Notes under the pieces: generated by a model
The model's database searches: none
What the model was told of the DNA's origin: nothing
What the model saw: the letters and a program-made list of their open reading frames with translations, nothing else
In this document: positions 1-64,000 of the stretch, in pieces
Layout: every line of letters starts with the position of its first letter
Numbering within the stretch: the stretch's first letter is position 1
Program-made: the position numbers and the translations under genes
Assembly (NCBI RefSeq): GCF_001570525.1
Contig: NZ_BBXC01000010.1
Coordinates: forward strand, 558,001 to 622,000
DNA: 64,000 bases
DNA from: Herbidospora sakaeratensis
Lineage (GTDB): Bacteria > Actinomycetota > Actinomycetes > Streptosporangiales > Streptosporangiaceae
Reading direction: 5' to 3'

Positions 1-335
1 GTCGGTCGGCCGGAGTCCTCGTCGAGAAGCCTGTCGTCCGGACCGATCACATCGGGCGGCAGATCGAGCGGCCAGTCCACGAGAGGCGTGGACCGGCACC
101 ACGACACCAGCTCGATGAGGCTCGCCGGTGGCGTGGCTCCCTTCACCAGGCAGGCGAGCACTGTGCGATCCAACGCCCGCTGTGCCTCCTCCGGGTAGGG
201 GAGCGTGAAGGCGGTCAGACCGGTCTTCTCGTTGAGCTGGAGCATCGCACTGGCCAGCGTGCGTACCAGAGGGACTCCCGCGTGCGTGGACCAGTCGGCG
301 GAGTGGGCCGGCAGCCCGGTCTGCTCAGACGTCAC
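1..335 (-). CDS. Unidentified protein, N-terminal 111 residues only (runs off left edge)
   Basis: An open minus-strand frame starts at a GTG at 335-333 and stays open to the window edge. The start overlaps the stop of the nuclease gene by four bases (GTGA), the usual sign of translational coupling, so both are probably one operon. The visible part has normal high-GC codon use and a tryptophan/proline-rich stretch (LVSWCRSTPLVDWPLDL) around residues 73-90. I do not recognise a family. Its position directly behind a PD-(D/E)XK nuclease in a defence island suggests a partner of that nuclease, but that is inference from context only. Confidence 0.6.
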   Translation of the reverse strand, partial: MTSEQTGLPAHSADWSTHAGVPLVRTLASAMLQLNEKTGLTAFTLPYPEEAQRALDRTVLACLVKGATPPASLIELVSWCRSTPLVDWPLDLPPDVIGPDDRLLDEDSGRP

Positions 336-1954
336 GATGAGATCTCCAGGGCGGGATCGGTCCCGGCCGGGCACCATCGGCGAACCTCACACTTCGCGCA
401 GTCCTTGCCGGGATCGGGTGTGTAGACCTCGTCGTCGGCCCATCCCGAAGCGAGGCCCGACACCACGTCGCGGGCCTGCTGGAGCGTGGCGGTGTCGAAG
501 GGGTCGATCTCCTCGCACGCCGCACCGTTCTCTCTGAGGATTTCGAGTTCGATCCGGGAACGGCGCGGCTCACCACCCAGAACGCCGGCGTTCATCAGCA
601 GGACGGCCAGGGCGAGCTGAGGGTGCCGCGACAGCAGGGGTTCACCCTCCCACGCTCGCTTCGAGGCGGTCTTGGTCTCCCGCCAGACCCAGCCACCGGC
701 ATCGGTGTAGAGGAGATCGGGATCCGCGATGACCACCACGTCGGCGACCGGGTCGTAGGCGGCCAGACGCCACTGGGGCCGGACGAGTTCCGTGGACGCA
801 AGCCGGTCGAGTGGGCAGATGGCCCGGTGTGCCCGGATCATCTTCAGGGCCGGCTCCCACTCGACCTCTGTCAAACCGGGGAGGCCACCGGGTATGGGGC
901 CGCTCCTGCAGGGGGTCCAGGGGTGCTGGCGGTGCCGTTCGGTCAGCCAGGCGTCGACCGCGCGACCCCGGCGGATCGCCTCGTTCTCGGTCTGCCCGTC
1001 TCGGATCATCAGCGTCCGAGTCAGATGGAAGCGCGCCGGGCATGAGTCGTAAATGCGCAGGTCGGAGGCCGAGAGGCTACGGCGCCGTCGGCCGCGGTGG
1101 GGAGCGGGGAGCCCAAGCAGGCCCGGGACCTCGGGCAAGGCGGTGCAGCCTGCGAGCCCGTCGCACCTGACACAGTCGCTTCCGGGCCGCAGATCCCGGC
1201 CGCCGAGTACGGCGGCGTAGCGATTCCTGGCGTGATCGGAGAACCGCTGTGCCGCCTCCTCTGCGGTCCAATCGGCGAGGGTCTCCGGCACGCCATCGCC
1301 GAGCCCTACGCCGATGACCCGCACTCGCTGGGGCGCGTCCGCCTCACCGCTGATCCGCTTGTATGGCTTTCCGAAGTCGGCGCGGGCCGGGACCCCGGTC
1401 GCCGCGATCGCGGCGACGGCCGCGATCTCCGCTTCGGGACGGTTCTTCTTGGCCGAGCGGATGGACGGAATCCAGATTTCCCGGATTGATCCGTCCTCAG
1501 TGGAATACCGTCTGCCCCATACGGTGCGTTCGTACTGCTTCACCCCTCGAACATCCGGCTCCCGCAACCGGTCGAGCCCCACCCATTCGGCGGCGACCGG
1601 GATGGTGGGCGGCTCTCCGGCGGCGGCGCGAGCGGCTTGGTGGTCCGCCCGCGCGGCGAGGTAGACCGGCACGACCTCAAGGGCCCAGATGCGATGCTGG
1701 GGGTGGCAGTTGCGGGTGTGCCGGAGATCGGCGAATGCGGCTTCCGGGCTGACGTTCCGGAACTCGATCGCGTCGAGCAGGTTCCCCACGGGCTGGAAGA
1801 AGAACTCCTGGAGCGGCCTTCTCCGGGAACGTTCCGGCTCCCGCTTCGTGAGCGGACGTGCCCGGAGCGCCCGACCGCCGGCGCAGGCGTCCGCTTCTTC
1901 GCGCAGCAGGGTGGTTCCGATCCTGACCACTTCTGATGGCAGTGGATGACTCAT
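332..1954 (-). CDS. PD-(D/E)XK nuclease of the RecB/Cas4/AddB type with cysteine clusters
   Basis: A protein of about 540 residues. The C-terminal half has the expected order of a Cas4/AddB-like nuclease: an isolated Cys (SCPARFHL, about residue 313 counted from an upstream in-frame ATG at 1978), an acidic motif (IADPDLLY, about 419), a WRETKTASK motif supplying the E and K of (D/E)xK (434-436), and a C-x2-C-x5-C cluster (527, 530, 536). Together these could bind an Fe-S cluster. The N-terminal half has a second C-x2-C-x5-C group (269-278) but no clear nuclease motif. I chose the ATG at 1954; a GTG three bases upstream is equally possible, and both follow a GGAGG. It is divergent from the Ser/Thr kinase and overlaps the next gene by four bases. 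A role in cutting foreign DNA is inferred. Confidence 0.75.
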   Translation of the reverse strand: MSHPLPSEVVRIGTTLLREEADACAGGRALRARPLTKREPERSRRRPLQEFFFQPVGNLLDAIEFRNVSPEAAFADLRHTRNCHPQHRIWALEVVPVYLAARADHQAARAAAGEPPTIPVAAEWVGLDRLREPDVRGVKQYERTVWGRRYSTEDGSIREIWIPSIRSAKKNRPEAEIAAVAAIAATGVPARADFGKPYKRISGEADAPQRVRVIGVGLGDGVPETLADWTAEEAAQRFSDHARNRYAAVLGGRDLRPGSDCVRCDGLAGCTALPEVPGLLGLPAPHRGRRRRSLSASDLRIYDSCPARFHLTRTLMIRDGQTENEAIRRGRAVDAWLTERHRQHPWTPCRSGPIPGGLPGLTEVEWEPALKMIRAHRAICPLDRLASTELVRPQWRLAAYDPVADVVVIADPDLLYTDAGGWVWRETKTASKRAWEGEPLLSRHPQLALAVLLMNAGVLGGEPRRSRIELEILRENGAACEEIDPFDTATLQQARDVVSGLASGWADDEVYTPDPGKDCAKCEVRRWCPAGTDPALEISS

Positions 1955-2077
1955 CACGGCTCGACCTCCATGGTCCAAGAGAAGCTCAATCTGTGAACTG
2001 AGTCAAGCGACTGCATTTATTATGTTGTGCACACGGTAAGGTGTGAATGCCATGGAGTGAGGCAGTGGGGGTTCGCG
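1955..2077. promoter_or_regulatory. Divergent promoter region between nuclease and kinase genes
   Basis: About 120 bases separate the two divergent starts, and the middle is unusually AT-rich for this genome (around 2012-2028). An inverted repeat CACAC-GGTAAG-GTGTG lies at 2030-2045, overlapping a short TGTGCACA palindrome. This could be an operator serving both genes. No convincing -35/-10 pair is claimed. Confidence 0.35.
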
Positions 2078-3541
2078 GTGCGGCTCGGCGAGGTGCTCGG
2101 CGGGAGATTCCGGATCACGGGTGGTCCGAAACGCGGTGGGATGGCGAGCGTGTGGCAGGCCGAGGACCTGCTCACAGGCGAAACCGTCGCGGTCAAGGTT
2201 CTCGGACGTGATCTGTGGGGCGACGATTCCGCCGCGCGCACCGGCCAGGTGGAGGCCTACGGCCGCTTCGAGCGGGAGCGTGACCTCATGGCGCGGTTAT
2301 CCGGCCTTGGTGTGCCCCGCCTGATCTTCCACAACTTCCTCGGCGGCGACCCCTACCTGGTCATGGAGCACGTCTCGGGCAAGAACCTGCGTGAGTTCCT
2401 TTCCAAGAACCGCCCGCCTGTCGTCGCGTCCGCCGCGATCGGCGTGCAACTCCTGGAGACTCTCTCCCAAGTTCACCGACTGGGGATAGTCCATCGAGAT
2501 CTGAAGCCGGCCAACGTGCTGCTCTCCGACGAGGGCCTCGTCTACCTCATCGATTTCGGGATCGCCCTGCCGACCGACCCCGACGCGACCCGGTACACCA
2601 AGCATGGGCCGACGCCTGGCAGCATCGGCTACAAGGCCCCCGAACTCATCCGGGGAGTCAAGCACCCGACGCCCGCAGCGGATCTGTACGGGTTCGCCTG
2701 CATGATGTTCGAGTTCGTCACCACCCGCCAAGTGTTCAGCGACCTTGCCGACCGGAGCATCGAGGATCAGCATCGCAACGATCCACCACCACGTCTCGAC
2801 CCGGTCAGGCACTCCATTCCGGTCGAGCTGGCCGACCTCGTGAACGCCATGCTGGTGAAGGATCCAGCGGATCGCCCGGGCGTGGACGCTGGGCTGGAGG
2901 TTCTGCGGGGGCTGCTGCCGAAGCCGGGTGACGCGGAGCCCTCCCCACGCCTGCACCCCGATCCTACTGCGATCTTCAGACAGGGACGGCCGGAGCGTGC
3001 CCCGGCCGTCCCCGCCGCACCGGCGGACCGCCGCCGCCCTGTCGTAAGGCGTCCGCCGAGGCCGAGCCGCAGCGAGTTCGCCAGGTTGCTGTCCGCCGCC
3101 GAACGTGAGATGGCCGTGAGCGAGCCAAGCTCCGAGACCCGGCAGGTCGTGGCGGAGTTGAATACGGTGACACAGGCGTGGGGCCCGGGCGACAAGCTGG
3201 TCGTCCGAGCCCAGTTGTGCTGCGCGGACTATGCGCGGATCGAGGGCGACTGGCCTGGAGCGGGTTCGCTGTACCGCACCGTCGAACGCACGCTCCGGAA
3301 CACCACGGAAGAGGAGGAGAAGGGGTTCCTCCTCGAAGCCCGGGTCGGCGTCGCCGAATGCACGCTGCCTGCGGACGACGACGTCACGGCTGCCTTCCGC
3401 ACCTGGCAGGACGTCGTCACCGAGGTGTGGGCCATGCCGCGGCCGCCTGTCCGGGTGGTTCGCCGCTGCCGTGAGTTCGCGGTGGAGCTGAGTGAACGTG
3501 GGTGCGCCGCAGAGGCCGAGGCACTGCCGGCCGACGAGTGA
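2078..3541 (+). CDS. Serine/threonine protein kinase, Hanks type (module 1)
   Basis: Soluble kinase of about 487 residues. The glycine-rich loop, VAVKVL lysine, HRDLKPANV catalytic loop, DFGIA and the APE-like KAPE are all present, so it should be active. After the kinase domain comes a Pro/Arg-rich linker, then about 150 helical residues that look TPR-like. No transmembrane or PASTA segments, unlike the housekeeping PknB type. The GTG at 2078 has a purine-rich stretch a few bases upstream; in-frame GTGs at 2027 and 2057 are alternatives. Its stop directly abuts the stop of the convergent methylase gene. A paralogous kinase sits beside a paralogous methylase at 16769, so the pairing appears functional. 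Substrate unknown. Confidence 0.85.
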   Translation: MRLGEVLGGRFRITGGPKRGGMASVWQAEDLLTGETVAVKVLGRDLWGDDSAARTGQVEAYGRFERERDLMARLSGLGVPRLIFHNFLGGDPYLVMEHVSGKNLREFLSKNRPPVVASAAIGVQLLETLSQVHRLGIVHRDLKPANVLLSDEGLVYLIDFGIALPTDPDATRYTKHGPTPGSIGYKAPELIRGVKHPTPAADLYGFACMMFEFVTTRQVFSDLADRSIEDQHRNDPPPRLDPVRHSIPVELADLVNAMLVKDPADRPGVDAGLEVLRGLLPKPGDAEPSPRLHPDPTAIFRQGRPERAPAVPAAPADRRRPVVRRPPRPSRSEFARLLSAAEREMAVSEPSSETRQVVAELNTVTQAWGPGDKLVVRAQLCCADYARIEGDWPGAGSLYRTVERTLRNTTEEEEKGFLLEARVGVAECTLPADDDVTAAFRTWQDVVTEVWAMPRPPVRVVRRCREFAVELSERGCAAEAEALPADE

Positions 3542-5530
3542 TCACGTCTGTTTCAGTCGCCCGGTGGCGAGCAGTTCGGTCAGCGTCAGGCTGAGCCCGG
3601 TGCTCGCCTCGCTCAGATCGGCGACCGTCTGTTCGAACGCCACCAGACGCCGGTGTACGTCTCCATAGCGGTGCTGTTCCTCGATGGGCAGGCGGGGAAT
3701 CTGGAGACGCCGAGGGTCGACCCGCGAGGTCGTTGATGCGTGCGATGCGGCCTGCCGCGCGTTGGAGTGCGCCCGCAGACACCCCGCCAGGAACCAGGGA
3801 TCGAGACGCCGGGTGTCGGGCCGCAGGCGGGTGAGATGCGAGGTCAACACGGTCGGCGCATCAACGTCGACCCATACCTTGAACTCGGCGGAGGGCGTGA
3901 CCAGGACCACGTCGTGAGAGGACGTCACCGTGATGGTTCTGTCACGTTCGAGACGTTCGACATCGTCGGGGAGCATCCATAGCTGCGGGGCTTGGCCCTC
4001 ACGTACATCGGCGAGAGTGAGGACCGGAACACCGCCGTCGGGTCGCTCTCCTCGTCGCATATAGTCGTCTGGAACTGGCTGCCCCGGGGTGAGCAGGAGG
4101 GCGCCGGCCCGCTCCAGTTCGGCGACCGCCACGGGGAGATCGTCCAAGGGTTCCCGATCTGCCTGGATATCGCGAAGGGTTGTGCTCAGATCGCGAGCGG
4201 CCTGAAGACCGGTATCAAAGCGAGTCCACTCCCGCCGCACCTGCATGGCCGACACGGCCAGGCTGGTCGGCACATGCCGCGCGGGTGTTAGGTCTGTCTC
4301 ATCGTCCAGCAAGTCGAGTAGCGGAATCTCAACGCTCCCCGCTGTCGGCAGGCCGCTCATCGCGCCCAGCACCCGGTCGCGCACAGCGTCCCAATCGACC
4401 GGCTGGCCGCGGAGGCTGGACGTGGTCGCCCGACAATCGGTGGCGTCCACCAGGAGGACGGGCTCGCCGACCCTGTCGGGTGACGATCGCCGCAGAACCC
4501 ACAACTGCATGCTGATCCCGAAGGGCGGTGCCGCACCGGGAGGAAGAGCGACCACTGCCCGCAGGCACCCGGCACGGAGCATCGCGGACCTGATCCGCCG
4601 CCCCGCCCGGCGTGATGCTACGGCGGGCGGCAGGAGAACGACGGCCACGCTGCCGTCGTCAAGCGCGGAGACGATGCGCTGGACCCACGCGAGTTCCGAC
4701 TCCGTACGCGGCGGAAGGCCGAACGGCCACGGCTGATCCGTTGCCAGCTCCTCGTGGCCCCAGTCGCGTTCATTGGTTGGCGGGCTGCAGAGGATCACAT
4801 CCGTCGTCGAAGGTGACTGGATGCCCTCGCGTAGCGCGTCGGCAGGCTTGATGTCGATCTCGGCTGAGGAGGTCTCAAGCGCGAGCCTGGTCGCCGCGAG
4901 CAGACTAAGGACGGGGTCTCGTTCCCGGCCGACCAGATATGGCGCTCCGCCCTGTGACCATCGTCGTGCGCCTGCCAGCAACAGGCCGCCGACCCCGCAG
5001 GCGGGATCGCACACTGTGGAGATCCGGCCGGGATGGGCTTGCGCCGCCATGTCGGCCATGAGCTCGGCGAGCGGAGCCGGTGTGGTGGTGACCTGCCGAA
5101 TATGGGTGTTCAGCCAGCGGTCCAGCAGGAATTGGAAAGTCTCCCGGCCGCCTTCGCCGGCGGCGAGCGCGATTGACTCTTCCACGAGCGCCTGGTCGGC
5201 GTCGCCCACCGTCGTCAGCCACTGGGATGCGGAATCCGGCCGGACATGAGCTCCTACTGCGGCGATAATCCGCCCCATTCGCTCGCGGTCGCCGAGCGCT
5301 TCGTACTTCGGCCAGAGCCGCTCCAGCACACCCGATGACGACCTGAACTTGTCGTTCTCGCGGAGCCAGGCTTCGACCTGCGGCAATGAGAACTGAGGGC
5401 TGGTGTCTGACCCGCCCACGGGGGAGGGAAAGGTGCTGTGCCGTCTGCGCCAATTGCTGACGGCGGCCCGGCCTACACCTGCGATGCGGGCGATCTCGGC
5501 GAGGGTCACCAGCACGTTTTGATCGTCCAC
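3542..5530 (-). CDS. N6-adenine DNA methylase fused to a specificity-like domain, N-terminal helix-turn-helix (module 1)
   Basis: 662 residues. Residues 6-60 form a helix-turn-helix (IARIAGVGRAAVSNWRRR). Residues 140-400 are a HsdM-like methyltransferase with SAM motif I DPACGVG (175-181). Motif IV reads SPPT (249-252), where active N6 methylases carry an aromatic residue after PP. The C-terminal third resembles an HsdS target-recognition domain ending in a conserved helix (PRLPIEEQHRYG). It is a paralogue of the protein at 14955-16754, with near-identical N-terminal spacing and motifs. No nuclease domain is present. The loss of the aromatic residue suggests weak or absent catalysis; it could instead bind DNA through its HTH or recognition domain. 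Start: GTG at 5530 with GGAAGG upstream. Confidence 0.8.
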   Translation of the reverse strand: MDDQNVLVTLAEIARIAGVGRAAVSNWRRRHSTFPSPVGGSDTSPQFSLPQVEAWLRENDKFRSSSGVLERLWPKYEALGDRERMGRIIAAVGAHVRPDSASQWLTTVGDADQALVEESIALAAGEGGRETFQFLLDRWLNTHIRQVTTTPAPLAELMADMAAQAHPGRISTVCDPACGVGGLLLAGARRWSQGGAPYLVGRERDPVLSLLAATRLALETSSAEIDIKPADALREGIQSPSTTDVILCSPPTNERDWGHEELATDQPWPFGLPPRTESELAWVQRIVSALDDGSVAVVLLPPAVASRRAGRRIRSAMLRAGCLRAVVALPPGAAPPFGISMQLWVLRRSSPDRVGEPVLLVDATDCRATTSSLRGQPVDWDAVRDRVLGAMSGLPTAGSVEIPLLDLLDDETDLTPARHVPTSLAVSAMQVRREWTRFDTGLQAARDLSTTLRDIQADREPLDDLPVAVAELERAGALLLTPGQPVPDDYMRRGERPDGGVPVLTLADVREGQAPQLWMLPDDVERLERDRTITVTSSHDVVLVTPSAEFKVWVDVDAPTVLTSHLTRLRPDTRRLDPWFLAGCLRAHSNARQAASHASTTSRVDPRRLQIPRLPIEEQHRYGDVHRRLVAFEQTVADLSEASTGLSLTLTELLATGRLKQT

Positions 5531-5757
5531 GAGACCCAGCCTTCCAGATAGGCCGCAGAAGGGCCAAGCAGCAGTGTTGTTGACGCAGTTTTCATCCTAC
5601 CCATCGATGGCCGCTGTTAACACCTGCATTCGATATTTTGTTCGAAAAATTGAGCCCCGATGAACCCGGAAGTCGGTGGTGAGGGCCACCGTTCAGGCGG
5701 CAAGGTCCCGACGTAGATGATGTCGCTGGTTGCGACGTACAGGCGCCATCTAGCCAG

Positions 5758-6107
5758 TCACGGGTGGGTGAGCCAGAGGGCGAGGTCGGCGAAGTAGCCG
5801 TCTCCCGAGCCGATGGCGACCCGCTCGAAGCGGAGGTCAACGTGGTCGTCAACGGCTATCTGGACCAGTGCGCTGCGGATGAGGATCTGGGGCGCCGTGG
5901 ATCACTTGGCCCACCTCCTGCGGTGAGCGGGGGTGGACGCCACGACGAAATGGTCGTGGGTCGACCAGCACCTGTCGCAGGTAGTCGGACATGGTATCCG
6001 CGATCTGCGCCGCCGTTGGTGACGGCGAGGCGGGTCAGATTCTCGATATCCGGTGAGCGGATTGCCTCCTTCTGCGGCGTCTCGCTGTTCCTGTGCCGTT
6101 TCGCCAC
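5758..6107 (-). pseudogene. Small unknown gene broken by two frameshifts
   Basis: No intact ORF covers this stretch, but a consistent minus-strand protein can be read across three frames. It starts with VAKRHRNSETPQKEA from a GTG at 6107, shifts near 6015 into AAQIADTMSDYLRQV, and shifts again inside a CCCC run near 5894 into QILIRSALVQIAVDD, ending FADLALWLTHP at 5758. The reconstructed product is about 115 residues. Removing one C from the CCCC run repairs the second shift. I do not recognise the family. It may be a decayed gene or reflect sequencing errors. Confidence 0.45.
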
Positions 6108-6361
6108 TGCGGGCCTGTGAGGCTGTGAACCGTGTATGCAAGTACGTTGGCGACCGCGTATGCAGCGCTCCCTGCTGTGAGGACTCTTTCAGATTATCTT
6201 CATACGCAATCCGATGCTGTGCTTAGATTGCTGATGTTGCGCTGTGGTTCAGCCAGTTCGTCGGAGCCCGTGCAGTGCGAGGTTTGAGAACGCACCACGT
6301 ATCCACTTGCTTGCGAGGGTGGTGCGACGGATCGAACATTCACGACAGAGAGGACATCCCG
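6108..6361. other. Intergenic, no gene recognised
   Basis: This stretch, with the short gap 5531-5757 on the other side of the pseudogene, contains only low-quality overlapping ORFs with poor codon bias. It is locally AT-rich near 6190-6240. Nothing else is supported. Confidence 0.4.
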
Positions 6362-6580
6362 TTGCGGAGAAGTGTCCGCGTCCATCATGGCCGCCCGCGT
6401 CCGACGTGGGCCAGAAGGTTCGGCCGCGCGGTCGTTGTGATCGTTGGTCTGATCACGATCGGAGCTTCGGCCTGGTGCCGCACGTCTGAGTTTCTCTTCG
6501 CGTTGTGCACGGCCGTGGTCGGCGTGCTGCTCGAAGAGGCTGTGCGTGTGGCGCTTCGCGGTCAATCGCATCCCGCATAG
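6362..6580 (+). CDS. Putative small membrane protein with two hydrophobic segments
   Basis: A 72-residue ORF starting at a TTG preceded by GAGAGGA at a seven-base spacing, which decides this start over a GTG at 6275. A basic N-terminus (RRSVRVHHGRPRPTWARR) is followed by two hydrophobic stretches (AVVVIVGLITIGASA and FLFALCTAVVGVLL) and a short charged tail. It lies 87 bases upstream of the restriction operon on the same strand. Small two-helix membrane proteins are common toxic effectors in defence loci, but nothing beyond topology supports that here. It may also be a chance ORF. Confidence 0.4.
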   Translation: MRRSVRVHHGRPRPTWARRFGRAVVVIVGLITIGASAWCRTSEFLFALCTAVVGVLLEEAVRVALRGQSHPA

Positions 6581-6667
6581 CGAGAAGTAGCACGGCGGAG
6601 GAGGTGGGCCGGAGAGTTCCGTGCATCTCCTCCGCCTGGACCCTTGAGGCGATTAACGAGGTGAACG

Positions 6668-7255
6668 GTGAGCACTGATGTCAGCATCCCGTTGGGGGCT
6701 CTTTGCGATGTCGCCGCAGGGCCTTCGGGATCACTGCTGGAGCGTCTCAGTGTGCGCGTTGATGGGGTGCCCGTTCTCTCGCCGGCCAATGTTACGGACC
6801 GGCACGAGATCATGCTGGAAGGCCTGCGACGGTTGCCTCGGAAGGACGCGGCTCGGTTGACGCGGTTCTTGCTTCGCCCGCAAGACGTACTTTTCGTGAG
6901 GCAGGGAGCGCTAGGCAGAAGCGCCGTTGTAGGGCCAGAGCAGGATGGTTGGCTGTACGGTCCGGCTTGCCTGCGCTTGCGTCTGCGATCGAGTGAGGTC
7001 ATGCCTGACTATCTGGCCCTCTATCTATCGCATCCGCCGATCGTGGCCAGGCTGATGGGGCAGGCGTCTCCTGGGACGGTTCTATGGGCCCATACTCACG
7101 AACTCCGGCAGTTGCTGGTCGCGGTGCCGTCGCTCCAGGAGCAGGCCAGGACGGTGAAGCTTGTACGCGCGATCGATGCCCGCATCACAATCGAGAGAGC
7201 GCTTGTGTCCAAGCTGGAGGAGTTCGCGGTCGGCATTATGGACGATCTTCTGTGA
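6668..7255 (+). CDS. Type I restriction specificity-like protein with a single target-recognition domain
   Basis: 195 residues, about half of a normal HsdS. It contains one recognition domain with typical signature pieces (RFLLRPQDVLFVRQGALGR, GWLYGPACLRLRL) and one distal helical repeat (VPSLQEQARTVKLVRAID ... LVSKLEEFAVGIMDDLL). It starts at a GTG preceded by GAGG. It is the first gene of the R-M operon, 143 bases ahead of hsdM, while a full two-domain HsdS follows hsdM. Half-size S proteins can dimerise to give palindromic recognition, so this could be an alternative specificity subunit, or it could serve the motif-poor methylases nearby. Confidence 0.75.
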   Translation: MSTDVSIPLGALCDVAAGPSGSLLERLSVRVDGVPVLSPANVTDRHEIMLEGLRRLPRKDAARLTRFLLRPQDVLFVRQGALGRSAVVGPEQDGWLYGPACLRLRLRSSEVMPDYLALYLSHPPIVARLMGQASPGTVLWAHTHELRQLLVAVPSLQEQARTVKLVRAIDARITIERALVSKLEEFAVGIMDDLL

Positions 7256-7398
7256 GTCGCGTACACAATATTATTCGCCGTTGCTGGTGACACGGCTCGA
7301 CGGTAGCGTGTGGCCTGCTGCTAGGCGGAAGGGCTGCCCGTGCGCTTCCAAAGCGCTGTGTAAGTCGGTCGAAGGATGAAGAAAGAAGGAGTCGCCAC

Positions 7399-9843
7399 GT
7401 GGCGAAGCTGACGTTGCCGCAGCTCGAACGGCATCTCTACGGGGCTGCCGACATTCTCCGCGGCAAGATGGACGCCTCGGAGTTCAAGGAGTACATCTTC
7501 GGGATGCTCTTCCTGAAGCGGGCGTCCGACCAGTTCGAGGTCATGCGCGCCGAGGTCATCGCCAAGCAGGTCGGCCTGGGCAAGACGGTCGAGGAGGCCG
7601 CACGGATCGCCGAGGCGCGCGGCTTCTATCGGGGCGACAAGTTCTACGTCCCGGCGATCGCCCGATGGGCTCACATCGAGGCCGAGTCACGCAAGAAGAA
7701 CGTCGGCGACCTGCTCAACAAGGCGCTGGGTGCCCTCGAAGAGGAGAACATCGACGCACTCGAAGGGGTGCTCGAACACATCGACTTCACCCGCCGTGTC
7801 GGGGCGTCGGCCGTCCCCGACAAGCGGCTGCAGCAGCTCATCGACCACTTCTCCAGGGTGCGGCTGCAGAACGAGGACTTCGAGTTCCCCGATCTGCTGG
7901 GGGCCGCCTACGAATATCTGATCGCCCAGTTCGCCGACTCCGCCGGTAAGAAGGGTGGTGAGTTCTACACGCCGCGTGGTGTGGTCCGCATGCTGGTCCG
8001 CCTGGTCAAGCCGATGCCGGGCATGGCCGTCTACGACCCGTGTTCCGGTTCGGGCGGCATGCTCATCCACGCCAAGGAGTACATCGACGAGCACGGGTTC
8101 GACTCGCGCGACCTGACCCTGGCCGGCCAGGAGAACAACGGCAGCACCTGGGCCGTGTCGAAGATGAACATGATCCTCCACGGGGTGCTCAACGCCCTGC
8201 TGGTGCACGGCGACACGCTGACCGACCCCGGGCACTTCGACGGCGGCGAGCTCACCCGCTTCGACCGGGTGCTCACCAACCCGCCCTTCTCGCTCAACTA
8301 CTCGTCAGACGAGATGAAGCACAAGGACCGGTTCGAGTTCGGCTACGCCCCGGAGACCGGGAAGAAGGCCGACCTCATGTTCGCCCAGCATGTGCTCGCC
8401 GTGCTCACCCCCGACGGGATCGGGGCGACGGTCATGCCCCACGGGGTGCTCTTCCGGGGTGGCAAGGAGCAGGAGATCCGCAAGGGGATCATCGAGGCAG
8501 ACCGACTCGAAGCCGTCATCGGGCTGGCGCCGAACCTCTTCTACGGCACCGGCATCCCCGCCTGTGTGCTGATCCTGCGTGGCACCGACCCCCGGCCGGC
8601 CGACCGGCGGAAGAAGGTGCTGTTCATCAACGCCGATCGGGAGTTCACCGCCGGCCGGGCCCAGAACTTCCTCGATCCGCAGCACGCCGAGAAGATCGTC
8701 AGCGCCTTCGAAGCCTTTGAGGACATCCCCGGGTTCGCCCGTGTCGTCGACCTCGCGGAGCTGCGCGACAACGACTTCAACCTCAACATCCGGCGCTACG
8801 TCGACAACACCCCGCCACCCGAGCCGCAGGACGTGCGCGCCCACCTCCACGGCGGGGTGCCGAAGGCTGAGGTCGAAGCCAAGGCGCCGCTGTTCGACGC
8901 GTTCGCCGTCGACCCCGTGACGCTGTTCGCCGAGCGCGACGCCGACTACTTCGACTTCCTCCCCGAAGGCTGGCAGGCCACGGCCGCCCGTCTGCCGGGG
9001 CTGGCCGCGCCGGCCGAGGCGCGGCTCGGTGCCGCGTTTTCTGACTGGTGGGTACGCCACAGCAAACGCATGATCGAACTTCCCGACACCCGGAAGGTCA
9101 TGGCGGTCCGCGCCGAGCTGCTCGACTCATTCGTGACCGAGCTGCTGCCGGTCGGCATGCTCGACCGGTTCGACCTGGCCGGCGTGGTAGCCGCCTGGTG
9201 GGGGGAGGCCCAATACGACATGAAGGCGCTCGGCCTCAACGGCTTCGAGGGCGTCGTCGAAGGCTGGCTCACCACCATCGAGTCGGCGTTCGCGCTCAAC
9301 GAAGACGACGCCGAATACTGGGACAAACAGAAGATCGCCGCCGAGAAGCGCAAGGCACGCGACCACCGCCTCGTCCCCGCCGTTATCCCCGACTACCTGG
9401 CCGAACTCGACGAGGCCGAGGCCGCCTACGCCGAACTGAACGCCGAACTCAAAGCGGCCACCGCCAAGCCCGCCGACGACGACGAAGAGGCCGACGAGCT
9501 CGCCGAAGACCAGCTCTCCGAAGCCGACCTCAAGGCCCTGAAGTCCCGAACTGCCGCCGCCCGCAAGAAGGTCTCCGCCCTGGAAGGCCACTGCTTGCCG
9601 CGCCTGCGCATGGCTGTCGGTGCGCTCGACGAGACCGCTCGCCGCGACCTGGTGCTGGAGGTGCTCCGGCTACAGCTCTCCACCCGTTTGATCTCCCGTA
9701 CGAATTCCGCTCGCCGCCTGCTGGAGGTCGCTTTCCGTGGCTGGGCTGACAAATACGCGGTGACCCTCCACGAGCTTGAAGCCCAGCGCGAAGCGGCCGC
9801 TGCCCGTCTCAACGGCTACCTGAAGGAGCTCGGTTATGCGTGA
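7399..9843 (+). CDS. hsdM: Type I restriction-modification methyltransferase subunit
   Basis: 814 residues. The N-terminal HsdM_N domain opens with [17 protein letters not shown]. The methylase domain has [12 protein letters not shown] motif [11 protein letters not shown] (about 211-220) and motif IV NPPF (294-297), all intact. The protein is longer than the usual 500-550 residues: from about residue 480 an acidic, coiled-coil-rich extension follows, with a DDDEEADE stretch near 694-702. It methylates adenine together with HsdS and forms the core of the HsdR2M2S complex. Its last codons overlap hsdS by eight bases. Start GTG at 7399, preceded by GAAGAAAGAAGGAG. Confidence 0.95.
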
Positions 9844-11047
9844 CCTTCCACACGGCTGGCTGCGAGTCTTTTTGAAAGAAGTCACCGAGGAGCGGATGGA
9901 AAAAGTCGGCGCCCGTAAATCTATTACAGTTCTATCTTCGACCAAACATCACGGGCTCGTCCCGTCTGTCGAATATTTCAAGGGTCGCACCATTTATAGT
10001 GACGACCTTGCAAATTATAAGATCGTTAGACGTGGATGGTTTGCCTATGCAACCAATCATCTGGCCGAAGGATCTATTGGACTTCAGGAGAAACTTGAGG
10101 AGGCTTGCGTAAGCCCCATTTACACTGTGTTTTCGACCGGTGTGGGCGTAGATCCTTCATTTATGTTTCGAGCGCTTAAATCTCCGCGGCTCCTGGCCTC
10201 ATATGCAGTGCATGAACAGGCTTCGGTTGATCGTCGAGGTGCGATCCGTTATAAAGACTTCGGGAAAATTGAGATCGATCTCCCGTCTGAATGTGAACAG
10301 CGGCGGATCGCGGATATTCTCAACACTCTTGACCGGCGCGTTACTTCTATCGACCTGTCATTGGATAAGTTCACACTCATTCATGTCGGGCTGATTGACT
10401 ATCTATTGTCGTCTGTCGTTGCCGGGGAAACTCCGCTGAGGGTGCATCTGGCTCAGTCGCCCAAGAACGGGTATTCCCCTAAAGAGGTTGAGGGGTGGAC
10501 CGGTCTCCTTGCGCTGGGTCTCGGATGCCTCACATCCGGTGGCTTCCAGGCCCGTCAACTAAAAAACGTTCCCATGCGCGATGGGCGCAACAGATCGGCG
10601 CTCCTGTCGGATGGCGATCTGCTGATGAGTCGTGCAAATACGAGAGACCTCGTCGGGCTTGCGGGTATTTACAGCGGTGTCGGGGTGCCGTGTATCTATC
10701 CAGATCTCATCATGAAACTCAGCCCGGGTGGGACGTGCAGGGCTGAATATTTGGAGCTTCAACTGAGGAGCCATGGCCTTCGGCGCCAGATACAGGCGAT
10801 CGCACAGGGTACATCCGAAAGCATGGTAAAGATCAGCGGGTCATCGGTGCAAGATCTTATGGTCCGTATTCCATCGCTCGAAGAACAAGACCGCGTCCTG
10901 GGGGTCGCTCATGCGAGCAAGGCCGCTATCAGGCGCCTTGAAGAGGAGCGGAACCGCCTTCAGCTCCTCAAGCGAGGTCTCATGGAAGACCTGCTGACTG
11001 GCCGAGTTCGTGTAGCGCAGGCGGAAGCCATACTGGAAAGTCTTTGA
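9836..11047 (+). CDS. hsdS: Type I restriction-modification specificity subunit
   Basis: 403 residues with two target-recognition domains, each followed by a helical spacer ([19 protein letters not shown] near 158-176; [16 protein letters not shown] near 347-362), the standard HsdS layout. It sets the DNA sequence recognised by HsdM and HsdR. The first half (about 9870-10400) is clearly more AT-rich than hsdM and hsdR and uses codons rare in this genome, such as TTA/ATA-type third positions. This points to separate acquisition or recombination of the recognition domain, which is usual in hsdS genes. It overlaps the end of hsdM by eight bases. Confidence 0.93.
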
Positions 11048-11075
11048 TTGTGCATTTAGCGAGGGGAGTCGGCCG

Positions 11076-14000
11076 GTGACCGACTACGAATACGCACTCG
11101 TCGAGAAGCCGTTCATCGATCAGCTCGTCTCCATGGGGTGGCACCACCTTCAGGGCGCCACCCCCGAAGCCGTCATCCCGCTCAACCCCCGCATGTCCGA
11201 CCGCCGCACCTTCGACGAGACCATCCTCGAAGACCGGCTCCGTGACGCCATCGAGAAGATCAACGGCTCCTGGCTCGATGACCGCAAGCTCAGTCAGGCT
11301 GTCAACGCCCTCACGCGAATTCCCACGACCAATCTCCTCGAAGCCAACAAGAAGGTCACCGAGCTCCTCGTCAACGGCATCCCGGTCGACGACCCGGCGA
11401 CGGGCAAGTCGAGGATCGTGCACTACGTCGACTGGAAGACTCCAGAGAACAACGACTTCCTGGTCGTCAACCAGTTCAGGGTCGACATTCCGGGCACGGG
11501 CGGCCACAAGCAGATCGTCCCGGACATCGTGCTGTTCGTGAACGGCATTCCGCTGGTCGTCGTGGAGTGTAAGAAGACCACGGAGAGTGGCCTCGGCAAG
11601 GCGGTCGGCCAGATCCGGAAATACCGCGACAGCCGCACCGGCCTGTTCCGCCCGGTCCAGATGACGATCGCGACCAGCGGTGAAGACGCCAGGCTCGGCA
11701 CGTTCACCGCCAAGCTCGAACACTACGTGCCCTGGCGAGACCCGTACCCGCTGACGAAAGCGGCGTTAGCCGCGAAGCTCGACAAGGCCGAGGAGCAGCT
11801 CAGCAAACAGGAAGTCCTCGTCGCGGGTGTGCTGGAGCCGGTCAACCTGCTTAACATCGTCCACAACTTCGTCACGTTCATGACCACCGACGACGGCGTC
11901 AACATCAAGGCGGCGCCGCGCTACCAGCAGTTCCGCGCCGTCGAGCGGACCGTCGAACGGTTACGCACCGGCAAGCCGGGACAGCGGGGCGGCATCGTCT
12001 GGCACACCCAGGGCTCGGGCAAGAGCCTCACGATGACCTTCCTGGTCAGGCGGCTGCGCTCACTCAACGCGCTGTCGCATTACAAGGTCGTCGTGGTCAC
12101 CGACCGCACCCAGCTCCAGACCCAGCTCAGCGAGACGATGGCGCTGAGCAACGAGAAGGTCGACGTCGCCAGAAACACCGCCCGCGCCCGGACGCTGCTC
12201 GGCAAGACGGGCCCCGGCCTGGTCTTCGTGATGATCCAGAAGAACCAGAGTGGCCAGCCGACAGACCGCATGGAACTGGGCGAGATCAACACCGACGACT
12301 CGATCGTGGTCCTGATCGACGAGGTGCACCGCTCCCACACCGCCGCGCTGGGCGCCAACCTGCGGCAGGCGATGCCGAACGCGGCCCGGATCGGCTTCAC
12401 CGGCACCCCGATCATGACGAAGAAGGGCCGGCGCGACACCAGCGTCGAGCTGTTCGGCCCGTTCATCGACACCTACCGGCTCCGCGAGGCGGAGGAGGAC
12501 CAGGTGATCGTGCCCATCCTCTACGAAGGCATCAAGGTCAAGGGCGCGCTCCAGGACGGCCAGGACATGGACGACCTCTTCGAAGAGGAGTTCGAGGAGC
12601 TGACCGACGAGGAACGCCGCACCCTCCAGACCCGCTGGGCGACCAAGGGCAACGTGTCGGCGGCCCGCAAACTGGTCGACGTCAAGGCCAAGCACATGCT
12701 GCGCCACTACGTCGACAAGGTGCTCCCCGAAGGCTTCAAGGCGCAGGTCGTGGCCCATGACCGGGAGACGACCGTGCGCTACCGGGAAGCTCTCATGGAG
12801 GCGCGCGACGAGCTCGTCCGAGACATCGAGAAGCTACCGGCCCACTTGCTCGACCGGGATCCGGCGGAGCTGCGGCCGCGCCAGGCCCAGTTGGTCAAGG
12901 CGGCCAGGCAGCTCGACCTGCTGAAGCGGATCGACTTCGTACCGGTGATCTCGAAGGGCGACACCGAGCACGAGAACCGCTACGAGGAGTGGACCGACGA
13001 GGCCAGGCAGAAGACCCGGATCGAGGGCTTCGTCAGGCCGTTCGGTGAGAACGACATCGCGTTCGTCATCGTGAAGTCGATGCTGCTCACCGGCTTCGAC
13101 GCACCGATCGAGCAGGTGATGTACCTCGACCGGAAACTGGAGATGCACGACCTGCTCCAGGCCGTCGCCCGGGTCAACCGCACAGCCGACAACAAGCCGT
13201 TCGGCTACGTCGTCGACTATCGGGGCGTCGCGCAGAACCTCGTGGACGCGCTGAGGGTCTACGCCGACGAGGAGTTCGAGGCAGGCGAGGCCGCCGACGT
13301 CTCCGGCGCGCTGCGTGACCTGAAGACCGAGATCGCCAAGCTGGAGCCGCGCTGCCGTCGGCTCCGGACCATGTTCCGCGACTACACCGACATCGAGGGC
13401 TGCGTCCAGGAACTGGCCGACCCGGAGTTGCGTGACCGATTCGGTGTCGAGCTGGCCCGCTTCGTCCGGACGGTCAACACGGTGCTGCCCGAACCGGCGG
13501 CCTCGCCCTACCTGGCGGACGCCAAGCACTTCTCGGTCATCCGGCTCACCGCCGGTCGCCGCTACCGCGTTGACGGCGGCGAGTTCGATCCCGGTGCGTA
13601 CGGGCAGAAGATCAAGTTATTGATCGACGAACACGTGACCTCACTCGGCGTCGAGCAGCAGTTGCCACCGATCGCACTGACGGCGGCCAACTTCGCCGCC
13701 AAGGTCGAGGCGATGACCGGCGGCTCCCGGGCGAAGGCGTCGGAGATGGAGAACGCCCTGCGCCACCACATCACCGTCAATGCTGGCCAGGACCCGGCCC
13801 GCTACCAACTGCTGAGCGAGCGGCTCGAACAGATCCTCGTCGAGCTGAAGGACGACTGGGACGCCCAGTTGCTCGCGTTCAAGGACCTGATCGCCGAGGT
13901 GGTCGACGACGGGCGCGACAACCCCCACGGGTTCAGCCCGGCCGAGTTCGCCCTCTACGGCCTGCTCCTGCAGGAGTTCGCGACCTCTGACGATGACGTA

Positions 14001-14228
14001 CACGACCCGAAGTTCGTCGACACCGCCAGGGCGATCATCCGGCTCGCGAGCGGCACCATCCACCGGCACGGATTCTGGGACAAACGGCCCGACGTCGCCG
14101 ACTTCCGCAACGAGATCTTCGAGGTCCTGGTGGCCGCCGACCTCGATGACATCGCCCGGCTGGAGACGGTGGCCGACAAAGCGCGCGATGCGGTCAGGGA
14201 GAACCGCGTGACCATTCCCAGGGCCTAA
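11076..14228 (+). CDS. hsdR: Type I restriction endonuclease subunit R
   Basis: 1050 residues. The N-terminal PD-(D/E)XK nuclease has PDIVLF (about 148) and VVECKK (about 162-167). A superfamily 2 translocase follows, with Walker A HTQGSGKS (about 310), DEVH (about 414) and the GFTGTP motif, then the C-terminal helicase lobe (LLTGFDAP, AVARVNR) and a helical domain. All key residues are present, so it should translocate DNA with ATP and cut at a distance. It begins 28 bases after hsdS at a GTG preceded by GAGGGGAG, in the same operon. Confidence 0.95.
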   Translation: MTDYEYALVEKPFIDQLVSMGWHHLQGATPEAVIPLNPRMSDRRTFDETILEDRLRDAIEKINGSWLDDRKLSQAVNALTRIPTTNLLEANKKVTELLVNGIPVDDPATGKSRIVHYVDWKTPENNDFLVVNQFRVDIPGTGGHKQIVPDIVLFVNGIPLVVVECKKTTESGLGKAVGQIRKYRDSRTGLFRPVQMTIATSGEDARLGTFTAKLEHYVPWRDPYPLTKAALAAKLDKAEEQLSKQEVLVAGVLEPVNLLNIVHNFVTFMTTDDGVNIKAAPRYQQFRAVERTVERLRTGKPGQRGGIVWHTQGSGKSLTMTFLVRRLRSLNALSHYKVVVVTDRTQLQTQLSETMALSNEKVDVARNTARARTLLGKTGPGLVFVMIQKNQSGQPTDRMELGEINTDDSIVVLIDEVHRSHTAALGANLRQAMPNAARIGFTGTPIMTKKGRRDTSVELFGPFIDTYRLREAEEDQVIVPILYEGIKVKGALQDGQDMDDLFEEEFEELTDEERRTLQTRWATKGNVSAARKLVDVKAKHMLRHYVDKVLPEGFKAQVVAHDRETTVRYREALMEARDELVRDIEKLPAHLLDRDPAELRPRQAQLVKAARQLDLLKRIDFVPVISKGDTEHENRYEEWTDEARQKTRIEGFVRPFGENDIAFVIVKSMLLTGFDAPIEQVMYLDRKLEMHDLLQAVARVNRTADNKPFGYVVDYRGVAQNLVDALRVYADEEFEAGEAADVSGALRDLKTEIAKLEPRCRRLRTMFRDYTDIEGCVQELADPELRDRFGVELARFVRTVNTVLPEPAASPYLADAKHFSVIRLTAGRRYRVDGGEFDPGAYGQKIKLLIDEHVTSLGVEQQLPPIALTAANFAAKVEAMTGGSRAKASEMENALRHHITVNAGQDPARYQLLSERLEQILVELKDDWDAQLLAFKDLIAEVVDDGRDNPHGFSPAEFALYGLLLQEFATSDDDVHDPKFVDTARAIIRLASGTIHRHGFWDKRPDVADFRNEIFEVLVAADLDDIARLETVADKARDAVRENRVTIPRA

Positions 14229-14235
14229 CCCTGGC

Positions 14236-14952
14236 ATGCTGATGACCGTGAGTGATATACCCGGCGTCCTGCGCGTCGGCGACCTTGAGGTCGCCGTCTC
14301 GGTGAGCGACCGGCGCAAGAGCGTCCGTCTGACCGTCGAGCGAGACTCCTCCATCACCGCGGTCGTGCCCTCACAGGTGTCGAAGGCCGAACTGGTCAAG
14401 ATGGTGGAGGCCAAGCGGCCGTGGCTGTACGGAAAGCTGGCCGAGAAGCGTGACCTGGGCCGTGCGGCCCCGGCCAAGGAATATGTCACCGGCGAGGGCT
14501 TCCGTTACCTGGGGCGGTCCCATCGGCTTCGGGTGGTCGACGAGGGCGAGGTGCGGCTGATCCGGGGGAGGCTGGAGCTGCCCCGGGGCGGGGGCGCCAG
14601 GGAACTGGTCGGCTGGTATAGGCGGGTGGGGGAGCCCTGGCTGGCCAAGCGGGTGCGGCCATGGGCCGACCGCCTCGGAGTCGAGCCGAGTGGGCTGACG
14701 GTCCGGCCGCTCGGCTACCGGTGGGGGTCGTGTTCGCGCGGCGGCCGGGTGAACATCCACTGGGCGGCCATGCAGCTGCCGCCCAGTCTGATCGACTACG
14801 TGCTCGTCCATGAGCTCGCGCATCTGCGCCAGCCAGATCACAGCGCCGCGTTCTGGGAGATCGTCGAGCGGGCGATGCCGCTTCACGACGGCTACCGTGA
14901 CCGGCTCCGCCGTACTGGAAATGATCTGTGGTTGCCGGAGGAGGGGCGCTAG
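14236..14952 (+). CDS. YgjP-like (DUF45) zinc metallopeptidase-fold protein
   Basis: 238 residues. The C-terminal part has the HELAH zinc motif (about 191-195) followed by the family's RLRR end, and GYRWGSC upstream, the signature of the YgjP/DUF45 (M48-related) family. These genes are often found inside type I restriction loci, though their role there is not settled. It begins seven bases after hsdR and ends two bases before the next methylase. ATGs at 14236 and 14242 and a GTG at 14248 are all possible starts; none has a strong ribosome binding site, which suggests coupling to hsdR. Confidence 0.85.
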   Translation: MLMTVSDIPGVLRVGDLEVAVSVSDRRKSVRLTVERDSSITAVVPSQVSKAELVKMVEAKRPWLYGKLAEKRDLGRAAPAKEYVTGEGFRYLGRSHRLRVVDEGEVRLIRGRLELPRGGGARELVGWYRRVGEPWLAKRVRPWADRLGVEPSGLTVRPLGYRWGSCSRGGRVNIHWAAMQLPPSLIDYVLVHELAHLRQPDHSAAFWEIVERAMPLHDGYRDRLRRTGNDLWLPEEGR

Positions 14953-14954
14953 AC

Positions 14955-16754
14955 ATGTCAGAGGACGTTCTGGTCAGCGCCGCCGACATCGCCCGGCTGG
15001 CAGACGTCGGCCGTGCTGCGGTGAGCAACTGGCGCAAGCGGTTCGACGACTTCCCGCAGCCTGCGGGTGGGACCGCCTCCAGCCCGGCCTTTCTGCTGGC
15101 CGATGTCGAATGCTGGTTGCGGGCCCATGACCGATATGTCGAGGTGTCGCCGCTGGAGCGGCTCTGGCAGCGGCTGCGCAGCAGCACCGACGATCTGCGG
15201 CTCGGCGAGGTGGTGGCCGACACCGGCGCCGTGCTCCTGGGTGAGAAGACCGAGCTCGACCTGGCCCTGGTGGCGGAGATAGAACGCGTCGGGCAGGCCG
15301 ATGGGGTGCTCGCGGCCTTCGACGGGATCTGTGGACGCTACGCCGACCTGCATTCGCGCCGACTGCTCGCCACACCGTTGCCGGTGGCGCGACTGATGGC
15401 CGCGATCGGCTCTGTCGCCGGTGGCACCGTGCTGGATCCGGCGTGCGGGACTGGCACCCTCCTCCTGGCCTCACACGGTGGTGCGGTGTACGGCCAGGAG
15501 ATGAACGATGGCTTTTCCCGGCTGACGGACATCCGACTCCGGCTTCACGGCTATCAGGCGCGTGTTGAGGTGGGTGACTCCCTCCGGTCCGACGCCTTCG
15601 GCGGGATACAGTTCGACGCTGTTGTCTGTAGCCCGCCGTTCAGCGAGCGGAACTGGGGATACGACGAACTGGCGAGTGATCCCCGCTGGGAGTTCGGGTT
15701 GCCGCCGAGGGGCGAGTCCGAGCTTGCCTGGGTGCAGCACTGCCTGGCCCACGTCCGGCCCGGTGGGCATGCTGTGGTCATGATGCCCGCCGCTGCCACC
15801 AGTCGGAGGCCGGGGCGGAGAGTGCGCGGAAACCTGCTCCGCGCGGGTGTGCTGCGCGCGATCATCAGCCTGTTCCCTGGCGCCGCCCCCGCCTCCAGTG
15901 CGGCGCCCGACCTGTGGGTCCTACGCCAGCCGGCCGACGCCGACGAACCCCCCTCCGATGTGCTGATGGTCGGCGCGGGCGAAGATCTGGGCCTGGCAGA
16001 GACGGCGTGGCGGGCCTACAACGCCAAGACGGAACTGCCGGAGAACAGCCGGGTCGTGCGGATCATCGATCTGCTCGACGAGGAGATCGACCTGACGACG
16101 AGCCACCGGACCGTCGTCCAGGAGCCGTCAGCGGGGTACTTCACGATGCGCGACCGGTTGGCCTCGGTCGTGGAGCGGCTGACGGTCCCGGGGGTCGTCG
16201 GAGGGCCGCGTCGGGAGCCCGTCATGACCACGCTCGGCGAGCTGACCCGGGCCGGTGTCGTCGCCGTTCTCCAGGGTCCGCTGAATCTGGCCGACGACGG
16301 TGAGCTGCCCGTGCTGACGGCCAAGGACTTCATGCACAACCGGGAGCCGACCGGCCGTACCGGAGAGTCCGCCGGGCTGGTGCGGGTGGTCGAGGGCGAT
16401 GTCGTCGCCTCGCTGCTTGCGGCCAGTGGCCCGATGCCGACGGTGATGACGACCGCGGGTGCGGTGCTCGGGCCCCAACTGCTGCTTTTCCGCGCTGACC
16501 CCGACCGGCTCGACCCCCACTTCCTGGCCGGTTGCCTGCGGGCCGAATCCGGGCGTGCCGGTTCGGGCGTGCGGCTCGACCCGCGCCGGGCGTCACTGCC
16601 GAGACTGCCGATCGGAGAACAGCGCCGCTATGGCAGGGCCTTCGCCGATCTGCTCGCCCTTGAGGAAACGACAAGATCGCTGATCAAGATCAGCGATAGC
16701 CTGGTCGCCGCCGGTATCGGCGGGCTCCTCGACGGGAGCCTGATACCCGAATGA
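14955..16754 (+). CDS. N6-adenine DNA methylase fused to a specificity-like domain, N-terminal helix-turn-helix (module 2)
   Basis: 599 residues with the same architecture as the protein at 3542-5530: helix-turn-helix (IARLADVGRAAVSNWRKR, about 12-29), methylase domain with motif I DPACGTG (about 161) and motif IV SPPF (226-229), then an HsdS-like recognition region ending LPRLPIGEQRRYG. Here motif IV keeps the aromatic residue, so this copy is probably catalytic. The ATG at 14955 follows GGAGGAGGGG; the frame also extends upstream to 14928 inside the preceding gene, which I reject as the start. It overlaps the kinase gene's upstream ATG by four bases. A self-contained modification enzyme with its own specificity and no nuclease partner in the same chain. 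Confidence 0.85.
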   Translation: MSEDVLVSAADIARLADVGRAAVSNWRKRFDDFPQPAGGTASSPAFLLADVECWLRAHDRYVEVSPLERLWQRLRSSTDDLRLGEVVADTGAVLLGEKTELDLALVAEIERVGQADGVLAAFDGICGRYADLHSRRLLATPLPVARLMAAIGSVAGGTVLDPACGTGTLLLASHGGAVYGQEMNDGFSRLTDIRLRLHGYQARVEVGDSLRSDAFGGIQFDAVVCSPPFSERNWGYDELASDPRWEFGLPPRGESELAWVQHCLAHVRPGGHAVVMMPAAATSRRPGRRVRGNLLRAGVLRAIISLFPGAAPASSAAPDLWVLRQPADADEPPSDVLMVGAGEDLGLAETAWRAYNAKTELPENSRVVRIIDLLDEEIDLTTSHRTVVQEPSAGYFTMRDRLASVVERLTVPGVVGGPRREPVMTTLGELTRAGVVAVLQGPLNLADDGELPVLTAKDFMHNREPTGRTGESAGLVRVVEGDVVASLLAASGPMPTVMTTAGAVLGPQLLLFRADPDRLDPHFLAGCLRAESGRAGSGVRLDPRRASLPRLPIGEQRRYGRAFADLLALEETTRSLIKISDSLVAAGIGGLLDGSLIPE

Positions 16755-16768
16755 CCCAGGAGGCTGTC

Positions 16769-18196
16769 GTGCCCGACTTCCTTGGCCGCTACCGCCTTGA
16801 TCCGATCAGGCTCGGCCGGGGCGGCATGGGCGAGGTGTGGGGCGCGACGGACACTCGCCTTGATCGGCGCGTCGCCATCAAGTACGTGCTGCTCCCTGAC
16901 ACCGAACTCAACCAGCGTTTCATCCGGGAGGCCCGGGCGCTGTCGAAGCTGACCCATCCCGGCGTGCCGGCGCTGTATGACTTCGGTCGTGACGCCGATC
17001 GCCACTACATGATCATGCAATTCATCGACGGTAACACGCTGCGGGATGTCGTCGCCGAACACGCGCCGCTGCCGATCGGCTGGGTGGCATCCATCGGCGC
17101 CCAGATCGCGGCGGTCCTGCACGCCGCTCATTCCCACGGAATCCTGCATCGCGACCTGAAGCCGTCGAATCTCATACTCGGCCGAGACGGCTCGGTGAGC
17201 GTGTTGGACTTCGGGCTGGCGTTCCTGCACGACGCCGACACGGTCGAGCTCACCACGACGGGCCACCAACTCGGCACCGCCGCCTACATGTCTCCGGAGC
17301 AGGTCGAGGCCAAGCCCGCCTCTGAGAAGACCGACGTCTACGCCCTCGGCTGTGTTCTGTACGAAATCGCCACTGGTCTACCGCTTTTCACTGGCCCAGG
17401 CGACCACAGTGTCAAAACGCAGCACGTTACGACCCCGGCTACCCCGGCAGGTCGGTACCGCGCCGACATGCCGAGAGGACTCGACGAGCTTCTGCTGGCC
17501 ATGGTGGAGAAAAACCCGGCCGACCGGCCCCGCGGCATGCGTGAGGTCCACGAAGGCTTGATGCCCTACCTGTCGGGAACCAGCCGACTCGGCGACATGA
17601 CGGAGAACTCCCCGAGCCCGCTCACTCTCTATGCACAGGCTGTCAGCAGGACCGTCGCCGGGTCGGCCTCTGGAACGGCGCCGCCTGCCGAGGCGCGCCC
17701 TGCCGACTTCCACCGCACCAGACGCGACGCCCGATCCTTGATCCGGGACTCCCGATATGGTGAGGCTGTCGAACTCCTGAACGAGGCACTGGCTCGCACG
17801 CCTGACGCCCACGACCTGCGGGAACAGCTCGCCGAAGGCTACTTCTCCGCACACGACTATGAGCGGGCCGCCCGCGAATACCGGCGCCTCGCCGACGTCG
17901 GCGAGGCGGAGCAAGCCTTCCACCATCGGCTCCAGGAAGCGGTCTGCCACGTCCACCTCGGGCAACTCGACTCGGCGCTCGACCTGATGGTCGCTCTGCT
18001 GGCCGACACTCAGTCGGAAGACAACCCTCAGGCGCTTGAACTCCGGCGCCATATAGGCGAACTCGAGCGCGACGCCGGTCACCGGGATCGGGCTCGGCGC
18101 ACGTTCACCGGCCTCCTCGCCGATCTACGCCGAATCTTCGGCGAGGAGCACCCCGCCACGGACCGAGTGCGGCAACTGCTTGGCGCAATTGCATAA
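16769..18196 (+). CDS. Serine/threonine protein kinase with TPR-like C-terminus (module 2)
   Basis: About 475 residues. The glycine loop GRGGMGEVW, VAIKYV lysine, HRDLKPSNL, DFGLA and SPEQ motifs are intact. After the kinase domain (about 1-265) comes a linker and then tetratricopeptide-like repeats (for example EAVELLNEALARTPDAHDL, YERAAREYRRLADVGEAEQ), likely a protein-binding arm. The GTG at 16769 follows AGGAGG at five bases and is preferred over the ATG at 16751 that overlaps the methylase stop. It is the last gene of the operon. Its natural substrate may be the adjacent methylase or the Hsd subunits; that is inference from gene order. Confidence 0.88.
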   Translation: MPDFLGRYRLDPIRLGRGGMGEVWGATDTRLDRRVAIKYVLLPDTELNQRFIREARALSKLTHPGVPALYDFGRDADRHYMIMQFIDGNTLRDVVAEHAPLPIGWVASIGAQIAAVLHAAHSHGILHRDLKPSNLILGRDGSVSVLDFGLAFLHDADTVELTTTGHQLGTAAYMSPEQVEAKPASEKTDVYALGCVLYEIATGLPLFTGPGDHSVKTQHVTTPATPAGRYRADMPRGLDELLLAMVEKNPADRPRGMREVHEGLMPYLSGTSRLGDMTENSPSPLTLYAQAVSRTVAGSASGTAPPAEARPADFHRTRRDARSLIRDSRYGEAVELLNEALARTPDAHDLREQLAEGYFSAHDYERAAREYRRLADVGEAEQAFHHRLQEAVCHVHLGQLDSALDLMVALLADTQSEDNPQALELRRHIGELERDAGHRDRARRTFTGLLADLRRIFGEEHPATDRVRQLLGAIA

Positions 18197-18280
18197 TGCG
18201 CCCAGTTGTTCCTGCCGGGATTTCTGCAGGACAGTATTGGGCCGATCACTCTGCGAGCACGTTCCGGTTATTGGCGAGCG

Positions 18281-19675
18281 CTATGAGTGATCGTGATCTG
18301 GCGGTACCTCGAATACCGTTCTGGCCGCCTCGATGACGGGCTGGACGGAATCGAGGATGAGCTTCCGCTGAGCGGGTGTCTGTGATCCGGCGTATCTGGC
18401 TGTCGTCTGGTAGGACTCGTGGCCGGCCACCAGTTGCATCACGCCGGGGGCGACGCCGCCGTCCCGGAGCATGGTGATCATCGTGTGCCGCAGAGTGTGC
18501 GGTGTGATGTGCTTGGACAGGCCGCGTTGGCGGGCAAGGGAACGAGCGGGCTGCAAGATGACGTTGCGCTGATTGCCGTAGTCGATGTAACTGCCTGTCG
18601 TCCCGCGGAAGATCGGCTCGTCGAGTTGCCTGCCGCGAGCGTGCTGGAGCAGCAGAGCGGCCAGCTGCGTGCCAATCGGGACCTGGCGCCGCCTCTTGCT
18701 CTTGGGGTACGGCTTGAGCTGCCATTCCTTGCGCCCAGTTCTCTCGTTCAGCAGCAGCGCCCACGTCTGGACAACATGAATGATCCCTCCGGCTGGATCG
18801 AAACCGGACACGTGAAGCCCGGCGAGTTCGCCCCAGCGAAGGCCGGTCGCCATCTGAGTCACGATGAACAGCGCGGTGGCCGGGTCGGTGTCGTAGACCG
18901 CCCGGAGGTAGATCTCAACCTCCGATCCGTACAGCACGGCCGGCGCCGTCACCGGCGCAGCAGGGAGATGGAAGCCGTCACACGGTGTGGAGAACAGCAA
19001 GGGCGGCTCGCCATCCTCGCCCTCGTGCATGGCGGCACGGAAGACGGGCTTGATGGAGCCACGGTAGATCTTGGCGACCGTGCCGGGAGAGAGCGTTCCG
19101 ACCTCGCGCTCCCGTGGGAGCGGTGAACCTGCTGCCTGCCAGAGCCGCAGGATCTCGTCAGACACGCGGCCCGTCTTCTTGGCCGGGAGGCCGTTGGCAT
19201 GAGCCCACAGGCGGGCGGCCTGCTCAGACGAGAGCTGCTTGTCCGGTTGATGTTCGTTGCGGGCGGAGGGTTTGGTGAGCATCCATTCGGCCCACTCGCG
19301 GAGTACACGCCGGGTCACCTTGTTGAGCGCGAGATGACCGAAGAACGGAAACACATGCCGCTCAGCCTCAACTAGATAGTCGTACCGCTGAGTTGGTGAT
19401 GCGGCAGTTCGAATGGCGTAGTTTGTCCGCGCATACTTCTCGAACGTCGGCATCCCTGTCTCGACGGTGGTCTGCTCCACCCCGTGGCAGCCCTTGGGGT
19501 AGCCATCCGGCCGGTTCTCGCCACTGTGCTTAACCAGTGCCGCGAACGTCTGCGCGACCTCAGCGGTGTAGCAGGTCTCGAAATCCTCCCGGGCGTGTCG
19601 CCCACCACCGACCCTCCACTTGACCAGCCAGGACTCCGCTCCGTTCTTCGCGGTCCGCTCGACGATGCGTGCCAT
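18281..19675 (-). CDS. int: Tyrosine recombinase (integrase) of the island
   Basis: 464 residues, with an N-terminal SAM-like DNA-binding region and a C-terminal catalytic domain. Catalytic residues visible: Arg in TGLRWGELAG, HTLRHT, the GHESYQTTARY segment with the His and the Tyr nucleophile. The ATG start follows AGGGGG. The gene lies on the 3' side of tRNA-Lys, about 190 bases away, the usual arrangement for elements that integrate into a tRNA 3' end. It is the boundary marker of the accessory region to its left. No excisionase is seen next to it. Confidence 0.93.
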   Translation of the reverse strand: MARIVERTAKNGAESWLVKWRVGGGRHAREDFETCYTAEVAQTFAALVKHSGENRPDGYPKGCHGVEQTTVETGMPTFEKYARTNYAIRTAASPTQRYDYLVEAERHVFPFFGHLALNKVTRRVLREWAEWMLTKPSARNEHQPDKQLSSEQAARLWAHANGLPAKKTGRVSDEILRLWQAAGSPLPREREVGTLSPGTVAKIYRGSIKPVFRAAMHEGEDGEPPLLFSTPCDGFHLPAAPVTAPAVLYGSEVEIYLRAVYDTDPATALFIVTQMATGLRWGELAGLHVSGFDPAGGIIHVVQTWALLLNERTGRKEWQLKPYPKSKRRRQVPIGTQLAALLLQHARGRQLDEPIFRGTTGSYIDYGNQRNVILQPARSLARQRGLSKHITPHTLRHTMITMLRDGGVAPGVMQLVAGHESYQTTARYAGSQTPAQRKLILDSVQPVIEAARTVFEVPPDHDHS

Positions 19676-19863
19676 GCGAGCCCCCTCTTTGTGGTGCTCG
19701 CATGGTGACGGTACGACACACAGAGAAGGTAGACATGACTCGCCGACCTGGCCAAGAACGGACAGGTGCTTGGGTGCGGGAACACCGGGGGAACATGATC
19801 AAGGCGGCGCCATCGAAAATCCTGATCCATGGATCAGCTTTGAGGCTTCTACCTGCGGTTATC

Positions 19864-19910
19864 TGGTGGGGCGCCAGGGATTCGAACCCTGAACCTACGG
19901 ATTAAAAGTC
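19864..19910. other. Likely island attachment site at tRNA 3' end
   Basis: The 3' half of tRNA-Lys (T-arm and acceptor, with an encoded CCA at 19866-19864) faces the integrase gene. This is the expected crossover region. I found no second copy of this segment to the left within the window, so the other end of the island is outside it. The exact core length cannot be read from one copy. Confidence 0.5.
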
Positions 19911-19938
19911 CGGAGCTCTGCCGTTGAGCTAGCACCCC
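19867..19938 (-). tRNA. tRNA-Lys (anticodon TTT)
   Basis: Minus-strand cloverleaf: acceptor GGGGTGC pairs with GCGCCCC (one G-U), anticodon loop CTTTTAA between CCGGA and TCCGT, T-arm with GGTTCGAATCC. An encoded CCA follows the discriminator A. Right of it is ordinary chromosome, left is the island. Confidence 0.95.
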
Positions 19939-20007
19939 TCGTCTGCAGGGTACAGCGATCGTCTCACCGGAGCGAAGCAGTTCCCTGTGATCAGCCTACC
20001 GGCCGCC

Positions 20008-21159
20008 TCACCGATATGCCGCCACCCCGGTCAGCGCCTCCCCGAGCACCAGCGTGTGAATTTCCTGGGTCCCCTCGTACGTCAACACCGACTCCAGGTT
20101 GTTCATGTGCCGGATGACCGGATACTCCAACGTCACCCCGTTGGCCCCGAGAACCGACCGGGCCTCCCGCGCCACGTCGAGCGCCGCCCGCACGTTGGCC
20201 AGTTTCCCGAAGGACACCTGCTGCGGCCGAAGCGCGCCGGCGTCCTTGAGGCTCCCGAGGTGCAGCGCGGTCAACCCCGCCTGCCCCAACGCCACCGCCA
20301 TCCACGCCAGTTTCTCCTGCGTGAGCTGGAACCCCGCGATCGGCTTCCCGAACTGCACCCGCGTTTTGGCGTACTCGAGAGCGGCTTCGAAACAGGCCCG
20401 TCCTGCCCCGACGACCCCCCACAGGATCCCGAACCGAGCCTCCGACAGACACGAGAGTGGCCCCTTGAGCCCCACCACGTCGAGAACGGCAGAGCCAGGC
20501 AGACGGACGTCGTCGAAGTAGAGGGAGGACGTCACCGAAGCCCGGAGCGACAACTTCCGGTGGATGAGGGGAGCCGAGAACCCGGGAGAGGACGTCGGCA
20601 CCACGAACCCGCGGACCCCGCCGTCGGTCTGGGCCCACACCACCGCGACGTCGGCCACCGATCCGTTGGTGATCCACATCTTCGAGCCGTTGAGGATCCA
20701 GTCGCCGGAGGGGTCCTGCTTGGCGTAGGTCTTCATGTTGCCCGGGTCGGAGCCGTGGTCGGGCTCGGTCAGCCCGAAGCACCCGATGGCCGTCCCGGCC
20801 GCCAGCGAAGGGAGCCACTCCTCTTTCAGCTCCTCGGAGCCGTACTTCCAGATCGGGAACATCGCCAGCGACCCCTGCACCGACACGAACGAGCGCAGGC
20901 CCGAGTCGCCGGCCTCCAGTTCGCGGCAGGCCACCCCGTAGGAGATCGCGTCGAGGCCGGCGCAGCCGTAGCCGGTCAGGTGCATGCCCAGCATGCCGAG
21001 TGAGCCCAGCTCAGGGCCCAGTTCGCGGGCCGGGAAGGTGCCTTCTTCGAACCAGGTCGCGACGTCGGGGAGGATGTGTTCCCTGACGAACCCCTGAGCC
21101 GTGTCCCTGACCAGTCGCTGGTCTGCGGTCAGGCGGTCGTCGAGGTTCAGAAGGTCCAT
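20008..21159 (-). CDS. Acyl-CoA dehydrogenase, glutaryl-CoA dehydrogenase-like
   Basis: 383 residues. Flavoprotein of the acyl-CoA dehydrogenase fold, with GCFGLTEPDHGSDP (FAD/substrate loop), KMWITNG, and the catalytic glutamate in YEGTQEIH near the C-terminus. The YEGT placement and the whole length fit glutaryl-CoA dehydrogenases, which oxidatively decarboxylate glutaryl-CoA to crotonyl-CoA in lysine and tryptophan breakdown. A short-chain substrate other than glutaryl-CoA cannot be excluded. The ATG at 21159 starts MDLLNLDDRLTADQ, matching the family N-terminus; the longer upstream frame is rejected. Divergent from the PspC gene. Confidence 0.85.
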   Translation of the reverse strand: MDLLNLDDRLTADQRLVRDTAQGFVREHILPDVATWFEEGTFPARELGPELGSLGMLGMHLTGYGCAGLDAISYGVACRELEAGDSGLRSFVSVQGSLAMFPIWKYGSEELKEEWLPSLAAGTAIGCFGLTEPDHGSDPGNMKTYAKQDPSGDWILNGSKMWITNGSVADVAVVWAQTDGGVRGFVVPTSSPGFSAPLIHRKLSLRASVTSSLYFDDVRLPGSAVLDVVGLKGPLSCLSEARFGILWGVVGAGRACFEAALEYAKTRVQFGKPIAGFQLTQEKLAWMAVALGQAGLTALHLGSLKDAGALRPQQVSFGKLANVRAALDVAREARSVLGANGVTLEYPVIRHMNNLESVLTYEGTQEIHTLVLGEALTGVAAYR

Positions 21160-21238
21160 GATTGCAGCGTATCCGGGCGGGGTCGGGGTAGGGCCAGGGG
21201 GAATCCCGATGTGCCATAGACGACAAAAGGGGCACGCT

Positions 21239-21640
21239 ATGGACATGAACGAGATACAGCCCAGTGGCCACGTCAAGCAGCTTCGCCGGACTCGCAACGG
21301 CCGGATCGTCGCCGGGGTGTGCTCCGGTGTCGGCCAGTACATCGGCGTCGACCCGAACATCCTGCGGATCGTCCTCGCGGTGGCGTCGTTCTTCGGCGGC
21401 CTCGGCATCGGCGTCTACGCCGTCGCCTGGCTCCTGATCCCGAGCGAGGAGAAGAACGCCTCGATCGTGCAGGACCTGATCGAGAAGAACAAGGACAACC
21501 CGACCTGGCTCGACGTCAAGGCCAAGACGCAGGAAGGGTGGGCCAAGGCGACCAAGTCGCACAACGGTCACCAGTCGACCGCTCCGGTCGACCCGTACAC
21601 CGTCCACCCCTACGCCCAGACGAAGCAGCCGAACGACTGA
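21239..21640 (+). CDS. PspC-domain membrane protein
   Basis: 133 residues. A PspC domain covers residues 14-65: LRRTRNGRIVAGVCSGVGQY, then one hydrophobic helix (ILRIVLAVASFFGGLGIGVYAVAWLLIP). The tail is polar. PspC-type proteins sit in the membrane and take part in envelope stress sensing or anti-sigma signalling. The ATG at 21239 is preceded by AAAAGGGG. The stop abuts the stop of the convergent MFS gene. Confidence 0.88.
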   Translation: MDMNEIQPSGHVKQLRRTRNGRIVAGVCSGVGQYIGVDPNILRIVLAVASFFGGLGIGVYAVAWLLIPSEEKNASIVQDLIEKNKDNPTWLDVKAKTQEGWAKATKSHNGHQSTAPVDPYTVHPYAQTKQPND

Positions 21641-22927
21641 TCACGAGGTGTGCACCTTGGCGATGATCTCCGTTCGGGATTCCGTCCACGCGATGGCCAG
21701 GATGGCCGCGGCGCTCAGCCCGGCCACCCCGGCCAGCGCCACGACCGGTTCCGGGCCGAGGATCTGCGCGAGCGCGCCGCCGATGAGGATGCCGACACCC
21801 TGTGAGGCCAGCAGGCCTGACTGCACCAGGCCGAACGCCTGACCCCGTCGTTCGGGGGGCACGCACTGGACGAAGGCGGCGTTGGCCGCCAGCTGGTATG
21901 CGCCTCCCACGCCGGACAGGATCCAGAGCACCAGCACGATCTCCAACGGCGGGCGCATGGCGCACACGACCAGCGGAGCGCAGGTCAGCATGGCCATCCA
22001 GCCCATCGTCTTGAGACGGGTGCTGGGGTTGACGAACCTGCTGAACAGGAACGCCCCAAGGACCGTGCCGGTCGGCATGGCGGCCATGAGCAGGCCCGTG
22101 ATCACGGGCACCGGGAGCCCGCCGTCGTCGAGCTCGGCCGCGTAGGGGACCGCGATCCCCTCGGGCAGCACGTAGAAGCCGCACAACCAGGCGAACAGCA
22201 CGAGCGTGCGCAGCCGCCGGTCGCCGAAGACCAGCCGGGCGCCCGCGGCGGTCATCGTCCACATCGAGGGTTTTCCGCCGTCGGCCGACACGGTGGCCGA
22301 TCTGCGGCTCACCCCGGCGACGATGATGAGGGCCGAGGCCAGGAACGTGGCGCAGTCGAGCGCCAGCGCCCGATAGGGGCCCAGACCGGCGATGACGGCT
22401 CCGCCGGCCGCGAATCCGAGCATCTGGACGGCCTGGTTCGTCATGTTCTGCAGGGCGCTGCCGGCGACGTACCGGTCGCCTTCGAGGATCTCGGGCAGCA
22501 GCGCGGCGCGCGCGGCCGAGAACGGCGCGCTGAGCAGCACCACCAGGAAGACCAGCACGCACAACACCGGGAACGGCACGCCGGGGACCGCCATGATCGC
22601 GACCATCAGGGCCCGCAGGACGTCGCAGACGAGCATGACCTGGCGGCGCGGGTAGCGGTCGGCGAGACCGGCCAGCAGCGGGCCGCCCAGGATCGGCGGC
22701 AGATAGGTCAGCGCGTAGACGGCCGCCGTGGCGAGCGCCGACTGGGTGCGGTTGTATACGAGCACCGCGAGGGCGACCTGCGCGAGCTGGTCGCCGAGCA
22801 GGGACAACCCCTGGCCGAGCCACAGGGCCCGGAACTCCTTGATCGCGATGACTTCGCCGTATGTCGCTTGGCGCTCCGCTGGTCGGCGGTGTCTCCCCGG
22901 CAGTTTTCCGGGCTTCGTGGCCGCCAT
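21641..22927 (-). CDS. MFS transporter (enterobactin exporter EntS-like type)
   Basis: 428 residues, about twelve hydrophobic segments. It has the MFS loop motif ADRYPRRQVML between helices 2 and 3 and a large central loop. The layout fits the MFS_3/EntS-like exporters common in actinobacteria. The substrate cannot be told from sequence. The ATG at 22927 follows GGAGAG. Confidence 0.85.
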   Translation of the reverse strand: MAATKPGKLPGRHRRPAERQATYGEVIAIKEFRALWLGQGLSLLGDQLAQVALAVLVYNRTQSALATAAVYALTYLPPILGGPLLAGLADRYPRRQVMLVCDVLRALMVAIMAVPGVPFPVLCVLVFLVVLLSAPFSAARAALLPEILEGDRYVAGSALQNMTNQAVQMLGFAAGGAVIAGLGPYRALALDCATFLASALIIVAGVSRRSATVSADGGKPSMWTMTAAGARLVFGDRRLRTLVLFAWLCGFYVLPEGIAVPYAAELDDGGLPVPVITGLLMAAMPTGTVLGAFLFSRFVNPSTRLKTMGWMAMLTCAPLVVCAMRPPLEIVLVLWILSGVGGAYQLAANAAFVQCVPPERRGQAFGLVQSGLLASQGVGILIGGALAQILGPEPVVALAGVAGLSAAAILAIAWTESRTEIIAKVHTS

Positions 22928-23029
22928 TTCTCTCCGCTGAGCTCAGGCCGTAGCTGACAGGCTGTGTTCAGTATGTCACCTACAGTGCCTATAGCGCTCG
23001 CGAATCGCAACCCTGCGATTACCGGGCGA

Positions 23030-23371
23030 CTACCATCCGAGTTCGTGCAGGCGGTCGTCGTCGATGCCGAAGTGGTGGGCGATCTCGTGGACGACCGTGA
23101 TCTGAACCTCTTCAACGACGTCAGCCTCGGTTTCACAGATTGCCAAGGTCGGATTTCGGTAGATCTCGATGCGGTCGGGAAGCACTCCTGAGTACCACTC
23201 GCCCCGCTCCGTGAGCGGAACGCCGGTGTAGAGACCGAGGAGGTCAGGTTCGGGCGGATCGTCCACGACCACGACGACGACGTTGTCCATGACTTTGGCC
23301 AGATCGGGCGGGATCAGGTCGAGGGCCTCGGCCACGAGCTCCTCGAACTTGCTCCTCGAGACGTCGATCAC
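23030..23371 (-). CDS. Small zincin-like metallopeptidase family protein
   Basis: 113 residues with HEIAHHFGIDDDRLHELG at the C-terminus: the HExxH zinc motif with a downstream acidic residue, typical of the small actinobacterial PF06262-type family. No signal peptide, so cytoplasmic. Starts at GTG 23371, close to the divergent metallophosphoesterase gene. Biological role unknown for the family. Confidence 0.88.
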   Translation of the reverse strand: MIDVSRSKFEELVAEALDLIPPDLAKVMDNVVVVVVDDPPEPDLLGLYTGVPLTERGEWYSGVLPDRIEIYRNPTLAICETEADVVEEVQITVVHEIAHHFGIDDDRLHELGW

Positions 23372-23417
23372 ACGTCAAATCTACTTCCCCGTGGTTTTCG
23401 GGTAGACAGGAAGGAAC

Positions 23418-25013
23418 GTGGATTTGCCGAAGTGGGGGGAATCCGTGATCCGGTTTCTTCGGGGCCGGTTCATGCGGTTTCTGACAGTCGTCGTGGTCGC
23501 CCTGGCCGGAGCCTGGCTGGGGCTTTTGTTCGGCGCGTCCGTGCAGACCCCGATCGGCCCCGCCGACATCAACATGGCGCTGCGGCCCTCCTTCGACGGG
23601 GGCACGGTCGTCGACGTGCGGCCCCTGGGAACGCTCCGGTTCGACACCCACTCGGGGCCGGTGCAGCTCAACCTGAGCATCGAGGCGGTCCACCCCGAGG
23701 CGGCCGAGGAGATCCTGCAGAACCCCCGATGGGCCGACCGGCTGCCCGAGACCATCGAGACCGACCTCATGGGCGGCGTCCAAGACCTGCTCGTCAGGGC
23801 CGCGGTCGGCGCGGTGCTGGCCGGCTTCCTCGGCGGGCTGATCGTCTTCCGCGACGTCTTCCGCGGCCTGTGGAGCGGCCTGGGCTCGATCCTGCTGGTC
23901 GGCGCGATGGCCGTCACGGCCGCGCTGAGCTTCAACCCCCAGGCGATCGCCGAACCCCGCTACACGGGCCTGCTGACAGGCGTGCCGTCACTGGTGGGCA
24001 ACGCCCAGTCGATCGTCACCAAGTTCTCCGAATACCGGGGCCAGCTGGCCAAACTCGTCACGAACATCAGCCGTCTGTACGAAGCCGGCTCGACCCTCCC
24101 CATCTACGATCCCGACCCCGACACGATCAGGGTCCTGCACATCTCCGACCTGCACATCTACCCGCCGGGCTGGAACGTGGTGCGATCTCTGATCGACCAG
24201 TTCAAGATCAACCTGGTCATCGACACCGGCGACATCAGCGACCACGGCACCAAGATCGAGAACTCCTTCGTCGAGGAGATCGGCGACCTGGGCATCCCCT
24301 ACGTGTTCGTCCGGGGCAACCACGACTCGATGGAGACCCAGAAGGCGGTGGCGAAGCAGAAGAACGCGATCGTCCTCGACGACCGGGTCGCCGAGGTCGA
24401 GGGTCTGCGCATCTACGGCATCGGCGACCCCCGCTTCACCCCCGACAAATCGGTCGAGGTCGACGAGAACCCCGAGTCGCTGGCCGCCCTGGGCCGTGAG
24501 AAGGCCGCCGGCGTCGCGCCGCCCGAATGGCCGCGTTCGTCGTCGACCACCGCGCCGCAGCGCTCTCCGGTCGATCTGGTGGCCGTCCACGACCCGACGA
24601 TCGGGCGGGCCTTCTACGGGTCGGTGTCGCTGGTGCTGGCGGGGCACGTCCACGCCCGCTCGACCGAGTTGTCGCCCACCGGCACCCGGCTGATGGTCCA
24701 GGGATCGACCGGCGGAGCGGGGCTGCGGGGCCTCGAACACGACGAGCCCACCCCTCTCCAGGCGTCGGTTCTCTACTTCAGCAAGGACACTCACAGGCTC
24801 CAGGCCTGGGACGACATCACCGTCGGGGGGCTGGGAGAGCAACGTATCGCCGTGGAGCGTCAAATCGAGGCCGCGCCAGGTCGTACAATTTTCCCTGTGC
24901 CAGGGAACGCCCCGTCCCCGACGGGAACGATCTCTGACACACCGTCGCCGGTCGCTTTGGCACAGAGGGCAAACGTCCCCTATGCTTCAGAGGTCCCCGA
25001 CGGAGCGCGGTAA
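23418..25013 (+). CDS. Membrane-anchored metallophosphoesterase
   Basis: 531 residues. Hydrophobic segments at about 18-42, 130-145 and 152-170 anchor it; the catalytic calcineurin-like domain follows with all metal motifs: ISDLHI, DTGDISDHG, RGNHDS and GHVHAR. The last 60 residues are disordered and Pro/Ser-rich. Likely a phosphodiesterase or phosphatase facing outside or inside depending on topology. Start GTG at 23418 next to GGAAGGA. It ends just upstream of tRNA-Glu. Confidence 0.88.
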   Translation: MDLPKWGESVIRFLRGRFMRFLTVVVVALAGAWLGLLFGASVQTPIGPADINMALRPSFDGGTVVDVRPLGTLRFDTHSGPVQLNLSIEAVHPEAAEEILQNPRWADRLPETIETDLMGGVQDLLVRAAVGAVLAGFLGGLIVFRDVFRGLWSGLGSILLVGAMAVTAALSFNPQAIAEPRYTGLLTGVPSLVGNAQSIVTKFSEYRGQLAKLVTNISRLYEAGSTLPIYDPDPDTIRVLHISDLHIYPPGWNVVRSLIDQFKINLVIDTGDISDHGTKIENSFVEEIGDLGIPYVFVRGNHDSMETQKAVAKQKNAIVLDDRVAEVEGLRIYGIGDPRFTPDKSVEVDENPESLAALGREKAAGVAPPEWPRSSSTTAPQRSPVDLVAVHDPTIGRAFYGSVSLVLAGHVHARSTELSPTGTRLMVQGSTGGAGLRGLEHDEPTPLQASVLYFSKDTHRLQAWDDITVGGLGEQRIAVERQIEAAPGRTIFPVPGNAPSPTGTISDTPSPVALAQRANVPYASEVPDGAR

Positions 25014-25033
25014 GGACAGAGAGAAATCTCTGC

Positions 25034-25106
25034 GCCCCCATCGTCTAGCGGCCTAGGACACCGCCCTTTCAAGGCGGCGGCACGGGTTCGAATCCCGTTG
25101 GGGGCA
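25034..25106 (+). tRNA. tRNA-Glu (anticodon TTC)
   Basis: Acceptor GCCCCCA pairs with TGGGGGC; anticodon loop CTTTCAA; T-arm GGTTCGAATCC. First gene of a three-tRNA cluster. No CCA encoded. Confidence 0.97.
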
Positions 25107-25203
25107 CGGAAGGGCCAGGAAAACGGCAGGTCGAAGACCTCCGAAGAACTGGTAAGCTACAAAAGCCGAAAGCGAAACGCCGGAAGCGAAAGTAGCGAAG
25201 CAA

Positions 25204-25278
25204 GGTCCTGTAGAGCAGTTTGGAGTGCTCGCCACCCTGTCAAGGTGGAGGTCGCGGGTTCAAGTCCCGTCAGGACCG
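25204..25278 (+). tRNA. tRNA-Asp (anticodon GTC)
   Basis: Acceptor GGTCCTG pairs with CAGGACC; anticodon loop CTGTCAA between CCACC and GGTGG; T-arm GGTTCAAGTCC. Second of the cluster. Confidence 0.97.
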
Positions 25279-25282
25279 CTTG

Positions 25283-25356
25283 GGTCAGGTAGCTCAGTTG
25301 GTACGAGCGACCGCCTGAAAAGCGGTAGGTCGGCGGTTCGACCCCGCCCCTGACCA
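25283..25356 (+). tRNA. tRNA-Phe (anticodon GAA)
   Basis: Acceptor GGTCAGG pairs with CCTGACC; anticodon loop CTGAAAA; T-arm GGTTCGACCCC. Starts four bases after tRNA-Asp. Last of the cluster, followed by a terminator and by an integrase remnant. Confidence 0.96.
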
Positions 25357-25374
25357 CATCTCTTAAGCAGCAGC

Positions 25375-25407
25375 AACGCCCAATCCAAGATCTTTGGATT
25401 GGGCGTT
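25375..25407 (+). terminator. Terminator hairpin of the tRNA cluster
   Basis: A perfect 14-bp stem (AACGCCCAATCCAA with TTGGATTGGGCGTT) and five-base loop, 18 bases after tRNA-Phe. The T-tract after it is weak, common for actinobacterial terminators. Confidence 0.75.
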
Positions 25408-25429
25408 CGTCGTTTCTGCGTGACAAGGG

Positions 25430-25640
25430 GTCGTGCAGACGCTTGGGAAGGTGCGCGGGCCGGGTGTGGCCGTGGACGAGCCCGGCGATGTTCTCCAGAG
25501 GCATTCCGGAGCCGGAGGGCAGGGAGACGACGGTGCCGCGCGGCTCACGGGGGTCCACTTGCCTCCGCGGTGTCCCGCTCTGTTGAAGAAGATGCTCGAC
25601 GTTGTTCGGGCACCCCGTCTTCTTCCTCGGTGTCCCGGCG
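25430..25640 (-). pseudogene. Decayed tyrosine-integrase C-terminus next to tRNA-Phe
   Basis: Minus-strand frames contain recognisable pieces of an integrase of the type carried by actinobacterial integrative elements: FFNRAGHRGGKWTP in one frame, then PREPRGTVVSLPSGSGMPLE and NIAGLVHGHT in the next, against the family pattern WTPRELRHT...LLSDxGMPLExIxxLVGH. The catalytic RELRHT is damaged to REPRGT and there is at least one frameshift. It lies just past the 3' end of tRNA-Phe, where such elements insert. A fossil insertion. Confidence 0.5.
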
Positions 25641-25721
25641 CGCCAGAGGGGGCATGGCCGGCGTACACGAGGGAATGCCGCACATGAGCACGTCATGTGC
25701 GGCATTCTTCGCGGCTCTCGC

Positions 25722-26090
25722 TCACACGATGTTGATGTACGTGTCGGTCTTCTTATTCTTCTTATCGTACTTGTCCCACTTGCCGTGCTTCTTGTCCTTT
25801 TTCTTGTCGTACTTCTCCCACTTGCCCTTCTTGTTGTGCTTATTCCACTTACCCTTCTTCTTGTCCTTCTTTTTGTCTTTCTTCTTGTCGTGAGGGGGAT
25901 CCTTCTTGGCGGGCGACGGGCTCGTCGGTGTCATCGTCGAGGCACTCGCCGCATACTGAGCGGTCGAGGCAGGAGACGACGAGACACCGGCCGTGTGCTG
26001 GGCGGCCGTGGCCGTCGATACGGGCGCGAGCAGTATGGCCGACCCCCCGAGGACTCCCGCGCTCCATCGCGCGATTCGTGCACCGTCCAT
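25722..26090 (-). CDS. Secreted lysine-rich repeat protein
   Basis: 122 residues. A signal peptide (ARIARWSAGVLGGSAILLAP, cleavage near ATAA-QH) is followed by a Ser/Thr/Ala linker, then a very basic C-terminal third made of KKDKKKDKKK runs and a repeated motif GKW(N/E/D)K(H/Y)(N/D)KK seen three times. The ATG at 26090 follows AGGAGGAG, which decides it over the longer frame to 26228. The function is unknown. The charge suggests binding to anionic wall polymers or nucleic acid; this is inference. Confidence 0.7.
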   Translation of the reverse strand: MDGARIARWSAGVLGGSAILLAPVSTATAAQHTAGVSSSPASTAQYAASASTMTPTSPSPAKKDPPHDKKKDKKKDKKKGKWNKHNKKGKWEKYDKKKDKKHGKWDKYDKKNKKTDTYINIV

Positions 26091-26395
26091 AACCGTCTCC
26101 TCCTGTGTTCGCCTGACGCTCGTGATACACCTCCATCGTTTGCACCGCCGAAGAACAGCGTCCAGGCACTGCGAGGGAGATTTGCCCAAGCGCGGGCGCG
26201 CGCTAGGCGCGGGCGTTTGCGCGCGCATTCGAAGTGCCGATCAGGCATACCGGCGTTTGGAGCACCCAGTGCTCCGCCCTCAGGAAAACGGCCGGGAACT
26301 GCCGCACGTCGTACTTTTGCGGACATGCCGACGGTGACATAGGTAAAGGACGGCCGCTTTGGAAGAGACGTGAGCAGCGGCCCGGGCGGCGTAGA
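26091..26395. other. Intergenic, GC-repetitive
   Basis: About 300 bases with no supported gene. It contains the upstream region of the lysine-rich protein gene and alternating GC/CG runs near 26190-26225 that could form a hairpin. Apparent long ORFs here are antisense shadows. Confidence 0.4.
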
Positions 26396-27142
26396 TCAGC
26401 CGACTCTCGGCTCGTTCGCGCTGAAGGTGTTGCACGTCCTGGCGTCCCGCGACTCGAAACCACGCGTGAACCACGACTTCCGGTTGCGCGGGGAGCCGTG
26501 GCTGCCGTTGATGCCGCCCCCGTCGTCGTCGACGGTCATCATGCGCCGCAGCTCCCGCAGGTCGGCGGAGGGCCGGTTCAGCGATCTCCACGCGCTGCCC
26601 ATGAACACCCCGGCCAGGCACTCGGCCTGCAGTTCGATGCGCCGGGAGCGCTCCAGTTCCTCGGCCTGGCCGAAGGTCGGGAGGTTGACCTCGGCCCACA
26701 GGATGCCCGTCATGTGCTGGACGTGGTGGCCGTACTCGTGGGCGGTCAGCAGGAAGGTGCTGAGGTCGCGGGGGGTGGCCAGCAGGCGCTGGTCGAGCAG
26801 GACGTCGAAGCGGCGGTCGGCGGGGCAGTACTGGCCCTGGATGCCCTGCCGCCACGTCACCCCGCACCGCACCTGGGGGCGGTTGACGAAACCCGCGGTC
26901 GCCGGGGGCATCGGCACCCCGACCCGGCCCATGAGGTCGGACCACGCGGTGTTCATGCAGTCGACGATCGACCGGACGTACTTCCTGGTCAGGTCGCGGT
27001 TGCCGACGGCGACGGGTTTCTCCGGGCAGTCGACGTCGGCCATCGGGCCGGCCCGGTAGAGCAGGTTGCCGGTCAGGACGGGGTCGTCGACGGGGTAGGC
27101 GGTGCCGCCGACCAGGAGCAGGGAGAGTAAGAGTGCGCGCAT
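26396..27142 (-). CDS. Secreted neutral zinc metallopeptidase (YpfJ-like), copy 1
   Basis: 248 residues. An N-terminal signal peptide (MRALLLSLLLVGGTAYP) is followed by a domain with zinc motif HEYGHH and a downstream ELQAECLAGVF, the pair typical of putative neutral zinc metallopeptidases (PF04228 type). It lies 13 bases behind a paralogue and is probably transcribed with it. Both share the N-terminal segment LLYRAG/ALYRTG and the same cysteine pattern, so this is a tandem duplication. Confidence 0.85.
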   Translation of the reverse strand: MRALLLSLLLVGGTAYPVDDPVLTGNLLYRAGPMADVDCPEKPVAVGNRDLTRKYVRSIVDCMNTAWSDLMGRVGVPMPPATAGFVNRPQVRCGVTWRQGIQGQYCPADRRFDVLLDQRLLATPRDLSTFLLTAHEYGHHVQHMTGILWAEVNLPTFGQAEELERSRRIELQAECLAGVFMGSAWRSLNRPSADLRELRRMMTVDDDGGGINGSHGSPRNRKSWFTRGFESRDARTCNTFSANEPRVG

Positions 27143-27155
27143 CTCATCCAGTTCG

Positions 27156-27908
27156 TCAGGCGACTTTGGCGGTTTTGGCGGTCCAGGTGTTGCAGGCCCC
27201 CGGCTTGCGGGTCGCGAAGCCCCGGTCGAGCCAGCCCAGCACGTTCTTGCCCCGGCCGTGGGTGCGGCTGTGGCCGGTGCCGTCGAGCTCGCGCAGGTAC
27301 TGCCAGTCGGCGTCGCTGCGGCCGAGCGTCGGCCAGACCGCGCCGAAGAACACCCCTGCCAGGCATTCGGCCTGGAGTTCGTTGCGGCGGATCTGCTGGT
27401 AGAGCTCGGCTTTGGAGTGGTAGGGGTGGGTGCGGTAGGCGTCGGCCATGCCCGTGAGGTTCTGGATGTGGTGGCCGAACTCGTGGGCGATCACGAGGTA
27501 GAGGTAGAGGTTCGACGAGTCGACCAGGGCGTCGCGGTCGAGCAGCACCATGAAGCGCCGCTGCGAGTCGCAGTAGCGGCCGGCGGCGTCGCCCCACTTG
27601 CGTCCGCAGAACGCTTTCGGCCTCGTCTGGAAGCTGATCTTCACGGGGGTGAAGGGCAGGCCGTTCTTGCGGAAGTGCGCACCCCACGCTTCGTTGAGGC
27701 AGCTCGCCACCGTGATCGCGTAGGTGCGGGCCGAGGCCGCGTCGCCGTCGCGTAACGGGGGTTCGGGGCAGTCGACCGGTGCGAGCCGGCCCGTTCGATA
27801 GAGCGCGTTCTGGGTCAGGGCGCGGTCGTCGATCGGGTAGGCGTTCGCCGGGGCCGCTCCCACGACCAGCAGTGAGGCGAGGACGGTGACGAATGGGGTT
27901 AAACGCAC
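27156..27908 (-). CDS. Secreted neutral zinc metallopeptidase (YpfJ-like), copy 2
   Basis: About 250 residues. Signal peptide (TPFVTVLASLLVVGAAPANA), zinc motif HEFGHH and ELQAECLAGVFFG. The GTG at 27908 follows AGGA at a good spacing and is preferred over an ATG at 27935. Paralogue of the downstream gene, with roughly half the residues identical by eye around the active site. Substrates unknown. Confidence 0.85.
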   Translation of the reverse strand: MRLTPFVTVLASLLVVGAAPANAYPIDDRALTQNALYRTGRLAPVDCPEPPLRDGDAASARTYAITVASCLNEAWGAHFRKNGLPFTPVKISFQTRPKAFCGRKWGDAAGRYCDSQRRFMVLLDRDALVDSSNLYLYLVIAHEFGHHIQNLTGMADAYRTHPYHSKAELYQQIRRNELQAECLAGVFFGAVWPTLGRSDADWQYLRELDGTGHSRTHGRGKNVLGWLDRGFATRKPGACNTWTAKTAKVA

Positions 27909-27918
27909 AAAGGCGATC

Positions 27919-28308
27919 CTAGGTGGGCGACACATTCTGGTTGAGGTGGAATATGTTCTCGGGATCCCATTTGCGCTTCAGTTCGGTCAGCCACGGCAGG
28001 TTGTCGCCGTACGCCAGCCGCACGTCCTCCTCGGCCAGATGGTTGACCTCGGCCCCCACCGGCTGGCCGCGCGTCGCCTGCCAGAGGTCGTCTGCCCAGG
28101 TCACGGGGGCTGTGCCCGAAGCGCCGGCCGGCCAGGCTCGAGTTGCCGCCGCCCAGGGTCGGCCCGCCCACGCCGCCGCCTCTGACCGCGACCTCCAGGT
28201 CGTGTGACCGGGCGTGGGCGATCGCGGCCGGACGTCGGTCGACGCCCGGTTCCACACTCTTCTCGTTGCGTTGTAGTCGTCATGAGTGGGGGTGATGAGC
28301 TCGTACAT
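27919..28308 (-). pseudogene. Remnant of a berberine-bridge-type FAD-linked oxidase
   Basis: Pieces of one protein appear in order but in different frames: TPTHDDYNATRRVWN, then DLEVAVRGGG (start of the FAD-binding domain), VGGPTLGGG, and the C-terminal BBE end NLPWLTELKRKWDPENIFHL. Intact members are about 450 residues; here only about 130 codons remain, so there are large internal deletions plus frameshifts. Not functional. Confidence 0.75.
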
Positions 28309-28325
28309 CAACCGAGTTCGAACCC

Positions 28326-28955
28326 TCAGGAGCGGTTGATGAAGTCGGCCACCTCCTTCGGGTGGCTCAGCATCGGCATGTGGCCGGCCGGCACCTCTCC
28401 CGTGACCGCGTTCGGCAGCCGGTCGGCGACCATGCGGCGCATGAAGTCGATGGGGAAGAAGCGGTCCTCCGTACAGAACAGGAACCTGACCGGCACGTCG
28501 GGCCACGCCTGGCCGACGGCGTCGAACGGGGTGAACGACTGGTCGCGGACGGCGGCGTCGCCGATCGCGATGCCCTCGGGGTCGACGCCGTTGTAGAAGA
28601 CGGCCTTCTCGTCGGAGGAGTCGATGCCGAGGGCGTTGTGGCCGGTGTTCTCCCACCATTCGCCGCCGGTCTCGCCGGGTCTGGTGACGATCGCGGTGAG
28701 CAGCACGATCGCGCGCGCCGGGACGCGGGCGGCGACCAGGGGGGCGGTCAGGCCGCCCAGCGAGTGGGCCACCACGACGACGTCGTCTCGGTCGCCGACG
28801 GCCTCGACGGCGAGGTCGGCGTATTCGGGCACGCCCGCCGCCGGGTCGGCGGTCGGCAGGTCGAGGGCGATCACCTCGCCGTCGAGCAGGGGCGCCAGCC
28901 GGCTCCAGTAGCCGGGCCCGGCGCCGCCGCCGGGTATTAGAACGTAAGTGCGCAT
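28326..28955 (-). CDS. Alpha/beta hydrolase
   Basis: 209 residues. Nucleophile elbow AHSLGG, acidic residue in FCTEDRFFP and histidine in AGHMPMLSHP give a complete catalytic triad. N-terminal YVLIPGGGAGPGYW is the oxyanion-hole strand. Cytoplasmic, short form similar to plant-type esterase/hydroxynitrile-lyase-like hydrolases in actinobacteria. Substrate unknown. Its start is about 23 bases from the divergent lyase gene. Confidence 0.88.
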   Translation of the reverse strand: MRTYVLIPGGGAGPGYWSRLAPLLDGEVIALDLPTADPAAGVPEYADLAVEAVGDRDDVVVVAHSLGGLTAPLVAARVPARAIVLLTAIVTRPGETGGEWWENTGHNALGIDSSDEKAVFYNGVDPEGIAIGDAAVRDQSFTPFDAVGQAWPDVPVRFLFCTEDRFFPIDFMRRMVADRLPNAVTGEVPAGHMPMLSHPKEVADFINRS

Positions 28956-28978
28956 GCTTCTACCCTAAGGTGGAGCGC

Positions 28979-30691
28979 ATGCTCTCGCGGCGCGGCTTCC
29001 TGGCCGGGGTTCTGCTGCCGGCGACCGGGGGCCGCGAGGCCGCCTGGCCGACGCTGGAGCGCAACTGGCTGGCCGTCTCGTCGCGGGGCGAGCCGTCGTC
29101 GCCGGAGCACGCCATGGCCCGGGAGTTCCGCCTGACGGGCGATCCGGCGCTCAAGAGGAAGGTCGCCGATTCGATCGACCGGGCGGTCGGCGAGGTCTAC
29201 CACGCCGGTGCGGTCAAGACCGGGAACTGGTGGAACTGGGAGATCGGGGCGCCCAAGCTGCTGCTCGACCTGGCGATCCTCGTCGGCCACCGCCACGACG
29301 ACCTGATCGCGGCGGTCGACCACTTCGTGCGGCCGTGGCGGCTGCAGTTCTACCGGGGCACCAGCACCGCCGCCAACCGCACCGACCTGTGCCTGGTCAC
29401 GCTGCTCAACGGCATCCTGGCGGGCGACCCGCGAAAGATCTCCCGCGCCGCCGGGGCGCTCTCTCCGGTCTTCCGGTACGTCACCGGCGGCGACGGCCTC
29501 TACCGCGACGGGTCGTTCATCCAGCACTCGACCGTCCCCTACCAGGGCACCTACGGGGCGTCGATGCTCCACGGGATCGGCGCGATCCTCAGAACGTTGC
29601 GCGGCACCCCGTGGGAGATCACCGACCCGGCCCTCCAGAACGTCTTCGAGAGCGTCGAACACTCCTTCCTGCCCTTCCTCCACGAGGGCCGGATGATGGA
29701 CCTGGTCAGCGGGCGGGCGATCGCGCGCAGGCCGTACGGAGACCGGAGAAGGGCCCGCGCGTTCACCGACGCGCTCGACCTGCTCGGCGAGTCGGCGCCC
29801 GCGACCCGACGGGATCGCTGGCGGGAGCTGATCGCGAAACCGCCCGCCGGCCACCGGCTGATGCCGGCGAGCGCCCGCGCGGTGCACCGGCGCGAGGGCT
29901 GGGTGGCCGCGCTCAGCATGGCCTCCCACCGGGTCGCCCACTACGAGCACGGCAACGGCGAGAACCTGCGCGGCTGGCACACCGGGGCCGGAATGCTCTA
30001 TTGGTGGGGCGAGGGCCACGGCGACCACTACTCGGGCGACTTCTGGCACACCGTCGACCCCTACCGCCTGCCCGGCACCACGGTCTCCACCAAACGGCTG
30101 CCCGACGGCGCGGGCGGCGCCTGGGGCGAGAACTGCCCGCCCGCGCGGTGGGTCGGCGGGGCGTCCGACGGTGTGCACGCCACCGTCGGACAGCACCTCT
30201 TCGGCCTGGAGAGCACCCTGGAGGCCCGCAAGTCGTGGATCTTCCTCGACGACATGGTGGTCTGCCTGGGCGCAGGAATCACCTGCCGTGACGGCGTGCC
30301 GGTCGAGACGATCGTCGACAACCGCCGCACCCGCGCCCGGCTGACCGTCGGCGACGGCTGGGCCCACCTGGAGGGGCACGGCGGCTACCTGTTCGACGGC
30401 TCACTCCGCGTCCACCAGGGCGAATACACCACGCTCTGGTTCGACCACGGCACCGACCCGACCGACGCCGCCTACTTCTACACACTGCTGCCCAACGCCG
30501 ACCTGGCCGCCACGATGGCGGCCCGGGTCACCGTCGTGGCCAACACGCCGGCGTGGCAGGCCGTCACCGCCGGCGACCTGACCGCCGTGAACTTCTGGCG
30601 GCCCGGCACGGTCGCCGGCATCACGGTCACCGAGCCGTCGGCGATCCTCTACCGGCCGGGCCGCTCACTGGTCGCCGAGCCGCAGGGCTAA
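28979..30691 (+). CDS. Polysaccharide lyase family 8 protein, shortened
   Basis: About 570 residues. It starts with a twin-arginine-like motif (SRRGFLAG) and a short hydrophobic stretch. The alpha/alpha toroid has GNWWNWEIG with the catalytic Asn, and FIQHSTVPYQGTYG with the His and Tyr, as in hyaluronate, chondroitin and xanthan lyases. A beta-rich central domain follows. Most PL8 enzymes are 750 residues or more; here the N-terminal toroid is short by about 80-100 residues and the final beta domain appears missing. It may still be active, but export is doubtful. ATG at 28979 preferred over GTG at 28970. Confidence 0.75.
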   Translation: MLSRRGFLAGVLLPATGGREAAWPTLERNWLAVSSRGEPSSPEHAMAREFRLTGDPALKRKVADSIDRAVGEVYHAGAVKTGNWWNWEIGAPKLLLDLAILVGHRHDDLIAAVDHFVRPWRLQFYRGTSTAANRTDLCLVTLLNGILAGDPRKISRAAGALSPVFRYVTGGDGLYRDGSFIQHSTVPYQGTYGASMLHGIGAILRTLRGTPWEITDPALQNVFESVEHSFLPFLHEGRMMDLVSGRAIARRPYGDRRRARAFTDALDLLGESAPATRRDRWRELIAKPPAGHRLMPASARAVHRREGWVAALSMASHRVAHYEHGNGENLRGWHTGAGMLYWWGEGHGDHYSGDFWHTVDPYRLPGTTVSTKRLPDGAGGAWGENCPPARWVGGASDGVHATVGQHLFGLESTLEARKSWIFLDDMVVCLGAGITCRDGVPVETIVDNRRTRARLTVGDGWAHLEGHGGYLFDGSLRVHQGEYTTLWFDHGTDPTDAAYFYTLLPNADLAATMAARVTVVANTPAWQAVTAGDLTAVNFWRPGTVAGITVTEPSAILYRPGRSLVAEPQG

Positions 30692-31173
30692 CGCACCTTC
30701 TTGGGCTTGCCGAGCTGTTTGATCGTCTTCGGATCGGCCCCCTTGGGCAGGTCGGCCACCGTGATGGGCCCCTTGCCGTGGGCGACCTTCATGTTGGGGG
30801 AGCACAGGTTCGTGCTCAGCCGGCCCTCCCACTTGTAGGCGAACACCAGATACCGCGCGCCCCGCGAGAAGTGGGTGCCACAGGCGGCCGACTGCGTGTG
30901 CGTGCTGACCGTGACGACGGCCTTCGGCTTTCCCTTGTACGCATGGTCGACCCGGAAGGTGTACACGACCGGCTTCACCGGGTCCCACCGGTCCTTCGGC
31001 CGTTTCACCGCCTTGGCGGTGCCGGTGAACACCAGCGCCGAGTCCTTCAGGTGCCGGGGCACCTCGGGGGGCATGCAACTGCAGGCGTAGGACGGCGTCG
31101 CCCCGAAGACGAGGGCGCCCAGGACGAGGGTGAGAGAGATCACTATTCGACGCAACATGCCCCTGAAACGCAC
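30688..31173 (-). CDS. Secreted TIMP/netrin-like domain protein
   Basis: 161 residues. Signal peptide (IVISLTLVLGALVFGATPSYA) followed directly by CSC, then FTGTAK, AACGTHFSRGARYLVFA and LCSPN, the spacing of a bacterial TIMP-like (NTR-fold) domain. The N-terminal CxC after cleavage is the hallmark of the fold; metalloprotease inhibition by bacterial members is not established. Its stop overlaps the stop of the convergent lyase gene. GTG at 31173 or ATG at 31158 could be the start. Confidence 0.7.
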   Translation of the reverse strand: MRFRGMLRRIVISLTLVLGALVFGATPSYACSCMPPEVPRHLKDSALVFTGTAKAVKRPKDRWDPVKPVVYTFRVDHAYKGKPKAVVTVSTHTQSAACGTHFSRGARYLVFAYKWEGRLSTNLCSPNMKVAHGKGPITVADLPKGADPKTIKQLGKPKKVR

Positions 31174-31303
31174 ACCGATGCCGAACGGTTCGGGCGAAAA
31201 ACCTGAGTTGGGCTAGTCGCGATCAAGAGAGGCCACTACGCTTGGCCAGCAGTGAATCCGCCGTGTGTCCGCGGGCCTTTTCTCATTTCATTGGGGTGGC
31301 TAC

Positions 31304-31660
31304 GTGTCGGGGCCCGGCGTTGAGTTCCTGCTCGCCAATGTGCTGCAAGGTGTCGCCGACCTGTCCGGGGTCGACGGGGCCGCCCTTCGCCTGCTCGACG
31401 ACTCCGATCGGCTCCGCATGATCGGAGCCACCGACGAAGACGGCTGGGTGCTTGAACGCGCGGGCTGCTCGGCCCTGTCCGTTCCCCTGGTCGAGGGCCG
31501 AGAAGTCATCGGGGAGCTCACTCTCTACACGCACGAGCGTCACGAGTGGAGCCGTTCCGAGGTGGAAAAAGGCGCGCGTCTGGGCGAGCTCGTCGTCGTC
31601 GCTCTGGAAGCCATGGCCGGGGGCAGGACTGAGTCCTCCGCCTCTGGGCAGGTGAGATGA
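31304..31660 (+). CDS. Small GAF-domain protein
   Basis: About 118 residues forming a single GAF-like sensor fold (VEFLLANVLQGVADLSGVDGA ... SVPLVEGREVIGELTLY). No output domain of its own. The GTG at 31304 follows GGGGTGG; a GTG at 31265 has no ribosome binding site. It overlaps the next gene by four bases (ATGA), so it is likely a partner of the GAF-ANTAR protein. Confidence 0.7.
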   Translation: MSGPGVEFLLANVLQGVADLSGVDGAALRLLDDSDRLRMIGATDEDGWVLERAGCSALSVPLVEGREVIGELTLYTHERHEWSRSEVEKGARLGELVVVALEAMAGGRTESSASGQVR

Positions 31661-32442
31661 CCACGAAGCTACCTCTCCACGACCGCGCCGGCGCACAGGT
31701 GAGGTTCACGGGAGGATACGGAATGACCCATATCGATCCAGAAGCGCTCGTCGCGAGCCTGCGGCGAATGCAGAAGGCCGCTCCGGCGACCGGGATCGTG
31801 TACCACCTTGAGCGGATCGTCCAGGTCGTCGACCGGATCTTCGGATATTCCGGGGCCGGCCTGATGTTCGCCGACCCCGATCGCACCCTGCGATACCTGT
31901 TCGCCACCGACGAGGCGGGACGCAGCCTCGAACACGCCCAGGCGACCGTCCAGGCGGGGCCCTGTGTGGCCGCGTACACGACGGACGACGCCGTGACCAC
32001 GTACGACGTCCGGAAGGACGACCGCTGGCCCGATCTCGCGGCGCTGCTGCACCCCGATGTGCGGGCCGTCGCGGGGGTGCCGGTGCGTCTCGGCGGAGAG
32101 CCCGTCGGAACGCTCAACGTCTACCAGGACACCACCCACGACTGGGAGGAGTCCGACACCGAGGCGTTGCACGCCTACGCCCATGTGATCGAGCAGGTCA
32201 TCGCCGCCGCCGTCGAGGCGGAGGAGAAGTCCCAGCTCGCCGACCAGCTCCAATACGCGCTCGACTACCGAGTGGTCATCGAACGGGCCATCGGCTACCT
32301 GATGGGAAAGCATGACCTGACCGCCAGCCAGGCCTTCACGGGCCTGCGCAAACAGGCCAGGGACAGTCGCCGGAGGGTTGCCGATCTGGCCGCCGAACTG
32401 CTCGGGGAACAGGGTCGTGGAGATCCGGACCACGCGATCTGA
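31657..32442 (+). CDS. GAF-ANTAR transcription antitermination regulator
   Basis: 261 residues. A GAF domain at about 45-185 (QAGPCVAAYTTDDAV, AGVPVRLGGEPVGTLNVY) is followed by a coiled linker and an ANTAR RNA-binding domain (VVIERAIGYLMGKHDLTASQ, about 205-250). ANTAR proteins bind paired hairpins in nascent RNA to prevent termination. Coupled to the GAF gene upstream and overlapping the STAS gene downstream. Confidence 0.88.
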   Translation: MTTKLPLHDRAGAQVRFTGGYGMTHIDPEALVASLRRMQKAAPATGIVYHLERIVQVVDRIFGYSGAGLMFADPDRTLRYLFATDEAGRSLEHAQATVQAGPCVAAYTTDDAVTTYDVRKDDRWPDLAALLHPDVRAVAGVPVRLGGEPVGTLNVYQDTTHDWEESDTEALHAYAHVIEQVIAAAVEAEEKSQLADQLQYALDYRVVIERAIGYLMGKHDLTASQAFTGLRKQARDSRRRVADLAAELLGEQGRGDPDHAI

Positions 32443-32857
32443 CCTGATGACCACGATCATCCTGCAAGGTGATCTCGACGTCTTCGGCGCCGTGGAACTC
32501 CGCCGCGCCGTCTGGAGGGCCGGGCGGGCCGCGCATCTGCGGCTCGACCTGGCCAAGGTGACGTTCATCGACGTCGCGGGCGCCCGGACCCTGCTCTGGG
32601 CGCACCGCAGGGCCCGCGGGCGGGTCTCCATCGCGAACCCGCCCGAGGGGGTGCTCCGGTTGTTGCGGCTGCTCGACTTCGACCGGTACGTCGAAGTGGA
32701 TACGCTGGCCGGTGATGTCGTACCGAATGTTCTTCACGTGGGTCCTGCGCCGCACCGACGCGGAGAAGATCCACCATCTGACGATCCGACTGCTCGCGAC
32801 CCTGTCGGTCCTGCCGGTCGTGAAGCGGATCCTCCACGCCGTTCTGGCCCCCCGTGA
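32417..32857 (+). CDS. STAS-domain protein (anti-sigma factor antagonist-like), running into pyrD
   Basis: The STAS domain covers about 95 residues: MTTIILQGDLDVFGA, LRLDLAKVTFIDVAGARTLL (the position of the phosphorylated Ser is in DVAGA, so the residue is Ala), VLRLLRLLDFDRYVEV. The frame does not stop there but continues 50 codons into pyrD in another frame, a poor-quality tail. GTG at 32417 (inside the ANTAR gene) or ATG at 32447 are possible starts. The missing Ser argues against classic regulation by phosphorylation. Confidence 0.65.
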   Translation: MEIRTTRSDLMTTIILQGDLDVFGAVELRRAVWRAGRAAHLRLDLAKVTFIDVAGARTLLWAHRRARGRVSIANPPEGVLRLLRLLDFDRYVEVDTLAGDVVPNVLHVGPAPHRRGEDPPSDDPTARDPVGPAGREADPPRRSGPP

Positions 32858-33779
32858 CGAGTCCCTCCGGGTCCGGGCGTTCGGGGTGCACTTCCCGACG
32901 CCGTTCGGGCTCGCGGCCGGGTTCGACAAGAACGCCGAGTGTGTCCCGGCGCTGAGCGCGCTGGGCTTCGGCCACGTCGAGGTCGGCACGATCACGGCTC
33001 ACGCCCAGCCCGGCAACGCCCGCCCGCGCCTGTTCCGGCTGGTCCCGGAGAAGGCGATCATCAACCGGATGGGCTTCAACAACGAGGGCGCCAAGATGGC
33101 CGCCCGGCGGTTGAAGCGGGTCCGCGGGGTGCCCGCGGTGGTCGGGGTGAACATCGGCAAGACCAAGGTCGTGCCCGAGGAGGAGGCGACCCGCGACTAC
33201 GTCGCCAGCGCCCGGGTGCTCGCCGGGCTGGCCGACTACCTGGTCGTCAACGTCTCCTCGCCCAACACGCCGGGGCTGCGCAACCTGCAGGCGGTCGACC
33301 TGCTGCGCCCGCTGCTGACCGAGGTCAAGGCGGTCGCCGGCCGCACCCCGCTGCTGGTGAAGATCGCCCCCGACCTGGCCGACGAGGACATCGACGAGGT
33401 CGCCGAACTCGCCGCCGAGCTGGGCCTGGCCGGCATCATCGCGACCAACACCACGATCAGCCGCGCGGGCGTCTCCAGCACCGAGACCGGCGGCCTGTCC
33501 GGCCGTCCGCTGAAAGACCGGTCACTCGAGGTGCTGCGCCGCCTCCACGCCAAGGTCGGCGACCGCCTGGTGCTGGTCTCGGTGGGCGGCGTCGAGGACG
33601 TCGACGACGTCTGGGAGCGCCTGCTGGCCGGCGCCACGCTGGTCCAGGGCTACACCGGCCTGATCTACGGCGGCCCGCTGTGGGCCTGGGACATCAACCG
33701 GCAGTTGTCCCGCCGGCTGCGTCGCCACGGTCTCTCTTCGGTACGCGACCTACATGCTCGGGCGGGTCGAGTCGGCTGA
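32715..33779 (+). CDS. pyrD: Dihydroorotate dehydrogenase (quinone), class 2
   Basis: 354 residues. An amphipathic N-terminal helix for membrane association (FFTWVLRRTDAEKIHHL), then FGLAAGFDKNAE, GFGHVEVGTIT, RLFRLVPEKAIINRMGFNN, VVNVSSPNTPGL with the class 2 catalytic Ser, TNTT and GYTGLIYGGP. Oxidises dihydroorotate to orotate in pyrimidine synthesis, passing electrons to quinone. It overlaps the STAS frame at its start and the GH20 gene at its end (30 bases, convergent). Confidence 0.95.
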   Translation: MSYRMFFTWVLRRTDAEKIHHLTIRLLATLSVLPVVKRILHAVLAPRDESLRVRAFGVHFPTPFGLAAGFDKNAECVPALSALGFGHVEVGTITAHAQPGNARPRLFRLVPEKAIINRMGFNNEGAKMAARRLKRVRGVPAVVGVNIGKTKVVPEEEATRDYVASARVLAGLADYLVVNVSSPNTPGLRNLQAVDLLRPLLTEVKAVAGRTPLLVKIAPDLADEDIDEVAELAAELGLAGIIATNTTISRAGVSSTETGGLSGRPLKDRSLEVLRRLHAKVGDRLVLVSVGGVEDVDDVWERLLAGATLVQGYTGLIYGGPLWAWDINRQLSRRLRRHGLSSVRDLHARAGRVG

Positions 33780-35333
33780 CAACGTCAGCCGGTCGAGATG
33801 GCGCATGACGGCGGCCACGTCGTTCCGGCCCGGGGTGTGGGGGCGTGAGCGCTGCCACGGCTTCGGGCCGTCGAGCGGGCGGTAGTTGACGCCCACGGCG
33901 TCGAGGCGGCCGAGATGGTGTTCCAGGCGGCCCGGGAAGTCAGGGGCGGCCGGGCGGCCCGTCCAGGCGATCTCGGCCATCGCGCAGCCCCGGGGCCACG
34001 CCTTGTAGTCGAGGGTGCGGCCGTCGGGGATGTGCTCCGACCACAACTGGAACTGCGCGCCCAGGTGGCCCGAGACGTCGAAGGCGGCGACGTCGGCCAC
34101 GGTGATGGTCTCGCCCAGCGCGGCCGGTTCGTCGGCCGAGGCGGCCTCGGCGTAGTCGAAGTAGAGCGGGAACACCGGCGTGAGCACCACGTCATGGCCT
34201 GCGGCGGCGGCCCGCCGGGCGACGTTCATGCCCCGCCAGGGCATCACGATCGTGTCCTCGCGCAACCTGCCGCTGACGAACGCCTCGTCCCACACCACCG
34301 CCCGGCTGCCCCGCTCGGCCAGCAGGTCGGCCAGCCGCCGCAGGAACCAGGCGTGCAGGTCGGCGGGCGTGGCCAGGCCCTGCTCCCGCTGGAAGGCCGT
34401 GATCTCGGTGGACGCGGCCCAGGCGTCCAGCACGCACTCGTCGCCGCCGATGTGGAAGAACGGGGTGTCGCCGAGCGCGCCGAGGATCTCGTCGACGACC
34501 GTGGCCAGGAAGTCGATCGTCTTCGGCAGCGGGGCGAGGATCGCGGGGGAGATGCCCCACCGCTCCAGGACCCGGTGCCGCTGCGCCGGGTCGGCGCCGA
34601 ACTCCGGGTAGGCGGCCAGGATCGCCGACGCGTGGCCCGGAACGTCGATCTCCGGCACGACCGTGACCGCCCGATCCCGGGCATAGGCCGCGATCTCCCG
34701 CAGATCGTCGAGCGTGTAGAAGCCGCCGTGGGGGGTCGCGTCGTAGGTCTCGGGCTCGCCCTTGCGCGAGGTGATCGTCTGGGCGCGGTGGGAGCCGATC
34801 TCGTGCAGGCGCGGATAGGCCCGCGACTCGACCCGCCAGCCCTGGTCGTCGGCCAGGTGCAGGTGCAGCCGGTTGAGCTTGTGCATCGCCAGCAGGTCGA
34901 TCATCCGCAGCACGTCGTGCTTGGGCAGGAAGTGCCGGGAGACGTCCAGGTGCGCGCCGCGCCACGAGAGCGCCGGAGCGTCCTCGACCCGGACGCACGG
35001 CACGTCGTATGCGGAAAGCGGCGAAACGGCGCGGAAGGCGTCGTGGGGGAGCAGCTGGCGCAACGTCTGCGCGGCGTAGAAGGCGCCCGCGGCGTCGCCC
35101 GCGACGATCTCGACGCCGTCGGCCGTCACGGTCAGCGTGCACGACTCGGGGGCGCCGTGGCGGCGTACCGAGACCGGGTGGTCGCCGGCGACGGGGCCGA
35201 GGGTCGCGAGCGCCCGCCTGACCGGGTCGGCGAGGTCTCCGGCGACGCCGAAACCGGGCGCGAGCCGGAACGCGCCCGGGAGGAGATCGACGGACCGGGG
35301 GGCAGGCAGGAAGTGGCGCATGCCCTCGATCAT
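33750..35333 (-). CDS. Beta-N-acetylhexosaminidase, glycoside hydrolase family 20
   Basis: About 525 residues. An N-terminal alpha/beta domain (GH20b) is followed by the TIM barrel: SWRGAHLDVSRHFLP, LNRLHLHLADDQGWRVE, VPEIDVPGHASA and catalytic HIGGDEC (Asp-Glu pair). Releases terminal GlcNAc/GalNAc, for example from chitin oligomers. No signal peptide, so probably cytoplasmic. It begins three bases after the amidase stop at an ATG (35333, or 35321 with GAGG upstream), so the two are likely one operon. Confidence 0.92.
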   Translation of the reverse strand: MIEGMRHFLPAPRSVDLLPGAFRLAPGFGVAGDLADPVRRALATLGPVAGDHPVSVRRHGAPESCTLTVTADGVEIVAGDAAGAFYAAQTLRQLLPHDAFRAVSPLSAYDVPCVRVEDAPALSWRGAHLDVSRHFLPKHDVLRMIDLLAMHKLNRLHLHLADDQGWRVESRAYPRLHEIGSHRAQTITSRKGEPETYDATPHGGFYTLDDLREIAAYARDRAVTVVPEIDVPGHASAILAAYPEFGADPAQRHRVLERWGISPAILAPLPKTIDFLATVVDEILGALGDTPFFHIGGDECVLDAWAASTEITAFQREQGLATPADLHAWFLRRLADLLAERGSRAVVWDEAFVSGRLREDTIVMPWRGMNVARRAAAAGHDVVLTPVFPLYFDYAEAASADEPAALGETITVADVAAFDVSGHLGAQFQLWSEHIPDGRTLDYKAWPRGCAMAEIAWTGRPAAPDFPGRLEHHLGRLDAVGVNYRPLDGPKPWQRSRPHTPGRNDVAAVMRHLDRLTLSADSTRPSM

Positions 35334-35336
35334 GGG

Positions 35337-36164
35337 CTACTTCAGGTAGGTCTGGAAGCTGCCCGCCAGCGCCTCGGCGAGCTCCTGCCGCCACGAGGAG
35401 CTCTTCATCTTGGCGGCGTCGCCGGCGTTGCGCATGTTGCCCGACTCGATGAAGACCTTCGGCACCGTCGACAGGTTCAGCCCGCCCAGGTCGGAGCGGT
35501 AGTCGAGGGCGTTCTTGCCGATGTAGTTGGCGTAGGGCATGCCGGTCTGCTTCTTCACGGCGTTGCGCACGGCGAGGCCGAGCTTGGCCGACTTGGCGAC
35601 CACCGGGTCGACCGGGCCGTTGATCTTCTTCGGCATGATGACGTGGAAGCCGTGGCTGGTCGAGCCCGCGCCGTCGGCGTGGATCGAGATCGCCAGGTCG
35701 GCCTTGGCCTTGTTGCCGATCGCGGCGCGCTGGGTGATGCACGGCCCGACGCCGGTGTTGTTCTCGCGGGTCATCTTGACCGTGGCGCCCTCGGCCCGCA
35801 GCAGCTTGGCGAGGCGGACCGAGACGTCCCAGGTGAACGCGGCCTCCGAGTAGCCGTCGTTGGTCGCGGTGCCGGTCGTGTCGCAGGCCTTCTTCTGCGT
35901 CAGCACGTCGACCTGCTTGTTGATGACGTCGGGGCGCTTGTAGTTGCCGCCGTTGTGGCCCGGGTCGATCACGATGACCTTGCCCTTGAGCGCCTTGGCC
36001 GGCGCCTGCGCCTGGGCGGGCGCGGCGACCGCCTCAGAGGCCGTGGTCTTGGCGACGGCGGCCGGGGCAGACTCGGCACCCGCGGCCACCCCGCCACCGC
36101 ACGCGGCGGTCCCCAGACCGATCACGGCCAGAGCGGCGGCGGCGAGCGCCGGACGAGTCTTCAT
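35337..36164 (-). CDS. N-acetylmuramoyl-L-alanine amidase lipoprotein
   Basis: About 275 residues. Lipobox GTAAC within a 22-residue signal gives a membrane lipoprotein. After an Ala-rich linker comes an Amidase_3 domain with the zinc ligands His (IDPGHNGG), Glu (SEAAFTW) and His (SIHADG) and the catalytic Glu (FIESGNM). It cleaves the amide between MurNAc and L-Ala in peptidoglycan. Upstream of the hexosaminidase gene, suggesting wall recycling or remodelling together. GTG 36167 / ATG 36164 follow GAGAGGA. Confidence 0.9.
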   Translation of the reverse strand: MKTRPALAAAALAVIGLGTAACGGGVAAGAESAPAAVAKTTASEAVAAPAQAQAPAKALKGKVIVIDPGHNGGNYKRPDVINKQVDVLTQKKACDTTGTATNDGYSEAAFTWDVSVRLAKLLRAEGATVKMTRENNTGVGPCITQRAAIGNKAKADLAISIHADGAGSTSHGFHVIMPKKINGPVDPVVAKSAKLGLAVRNAVKKQTGMPYANYIGKNALDYRSDLGGLNLSTVPKVFIESGNMRNAGDAAKMKSSSWRQELAEALAGSFQTYLK

Positions 36165-36257
36165 CACGGTGGGTCCTCTCGCAGGCGGGCACTACAAGCA
36201 CCCAACCTACGCGTTCCCTGGCCGTGACCTGGCCGTTATGTGAGTAAAGGATGCAAA

Positions 36258-36497
36258 TCACCCAGAGCTCAGGTCCTGGACCTGCAGCAGGGCCGCCAGT
36301 TCGCGGGCCTCCTCGGCGTCGAGACCGAGCACGACCCGGGGACGGCCCCACGGGTGGTCGATCGAATGCGCCACGTAGCTGGCCACGGATTCGTCGCCCG
36401 CCTCGGCGCGGCCCCGGGAGTGGCGCCAGTGGCCCCAGGCCCGTTCGAGTTCGGCCGCCGCGCGCTGGGCACAGGAGACCAACTCAGGATCACGCAT
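36258..36497 (-). CDS. Small conserved-looking protein of unknown function
   Basis: 79 residues starting at ATG 36497, with a GGGGGAA stretch upstream. Mostly helical with conserved-looking segments CAQRAAAELERAW and DEEARELAALL-like C-terminus. No signal or membrane segment. Sits alone between the amidase and the LacI gene. I do not recognise a function. Confidence 0.6.
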   Translation of the reverse strand: MRDPELVSCAQRAAAELERAWGHWRHSRGRAEAGDESVASYVAHSIDHPWGRPRVVLGLDAEEARELAALLQVQDLSSG

Positions 36498-36576
36498 TGA
36501 ATTCCCCCAGATCTTCACCGTCCGGCGTCGTGGCCCGAGTCAACACGGACCGTGACCCGACGCCGGACCGGTTGAC

Positions 36577-37674
36577 CTAGCTTTGGGAATCCTTTGGCGC
36601 GGGACCAGTGCTGCGGCGGGTGATCAGCTGCGGCGTCACCTGGCGCAGGCGGGAGTTCTTGCCGGGCTCGGAGATCCGGTCGCTGAGCAGCGCGGCGGCC
36701 GAGCGGCCCATCGCGCGGCGCGGCTGGTCGACCGAGGTCAGCGAGATGTGGTGGACGGCGGCCAGGTGGGTGTTGTCGTAGCCGACGACCGACAGGTCTT
36801 CGGGGACCCGCAGCCCGAGTTCGCTGGCGGCGGTGAGCACCCCGAGGGCGACGACGTCGTTGGCGGCGAAGATGGCGGTCGGCCGGGGGTCGCGCTCGAG
36901 CAGGGCCAGCGCCGCGCGGCGGCCGCCCTCTTCGGTGAAGTCGCCGTGCTCGACCATGATGTACGGCGCCAGCGCGTGACGGCGCATGGCCACCAGATAA
37001 CCCTCGCAGCGGCAGCGGGCCGCGGAGGAGGGGGCGCCCTCGATGTGGGCGATCCGGCGGTGTCCGAGCTCGACCAGATGGTCGACCGCCAGACGCGCGC
37101 CGAGCTGGTCGTCGTCGACCACGATGTCGACGCTCTCGAGGTCGACGTCGCGTTCACCGACGACGACGGTGGGCGTGTAGGCGGCGGCCTCGGCCAGCGT
37201 GTCGCTGGACGGGGCGACACCCAGCAGCACCAGCCCGTCGACGCGCAGTTCGAGGAAGGCCTCGACGGCTTCGTCCTCGAACGCCGGGTCGAACCGGCCG
37301 GAGCCGATGAGCAACCGCAGGCCCTCACCGTGGAGGCTCTCCTGGAGGCCGTCGAGGAACTCGGCGTAGAACGGGTTGTGCAGGTCGGCGACGAGGGCCC
37401 CGACCAGATGTGTGCGGCCTTCGACGAGACTGCGGGCGACGGCGTTGGGCCGGTATCCCAGCTCCCTGGCCGCCTGCAGAACCGCCTCCCGGCGATGTTC
37501 GCTCACATGAGGTGAGCCGCGAAGGACCAGCGAGACCAGGGACTTAGAGACGCCCGCGCGCTCGGCTACGTTGCGAATCGTCGGCCGTGGCCGTGGACTG
37601 AATCCGTCGAGTCCGGTAGGTCCGGGTACCGCGATGTCGCGCCGGGCAGTGGTCTGCATGGACGGTCCTGACAT
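36577..37674 (-). CDS. LacI-family transcriptional regulator
   Basis: 365 residues. The N-terminal headpiece is [20 protein letters not shown] with the hinge helix region [12 protein letters not shown], followed by a periplasmic-binding-like sugar-sensing domain ([39 protein letters not shown]). ATG at 37674 follows GGGGAG. No transporter or sugar enzyme is directly adjacent, so its regulon is probably elsewhere. Confidence 0.9.
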
Positions 37675-37920
37675 GGTTCTCCCCACGATGCGCGGATGTG
37701 CACCTGCCAAGAAGAACGATCGAGAGCCGAATAAGGTACGGCCGACTTGTCTCGATCCTTGAGAAAGCTGTCAGGACGAAGCGGGAGGGGCCACGGAACC
37801 GTGAGGGTTGGCGCCGGGCGGGCGGCGCCTTTCCACACCCCTACTGCAGGTGTGCGGCTGTTGGACGCGCTCACTCACGCGAGCGCGCCATCCCCCTCGT
37901 GGTTGCGACCCCCCGCTGCG

Positions 37921-38124
37921 TTACTCCGAACGCTGCTGCGGAATCCCCGCCAGCAGCGCCCTCACCTCGGTCTCCCGGTAACGCCGGTGCCCACCGAGCG
38001 TGCGGATGGACGTCAACTTGCCGGCCTTCGCCCACCGCGTGACGGTCTTGGGGTCGACCCGGAACATCGTTGCGACCTCCGCCGGGGTGAGCAGTGGCTC
38101 TGCCTCGGGTGTACGAGCTGACAT
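37921..38124 (-). CDS. bldC: BldC, MerR-type developmental DNA-binding protein
   Basis: 67 residues, essentially the known BldC sequence: LLTPAEVATMFRVDPKTVTR, WAKAGKLTSIRTLGGHRRYR and a short tail. It has a winged helix-turn-helix of the MerR class without an effector domain. In Streptomyces BldC represses development genes, delaying sporulation. The ATG at 38124 is preceded by GGAGAGG; the longer frame to 38190 is rejected. Next to the unknown gene and valine dehydrogenase, an order I recall from Streptomyces. Confidence 0.95.
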   Translation of the reverse strand: MSARTPEAEPLLTPAEVATMFRVDPKTVTRWAKAGKLTSIRTLGGHRRYRETEVRALLAGIPQQRSE

Positions 38125-38446
38125 TTGTGCGGCCTCTCCTCCGTGTGGACCGGCGACAGCGATCCTGCGACTTATATCTGCGCTTGTCACGGGATGTCCC
38201 TCAATGATCCATAACGTGCGGTTTCACGGACCATTTGCGGCATCACCCGATGTGACCATACAGCCACGTAGCGCGATTGGCGAGCCCTCTGGGCACAACG
38301 TCTCGACCACGTGTTGATGTCACGCTCGGTGATTCTAGCGACACGTTTCGTGGTATCGCAGTGAAAACGGCAAACTACTCAGTTCGCAGTTGTGAGATCG
38401 TGCATCTCCTGACCCAATGTTGCAGGTCAGCGTCGGGTGATTACGG
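38125..38446. other. Upstream region of bldC
   Basis: About 320 bases without a gene, more AT-rich than its surroundings, consistent with a long regulated bldC promoter region. A weak hairpin CTGACC...GGTCAG at 38409-38430 lies after the stop of the next gene and might end its transcript. No other site is supported. Confidence 0.45.
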
Positions 38447-39334
38447 TCAGTTAGCCGATTCGAGGCTCTGCACCGACCGCCAGCGGAGGATCACCCGCTG
38501 GTACATGGCGAAGGCAAGTTCTTCCTGACCGTTGTCCAAACCCGTGAGAGCGGCGGCCAGCTCGGCGACCGACTGGTCGGCCTGCAGGGTCTCGTCGTCC
38601 ATGAGGTGGACGATGCCGCCGTAATCGAGCTCCACCAGCGAGTGGGGGTGGAACTCCTCGAGCCAGCGGCCCACTTCCTCGACGTCGGTCAGCGTGTCGA
38701 CGTCGCCCACGTGACGGCGGATGACCACCAGGGCGCGGGCCACCCGCTTCCTGGCCTGGGCCATCGAGGTGACGTAGAGCATGTTCCTGGCCGGGGCCAT
38801 GGTCACGCCGGTGGACGACTCGGGCTCCTGCTCGCCGCGCAGCACCAGCCAGCGCTCGGCGGAGTCGAACGGCACGAACCAGGGGGTCGGCACGTGCCAG
38901 GTGCTGGTCATGATGTGGGTGCGCAGCGAGGGCTCGCCGCGCTTGAAGGCGTCGAACTCGTCGGCGGTGTGCTCCGCCACCGGCGGGGGCACGAACCGGT
39001 TGGCCAGCTTGGTCGGCAGGCTGCCCCGCCACGAGGCGAAGGCCAGCCACGACCGCAGCCGGGTCTGCCACGGGCAGACGTAGAGGACGCCGTCGACCCG
39101 GCGCAGATAGGCGTTGTGACTCTCCGCCGCCGGCGCCGGGGCGGGCGGGACCCGCAAGAGCCGGCGTAGTGACTCCTCGTGCTCCACCGCGAGGGCGCCC
39201 GCACGGCGGGGCCGCCGCGGATTCTGGGCATAGGCGTTCCACCGAAGGCGATCCTGCTCGGAGAAGGCGCTCAGCGGCTCATAGACGCGGAGATACGCGG
39301 CGTAGGGCAGCACAACGGCATCGTGCCATGCCAC
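38447..39334 (-). CDS. Actinobacterial protein of unknown function
   Basis: 295 residues, cytoplasmic, rich in Trp and Arg (AYLRRVDGVLYVCPWQTRLR, LPTKLANRFVPP, PWFVPFDSAERWLV). No known catalytic motif. It lies between bldC and the divergent valine dehydrogenase gene, and I recall an uncharacterised gene in that position in Streptomyces. Codon bias and length argue strongly that it is real. Confidence 0.85.
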   Translation of the reverse strand: MAWHDAVVLPYAAYLRVYEPLSAFSEQDRLRWNAYAQNPRRPRRAGALAVEHEESLRRLLRVPPAPAPAAESHNAYLRRVDGVLYVCPWQTRLRSWLAFASWRGSLPTKLANRFVPPPVAEHTADEFDAFKRGEPSLRTHIMTSTWHVPTPWFVPFDSAERWLVLRGEQEPESSTGVTMAPARNMLYVTSMAQARKRVARALVVIRRHVGDVDTLTDVEEVGRWLEEFHPHSLVELDYGGIVHLMDDETLQADQSVAELAAALTGLDNGQEELAFAMYQRVILRWRSVQSLESAN

Positions 39335-39440
39335 GCCGCGTCACGCATTGGGCGGCGTTCCGTAATCCATGATCGTCGCTACGCTGGAAGTGGAACCGCC
39401 GCAACGGGGCGGCGGACAGAGACGATCAGGAGTCACCAAA

Positions 39441-40526
39441 GTGACCGACGTCTTCGGGCTTTCCCACAAGGATCAGACCCGTCACGAACAGGTCGTGTTC
39501 TGCGCCGACGACAAGTCCGGCCTCTACGCGATCATCGCCATCCACAACACCGCCCTCGGCCCCGGCCTGGGTGGAACACGTTTCTATCCCTACCCGGACG
39601 AATCCGCCGCGCTGGCCGACGTGCTGAACCTGTCGCGGGCGATGGCGTACAAGAACGCGCTCGCCGGCCTCGACCACGGCGGCGGCAAAGCGGTGATCAT
39701 CGGCGATCCCGCGACCGACAAGTCCGAGGCCCTGCTGCGCGCCTACGGCAAGTTCGTCCAGTCGCTCGGCGGGCGCTACTACACCGCCTGTGACGTGGGC
39801 ACCTACAGCGAGGACATGGACGTCATCGCCCGCGAGTGCTCCTACGTCACCGGCCGCACCCCGGCCAACGGCGGCGCCGGCGACAGCTCGATCCTCACCG
39901 CCTACGGCGTCTACCAGGGCATGCGCGCCGCCGCCCGGCACGCCTTCGGCGAGACCTCCCTGCGCGGCCGCCGGGTGGGCGTCGAGGGGGTCGGCAAGGT
40001 GGGTCACCGGCTGGTGGAACACATTCTCGACGAGGGCGGCGAGGTCGTCGTCTGCGACGTCGACGAGCTCGCGGTCGGCCGCATCCGCCAGCGCCATCCC
40101 CAGGTCGAGGTCGTCGCCGACGCCGCGGCCCTGAAGCGGAGCGACCTCGACGTGTATGCCCCCTGCGCCCTCGGCGGCGCGCTCGACGACACGGCCGTGG
40201 CCGAACTCCGGGCCAAGATCGTCTGCGGCGGGGCCAACAACCAGCTCGCCCACCCCGGGGTCGAGAAGCAACTCGCCGACCGCGGCATCCTGTACGCCCC
40301 CGACTACTTGGTGAATTCGGGGGGAGTGATCCAGGTCGCTGATGAGATCGCCGGATTCGACATGGACAGGGCGAAGGCGCGGGCGGGTCAGATCTTCGAC
40401 ACGACCCTGAAAATCTTCGCCATCGCCGATGACGAAGGCGTTCCACCGGCCGTCGCAGCAGATAGGCTGGCGGAGCGCAGAATGTCGGAAGTCGGACGGC
40501 TTAGGGGTATTTGGCTGGGCCGGTGA
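39441..40526 (+). CDS. vdh: Valine/leucine dehydrogenase (Glu/Leu/Phe/Val family)
   Basis: 361 residues. Catalytic lysines in [11 protein letters not shown] / [15 protein letters not shown], the GDVGT-like [11 protein letters not shown], and a Rossmann [13 protein letters not shown] for NAD. Oxidatively deaminates branched-chain amino acids to 2-oxo acids, feeding acyl-CoA precursors. The GTG at 39441 follows AGGAG; the frame upstream to 39369 is rejected. Length matches the family. Confidence 0.93.
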
Positions 40527-40677
40527 CCGCCGACGCGCATACGGCGTACCGAGCGGGGCGCAAAACAGGTACGGTTGTAGGCGAACGAATGGCTGACGTC
40601 CAAAGTCAGGTGGCGTCAGTGCGTGGTGCGTTAGCGACGAGGGGTCGGGCACGACCCCGCATGAGGGGGTCGAGCCA

Positions 40678-40914
40678 ATGGGGCGCGGCCGAGCCAAGGC
40701 CAAGCAGGTCAAGGTTGCCCGCCAGCTGAAGTACAACAGCGGCGGCACCGATCTTGAGCGCCTGCGCGCGGAGCTCGGAGTCGAGGAGCATGTCGATTCC
40801 GACCGCACAGACGAACCCGACCCTTATGACGAGTTGGCCGAGCGGTACGCCGACTACGCCAACGTCGATGACGAGGATGATGAGGACGACTCCTCATCCG
40901 GGGGCCGTCGTTGA
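40678..40914 (+). CDS. DUF3073 family protein
   Basis: 78 residues: basic N-terminus (MGRGRAKAKQVKVARQLKY) and acidic Asp/Glu/Ser tail, the conserved layout of this actinobacterial family. Function unknown. Followed by a terminator. Confidence 0.9.
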   Translation: MGRGRAKAKQVKVARQLKYNSGGTDLERLRAELGVEEHVDSDRTDEPDPYDELAERYADYANVDDEDDEDDSSSGGRR

Positions 40915-40939
40915 GCGGCACCTGACCCAGCGTTGATCA

Positions 40940-40972
40940 CGCCCGGCGCGGTTCGCCACGCCGGGTGTTTTC
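40940..40972 (+). terminator. Terminator of the DUF3073 gene
   Basis: GCCCGGCG at 40941-40948 pairs with CGCCGGG at 40959-40965 across a ten-base loop, followed by GTGTTTT. Confidence 0.7.
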
Positions 40973-41039
40973 CGCGCGACCTCGTGAGGGTCCCGCGCTC
41001 CGGGTGACCGGAGTGCATACAGCCATTTCCATACGAGAC

Positions 41040-41116
41040 CGAAAGCGCCGCCCGGTGGCAACCAACCGCCAGGCGGCCTTTCGTGTTTCCCGAGCCCGGC
41101 GGCCGCCGCCGGGCTC
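41040..41116. terminator. Two hairpins between convergent DUF3073 and purM
   Basis: The first (41040-41083) has CGAAAG at its base pairing with CTTTCG and an inner CCGCC/GGCGG stem. The second (41092-41116) is a 12-bp palindrome, GAGCCCGGCGGC with its complement around one base. Neither has a long T-tract; together they likely stop transcription from both sides. Confidence 0.55.
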
Positions 41117-41130
41117 TTCGCGCATGGTGA

Positions 41131-42156
41131 TCAGCGGTATCGCGCTTCGCCCGTGCCCGGCACGATCTCGCCGAGCACCCAGGAGGGCACGCCGCGACCG
41201 GCGAGCAGTTCCAGCGCCTTGCCGGCGTCTTCCGCCGGGACGATCGCGGCCATGCCGACGCCCAGGTTGAAGGTCTTGTCGAGCTCGGCCCCCGGCACCT
41301 TCCCGGCCTCGCCGAGGACGGTGAAGACCGGCGGGACCGTCCACGACGAACGGTCGAGAACGGCGTCGACACTCCCGGGCAGCGAACGGGCCAGGTTGGC
41401 GGTCAGGCCGCCGCCGGTGATGTGGGCGTAGGCCCGCACCGGCACGTGGCGGGTCAGGGCCAGGCAGTCGAGCGAGTAGATCCGGGTGGGTTCGAGCAGT
41501 TCCTCGCCCAGGGTCCGGCCGAACTCGGCGACGTGCGACTCCAGATCGAGACCTGCCGTCTTGATGATGTGGCGGACCAGGGAGTAGCCGTTGGAGTGGA
41601 CCCCGGATGACGCCATGGCCAGAACCACGTCACCCGCGCGCACCCGGTCGGGGCCGAGGAGCTCGTCGGCCTCGACCACGCCGGTGCCGGCGCCCGCGAG
41701 GTCGTATTCGTCGGCTCCCATCGCGCCCGGGTGTTCGGCGGTCTCGCCGCCGACCAGGGCGCAGCCGGCCTGGCGGCAGCCCTCGGCCACGCCGCCGACG
41801 ATCTCGGCGATGCGCTCGGGCACCACCTTGCCGCAGGCGATGTAGTCGGTCATGAACAGCGGCTCGGCGCCGCAGACCACCAGGTCGTCGACGACCATGC
41901 CGACCAGGTCGATGCCGATCGTGTCGTGCTTGCCGAGCTTGGAGGCCAGCATGACCTTGGTGCCGACCCCGTCGGTCGAGGTCGCCAGCAGCGGCCGGCG
42001 GAACTTCAGCAGCGCCGACACGTCGAACAGGCCGGCGAACCCGCTGGCGTCGTCGACGACCTCGGGACGCCGGGACCGGGCCACCTTCGACTTCATCAGC
42101 TCGACGGCGCGGTCACCGGCCTCGATGTCGACACCGGCGGCGGCGTACGAGGTCAT
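41131..42156 (-). CDS. purM: Phosphoribosylformylglycinamidine cyclo-ligase (AIR synthetase)
   Basis: 341 residues. TSYAAAGVDIEAGDRAVELM, the DGVGTKVMLA loop, GGETAEHPG and the ATP-binding region HITGGGLTANLARSLP. Catalyses the fifth step of purine synthesis, FGAM to AIR. Its ATG overlaps the purF stop by four bases. Confidence 0.97.
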   Translation of the reverse strand: MTSYAAAGVDIEAGDRAVELMKSKVARSRRPEVVDDASGFAGLFDVSALLKFRRPLLATSTDGVGTKVMLASKLGKHDTIGIDLVGMVVDDLVVCGAEPLFMTDYIACGKVVPERIAEIVGGVAEGCRQAGCALVGGETAEHPGAMGADEYDLAGAGTGVVEADELLGPDRVRAGDVVLAMASSGVHSNGYSLVRHIIKTAGLDLESHVAEFGRTLGEELLEPTRIYSLDCLALTRHVPVRAYAHITGGGLTANLARSLPGSVDAVLDRSSWTVPPVFTVLGEAGKVPGAELDKTFNLGVGMAAIVPAEDAGKALELLAGRGVPSWVLGEIVPGTGEARYR

Positions 42157-43589
42157 GCGCGGGCCTCCAGGACGTACTTGCCGACCTTGTCCTGGTCGAT
42201 CGGGATGGGGTAGCTGCCGTCGAAGCAGGCCCGGCAGAGCTTCTGGGCCGGGATGGTGGTGGCCTCGGTGAGGCCCTCCATCGAGATGTAGCCGAGGGAG
42301 TCGGCGCCCAGGTGCTCGCGGATCTCCTCGACGTTCATCGAACCGGCCAGCAGCTCGGCGCGGGTGGCGAAGTCGATGCCGTAGAAGCAGGGCCAGGCCA
42401 CCGGCGGGGCCGAGATGCGCACGTGGACCTCGGTCGCCCCGGCCTCGCGCAACATCTTCACGATCGCCCGCTGGGTGTTGCCGCGCACGATCGTGTCGTC
42501 GACCACGACCAGGCGCTTGCCCTGGACGATCTCCTTCAGCGGGTTCAGCTTCAGCCGGATGCCGAGCTGGCGGATCGTCTGGGACGGCTGGATGAAGGTC
42601 CGGCCGACGTAGGAGTTCTTCACCAGGCCCTGGCCGTAGGGGATGCCGCTCTGCTCGGCGTAGCCGATCGCGGCCGGGGTGCCCGACTCGGGGGTCGGGA
42701 TCACCAGGTCGGCGTCGACCGGGTGTTCCCTGGCCAGCCGGCGGCCGACCTCGACCCGGGTCGCCTGGACGCCGCGCCCGGCGATCGTGGTGTCGGGGCG
42801 GGCCAGGTAGACGTACTCGAACAGGCAGCCCTTGGGGTCGGCCGGCGCGAACCGCTGCGACTTGACCCCGCGCTCGTCGATGGTGAGGAGCTCACCGGGC
42901 TCGACCTCGCGCAGGAACGTCGCGCCGACGATGTCGAGGGCCGCCGTCTCGGAGGCCACCACCCAGCCGCGCTCCAGACGGCCCAGGACGAGCGGACGGA
43001 TGCCCTGGGGGTCGCGGGCCGCGTAGAGCGTCTTCTCGTCCATGAAGACGAGTGAGTAGGCGCCGCGCACCGCCGGGAGCAGGCGGGCCGCCGCGTCGTC
43101 GATCGGCTCGTCGCGGTCTTTGGCCAGGATGGCGGTGAGGATCTCGGTGTCGGTGGTGGCCCTGGTGGTGCCGGGGGCCACCCGCTCGGCGAGCTCGCCG
43201 GTGTTGATCAGGTTGCCGTTGTGGGCCAGCGCGAGGCCGCCCACGTCGGTCGAGCTCAGTGTGGGCTGCGCGTTCTCCCACACACTCGAACCGGTGGTGG
43301 AGTAGCGGCAGTGGCCGATGGCCAGGTGTCCCTTGAGGGTGCCGAGGATCGACTCGTCGAAGACCTGGGCCACCAGGCCCATGTCTTTGTAGACGAGGAT
43401 GCGGCTGCCCTCGCTGACCGCGATGCCCGCGGACTCCTGCCCGCGGTGCTGCAACGCGTACAGCCCGTAGTAGGTGAGTTTGGAGACGTCCTCCCCCGGA
43501 GCCCAGACGCCGAAGACGCCACAGGCGTCTTTCGGGCCTTGGTCGAGGGGGTCAAGGTCATGGCTCAGATGGCCGTCGCCCTTCAGCAC
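42153..43589 (-). CDS. purF: Amidophosphoribosyltransferase
   Basis: 478 residues. The N-terminal Cys nucleophile lies in DACGVFGVWAPG after a short propeptide, with LQHRGQESAGIA, followed by the PRTase domain (VVVDDTIVRGNTQ). First committed step of purine synthesis: PRPP plus glutamine to phosphoribosylamine. Cysteines near the C-terminus (CRACF) are compatible with the Fe-S type. Start GTG at 43589 without a strong ribosome binding site. Confidence 0.96.
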   Translation of the reverse strand: MLKGDGHLSHDLDPLDQGPKDACGVFGVWAPGEDVSKLTYYGLYALQHRGQESAGIAVSEGSRILVYKDMGLVAQVFDESILGTLKGHLAIGHCRYSTTGSSVWENAQPTLSSTDVGGLALAHNGNLINTGELAERVAPGTTRATTDTEILTAILAKDRDEPIDDAAARLLPAVRGAYSLVFMDEKTLYAARDPQGIRPLVLGRLERGWVVASETAALDIVGATFLREVEPGELLTIDERGVKSQRFAPADPKGCLFEYVYLARPDTTIAGRGVQATRVEVGRRLAREHPVDADLVIPTPESGTPAAIGYAEQSGIPYGQGLVKNSYVGRTFIQPSQTIRQLGIRLKLNPLKEIVQGKRLVVVDDTIVRGNTQRAIVKMLREAGATEVHVRISAPPVAWPCFYGIDFATRAELLAGSMNVEEIREHLGADSLGYISMEGLTEATTIPAQKLCRACFDGSYPIPIDQDKVGKYVLEARA

Positions 43590-43717
43590 ATGCTTGAGTC
43601 TATTTCGGCCTCTTGGCTGCTCGGACCCCCGGGTGGCCTGAACACGGCGAAACGATCACCAGCGCTTTGCCGTGTCGGCCGCCGTACCCCCGGCCCCGCA
43701 GGGGAAGTGACAGGAAC

Positions 43718-44392
43718 ATGACCACTCCTGACGAGCCGAGGGACGACCAGCCCAAGCGGCGCATGCCCTGGGACGTTCCGCCCGAACAGGCCCCGGGCAG
43801 GCCGTCGCCGGACGCCGAGGACACTGCCGTCTTCAGCGCCCAACAGCACCCGGGCGGCTCTCTCGGGCCCGACCCGGGCCGGCCGGAGAACAGGCCGGAG
43901 CACCAGCCGGAGAATCGGCCTGAACCGCCGCCCTATGGGGGACAGCCGCCTTCGCAGGCGCCTTATGGGACACCGCCGGCGGGCTCCCCCTACCAGCCGA
44001 CCTCCTACCCGCAGGCGCCCTACCCGTCGGCGCCCTACGCCGACAAGCCCCCCGCCAAGGGCGGGCTGGGCACGGCCGCGCTGGTGCTGGGCATCCTGGC
44101 GATCGTGCTGCTGCTGGTCTGCGGCCTCGGGCTGCTGGCGGCGGTGGCCGGCGTGATCGTCGGCGTCATCGCGATAGCGAAGCGGTCGAACAAGGGACGC
44201 GCCGTCGTCGGCCTGATCCTGAGCATCCTGACGCTGGTGATCGGGGCGATCATCATCGGCGTGGTGGTCAACTGGGCCAACAAGAACAACCTCGCGGAGT
44301 GCTTCGACACCCGGCTGCACCCGACGCAGGAGTCGTCGCAGCAGTGCGTCCAGCGGAAGATCAACGCGCCGGTCTCGGAGGGCGGCTACTAG
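43718..44392 (+). CDS. DUF4190-type membrane protein with proline-rich N-terminus
   Basis: 224 residues. The first 110 are Pro/Gly/Gln-rich and disordered (repeats like YGGQPPSQAPYG, PYPSAPYADKP). Two hydrophobic helices follow (ALVLGILAIVLLLVCGLGLL; AVVGLILSILTLVIGAIIIG) around a KRSNKGR loop, the DUF4190 layout. A short extracytoplasmic tail has two Cys. Function unknown. ATG 43718 follows AGGA. Confidence 0.82.
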   Translation: MTTPDEPRDDQPKRRMPWDVPPEQAPGRPSPDAEDTAVFSAQQHPGGSLGPDPGRPENRPEHQPENRPEPPPYGGQPPSQAPYGTPPAGSPYQPTSYPQAPYPSAPYADKPPAKGGLGTAALVLGILAIVLLLVCGLGLLAAVAGVIVGVIAIAKRSNKGRAVVGLILSILTLVIGAIIIGVVVNWANKNNLAECFDTRLHPTQESSQQCVQRKINAPVSEGGY

Positions 44393-44829
44393 AAGATCGG
44401 AAGGTAGGGCGACAGGTCGGCCCGGCCGCCGCTCGCCCTGACCCGCCCGTCGGCCACCGCCGCCGGCCAGCCCTCCCGGCCGGTGGCGAGCGCGATCCAG
44501 GTGCGGGGGTCGGTCTCGACCACGTTGGGCGGGGTGCCCCGGGTGTGCCGGGGGCCCTCGACGCACTGCACGGCCGCGAACGGCGGCACCCGCACCTCGA
44601 CGGTCCGGCCGGGCGCCCTGGCCACGAGCTCCTCCAGCAGGTACCGCACGGCCGCGCCCAGCGCCTCCCGCTGAGGGGCCGTCTCCCGGCCGTACGCCGC
44701 CAGCACCGCCGAGACCACGGCGGGACCCGCGGCATTGTCGGGGCCGTCGAACGGCGGCAGGCCCAGATCTGCCAACTGGGCATCGAGAGCTGCGCGAACG
44801 CGCGCGGGATCCTGGCGGCGGGGCGGCAT
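44389..44829 (-). CDS. Sterol-carrier-family-like protein
   Basis: 146 residues. Fits the bacterial SCP-related (maleylpyruvate isomerase C-like) fold: YGRETAPQREALGAAVRYLL, VEVRVPPFAAVQCVEG, VVETDPRTWIALATGR. Overlaps the convergent membrane protein gene by four bases. Annotated in related genomes near purF, from memory. Ligand unknown. Confidence 0.7.
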   Translation of the reverse strand: MPPRRQDPARVRAALDAQLADLGLPPFDGPDNAAGPAVVSAVLAAYGRETAPQREALGAAVRYLLEELVARAPGRTVEVRVPPFAAVQCVEGPRHTRGTPPNVVETDPRTWIALATGREGWPAAVADGRVRASGGRADLSPYLPIF

Positions 44830-44974
44830 GTGCCTATTGTGACCCCTGGGGATCGTTCACCGACCAGGCGAATGATGTTCACCGTCACTTCGGCCGCCAA
44901 CAATACGGTCCGGGCGGGGACCTGCGCCGTCTGGGCCGTTCCCTCGATCCCGCGCGACCCTTTTTGGAGGAGCT

Positions 44975-47074
44975 GTGACGAACCCGTCACCGCGTCGATC
45001 CCTGCCGCTGCTGACCCCGGCCCACCCGGGCGGCCGCAGCGCCATGACGTGCAAATACCGCTGTGGCGACGCCTGTTTCCACGAGGTCCCCAACACGAGT
45101 GAGAACGCCTACTTCGGCGACATCGTCAGCGAGATGTCCCGCCGCGGCGCGCTGCGCGCCGGTGCGCTGGGCGCGCTGGTCCTGTCGGCCGGGGCCGTCG
45201 GCGCCGCCGCCGCGACGCCCGCCGCCGCCGACGACAAGTTCACCCTCGACTGGTGGAACAAGGGCGGCAACTGGAACAGCGGCGGCTCCCACCCCTACAA
45301 GGGCGGCCTGACCTTCACCCCGGTTGCTCCGAACACCAACGACCAGGTCACGGTGCCGAACGGCTACCAGGCCGCCGTCGTGGTCCGCTGGGGCGACCCG
45401 GTCGTCCCGGGCGCGCCGGCTTTCGACTTCGAGGCCCAGACGCCCGAGGCGCAGGCCAAGCAGTTCGGCTACAACTGCGACTTCGTGACGCTGTTCCAGC
45501 TGGGCCGCGACCGCGGCCTGCTGTGGGTGAACCACGAGTACACCAACGAAGAGCTGATGTTCCGGGGCTACACCAACGGCGACAACGCCACCGCCGAGCA
45601 GATCAACATCGCGATGAACGCCCACGGCGGCTCGGTCGTCGAGATCAAGCGGAGCGGCAACTCCGGGCGCTGGGAGCTCGTCACCTCCGGCTCGCGCCGT
45701 TACAACCGGCGCATCACCGCCCACACCCCGATGAAGTTCACCGGCCCGGCCGCCGGTTCCAGCTACCTGAAGACCGCCGCCGACCCGAGCGGCCGCGTCG
45801 TCAAGGGCATGCTGAACAACTGCGCCGGCGGCACCACCCCGTGGGGCACCGTGCTGACCGCCGAGGAGAACTTCAACCAGTACTTCGTGAACGCCGCCAA
45901 GGCGCCCGCGGAAGCGCAGGCCGGCCTGACCCGGTACGCCTTCCCCGCCGCCCTCGGCGGTCGTCGCTGGGACCGCGTCGACGAGCGTTTCGACCTGGGC
46001 AAGCACCCCAACGAGGCCAACCGCTTCGGCTGGATCGTCGAGATCGACCCGACCGACCCGACCGGCACCCCGATCAAGCGCACCGCCCTCGGCCGCATGG
46101 CCCACGAGGCGGCCACCACGACGATCAGCCGCGACGGCCGTCTGGTCGCGTACATGGGCGACGACTCGCGGTTCGAGTACATCTACAAGTTCGTCTCGCG
46201 TGACCGCTACATCCCGGGCAACGACCGGCACAACCGCACGCTGCTCGACAACGGCACCCTGTACGTCGCCAAGTTCACCGGCGACAGCCCGGCCGCCGAG
46301 ATCGACGGCACCGGCAAGCTGCCCTCCGACAAGGCGTTCGACGGCGTCGGCAAGTGGATCCCGCTGGTCAGCGGCACCAAGTCCTACGTCGACGGCATGA
46401 CCTACGAGCAGGTCCTGGTCTTCACCCGCCTGGCCGCCGACAAGGTCGGCGCGACCAAGATGGACCGTCCCGAGGACATGGAGCGCAACCCGGTCACCGG
46501 CACCGTGTTCGTCGCCCTGACCAACAACACCGCGCGCACCCTGCCCAGCCAGGTCGTCGACGAGGCCAACCCGCGCTTCAACAACCGGCACGGCCACATC
46601 CTCGAGATCGCCGAGAACCGCGACGACGCCGGCGCGACCACCTTCGCGTGGAACCTGCCGCTGGTCTGCGGCGACCCCACCGACCCGGGCACCTACTTCG
46701 GCGGCTTCGACAAGACCAAGGTCTCGCCGATCTCCTGCCCCGACAACGTGGCCTTCGACAACGACGGCAACCTGTGGATCTCCACCGACGGCAACGCCCT
46801 GGGGACCCACGACGGCCTGTTCGCCGTGCCGGTCCGCGGCAAGGACAAGGGCCACGTGCGTCAGTTCCTCACCATGCCCAAGGGCGCCGAGTGCTGCGGT
46901 CCGATGGTGTCGGAGGACCAGAAGTCGGTCTTCGTCGCCGTGCAGCACCCGGGTGAGGGCACCGGCGCCTCGCCGGCCGCCCCGATCTCCCACTTCCCCG
47001 ACGGCGGGACCTCGCAGCCCCGTCCGTCGGTCGTGGTGGCCTGGCACAAGCAGGGCAGGAAGATCGGCAGCTAG
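44975..47074 (+). CDS. PhoX-family alkaline phosphatase (DUF839), Tat-exported
   Basis: 699 residues. The N-terminus has the PhoX-type lead MTCKYRCGDACFHEVPNTSE, then a Tat signal (SRRGALRAGALGALVLSAG). Catalytic region: NNCAGGTTPWGTVLTAEENFN, LGRMAHEAATT, GDDSRFEYIYKFVS, MDRPEDMERNP, CPDNVAFDNDGNLWISTDG. This is the Ca/Fe-dependent beta-propeller phosphatase used under phosphate limitation. GTG at 44975 follows GGAGGAG. Its stop overlaps that of the convergent MFS gene. No PHO box was identified. Confidence 0.92.
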   Translation: MTNPSPRRSLPLLTPAHPGGRSAMTCKYRCGDACFHEVPNTSENAYFGDIVSEMSRRGALRAGALGALVLSAGAVGAAAATPAAADDKFTLDWWNKGGNWNSGGSHPYKGGLTFTPVAPNTNDQVTVPNGYQAAVVVRWGDPVVPGAPAFDFEAQTPEAQAKQFGYNCDFVTLFQLGRDRGLLWVNHEYTNEELMFRGYTNGDNATAEQINIAMNAHGGSVVEIKRSGNSGRWELVTSGSRRYNRRITAHTPMKFTGPAAGSSYLKTAADPSGRVVKGMLNNCAGGTTPWGTVLTAEENFNQYFVNAAKAPAEAQAGLTRYAFPAALGGRRWDRVDERFDLGKHPNEANRFGWIVEIDPTDPTGTPIKRTALGRMAHEAATTTISRDGRLVAYMGDDSRFEYIYKFVSRDRYIPGNDRHNRTLLDNGTLYVAKFTGDSPAAEIDGTGKLPSDKAFDGVGKWIPLVSGTKSYVDGMTYEQVLVFTRLAADKVGATKMDRPEDMERNPVTGTVFVALTNNTARTLPSQVVDEANPRFNNRHGHILEIAENRDDAGATTFAWNLPLVCGDPTDPGTYFGGFDKTKVSPISCPDNVAFDNDGNLWISTDGNALGTHDGLFAVPVRGKDKGHVRQFLTMPKGAECCGPMVSEDQKSVFVAVQHPGEGTGASPAAPISHFPDGGTSQPRPSVVVAWHKQGRKIGS

Positions 47075-48477
47075 ACCAGCGCGGGGTCTCGTTCGTCCTC
47101 GGTGACCGTCGTCTCGGCGGTCCGGTCCTTGCGGAGGGCGTAGAGGGCGACCGGGACCCCGATCAGCACGATCGCCGCGGCGATGAGCAGCGTGAACTGG
47201 TAGGCGTCCAGGAACGCGGCCATCGTCGGGGCGGTCTGCCGGGCGTTCAGGATCGCGCCCAGGATGGTGATCCCGAGCAGCCCGAAGACCTCGCGGGAGA
47301 CGTTGAGCGTCCCAGAGGCGATCCCGGCCCGGCCGGCGGGCACCGCGCCGATGATCACGTCGGTGAGCGGCACGAGCATGCCGCCGCCCGCGCCGAAGAG
47401 CAGGAACCAGGGCAGCAGGTCGAGGTAGCCCGAGCCGGCGCCGGTGCTCGACAGGCCCGCCATCGCGACGACCATCAGGGCCAGGCCGGCGGCGACCGAG
47501 GGGCCGGTGCCGATGCGCCGGGCCAGCTGCGGTGAGAAGACCGCGACGGCCGCCATGAGCAGCGCCATCGGCACGAAGCCGGCCCCGGCCTCGGTCGGGC
47601 TGAAGCCGAGCGCGCTCTGCAGGTAGATCGCGGTGAAGAAGTAGATCCCGAACACGCCGAACGCCCACAGGCCCATCGACAGCAGGCCGCCGCTGAACAC
47701 GCGTGAGCGGAACAGGCGCAGGTCGATCATGGGCTGGCGGCTGCGCGACTCGATCACCAGGAACGCCGCGAACGCGACGGCGGCCAGCGCGAACGAGCCC
47801 AGGATCAGCCCGGAGGTCCAGCCCTCGCCCTCGCCCTCGATGAGCGCGAAGGTCAGCGCGAACAGCGCGAGCGAGGAGCTGAGCACGCCCGGCACGTCGA
47901 TGCGGACCCCTCGGGCGCGCACGCTGGCGGGCAGCGCGACCGCGGCGATCACGGCCACGGCGACGCCGATGGGCAGGTTGATCAGGAAGATCCAGCCCCA
48001 GCTGATGTTCTCGCTGAGCACGCCGCCGGTCAGCGGCCCGACGGCCAGCGCCAGCGCGGAGACCGCGCCCCAGATGCCCACGGCCGTGGCGCGTTCGCGC
48101 GCGTCGACGAAGGTGGCCCTGATCAGCGCCAGCGACGTGGGCGTCACCAGGGCCGCGCCGATTCCCTGCACGACCCGCGCGGCGATCAGCGTCTCCTGCG
48201 ACCCGGCCAGCCCGGCGGCGACCGAGGAGGCGGTGAACACGGCCAGCCCGATGAAGAACATGACCCGCAGGCCGAAGACGTCGGCCAGCCGTCCACCGGC
48301 GAGCAGGAGCCCGGCGAAGGCCAGGATGTAGCCGCTCACGATCCATTCGAGCCCGGCGAGCGTCAGCCCCAGGTCCTGCTCGATCGTCGGCAGGGCGACG
48401 TTGACCACGTTGTTGTCGAGGTAAGTCATGAAGGTCGCCAGCGACACGGCCGCGAGCACCCACCATCTTGATCGCAT
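47071..48477 (-). CDS. MFS drug exporter, DHA2 (14-helix) type
   Basis: 468 residues, fourteen hydrophobic segments. N-terminal FMTYLDNNVVNVALPTI and LAGGRLADVFGLRVMF are DHA2 signatures, as in EmrB/QacA-like exporters. Divergent from a TetR regulator that probably represses it, with operator-like boxes between. Substrate unknown. Confidence 0.92.
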   Translation of the reverse strand: MRSRWWVLAAVSLATFMTYLDNNVVNVALPTIEQDLGLTLAGLEWIVSGYILAFAGLLLAGGRLADVFGLRVMFFIGLAVFTASSVAAGLAGSQETLIAARVVQGIGAALVTPTSLALIRATFVDARERATAVGIWGAVSALALAVGPLTGGVLSENISWGWIFLINLPIGVAVAVIAAVALPASVRARGVRIDVPGVLSSSLALFALTFALIEGEGEGWTSGLILGSFALAAVAFAAFLVIESRSRQPMIDLRLFRSRVFSGGLLSMGLWAFGVFGIYFFTAIYLQSALGFSPTEAGAGFVPMALLMAAVAVFSPQLARRIGTGPSVAAGLALMVVAMAGLSSTGAGSGYLDLLPWFLLFGAGGGMLVPLTDVIIGAVPAGRAGIASGTLNVSREVFGLLGITILGAILNARQTAPTMAAFLDAYQFTLLIAAAIVLIGVPVALYALRKDRTAETTVTEDERDPALV

Positions 48478-48490
48478 TTCCCAGGCCCCC

Positions 48491-48550
48491 TATACGGAGT
48501 ACTTGTACGGCGTACATGTACAGTGCATAGCTCAGCTTGTACGTCGTATA
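48491..48550. promoter_or_regulatory. Three operator-like 13-bp boxes between MFS and TetR genes
   Basis: Boxes TATACGGAGTACT (48491-48503), TGTACGGCGTACA (48504-48516, a perfect inverted repeat) and TGTACGTCGTATA (48538-48550) share the pattern TRTACGnnGTAYW. They fill the short divergent promoter region. Probably TetR binding sites giving autoregulation and control of the exporter. Confidence 0.65.
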
Positions 48551-48558
48551 GTTGTCAA

Positions 48559-49242
48559 GTGGCACCCGAGAAGCTGAGCCGTGAATCAGTCGTCGAACGG
48601 GCCATCGACCTGATCGACGCCGAGGGGCTCGAGACCGTCACCGTGCGGCGGCTCGCCCAGGAGCTCGGCGTCACGCCGATGGCCCTCTACTGGCATTTCA
48701 AGAACAAGGACGAACTGCTCGCGGGCGTGGCCGACCATCTGCTGGCGCAGATCCTCGCCGACGTCACCGACGAGCCCGAGTGGCACGTGCAGGTCAGGGG
48801 GGTGGTCGAGCGCCTGGTCGTGCTGCTCGACCGGCACCCGGCGCTGGCCACCCTGCTCCACACCGTCGACAAGCACCGCGTCGACAGCTTCAACGTCGCC
48901 ACCAACATGGCCCTCGAACTGCTCCGGCGGGGCGGCTTCACCGTCCAGGAGGGCTTCCTGGTCTCGTCCTACCTGCTGGCGGGCGTGATCGGCCTGGTCG
49001 GCGGCGCGCCGGTGTGCCCGACGCCGCTCAGCCCCGCCGAGGCGCGCGAATGGCGGCGGCGCAAGCGCCTGGAACTGGAGAACCTGTCGGCCGAGCGGTT
49101 CCCGCTGCTGATGGAGTTCGCCAAGACCTGGGAAGACGAGACCGACGTGGCCGCCTACTACGCCTACGGCGTCGACCTGCTCATGGCCGGGGTCGAGACG
49201 ATGGCCGCGCGAGCGCGGCGCACAACGCTCCGGCCAGACTGA
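48559..49242 (+). CDS. TetR-family transcriptional regulator
   Basis: 227 residues. Helix-turn-helix TVRRLAQELGVTPMALYWHF, then a ligand-binding domain of the TetR_C class with FAKTWEDETDVAAYYAYGVDLL. GTG at 48559; the frame continues upstream to 48523 through the operators and is rejected. Its end overlaps the convergent MFS gene by 62 bases. Confidence 0.92.
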   Translation: MAPEKLSRESVVERAIDLIDAEGLETVTVRRLAQELGVTPMALYWHFKNKDELLAGVADHLLAQILADVTDEPEWHVQVRGVVERLVVLLDRHPALATLLHTVDKHRVDSFNVATNMALELLRRGGFTVQEGFLVSSYLLAGVIGLVGGAPVCPTPLSPAEAREWRRRKRLELENLSAERFPLLMEFAKTWEDETDVAAYYAYGVDLLMAGVETMAARARRTTLRPD

Positions 49243-50566
49243 CGCAGAACAGCGCCGTGTACGTCAGCCGGAAGCCCCCCATCAGCTGCTCCACCGCCGA
49301 GGGCGACAACCGCGCCAGCGTCGCCTGGTAGACCTGCGCCCGGATCTCCGGCGTCACCGCCCCGGTCAGCAGGGTCAGCGTGGTCGCCACGCTGAGCGAG
49401 GTGCCGACGTTCTGGATCGTCAGCCGGAACCCGTTGACCACCCCGAGGCTGCCCGCCGGCAGCACGTTCATGATCTGCGTGGTGTTGCCCGTGAGGAAGG
49501 TCCCGTTCCCGCATCCGGCCAGGAACAGCCCGGCCGCGATCACCGGATAGGACGCCTCGGTCGACAGCGCCAGCACCGCCAGCCCGGCCGCCGCGAGCAC
49601 CGCCCCGCCCACCGACACCGCGTAGGCCCCCAGCCGCCGCGCCAGCGCCCCGGCCAGGGGCGAGGCGAGCGCCATGCCGGCCGGCACCGGCAGGATCGCC
49701 AGCCCGGCCTGGAGCGCGTCGACCCCGCGCGCCGCCTGGAAGTAGAGCCCCGCCAGCAGGATCAGCGACGAGCGGGCCAGCGCGGCGCAGAACGCGGCCA
49801 GGTTGGAGAACACCAGCAACGGCGCCCCGAACAGGGCGCCGTTCAGGATCGGGTCGGGCGCCCGGCGTTCCACCACGAACAACACCGGCGCCAGCGCCGC
49901 CGCGACCGCGAGGCCGGCCAGCGAGCCCTCGGTCACCGCGTAGAGCGCGGCCGACAGCAGCGCGAAGATCACCAGGTTCCCGGCGGCGTCGATCGGCGCC
50001 CGCCGGCGCGGGGACCCCGGCCGCAGGATGAGCAGCCCGGCGACCAGCGCCAGCAGCCCGGCCGGCACGTTCACCCAGAAGATCCACCGCCAGCCCAGCG
50101 TGTCGGCGATCAGCCCGCCCACCGTCGGCCCGGCCAGCTGCGCGATCGAGAGCGTGCCGATGTAGACGCCCATGCCCTGGCCGAGCCGGTCGGGCGGGAA
50201 GGCGTCGGTGATGATGACCGTGCCGTTGGCCAGGATCATCGAGGCCCCGATCGCCTGCAGCGCCCGCATCGCGATCAGCACGCCCACGTCGGGGGCCAGC
50301 CCCGCCAGCGCCGAGGCGGCGGTGAAGATGGCGAACCCGGTCAGGTAGACCCCGCGCCGCCCCAGCAGGTCGGCCACCCGGCCGAAGAACACCAGCGTCG
50401 CGGTGTTTACCAGCATGAACGACAGCAGGATCCAGTTCGACGCGAACGGCGAGGCGTGGAAGTGCCGGACGACGACGGGTAACGCGACGTTCAGCGTGCT
50501 GCCCGACATGCCGATGAGGATCAGCCCGAGGCTGGTGACCAGGCAGACCCGCCAGGCGTATCTCAC
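49181..50566 (-). CDS. MFS exporter, DHA2 type (second)
   Basis: 461 residues, about fourteen helices. Signatures MSGSTLNVALPVVVRHF, FGRVADLLGRRGVYL, LGWRWIFWVNVPAG. The GTG at 50566 overlaps the CRP gene stop by four bases (GTGA), so it is translated with that regulator and is a likely target of its signalling. Substrate unknown. Confidence 0.9.
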   Translation of the reverse strand: MRYAWRVCLVTSLGLILIGMSGSTLNVALPVVVRHFHASPFASNWILLSFMLVNTATLVFFGRVADLLGRRGVYLTGFAIFTAASALAGLAPDVGVLIAMRALQAIGASMILANGTVIITDAFPPDRLGQGMGVYIGTLSIAQLAGPTVGGLIADTLGWRWIFWVNVPAGLLALVAGLLILRPGSPRRRAPIDAAGNLVIFALLSAALYAVTEGSLAGLAVAAALAPVLFVVERRAPDPILNGALFGAPLLVFSNLAAFCAALARSSLILLAGLYFQAARGVDALQAGLAILPVPAGMALASPLAGALARRLGAYAVSVGGAVLAAAGLAVLALSTEASYPVIAAGLFLAGCGNGTFLTGNTTQIMNVLPAGSLGVVNGFRLTIQNVGTSLSVATTLTLLTGAVTPEIRAQVYQATLARLSPSAVEQLMGGFRLTYTALFCVSLAGALCAALARPSSRPRP

Positions 50567-51252
50567 CGCGCTCTCTTGCGCAGCCCGTCCAGGTCGTAGA
50601 TGATCACGCGGCGGCGGCCGGTCTCGATCAGGCCCCGGTCGCGCAGGCTCCTGAGAGCCTTGCTGACGGCCTCGCGCGACGCGCCGGTCCAGCCTGCCAG
50701 TTCGTCCTGGGAGAGCGGCAGCATGACTCTCACGCCCCCAGGGGTCTGCTCGCCGTAGCGTTCGGCCAGCTCGACCAGGCGGGTGGCGACCCGGCCGGTG
50801 GTGTCGAACGCGCCGTATTCGACCCGCTTGCGGTCGGCGTCGCGCAGCCGGCCGGTGATGAGCTGGAGCAGCAGGACGGCGATGCGGCCGTGCTCGCGCA
50901 GGAACGCCGCGAAGTCGCGGACCACGATGGCCTCGATGGGCTCCAGCGCGGTGACGGTGCCCGAGCGCGGGCCCCCGTCGACGGCCGACATGTCGCCCAG
51001 CAGGGCGCCGGGCCCGCGTACCGCGAGGACGACCTCGGTGCCGCCCGCCGTGTGGGACGACACCTTCACCCGCCCCGAGGTCAGCACGATCACCCAGTCG
51101 TTGGTGTCGCCCTCGGTCATGACGGTCTCGCCGCGCTCCCACTGCCGGGGCCGCCCGGCGGCCCGGAGGTCGGCGATCTCCTCGGCGGTGAGGAGGGCCA
51201 GGAACTCTCCTGGCTCCGGTGATTTCATGTCGTCCAGTTTTGGGTCAATCAT
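50563..51252 (-). CDS. CRP/FNR-family transcriptional regulator
   Basis: 229 residues. The cyclic-nucleotide-binding domain has VRGPGALLGDMSAVDGGPRSG, where GDM matches the GE(L/I) of CRP with Asp for Glu and the arginine of the phosphate cassette is present. Winged helix SQDELAGWTGASREAVSKAL. The start ATG overlaps the cyclase stop by eight bases, strong evidence of coupling to the cyclase. Confidence 0.9.
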   Translation of the reverse strand: MIDPKLDDMKSPEPGEFLALLTAEEIADLRAAGRPRQWERGETVMTEGDTNDWVIVLTSGRVKVSSHTAGGTEVVLAVRGPGALLGDMSAVDGGPRSGTVTALEPIEAIVVRDFAAFLREHGRIAVLLLQLITGRLRDADRKRVEYGAFDTTGRVATRLVELAERYGEQTPGGVRVMLPLSQDELAGWTGASREAVSKALRSLRDRGLIETGRRRVIIYDLDGLRKRAR

Positions 51253-53362
51253 GGTCGTTCGTAAAATCGATCTCCACGCCCCGCAGGACGTAGGCGTGCA
51301 CGGTGTTGTCCTTGCCCTTGAGCGACAGGTCGCCCAGCGAGACGACGTCGGCCCGGCCGAGCAGGTCGTAGGTCGACTGGCCGATCACCACCGACCCGGG
51401 CTCGGCCAGCGCCTGGAGCCGGGCCGCGACGTTGACCGCGTCGCCCATCGCGTTGAAGCCGCGGAACTCGGGGCTGCCGATGTTGCCGACCAGCGCCTGC
51501 CCGGTGTTGACGCCGACCCGGAACTTGGGCCACTCGACCTCCGACAACAACCCGGCCTCCTGCTCGCGCAGCACCTCGGCCGACACCCGGGCCGCCGCCC
51601 GCTGCATCTCCAGGCCCGCCTGCGCGGCCCGCCGCGCGTGGTCGGCCTGCGGCGCGGGGGCGTTGAACAGGGCCAGCAGGGCGTCGCCGACGAACTGCAC
51701 GATCGTGCCCCCGTTGCCGAGGATGCACGGCACCGCCGCGGTGTGGAAGCGGTTCAGCATGTCGACGATCTCGCCCGGCGCGACCTTCTCGGAGAACGTG
51801 GTGAATCCGCGCAGGTCGGCGAAGAGGGCGGTGACCTCGGTCAGCGAACCGCCGAGCGCGGCCTTGTTCGGGTCGGCCAGCAGGCTCTTGGCGACGTCGG
51901 GGGACATGTACGCGCGGAAGAGGGTCTCCAGCTCGGCGTACAGCCGGGCGTTCTCCAGGCTGATGGAGAGCTGGGTGGCCAGGGTGGCGGCCAGGGCGGC
52001 GTCCTGGGAGGTCTGGCCGACCGGGACGGCCAGCGCGCCCGCCAGGTGGCCCTTCACGGTCAGCGGGTGGACCACCGAACCGGACATCTCGATCGGCGAC
52101 CCGCTCGTCAGCGTGGCCATCTCCCGGGTGGTCAGCGTGGGCGCGCCGCGCGGGCCGAGCGGGGTCAGCGCGCCGTCGTTCATGACGCTCACCCGCACGT
52201 CCCCGTACGCCTCCCGCACCCGCCGCAGCGACTCCGACAGCAGCTCCGACTCCGGCAGCCCGACCCGGGCCCGGCCGCCGACCTCGACGAGCGCGCCCAG
52301 CCGCTCGGACAACTCCCGCTCGTTCGCCAGCGCCGCGCCGGCCCGGTCGAGCACCGCCGCCTGGCCCTCGGTCAGCTTGAACCGCCCGGCCAGCCGCGTC
52401 GCGACCGGCACCCCCGACTCGGTCCGGCGGCGCAGGTGGGAGACGAGCTCCTCCAGGGCCTCTTCGTACTGGGCCTGGATGCGCCGGGCGGTCGCCGACA
52501 GGGTGACCGCGTCGAACAGGCCGCTGCTCGACCCCTCACGCCGGAACTGGATGTAGGCCGAGTAGGCCACGAAGAAGAACGCCAGCGTCAGCAGCACGTG
52601 CCAGAGCCACCACGACAGGGCCCAGTTCCGGTGCTCGATCCCGGCGATCATCACTTCAGCCAGCAGCGCGTAGGCGGTGATCAGGGAGATCAGCACGGCG
52701 GCCGGCCGCTTGCGGTGCAGGCGGAACATCATGACGGCGGCGGCGACGTACAGGAAGACCCCGATCAGCCCCCAGAAACCGAGGCCGATGCCGCCGGGCG
52801 GGAGCTTGTCGGTCAGCGGCGTCAGGCCCGGCACCAGCGACGCGACGCCCCAGGCGACCAGCAGCACGCCCACCGCGATGCGCAGCGGAAGCTGGAGCTT
52901 GAGCACCGTCTCGCCCTGCCGGTCGTTCAGCGGCAGGCCCGAGAGGAAGGCGAACACCGAGGCGATCATCAGGCCGACCGGGTGGGCCAGGTCGAATCCG
53001 ACCGTCGCGCCCGGGAGGATGACGGCCGGGGTGCTCAGCGCGTGGAGGGTGAAGAACCCCGCGCTGCTCAGGAAGACCAGCGACACCAGGAGCAGCCGGG
53101 CGTCCCTGCGCCGCGCCGACGCCTGGCTGATCAGCACGCCGAGCACCAGGTTGATCCCGGCGACGACCAGGACCAGCCAGAAGTGGCTCGGGTTGTGCTG
53201 CCAGACGTGGTCGAGGTCGACCGTGTGCGGGTCCTCGTCCACCGGGTGGGCCAGCAGCAACCACAGGCCCAGCATCGGCACGATCATGTGAATGAACCAG
53301 ACGACCCCTCGCACCGGCTGCGTCGCCGGCGGCAGGAAGGGGTCTTGGTCGTTCGAGGCCAC
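51245..53362 (-). CDS. Membrane adenylate/guanylate cyclase with GAF-like domain
   Basis: 705 residues. Seven or eight hydrophobic helices (about 15-270), a coiled segment, a GAF-like domain (about 405-485), then a class III cyclase domain: ALFADLRGFTTFSEK with both metal-binding Asp positions (ADLRGF and VGDAL), and the transition-state FNAMGDAVNVAAR segment. The cytoplasmic catalytic domain should make cAMP when dimeric. First gene of a coupled cyclase-CRP-MFS set. Confidence 0.92.
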   Translation of the reverse strand: MASNDQDPFLPPATQPVRGVVWFIHMIVPMLGLWLLLAHPVDEDPHTVDLDHVWQHNPSHFWLVLVVAGINLVLGVLISQASARRRDARLLLVSLVFLSSAGFFTLHALSTPAVILPGATVGFDLAHPVGLMIASVFAFLSGLPLNDRQGETVLKLQLPLRIAVGVLLVAWGVASLVPGLTPLTDKLPPGGIGLGFWGLIGVFLYVAAAVMMFRLHRKRPAAVLISLITAYALLAEVMIAGIEHRNWALSWWLWHVLLTLAFFFVAYSAYIQFRREGSSSGLFDAVTLSATARRIQAQYEEALEELVSHLRRRTESGVPVATRLAGRFKLTEGQAAVLDRAGAALANERELSERLGALVEVGGRARVGLPESELLSESLRRVREAYGDVRVSVMNDGALTPLGPRGAPTLTTREMATLTSGSPIEMSGSVVHPLTVKGHLAGALAVPVGQTSQDAALAATLATQLSISLENARLYAELETLFRAYMSPDVAKSLLADPNKAALGGSLTEVTALFADLRGFTTFSEKVAPGEIVDMLNRFHTAAVPCILGNGGTIVQFVGDALLALFNAPAPQADHARRAAQAGLEMQRAAARVSAEVLREQEAGLLSEVEWPKFRVGVNTGQALVGNIGSPEFRGFNAMGDAVNVAARLQALAEPGSVVIGQSTYDLLGRADVVSLGDLSLKGKDNTVHAYVLRGVEIDFTNDHD

Positions 53363-53605
53363 GGAGATCCTCCGGAGGTCAGCCTTGGGCTTGAAGTGCG
53401 GGTTCCTCCCGAACGGTGCTGATTATTCCTGTGCCTGGGAGCGCGGCCAACGCGAAGAGGCCATACCAGGGATTAATACGCGTTCACCGATGCGAAGACG
53501 TGATGTTCCGCTGACATCCAACGGCACACCTGGCTCGTCTATCTCTCTGTCACCTGATGTAACAGGCGTTGGGGTCGTGGGGGCCTCGATGCTCGTACAC
53601 ATGAC
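53363..53605 (+). ncRNA. Possible + strand transcript ending at an orphan terminator
   Basis: This 240-base stretch has no gene on the + strand, yet ends in a textbook + strand terminator. It contains the divergent upstream region of the cyclase gene. A small RNA or divergent transcript is one explanation. No promoter is claimed; the start is unknown. Confidence 0.25.
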
Positions 53606-53642
53606 AGAGCCCCTCCGGATCGGCGCCGGAGGGGCTCTTTTT
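53606..53642 (+). terminator. Strong rho-independent terminator, + orientation
   Basis: Perfect 13-bp stem AGAGCCCCTCCGG / CCGGAGGGGCTCT with a seven-base loop and a TTTT tail on the + strand. No T-run on the minus strand, so it does not look like the terminator of purL, which runs on the minus strand. Confidence 0.8.
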
Positions 53643-53770
53643 CAGTTGTACGACGTGCTCAAGACAGAGCCGCGCGCTGGATTCCGGCGCCGGAGGGGCT
53701 CTTTTTCAGTTGTACGACGTGCTCAAGACAGAGCCGCGCGCTGGATTCCGGCGCCGGAGGGGCTCTTTTT
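53643..53770. repeat. Exact tandem repeat, two copies of 64 bp, each with a partial terminator
   Basis: Copies at 53643-53706 and 53707-53770 are identical. Each ends in the same GGCGCCGGAGGGGCTCTTTTT as the terminator before it, but the 5' arm of the hairpin is altered to AGAGCCGCGCGCTGG, leaving a 6-bp outer stem. The block looks like serial duplication of a terminator. Confidence 0.9.
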
Positions 53771-53785
53771 CCGGGTACGAAAAGG

Positions 53786-56080
53786 TCAGCCGAACACGCC
53801 CGGAAGCGTGGCCTCGTGGGACATGCGCAGTTCGGCGACCGTGGCCTCCAGCACGCCCTCGACGACCAGGCTGTCGCCGCCGGTCTCGCCCAGGCCGTAG
53901 CAGGGCACGTCGAGGCGGGCGCACAGGTCGGTCAGCGTCTCGAAGTTCTCCGGCTTGAGGCAGACCAGCGCCCGCGCCGCCGACTCGGAGAACAGGTCGA
54001 CGAACGCGTCGCCGCCGGGCAGGGAGACGGTCGCGCCGACCCCCTGGGCCAGGCAGGCTTCGGCGAGCGCGATGCCCAGACCGCCGTCGGACAGGTCGTG
54101 GGACCCTTCGAGCAGGCCCTGCTTGGACGCCTCGGTGAGCACGGCCGCCAGGTCGCGCTCGGCCTCCAGGTTCACCCGGGGCGGCAGCCCGCCCAGGTGG
54201 TCGTGGGCGACGTGGGCCCACTCAGACCCGCCGAACTCGTCGTAGGTCGCGCCCAGCAGCACCACCCGCAGCCCGGCGGCGGGGAAGCCCGACCGCACGC
54301 GCTTGGCGACGTCGTCGATCACGCCCAGCACGCCCACCACGGGCGTCGGGTTGATCGCGGCCGAACCGGTCTGGTTGTAGAACGACACGTTGCCGCCGGT
54401 CACCGGCACGCCCAGGGTCTTGCACGCGTCGGCCAGGCCGCGCACGGCCTCGGCGAACTGCCACATGACCTCGGGGTCTTCGGGTGAGCCGAAGTTGAGG
54501 CAGTTGGTCACCGCGAGCGGGGTCGCCCCGGTCACGGCCACGTTCCGGTAGGCCTCCGACAGCGCCAGCTGCGCGCCCGCGTAGGGGTCGAGCTTGGCGT
54601 AACGCCCGTTGCCGTCGGTCGCCAGGGCGATGCCCCGGGTGGTCTCCTCGGCGCCCGGCATGACCTCGCTGACCCGCAGCAGGCCGGCGTCGGCCGGCTG
54701 GGCGAGCACGGTGTTGCCGCGCACGTAGCGGTCGTACTGCGAGGTCACCCACTCGCGCGACGAGAGGTTCGCCGACGCGATCAGCTGGAGCAGGGTGGTC
54801 CGCAGGTCGGACGGCCGTTCCAGCGAGTCGGGGGTGTCGAGGTTGAGGTCGTGCTGGCCCAGCGGCTCGTGGAAGGGCCGCTCGTAGACGGGGCCGTCGT
54901 CGGCGGCGGTGCCCGGCGGGATGTCGACGATCACTTCGCCGTCCCACGTCATGACCAGGCGGCCGGTGTCGGTCACCTCGCCGATGACGGTCGCCGGCAC
55001 GTCCCACTTCTCGCAGATCGCCAGGAACGCGGCGATGTCGCCGGGCGTGACCACGGCCATCATGCGTTCCTGCGACTCGCTCATCAGGATCTCCTCGGGC
55101 CGCAGCGTGGGGTCGCGCAGCGGGACGAGGTTGAGGTCGACGTTCATGCCGCCGGTGCCCTTGGCCGCGAGCTCGGTGGTCGCGCAGGACACCCCGGCCG
55201 CGCCGAGGTCCTGGATGCCGACGACCACGTCGGCCTGGTAGAGCTCCAGGCAGCACTCGATCAGCAGCTTCTCCATGAACGGGTCGCCGACCTGGACGGC
55301 CGGCCGCTTGGCCTGCGACTCGTCCTCGAAGGTCGCCGAGGCGAGCACCGAGGCGCCGCCGATGCCGTCGGCGCCGGTCCGGGCGCCGAACAGGATGACC
55401 TTGTTGCCCGGCCCGGGGGCGGTGGCCAGCTTGATCTGGTCTTTCCGCAGCAGGCCCACGCACAGCGCGTTGACCAGCGGGTTGCCGATGTAGCAGGGGT
55501 CGAAGACGACCTCGCCGCCGATGTTGGGCAGGCCCAGGCAGTTGCCGTAGTGGGAGATGCCCTCGACCACGCCCGGCAGCACCCGGCGGGTGTCGCCCTG
55601 GTCGAGGCCGCCGAACCGCAGCGAGTCCATCACCGCGACCGGCCGGGCGCCCATCGACATGATGTCGCGGACGATGCCGCCGACCCCGGTGGCCGCGCCC
55701 TGGTGGGGCTCCACGTAGGAGGGGTGGTTGTGCGACTCGATCTTGAAGGTGGCCGCCCAGCCGTCGCCGATGTCGACGACGCCCGCGTTCTCACCCATGC
55801 CGACCAGCAGCGCCTCGGACTTGGGGGCCTTGGTGCCGAACTGGCGCAGGTGCACCTTGGACGACTTGTAGGAGCAGTGCTCGCTCCACATGACCGAGTA
55901 GATGGCCAGCTCAGAGCCGGTCGGGCGGCGGCCGAGGATGGTCACCACGCGGTCGTACTCGTCCTGCTTCATGCCGAGCTCGGCGAACGGCATGCGCTCG
56001 TCGGGGGTCTGCGCGGCCCGCTTGACGGTGTCGACCGACATCGCAGAAGTCGGCATGCGATGTTCCTGAGAAGCGCTCAC
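53786..56080 (-). CDS. purL: Phosphoribosylformylglycinamidine synthase subunit II
   Basis: 764 residues, the small PurL of the PurS/PurQ/PurL complex. [32 protein letters not shown], and GNVSFYNQT are family signatures. Converts FGAR to FGAM with ammonia from PurQ. GTG at 56080 overlaps the purQ stop by four bases. Confidence 0.97.
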
Positions 56081-56751
56081 GCGTTCACCAGCTTCCGGAC
56101 GATCGAGGAGAAGAAGCCGCGCCCGTCGACGCCGGGGGCGCCGGTCAGCTCCTCGACGGCGTGCTCGGGGTGGGGCATCAGGCCCACGACGTTGCCGGCC
56201 TCGTTGGTGATGCCGGCGATGTCGTTGAGCGAGCCGTTGGGGTTGGAGCCGGCGTAGCGGAACACGACCCGGCCCGAGGCTTCGAGCTCGGCCAGCGTCT
56301 CGGCGTCGGCGACGTAGCGGCCCTCGCCGTGCTTGACCGGGAGGGTGATCTCCTGGCCTTCGGCGAAGTCGGTCGTCCAGGCGGTCGAGGCGTTGTCGAC
56401 CCTGATTCGCTGGTCGCGGCAGACGTAGTGGAGGCCCGCGTTGCGGACCAGGGCGCCGGGCAGCAGGTGGGCCTCGCAGAGGATCTGGAAGCCGTTGCAG
56501 GTGCCCAGCACCGGCAGTCCCGCCTTCGCGGCGGGCACGAGTTCGGTCATCAGGGGCGCGAACCGGGAGATGGCCCCGCACCGGAGGTAGTCGCCGTAGG
56601 AGAACCCGCCGGGGAGGAAGACCGCGTCCACCCCCTTGAGGTCGTGGTCGGCGTGCCACAGGGGCACGGCCTCGGCACCGGCCAGCCGCAGCGCCCGCGC
56701 CGCGTCCTGGTCGTCGAGTGTTCCGGGAAAGGTGACGACGCCCACCCGCAT
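56077..56751 (-). CDS. purQ: Phosphoribosylformylglycinamidine synthase subunit I (glutaminase)
   Basis: 224 residues. Class I glutamine amidotransferase: Cys nucleophile in [11 protein letters not shown], His and Glu in PHPEHAVEE. Supplies ammonia to PurL. ATG at 56751 follows GGAGG; the longer frame to 56775 is rejected. Confidence 0.97.
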
Positions 56752-56855
56752 GGTCCGAGATCCTCCAATGCGCACGCGAAGCCTCCGGCTCTTGTCCGGC
56801 GGTCTCTGGCGGTACGCCTCAGGTTATCGGACCACGTGGGATGGGTTAACGCGGG

Positions 56856-57305
56856 TCAGACAGCAGCCAGTTCGCGGTCTTTGGCCATGGATAGGGCGAT
56901 GGCGTCGTGATCCCAGTCGAGTTCCTTGCAGAGGCGCACGGTGGTGCCGCTGCCAGGAGTGATGTCGAAGGAGATCTCATCGACGACGGCCTGCATGATG
57001 AGGATGCCGCGTCCGTTCTCGACCTCGCCTGAGGGGTAGCGCTGCGGGATCGCGGTGAGCCCGCGACCGCCGTCTACCACACGGAGCTCGCAGCGGCCGT
57101 CGTCTATAGCCGCTTCGACCTGGTAGCGGGCCGAAGGCCCGCCGTGCCGCACCGCGTTGGCGCACGCCTCGGAGGTGGCGAGGAGGATGTCGGACACACA
57201 GTCCTCCGTCACGCCGAGTGAACGAAGGGCGTCTCCGATCACGCGACGGACCATCGGGATGCCGACCGCATCCCTTGGCAAAGCGAGCGAGAACTCGATG
57301 TCCAC
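56856..57305 (-). CDS. Anti-sigma-factor-like ATP-binding protein (RsbW-type HATPase)
   Basis: 149 residues. GHKL ATPase fold: ATSEACANAVRHG (N box), VVDGGRG (G1), ENGRGILIMQAVVDE (G2). Such proteins phosphorylate STAS antagonists and hold sigma factors. It lies between purQ and purS on the same strand, with gaps of about 100 and 170 bases, so it is probably transcribed separately. GTG start after GGGAGGGA. Its partner may be elsewhere. Confidence 0.9.
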   Translation of the reverse strand: MDIEFSLALPRDAVGIPMVRRVIGDALRSLGVTEDCVSDILLATSEACANAVRHGGPSARYQVEAAIDDGRCELRVVDGGRGLTAIPQRYPSGEVENGRGILIMQAVVDEISFDITPGSGTTVRLCKELDWDHDAIALSMAKDRELAAV

Positions 57306-57477
57306 GGGGTTCCCTCCCCGGTCGTCGTAGGTACCTAAGCAGAGCTTCCCTGTGTGATGAGGGCTAACCGCAAAATGACGCTCTTGTTATTTAGGTTGTC
57401 CAGGAGACCGGTTTACGGATGACAGATGAGGCCTTTATGGCGCTTTGCGTAGTTCGGGCCGACGGGAATGTGCTGTT

Positions 57478-57723
57478 TTACCCCTCGACGCGGACGACGA
57501 AGTCTTCGATCACCGTGTTGGCCAGCAGAGTTTCGGCCATCTTCCTGACCTCGGCGATCGCCGCGTCGTCGGCCGGGCCGTCGACTTCGACCTCGAAACG
57601 CTTGCCCTGACGGACGTCGGCGACGCCCGAGAACCCCAGCCGGGGGAGCGCGCGGGCGATGGCCTGACCCTGTGGGTCGAGGATCTCCGGCTTGAGCATG
57701 ACATCGACGATCACGCGCGCCAC
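57478..57723 (-). CDS. purS: Phosphoribosylformylglycinamidine synthase subunit PurS
   Basis: 81 residues: RVIVDVMLKPEILDPQGQAI and VRQGKRFEVEVDG are typical. It bridges PurQ and PurL. The GTG at 57723 follows AGGAGG; the frame to 57786 is rejected. Confidence 0.95.
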   Translation of the reverse strand: MARVIVDVMLKPEILDPQGQAIARALPRLGFSGVADVRQGKRFEVEVDGPADDAAIAEVRKMAETLLANTVIEDFVVRVEG

Positions 57724-57982
57724 TTGGGGTGCCTCCTGTTTGGGGACGGAGCTCGGGGATGGAGTGAGCGCGACAAGCTTATCCACAGGCTGTGGATGGT
57801 GTGGCGGCAGGTCGGAGGGGAACCGGAAAGGTGTGGAGCAGGGTGTGGAGGCCGACAGTGATGTCTGCCACTATGTCCGCATGCGCGGACGTTCCACCAC
57901 CAATCGGGACGAAAGCGTCTAGACCTGGCCAAAGCGTGATGGAGACCCCATTCATGTACGGCCCCGAACGCAGGAGTGGCAC

Positions 57983-59065
57983 ATGACTGCCCCTACGGCA
58001 CCCCCGGAACTCGTCCAGCTCCTCACACCCGAAGGTGAGCGGGTCGAGCATCCCGACTATGACATCGACCTGACGGCCGAGGAGATCCGGTCGCTCTACC
58101 GCGACCTCGTCCTCGTGCGCCGGGTCGACCTGGAAGCGGTCGCCCTCCAGCGGCAGGGCGAACTCGGGTTGTGGGCCTCGCTGCTCGGGCAGGAGGCGGC
58201 CCAGGTCGGATCGGGCCGCGCGCTCACCGACGCCGACATGGCCTTCCCCACCTACCGCGAACACGGCGTCGCCTGGTGCCGCGGGGTCGACCCGCTCCAC
58301 CTGCTCGGCCTGTTCCGCGGCGTCAACCACGGCGGGTGGGACCCCTACGAGCACAACTTCCACCTCTACACGATCGTCATCGGCTCGCAGACCCTCCACT
58401 CGGTCGGCTACGCCATGGGCATCCAGCGCGACGGCGCCGAGGCCGCCACCATCGTCTACTTCGGCGACGGCGCCACCTCCCAGGGTGACGTGAACGAGGC
58501 GTTCATCTGGGCATCGGTCTTCAACGCGCCGGTCGTGTTCTTCTGCCAGAACAACCAGTGGGCCATCTCCGAGCCGCTGGAGAAGCAGTCGAAGATCCCC
58601 CTCTACAAGCGGGCCAGCGGTTTCGGCTTCCCCGGCATCCGGGTCGACGGCAACGACGTCTTCGCCTGCCTCGCGGTCACCCGGGCGGCGCTGCGCAACG
58701 CGCGCGAGGGCAACGGCCCGACCCTGGTTGAGGCGTTCACCTACCGCATGGGCGCCCACACCACCTCCGACGACCCCACGCGCTACCGGGTCGCCGACGA
58801 GCTGGAGGCGTGGAAGCTCAAAGACCCGATCGAGCGCGTGAAGGCCTACCTGTTCAAGAACCAGCTGGCCGACCAGGAGTTCTTCGACAAGATCGACGCC
58901 GAGGCCGACCAGCTCGGCAAGGACCTGCGGGCCCGCTGCCTCGCCCTCCCCGACCCCCAGCCCGGCGCGATGTTCGACCACGTCTACGCCGAGCCCCACG
59001 CCCTCCTCGCCGAGGAGCGCGAGCAGTTCACGACCTACCTGGCCGGCTTCGAGGGGGCCCAGTGA
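57983..59065 (+). CDS. pdhA: 2-oxo-acid dehydrogenase E1 component, alpha subunit (pyruvate or branched-chain)
   Basis: 360 residues. Thiamine-diphosphate motif GDGATSQGDVNEAF...NNQW is intact, with the phosphorylation-loop region MGAHTTSDDPTRYR. Decarboxylates a 2-oxo acid. Sequence alone does not separate pyruvate from branched-chain use; the nearby valine dehydrogenase would fit the latter. ATG at 57983 follows GGAG. Upstream 259 bases hold the promoter, with several GTGTGGA repeats. Confidence 0.88.
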   Translation: MTAPTAPPELVQLLTPEGERVEHPDYDIDLTAEEIRSLYRDLVLVRRVDLEAVALQRQGELGLWASLLGQEAAQVGSGRALTDADMAFPTYREHGVAWCRGVDPLHLLGLFRGVNHGGWDPYEHNFHLYTIVIGSQTLHSVGYAMGIQRDGAEAATIVYFGDGATSQGDVNEAFIWASVFNAPVVFFCQNNQWAISEPLEKQSKIPLYKRASGFGFPGIRVDGNDVFACLAVTRAALRNAREGNGPTLVEAFTYRMGAHTTSDDPTRYRVADELEAWKLKDPIERVKAYLFKNQLADQEFFDKIDAEADQLGKDLRARCLALPDPQPGAMFDHVYAEPHALLAEEREQFTTYLAGFEGAQ

Positions 59066-60036
59066 CCACTCTGACCTTGGCGAAGGCCCTCAACGAGGGG
59101 CTTCGCGCGGCGATGGACGCCGACTCGAAGGTGCTCGTCATGGGCGAGGACGTCGGCAAGCTCGGCGGCGTGTTCCGGGTCACCGACGGCCTGCAGAAGG
59201 ACTTCGGTGAAGACCGGGTCATCGACACCCCGCTCGCCGAGTCGGGCATCATCGGCACCGCGATCGGCCTGGCGCTGCGCGGCTACCGCCCGGTTTGCGA
59301 GATCCAGTTCGACGGCTTCGTCTTCCCGGCCGCCGACCAGATCATCACCCAGCTCGCCAAGATGCCGCTGCGCTCCCTGGGCAAGATCAAACTCCCCGTG
59401 GTCGTACGCATCCCCTTCGGCGGCGGCATCGGCGCGGTCGAGCACCACAGCGAGTCCCCCGAGGCCTACTTCACCCACACGGCCGGCCTGCGCGTGGTGG
59501 CCTGCTCCAACCCCGTCGACGCCTACACCATGATCCAAGACGCGGTGCGCTGCGACGACCCCGTGGTGTTCTTCGAGCCCAAGCGCCGCTACTGGGACAA
59601 GGCCGACGTCGAGTTCGGCGCCCCCGGCCTGCCGCTCGACCGGGCCCGCGTGGTCCGCGAGGGCGACGACGTCACCCTGGTCGCCTACGGCCCCATGGTG
59701 AAGACCTGCCTGGAGGCCGCCGCGGCGGCCGAAGAAGACGGGCGATCGATCGGCGTCGTCGACCTGCGCTCCCTCAACCCGCTCGACATGCCCGTCGTAC
59801 GCGAGGCCGTCGAGCGCACCGGCCGGTGCGTGGTCGTCCACGAGGCGCCGATCTTCAGCGGCCTCGGCGGCGAGATCGCGGCGCGGGTGACCGAGCAGTG
59901 CTTCTACCGGCTCGAGGCGCCGGTCCTGCGGGTGGGCGGGTTCTCCACGCCCTATCCGCCGTCGCGGCTGGAAGACCACTACCTGCCCGACCTCGACCGC
60001 ATCCTCGAAGCCGTCGACCGCGTCTTCGGCTACTAG
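59062..60036 (+). CDS. 2-oxo-acid dehydrogenase E1 component, beta subunit
   Basis: 324 residues. VLVMGEDVGKLGGVFRVTDG, DTPLAESGIIGTAIGLALRG, EIQFDGFVFPAADQI and the C-terminal transketolase domain (VVDLRSLNPLDMP). GTG start overlaps the E1 alpha stop by four bases. Forms the alpha2beta2 E1 with it. Confidence 0.93.
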   Translation: MTTLTLAKALNEGLRAAMDADSKVLVMGEDVGKLGGVFRVTDGLQKDFGEDRVIDTPLAESGIIGTAIGLALRGYRPVCEIQFDGFVFPAADQIITQLAKMPLRSLGKIKLPVVVRIPFGGGIGAVEHHSESPEAYFTHTAGLRVVACSNPVDAYTMIQDAVRCDDPVVFFEPKRRYWDKADVEFGAPGLPLDRARVVREGDDVTLVAYGPMVKTCLEAAAAAEEDGRSIGVVDLRSLNPLDMPVVREAVERTGRCVVVHEAPIFSGLGGEIAARVTEQCFYRLEAPVLRVGGFSTPYPPSRLEDHYLPDLDRILEAVDRVFGY

Positions 60037-60047
60037 GAGCGCACCAG

Positions 60048-61361
60048 ATGAAACGTGATTTCAAGCTGCCCGACGTGGGCGAGGGCCTGGTCGAGGCCGA
60101 GATCGTCCGGTGGCACGTCGCCGTCGGCGACACCGTGAAGGTCCACCAGACCCTGGTCGAGATCGAGACCGCCAAGGCGGTCGTGGAACTCCCCTCCCCC
60201 TACGAGGGCGAGGTGGTCGCCCTCCTGGTCGCCGAGGGTGAGACGGTCGACGTCGGCCGGGTCATCATCACCGTCGACGACGCCACCGAGGAGGCGCTGA
60301 CCGAGAGCCTGGTCCCCGAGGAACCCCAGAAGCGCGAACCGGTGCTGGTCGGCTACGGCGTCAAGCAGGGCCCCAGCAAGCGCCGGGCCCGCAAGGGACA
60401 CACAGCCGGATCCGGGCACGTCTCCTCGGCGGCCCCGGCCGCGACCGCTCCGGCGCCGGTGAGCCCGCCGGTTCCGCCTCCCGTGAGCCCGTCCCCGGGC
60501 GGGTCCGCCCCCCGGGTGGCCGTGCTCGCCAAGCCGCCGGTCCGGAAGCTGGCCAAGGACCTGGGCGTCGACCTCACCGACGTCTCGCCCAGCGGGCCCA
60601 ACGGGTCGATCACCCGTGACGACGTGCTGGCCGCGCAGGTCGCGCCCGTCGTCCCGCTGGTCGTGGAGGAGCAGGGGACCATCCCGGTGCGCGGGGTCCG
60701 CAAGGCCACCGCCGCCGCGATGGTGGCCAGCGCCTTCACCGCGCCCCACGTGACCGAGTTCCTCCAGATCGACGTCACCGAGACGATGAACGCCGTGCGC
60801 CGGCTGCGCGAGGAGCCCGACTTCGCCGGGGTCAAGGTCTCGCCGCTGCTCATGGTGGCCAAGGCGCTGGTGACCGCGATGAAGCGGCATCCGCAGGCCA
60901 ACTCCACCTGGACCGACGAGGCGATCATCCTCAAGAAGTCGGTCAACCTGGGCATCGCGGCGGCCACCGAGCGCGGCCTGATCGTGCCGAACGTCAAGGA
61001 CGCCCAGGCGCTCTCCCTCCCCGATCTCGCCAGGGCGCTGAGCGACCTGACCGAGCGGGCCAGGGCCGGCAAGTGCACCCCGGCCGAGATGTCCGGCGGC
61101 ACCGTCACGATCACCAACATCGGCGTCTTCGGCATCGACGCGGGCACTCCGATCCTCAACCCGGGCGAGTCGGCGATCCTGGCGTTCGGCCGGATCAGAG
61201 ACCTGCCGTGGGTGGTCGACGGACAGATCGCGGTCCGCAAGGTCACCACGCTCGCGTTGTCGTTCGACCACCGGGTGATCGACGGCGAACTGGGCTCCTA
61301 CGTGCTCAGAGACGTCGGCGCCATGCTGGAGGACCCGCTGCGGATGCTGACCTGGGCGTAA
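60048..61361 (+). CDS. 2-oxo-acid dehydrogenase E2 (dihydrolipoyl acyltransferase)
   Basis: 437 residues. One lipoyl domain with the lipoylated Lys in EIETAKAVVELPS, a Pro/Ala/Ser linker, a peripheral-subunit-binding domain (VRKLAKDLGVDLTDV), and the catalytic domain ending in SFDHRVIDGE. ATG at 60048 follows AGGAG. No E3 gene in the operon. Confidence 0.95.
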   Translation: MKRDFKLPDVGEGLVEAEIVRWHVAVGDTVKVHQTLVEIETAKAVVELPSPYEGEVVALLVAEGETVDVGRVIITVDDATEEALTESLVPEEPQKREPVLVGYGVKQGPSKRRARKGHTAGSGHVSSAAPAATAPAPVSPPVPPPVSPSPGGSAPRVAVLAKPPVRKLAKDLGVDLTDVSPSGPNGSITRDDVLAAQVAPVVPLVVEEQGTIPVRGVRKATAAAMVASAFTAPHVTEFLQIDVTETMNAVRRLREEPDFAGVKVSPLLMVAKALVTAMKRHPQANSTWTDEAIILKKSVNLGIAAATERGLIVPNVKDAQALSLPDLARALSDLTERARAGKCTPAEMSGGTVTITNIGVFGIDAGTPILNPGESAILAFGRIRDLPWVVDGQIAVRKVTTLALSFDHRVIDGELGSYVLRDVGAMLEDPLRMLTWA

Positions 61362-61399
61362 CCACAAGAGTCCTGCAAGTCGGCACCAGTGATCCTCAA

Positions 61400-61477
61400 G
61401 TGACGGCTTCTACCGTCGGAGGCGGGTTCCCGTCGGGGGTGTGGCCGCACATCCCCGGTGCCCCGGGAGCCCGCTGA
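61400..61477 (+). CDS. Tiny ORF upstream of a peptide-maturation-like gene
   Basis: 25 codons from a GTG: Ala/Ser/Thr start followed by Gly/Pro-rich VGGGFPSGVWPHIPGAPG and ending AR. No clear ribosome binding site. It lies between E2 and the gene at 61560. It could be a leaderless precursor peptide, or a chance ORF. Confidence 0.25.
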   Translation: MTASTVGGGFPSGVWPHIPGAPGAR

Positions 61478-61559
61478 TCGTCGCGCGGCGAGGCGGCGCC
61501 GGGCCCCCTCGGAAAGGGCCTCGCCGCGCGGCACGGTTCGCCGAGAGGAGCAGAAGTCA

Positions 61560-62282
61560 GTGATCACGGGATCGGACGCCGACTGCCTCGTCCGGGTCGA
61601 CGCGGTCCACCTGCCGATCGCCGAAGCCGTCACGATGGTCCGCCAGTTCTCCCATCGCGACCGCGCGGTGCACGACGAGATCGTCGACTACTGCCTGATC
61701 AGGGCCGAGATGCTCGCCGACGTCGAGCCGCTCACCGAAGACGACCTGCGGGCCGCCGCCGACGAGTTCCGCGACGGCGTGCCGCTGCGCGACCGGGCCG
61801 AGACCCTGGCGTGGGTGGCCGAGATGGGCATGTCGGGGGGCCAGTTCGAGGGCTTCATCACGCTGATCGCCCGTCGCCGCCGGTTCCGCCGCCGCAAGGA
61901 GGAGGAGCTGGCGCCCGCCTACCTGGCCCATCACCTCGACGATTTCGACCAGGTCAGGGCCATGTGGGTGACCAGCTCCCAGCCCGTCAACGGGGAGATC
62001 CTGCGCGGCCTGGGCGGGCTGCTCGGTTGCCCGGAGGCCGCCGTCGTGGTCGGCACCCGCCGGGCCCGCGCGCTGCCCGCCCCGCTGCGGCACGCCCCGC
62101 GCGACACCCTGATCGGACCGGTGCCCTTCGAGAACGGCTACCTGACCGGCCTGGTGCTGGAGCGCCGCCCGGCCGCCAACGACGCCGACACCCTGGCCCT
62201 GGCCGGGCGGCTGGCGTTCACCGAGTGGCTGGCGGCCCGCCGGGAGCAGGCCTCCGTCGAATGGCACTGGACGACGTCCTAG
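61560..62282 (+). CDS. Unknown protein, resembles SurA/PpiC-related peptide-maturation proteins
   Basis: 240 residues, soluble, rich in Arg and helices. The segment TEDDLRAAADEFRDGVPLRD, then a SurA-like helical middle (LAWVAEMGMSGGQFEGFI, YLAHHLDDFDQVRAMWV) and an end EWLAARREQASVEWHW resemble, by memory, the actinobacterial TIGR04500-type putative peptide maturation proteins. No rSAM or other modification enzyme lies nearby. GTG at 61560 follows GAGGAG. Confidence 0.55.
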   Translation: MITGSDADCLVRVDAVHLPIAEAVTMVRQFSHRDRAVHDEIVDYCLIRAEMLADVEPLTEDDLRAAADEFRDGVPLRDRAETLAWVAEMGMSGGQFEGFITLIARRRRFRRRKEEELAPAYLAHHLDDFDQVRAMWVTSSQPVNGEILRGLGGLLGCPEAAVVVGTRRARALPAPLRHAPRDTLIGPVPFENGYLTGLVLERRPAANDADTLALAGRLAFTEWLAARREQASVEWHWTTS

Positions 62283-62292
62283 GCTGACGGCC

Positions 62293-62589
62293 ATGTTCCG
62301 TCACATTGTGCTGCTGCGCTGGGTCGACGAGGCCACCGACGATCAGAAGGCCGCCGTCGTCGCCGGGCTGGAGACACTTCCGGCCAACATTCCAGAGATC
62401 AAGAACTACGTCATCGGCACCGATGCCAAGATCAACGAGGGCAACTCCGATCTTGGCATCGTCGCCGACTTCGACTCGCCCGACGACTACGTCGTCTACC
62501 GCGACCACCCGGTCCACCTGAAGGTGGTCGCCGACTTCATCAAGCCGATCCTGGCGGGCCGGGCGGCGGTGCAGTTCCCGCTGGGTTAA
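62293..62589 (+). CDS. Dabb (stress-responsive alpha/beta barrel) domain protein
   Basis: 98 residues: [19 protein letters not shown], then [20 protein letters not shown] and the ending. Dimeric ferredoxin-like barrel. Starts 11 bases after the previous gene. Biological role unclear in the family. Its stop overlaps the convergent dehydrogenase by four bases. Confidence 0.9.
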
Positions 62590-64000
62590 AAAGCGCTCTC
62601 CGGCAGGTCCATCAGCTCCTGCGTGGTCGCCGTGAGCATGCGCCGCTCCGACTCGATGCGGGGCAGCACGTTGGCGGCGAAGAAGGTCGCCGCGGCGACC
62701 TTGCCGGCGTAGAAGTCGTCGTCGGCGCCCTCCAGGGCCTTGAGGGCGATCTCGGCCTGCCGGAGCAGCAGCCACCCGATGAGCAGGTCGCCGAGGGCCA
62801 TCAGGAACCGGGTGGTGTTGAGGCCGACCTTGTAGACCTCCTTCGGCGACTCCAGTGACGAGATCGCCCAGCCGGCCATGGTGTCGGCCATCGCCTTGAC
62901 CTCGCCGGCGGCGTCGCCCAGCAGGCCGCGCTCGACCTTGAGGCGGCCGTTCCCGGCGCCGGAGTCGGCGAAGGCCGTGATCTGGCCGAGGATCTCGCCC
63001 AGCGCGGCGCCCTGGTTCCGCAGGATCTTGCGGAAGAACAGGTCCAGGCCCTGGATCGCCGTGGTGCCCTCGTAGAGGGAGTCGATCTTGGCGTCGCGGA
63101 TGTACTGCTCGATCGGGTAGTCCTGCAGGAAGCCCGACCCGCCCAGGGTTTGCAGCGACCGGGCCAGCAGCTCGTAGGAGCGCTCGGACCCGACGCCCTT
63201 GACCACCGGGAGCAGCAGGTCGTTGACCGCCTCGGCCATCTCGTCGCGGCGGCCCTCGGACGTGGCGACCTGGATGGAGTCCTGGAAGGTGGCCGTGTAG
63301 AGCACCAGCGCCCGCATGCCCTCGGCGTACGCCTTCTGGAGCATCAGCTCGCGGCGGACGTCGGGGTGGGCGGTGATCGGGACGCGGGGGGCCGTCTTGT
63401 CGGCCATCTTGGTCAGGTCGGCGCCCTGGAGGCGGTTCTTGGCGTAGTCGAGGGCGTTGAGGTAGCCCGTCGAGAGCGTGGCGATGGCCTTGGTGCCGAC
63501 CATCATGCGGGCGTTCTCGATCACCGTGAACATCTGCCGGATGCCCTCGTGGACCTCGCCGACCAGGTAGCCGATCGCCGGGTGCTTGTCGCCGAAGGTG
63601 AGCTCGCAGGTCGTGGAGACCTTCAGGCCCATCTTCTTCTCGACGTTGGTGACGTAGACGCCGTTGCGCTCCTTGAGCTCGCCGGTGTCGAGGTCGACCA
63701 GGAACTTGGGCACCAGGAACAGCGACAGGCCCTTGGTGCCGGGGCCGTGGCCCTCGGGGCGGGCCAGCACGAGGTGGAAGATGTTCTCCGCCATGTCGTG
63801 CTCGGCGCTGGTGATGAAACGCTTGACGCCCTCGATGTGCCAGGTGCCGTCGTCCTGCCGGGTCGCCTTGGTGCGGCCGGCGCCGACGTCGGAGCCCGCG
63901 TCGGGCTCGGTGAGCACCATGGTGGAGCCCCAGCGGCGCTCGACGGCCAGCTCGGCGAACCGCTTCTGCTCCTCGGTGCCCAGGTTGTGGAGCACGTGGG
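62586..64000 (-). CDS. Acyl-CoA dehydrogenase, long C-terminal-domain type (N-terminus outside window)
   Basis: About 470 visible residues of a protein likely around 600. [19 protein letters not shown] and [12 protein letters not shown] belong to the FAD/substrate region; the catalytic Glu is in [10 protein letters not shown]-terminal helical domain of about 120 residues ([20 protein letters not shown]) is typical of the FadE5-like long form that oxidises fatty acyl-CoAs. The start is beyond the right edge. Confidence 0.93.

Follow-up and report, generated by a model that had tools for sequence, protein, structure and literature searches.

Two restriction-type systems in an actinobacterial tRNA-Lys island each carry their own HTH-methylase and kinase lineage, a pair that looks like a plug-in controller

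Regulators that set the expression of their own operon are known from type II restriction-modification (R-M) systems, where C proteins or M.SsoII play this role. Kinases feature in other defence contexts: PD-T4-6 is a single kinase giving abortive infection, and MADS systems combine HTH, methylase, specificity and kinase components. For M.SsoII and M.Ecl18kI, the accessible portions of the published accounts describe an N-terminal region of the methylase that regulates its own R-M system (PMC6100179, PMC3978073, PMC3695355), with M.SsoII binding its regulatory site as a dimer (PMC6100179). Likewise, in the available parts of their accounts, the small repressor RptR binds TAGCTA and controls a type I R-M island (PMC12255303), the kinase CapK and the DNA-binding repressor CapS control adjacent immune operons (PMC13373217), and BREX type 2/Pgl, known from Streptomyces, places a kinase and an adenine methylase in a defence locus (PMC12839542). 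The pPIWI-RE triad is described without an associated methylase in the accessible text of Burroughs 2013 (PMC3702460), and no trigger of pPIWI-RE systems is stated in the accessible portions of that paper or of PMC10991935.

Here we describe a 35-kb island inserted in tRNA-Lys of Herbidospora sakaeratensis (contig 10: 542,696-577,864), with feature coordinates given for the window, the whole 64-kb stretch of DNA that was analysed. The island carries a tyrosine integrase (18281..19675, - strand; Pfam Phage_integrase E 2.1e-15) next to its insertion site, a tRNA-Lys(ttt) (19864..19938, - strand), the 3' part of which is found again at the island's left end (contig 10: 542,696), beyond the window. 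Comparison of the insertion site found it empty in two genomes of the same genus. On the island lie a type I R-M operon that includes YgjP and, as a second system, pPIWI-RE; each has its own HTH-methylase/kinase lineage. The genes named by the first-pass annotation were all recovered near their assigned positions by ORF calls and profile scans; its grouping of them into one compound system was not borne out. The nuclease, left kinase and left methylase accompany pPIWI-RE in 13 other loci, in the flanks of which (~9 kb on each side, contig ends permitting) no hsd genes were matched, and the pair-bearing R-M operon occurs in related loci that lack Ppr genes in the flanking sequence. As each system travels with its pair apart from the other, we reject the single compound system. 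Against a clean separation, both systems occur in 6 genomes besides this one (expected 0.76 among 296; P 2e-5, a value that ignores the kinship of the genomes), and in G203 they lie together on one 48-kb contig.

The type I R-M system encodes together HsdM (7399..9843, + strand; Pfam N6_Mtase 322.6 bits, HsdM_N 97.1 bits; PADLOC MTase_I E 2.4e-290), HsdS with probably two TRDs (9836..11047, +; PADLOC Specificity_I E 1.2e-51) and HsdR (11076..14228, +; TIGR00348 453.8 bits, cut-off 284.55), with HsdM_N, N6_Mtase and Methylase_S (22.9 over 22) above their Pfam cut-offs. These are followed by a YgjP-like zinc peptidase (14236..14952, +; PF01863 173.4 bits), an HTH-methylase with a C-terminal HsdS-like half (14928..16754, +; N6_Mtase 105.2 bits) and a Ser/Thr kinase with a TPR domain (16751..18196, +; Pkinase E 4.3e-45, TPR_19 E 4.2e-7), whose start overlaps the HTH-methylase stop. 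Given that overlaps in this + strand run do not exceed 25 bp, nor gaps 28 bp, a single six-gene operon is well supported. The continuous operon initially proposed thus holds from hsdM through the kinase; the half HsdS ORF with a single TRD located 5' of hsdM (6668..7255, +; PADLOC Specificity_I E 4.4e-27) need not be a member, since 143 bp separate its end from the hsdM start and an operator-like site overlaps its stop codon. YgjP is excluded from any special module because hsdMSR loci devoid of the pair also carry it.

The genes of the pPIWI-RE system coding for the REase, the DinG-like helicase and pPIWI-RE (P0012-P0014) lie in the fixed order of such systems just left of the window start, on the same strand as the nuclease. 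The profiles pPIWI_RE_X (377 bits), RNaseH_pPIWI_RE (278), pPIWI_RE_Z (173), pPIWI_RE_Y (173) and pPIWI_RE_REase (136) all score over their cut-offs, and the helicase matches PprDinG with 899 bits. The nuclease (332..1978, - strand), previously taken to be Cas4-like, is the fourth gene of this system, PprPDDEXK (PADLOC 475 bits, E 7.8e-143, vs 14.8 bits for Cas4; Pfam PDDEXK_1), and we reject the Cas4 identity. Divergent from it is a Ser/Thr kinase with a C-terminal helical-repeat domain (2027..3541, +; Pfam Pkinase E 1.6e-32), which converges with an HTH-methylase bearing a C-terminal HsdS-like half (3542..5530, -; N6_Mtase 94.2 bits). Hence, a second kinase/methylase pair does stand beside the R-M operon as annotated, but its genes are convergent and belong with the nuclease and pPIWI-RE. 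The order and domains of the triad match those in the available text of Burroughs 2013 (PMC3702460), beyond which this locus has the PDDEXK gene (already a PADLOC Ppr model), the kinase and the HTH-methylase in a fixed layout. Among the PIWI-RE matches listed, those in PMC7641849 proved to be to "Piwi-related".

No catalogued system with exactly these genes emerged from Pfam, PADLOC and NCBIfam scans, all run with protein models. A kinase with an adenine methylase recalls BREX type 2/Pgl as presented in the accessible part of PMC12839542; however, PglZ (PF08665) is missing from the whole genome, as the first-pass annotation supposed for the island, and the PglW matches (NF033442) are partial and low-scoring (32.0 and 65.8 bits vs a cut-off of 990), leading us to reject this identity. 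Another explanation is a reduced MADS-like defence, with the HTH, methylase, specificity and kinase domains corresponding to MAD1, MAD2, MAD5 and MAD6. PADLOC indeed returns weak, appropriately placed matches to mad1, mad2, mad5 and mad6, but the scores are far under the NCBIfam cut-offs (MAD2 vs 720: HTH-methylase 15.8, HsdM 58.9; MAD6 155.3 for the kinase vs 460; MAD5 29.5 for the half-S vs 400) and further MADS models have no NCBIfam match, making this explanation highly improbable. Among the literature matches listed, with few subscription papers within reach, there was no account of hsdMSR or pPIWI-RE with a kinase and an HTH-methylase; PprPDDEXK gave no match by name, and hsdR with a kinase in actinobacteria, or pPIWI with a kinase and methylase, no useful one.

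The pair is not peculiar to this genome. Among the best 34 hsdM matches after that of the window, 16 loci have both genes, one just the kinase and 15 none, and in two the contig ends before hsdR; the complete six-gene order is found in 14, with the methylase convergent in two more. The pair also lies beside two distantly related hsdMSR operons (L076 and L082), and the pair-bearing operon occurs in five named species, four of which are probably the same records as loci already counted. On the nuclease side, we took 46 PprPDDEXK loci (the best 20 after its own and 26 chosen further down), of which 20 lack a recognisable pPIWI-RE triad and were not used in counting layouts; the nuclease-kinase-HTH-methylase layout is present in 13 of the remaining 26, besides the locus itself. 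The fetched flanks of the triad-less loci contain an HTH-methylase in six cases and a kinase in two more. The kinase-like genes of L092, L093, L104 and L109 have no match to the catalytic-motif patterns, and the contig of L092 stops ~1.2 kb past its kinase.

HsdM, HsdR, YgjP, the HTH-methylase and the kinase diverge in step, whereas HsdS varies on its own (median identity 31% between orthologous operons where HsdM has 80%). Across 14 operons, HsdR identity correlates with that of the HTH-methylase (r=0.95) and the kinase (r=0.91), and not with that of HsdS (r=-0.08); these values omit L137, in which the kinase ORF was mis-picked and with which the kinase correlates with the other four proteins at 0.55-0.68. 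The loci L132 and L133 illustrate this, with 97% identity in HsdR, 98% in both methylase and kinase, and 30% in HsdS. In 63 of 80 HTH-methylase loci the kinase is immediately downstream (chance ~0.011). Most of these loci have no hsd or Ppr gene match in their fetched flanks and the kinase domains match PD-T4-6 models of PADLOC, which share the general kinase fold; both points would suit an independent defence or addiction unit that merely accumulates beside defence genes. The fixed gene order, the overlaps, the matched divergence, the separate methylase lineage of each partner and the sites in the promoters of the partners all argue against this scenario, which we regard as improbable.

A further alternative is that the kinase acts directly, in Pgl-like fashion, as the switch of HsdR/HsdM or the pPIWI-RE nucleases, with the HTH-methylase a second self-marking modification enzyme. 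The kinases appear fit for such a role: HRDLKPxN is present in 17/17 of the type I branch, and the catalytic K, HRDxKPxN and DxG are invariant in 16 aligned rows of the pPIWI-RE branch. Moreover, the kinase is co-inherited with HsdR, as noted above, and occurs without a same-strand methylase in L143, L147 and L148. The methylases fit less well. Since they are inherited independently of HsdS, a second self-marking specificity is disfavoured. The type I-branch methylase keeps a plausible catalytic motif, with motif IV reading SPPF in the window and NPPF in 14 orthologues, and its TRD diverges slightly faster than the catalytic domain (median identity 0.66 vs 0.75). In the pPIWI-RE branch, where the methylase forms a single clade with 13 others of the same context, the AdoMet motif is intact but the motif IV aromatic residue is lost in 12/14 (a tally that drops the second HTH-methylase of L099); as the window's copy reads SPPT while its AdoMet motif is intact, it is probably a pseudo-methylase. 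Together with promoter sites that fit transcriptional control, these features render the alternative unlikely. Phosphorylation-controlled restriction or modification, as envisaged in the first-pass annotation, may occur; the mode of control that the sequences suggest in the first place is transcriptional, exerted by the HTH-methylase.

Palindromic operator-like sites of approximate form TGTGAACT-N-AGTTCACA are present in the hsdM promoter, in the divergent promoter of the nuclease and kinase and, more weakly, before the HTH-methylase genes, and they track the presence of the pair in both systems. The site at 1992..2008 (TGTGAACTGAGTCAAGC), within the 48 bp separating the nuclease gene from the divergent kinase gene, is the best consensus match in 80 kb. 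It is the sole zero-mismatch match in the 8.6-Mb genome to a pattern that had been fitted to it, and with one mismatch allowed there are three matches genome-wide, the same as for the reversed control. Another palindrome (5578..5594) precedes the left HTH-methylase by ~48 bp; judged by score alone, it does not surpass a match at 36529 that is at chance level. At pPIWI-RE loci, all 14 with the kinase and methylase layout, counting L098 though its contig ends past the kinase, have a divergent-promoter site of at least 12/16, and at least 13/16 is reached in 12 of these 14 vs 0/12 others, by a consensus written after some sites had been seen. A consensus-free test gave at least 13/17 in 8/9 distant loci vs 0/12 loci without that methylase. 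Identity at sites is 0.62, 0.78 and 0.80 vs 0.30, 0.31 and 0.28 in flanks, values inflated because the sites were chosen as best matches.

In the hsdM promoter region, the site at 7251..7267, whose left arm overlaps the half-S stop codon, is the only exact TGTG-N9-CACA in the window. This motif, read by eye from an alignment and variable in its middle 9 bp, has 8 copies in a total of 611,715 bp from hsdM loci, each lying no more than 350 bp upstream of hsdM in a kinase-positive locus; it was not picked out by the consensus-free test based on the sequence of the window itself. A weight matrix at p<0.01 detects 15/16 methylase-positive hsdM promoters vs 0/15 pair-negative ones and neither of the two (L152, L155) of unassigned pair status; pair status in L151, L156 and L161 was settled after extending their flanking sequence. 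Outside the training set, 8/9 kinase-positive loci pass. The pair-less loci are mostly more distant relatives, with L142 the one close control (same genus, HsdM 77%), whose best site scores p=0.04. L143 keeps the kinase and the site with no methylase found, and the L150 site is visible only under a relaxed pattern. At stand-alone pairs, 30/39 have no site at p<0.01.

From the observed gene content, fixed order across genomes, co-inheritance and promoter sites that follow the pair, we propose, with a probability of about 0.6, that the HTH-methylase is an M.SsoII-like self-regulator of each system, with the TPR-kinase as its switch. The HTH of a methylase dimer would bind the palindromic sites and set the expression of its own operon, with the HTH assumed to read the site rather than the TRD or a host factor; such control might allow a mobile island to settle in another host without lethal effects. 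The kinase, probably sensing via its TPR domain, would phosphorylate the HTH-methylase or an effector and thereby release or arm restriction. In the pPIWI-RE branch, the methylase appears to have lost methylation activity and to serve as an AdoMet-binding regulator. The methylases here have an N-terminal HTH, seen in both sequence and structure model and a putative counterpart of the regulatory N-terminal region of M.SsoII and M.Ecl18kI, and a computationally predicted candidate site in the operon promoter. M.SsoII and M.Ecl18kI are cytosine-5 methylases of type II systems, whereas the present ones match N6_Mtase, are HsdM/HsdS-like and accompany type I or pPIWI-RE partners and a kinase. RptR offers a comparable case of a dedicated regulator with a palindromic site at a type I R-M island, here proposed from sequence, although the available part of its account includes no methylase-type regulator or kinase (PMC12255303). 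CapK/CapS similarly set a kinase and a DNA-binding protein beside immune operons, which the pair here would control in like manner; but in the available text CapK is likened to anti-sigma kinases and CapS to STAS-domain antagonists (PMC13373217), families distinct from those of our pair.

Two DNA-cutting systems each have their own methylase-kinase pair, resembling an on/off controller of the plug-in kind. As for what fires pPIWI-RE, the fixed pair of kinase and HTH-(pseudo)methylase before the nuclease operon provides a concrete handle. If our proposal is right, a methylase-type transcriptional controller, passed on with the cutting machinery rather than the specificity subunit, would be a new form of type I R-M control and would help explain how islands of this kind move between hosts. 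More tentatively, and with somewhat more doubt than belief, the pair might be a general "phospho-epigenetic" controller of actinomycetes, a self-regulating methylase with a kinase-set DNA-binding state, adopted independently by hsdMSR-ygjP, other hsdMSR types and pPIWI-RE, the last in a catalytically dead, AdoMet-sensing form.

With regard to the stand-alone pairs, a "conserved core locus argS-lysA-hom", with a putative argS and with lysA and hom named by eye, did not prove general, lysA/hom being adjacent in only 4/80. The type I-branch HTH-methylase model (mean pLDDT 87.7) has 7eew_A as its closest solved chain, to which it fits loosely overall (TM 0.37), and that of the pPIWI-RE-branch kinase displays seven C-terminal helices. 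A relative of the half-S (230 bits) is also found upstream of hsdM in L133.

Judged by their defining genes, the type I R-M operon and the pPIWI-RE system of the island are both genuine. The operon of hsdM, hsdS, hsdR, ygjP, HTH-methylase (14928-16754) and Ser/Thr kinase (16751-18196) genes, proposed on the + strand by the first-pass annotation, is borne out at window 7399-18196, with its genes tightly packed and each part confirmed by family profiles. The nuclease at 332-1978 (- strand), previously called Cas4-like, proved to be a PprPDDEXK protein (475 bits), and the Cas4 identity, at 14.8 bits, was rejected. Moreover, three same-strand genes past the window edge code for a pPIWI_RE_Y/REase protein, a DinG-like helicase with a pPIWI_RE_Z domain and a pPIWI-RE protein; the window therefore cuts through a second system, with its own kinase (2027-3541, +) and HTH-methylase (3542-5530, -). 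The earlier view of a single compound island holds in that both gene groups lie on one tRNA-Lys island, but these constitute two systems. The claimed absence of PglZ was confirmed by a search of our genome, and BREX/Pgl was rejected for want of it; the island proteins likewise reached no MADS cut-offs in model scans. The arrangement combines known effectors with a putative controller pair common to both, the HTH-methylase and the TPR kinase, of which we found no description on type I R-M and pPIWI-RE systems in the literature searched.

The island, of approximately 35.2 kb, has as its insertion site a tRNA-Lys gene (19864-19938), which is adjoined by an integrase gene (18281-19675) and whose 3' part is repeated at contig 10: 542,696 (48 bp, 98%). 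The site is empty in G149 and G163, two of the six same-genus genomes, with the left flank directly joined to the tRNA-Lys and right flank, and in the remaining four it is occupied or without a clear call; the left flank has further, less identical matches elsewhere in these genomes, the contiguous ones being the best. Further copies of the att core occur upstream of the same tRNA on our contig 10 and in relatives (G083:C8, G109:C26), which suggests a hot spot for islands at this tRNA-Lys. Relatives of the integrase lie near other PprPDDEXK/kinase loci (L109, 657 bits; L124, 711 bits).

Using an alignment of four HTH-methylases from our genome as query, and fetching the best 80 of 572 relatives, we recovered all six genes, in unchanged order, in the five nearest, from Thermoactinospora, two Nonomuraea, Planomonospora and Acrocarpospora. 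HsdM searches found matches in 88 of 297 family genomes, and 34 hsdM loci were fetched, among which four of the five nearest loci probably recur. The co-occurrence of the pair with hsdMSR recurs across these: the full order is present in 14 (L132-L141, L144-L146, L150), and two more (L147, L148) have the kinase after ygjP and a convergent methylase. One (L143) has a kinase with no methylase detected, 15 have neither, and two (L152, L155) end before hsdR. HsdM is 69-85% identical to that of the window in kinase-bearing loci, and in kinase-free ones 77% (L142) or at most 68% (all others); the simplest reading is that the pair was acquired once in this R-M lineage. Two further loci (L082, L076) combine HTH-methylase, HsdM, an HsdS-like ORF recognized by eye, HsdR and kinase, and look like an independent association, as their HsdM matches that of the window with only about 100 bits. 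The L076 operon (15265-21105) additionally encodes an Mrr nuclease, as well as a 606-aa protein that matched nothing in Pfam/NCBIfam scans.

Across 14 operons, HsdR identity correlates with that of the HTH-methylase (0.95) and the kinase (0.91), neither value being reached in 2000 permutations of a Mantel test, versus -0.08 (p 0.74) with HsdS. Similarly, L132 and L133 share 97% identity in HsdR, 98% in methylase and 98% in kinase, and 30% in HsdS. Judged by these identities, the pair is inherited with the cutting machinery and not with the specificity subunit. A half-HsdS with a single TRD upstream of hsdM (6668-7255), for which a relative is known from one further genome (L133), may serve as a source of target recognition domains.

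A search for PprPDDEXK gave hits in 78 of 297 family genomes. Among 46 fetched loci, 26 were counted as having the triad, including L109, cut by a contig end beside it; the kinase is divergent from the nuclease in 21, and the pair recurs with the nuclease as in the window in 13 (12 convergent, one tandem, L105), with L098 ending after the kinase. The triad, in the account of Burroughs et al. 2013 (PMC3702460), is without a methylase, unlike our system with its adjacent HTH-methylase. The other 20 loci lack a recognizable triad (e.g. L112, L115, L117); in their fetched flanks six have an HTH-methylase and two more a kinase. Like our genome, six others (G284, G127, G203, G178, G206, G099) combine a pair-bearing type I operon with the six-gene pPIWI-RE layout, more than the 0.76 expected, and in G203 a single 48-kb contig carries both; the two systems may therefore cooperate.

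Alignment of hsdM upstream regions yielded TGTG-N9-CACA, whose exact form has a single copy in the 64-kb window (7251). In 611,715 bp of hsdM loci it is present eight times, in each case no more than 350 bp upstream of hsdM and in kinase-positive loci only. At p<0.01 the weight matrix detected 15 of 16 methylase-positive hsdM promoters and L143, none of 15 pair-negative promoters and neither of the two at loci that end before hsdR; outside the training set, 8/9 kinase-positive loci pass. The site of L150 is visible only with a relaxed pattern, and the type I site did not stand out in a test without a consensus. In our stand-alone pair, a site lies 71 bp ahead of the methylase (L011:5094); 9/39 stand-alone relatives pass p<0.01, with a weaker variant at similar distance in most others. 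Locus L056 of Herbidospora cretacea is 91.7% identical to L011 across 6.9 kb, which makes Herbidospora the probable genus of ours. No sites precede the methylases in type I operons (0/14), as expected for operon-internal genes. In the pPIWI-RE branch, the promoter shared by the divergent nuclease and kinase genes contains a variant, TGTGAACTnAGTCAAGC, and a further one precedes the methylase. A consensus-free search found the divergent-promoter site at 13/17 or better in 8/9 distant relatives versus 0/12 loci without that methylase. When the 8.6-Mb genome was scanned with a pattern fitted to this site, only window 1992 matched perfectly; allowing one mismatch gave three matches, the same number as for a reversed control. 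Likeness was 0.62, 0.78 and 0.80 for sites, chosen as best matches, against 0.30, 0.31 and 0.28 for flanks.

The HTH-methylases of the pPIWI-RE branch form one clade with support of 100 (FastTree, which flagged long branches; 14 rows including that of the window), and those of the type I branch need two changes, as L129, with its methylase beside a nuclease, falls among them. Loss of the aromatic residue of adenine methylase motif IV is expected to abolish catalysis. In the former clade this motif is SPPT in six, NPPT in two, NPPF in two, and NVPT, SLPA, DLPA and VPPS in one each, with the AdoMet motif retained; it is NPPF in 14/15 of the type I branch (SPPF in the window), and xPPF is kept in 39/39 stand-alone relatives. 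The predicted type I structure (mean pLDDT 87.7) runs from HTH through a helical linker, methylase and TRD to a long C-terminal helix; among solved structures it is matched first by that of an intact Vibrio vulnificus MTase (7eew_A, TM 0.37), then by PacII M1M2S chains. As its HsdS-like half has a single TRD, the protein may form a dimer.

Given the fixed linkage, the independence from HsdS, the promoter sites tracking the pair and a degraded-motif branch with intact HTH and AdoMet motif, the simplest account is that the HTH-methylase would control each system, as M.SsoII is described to control its own (PMC6100179). The kinase probably acts as its switch, the least-supported step of this model, for which CapK/CapS, where a kinase acts on a repressor of immune operons (PMC13373217), offers a precedent; alternatively, it may directly phosphorylate the restriction complex.

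The model of the left kinase (pPIWI-RE branch) has seven C-terminal helices beyond the kinase domain. Kinases P0002, P0010 and P0018 have a short tail after this domain (PDPTxxFR, SPLTLYA, APTRMYAR), kept in most rows of a 16-row alignment of the first kind, which is perhaps a docking or autophosphorylation motif. Within L010:8297-19266 (contig 12 of our genome), a fourth HTH-methylase, with motif DPPM and a shortened TRD, lies tail-to-tail with genes resembling, by eye, those for a helicase, McrC, McrB and a large N6 methylase.
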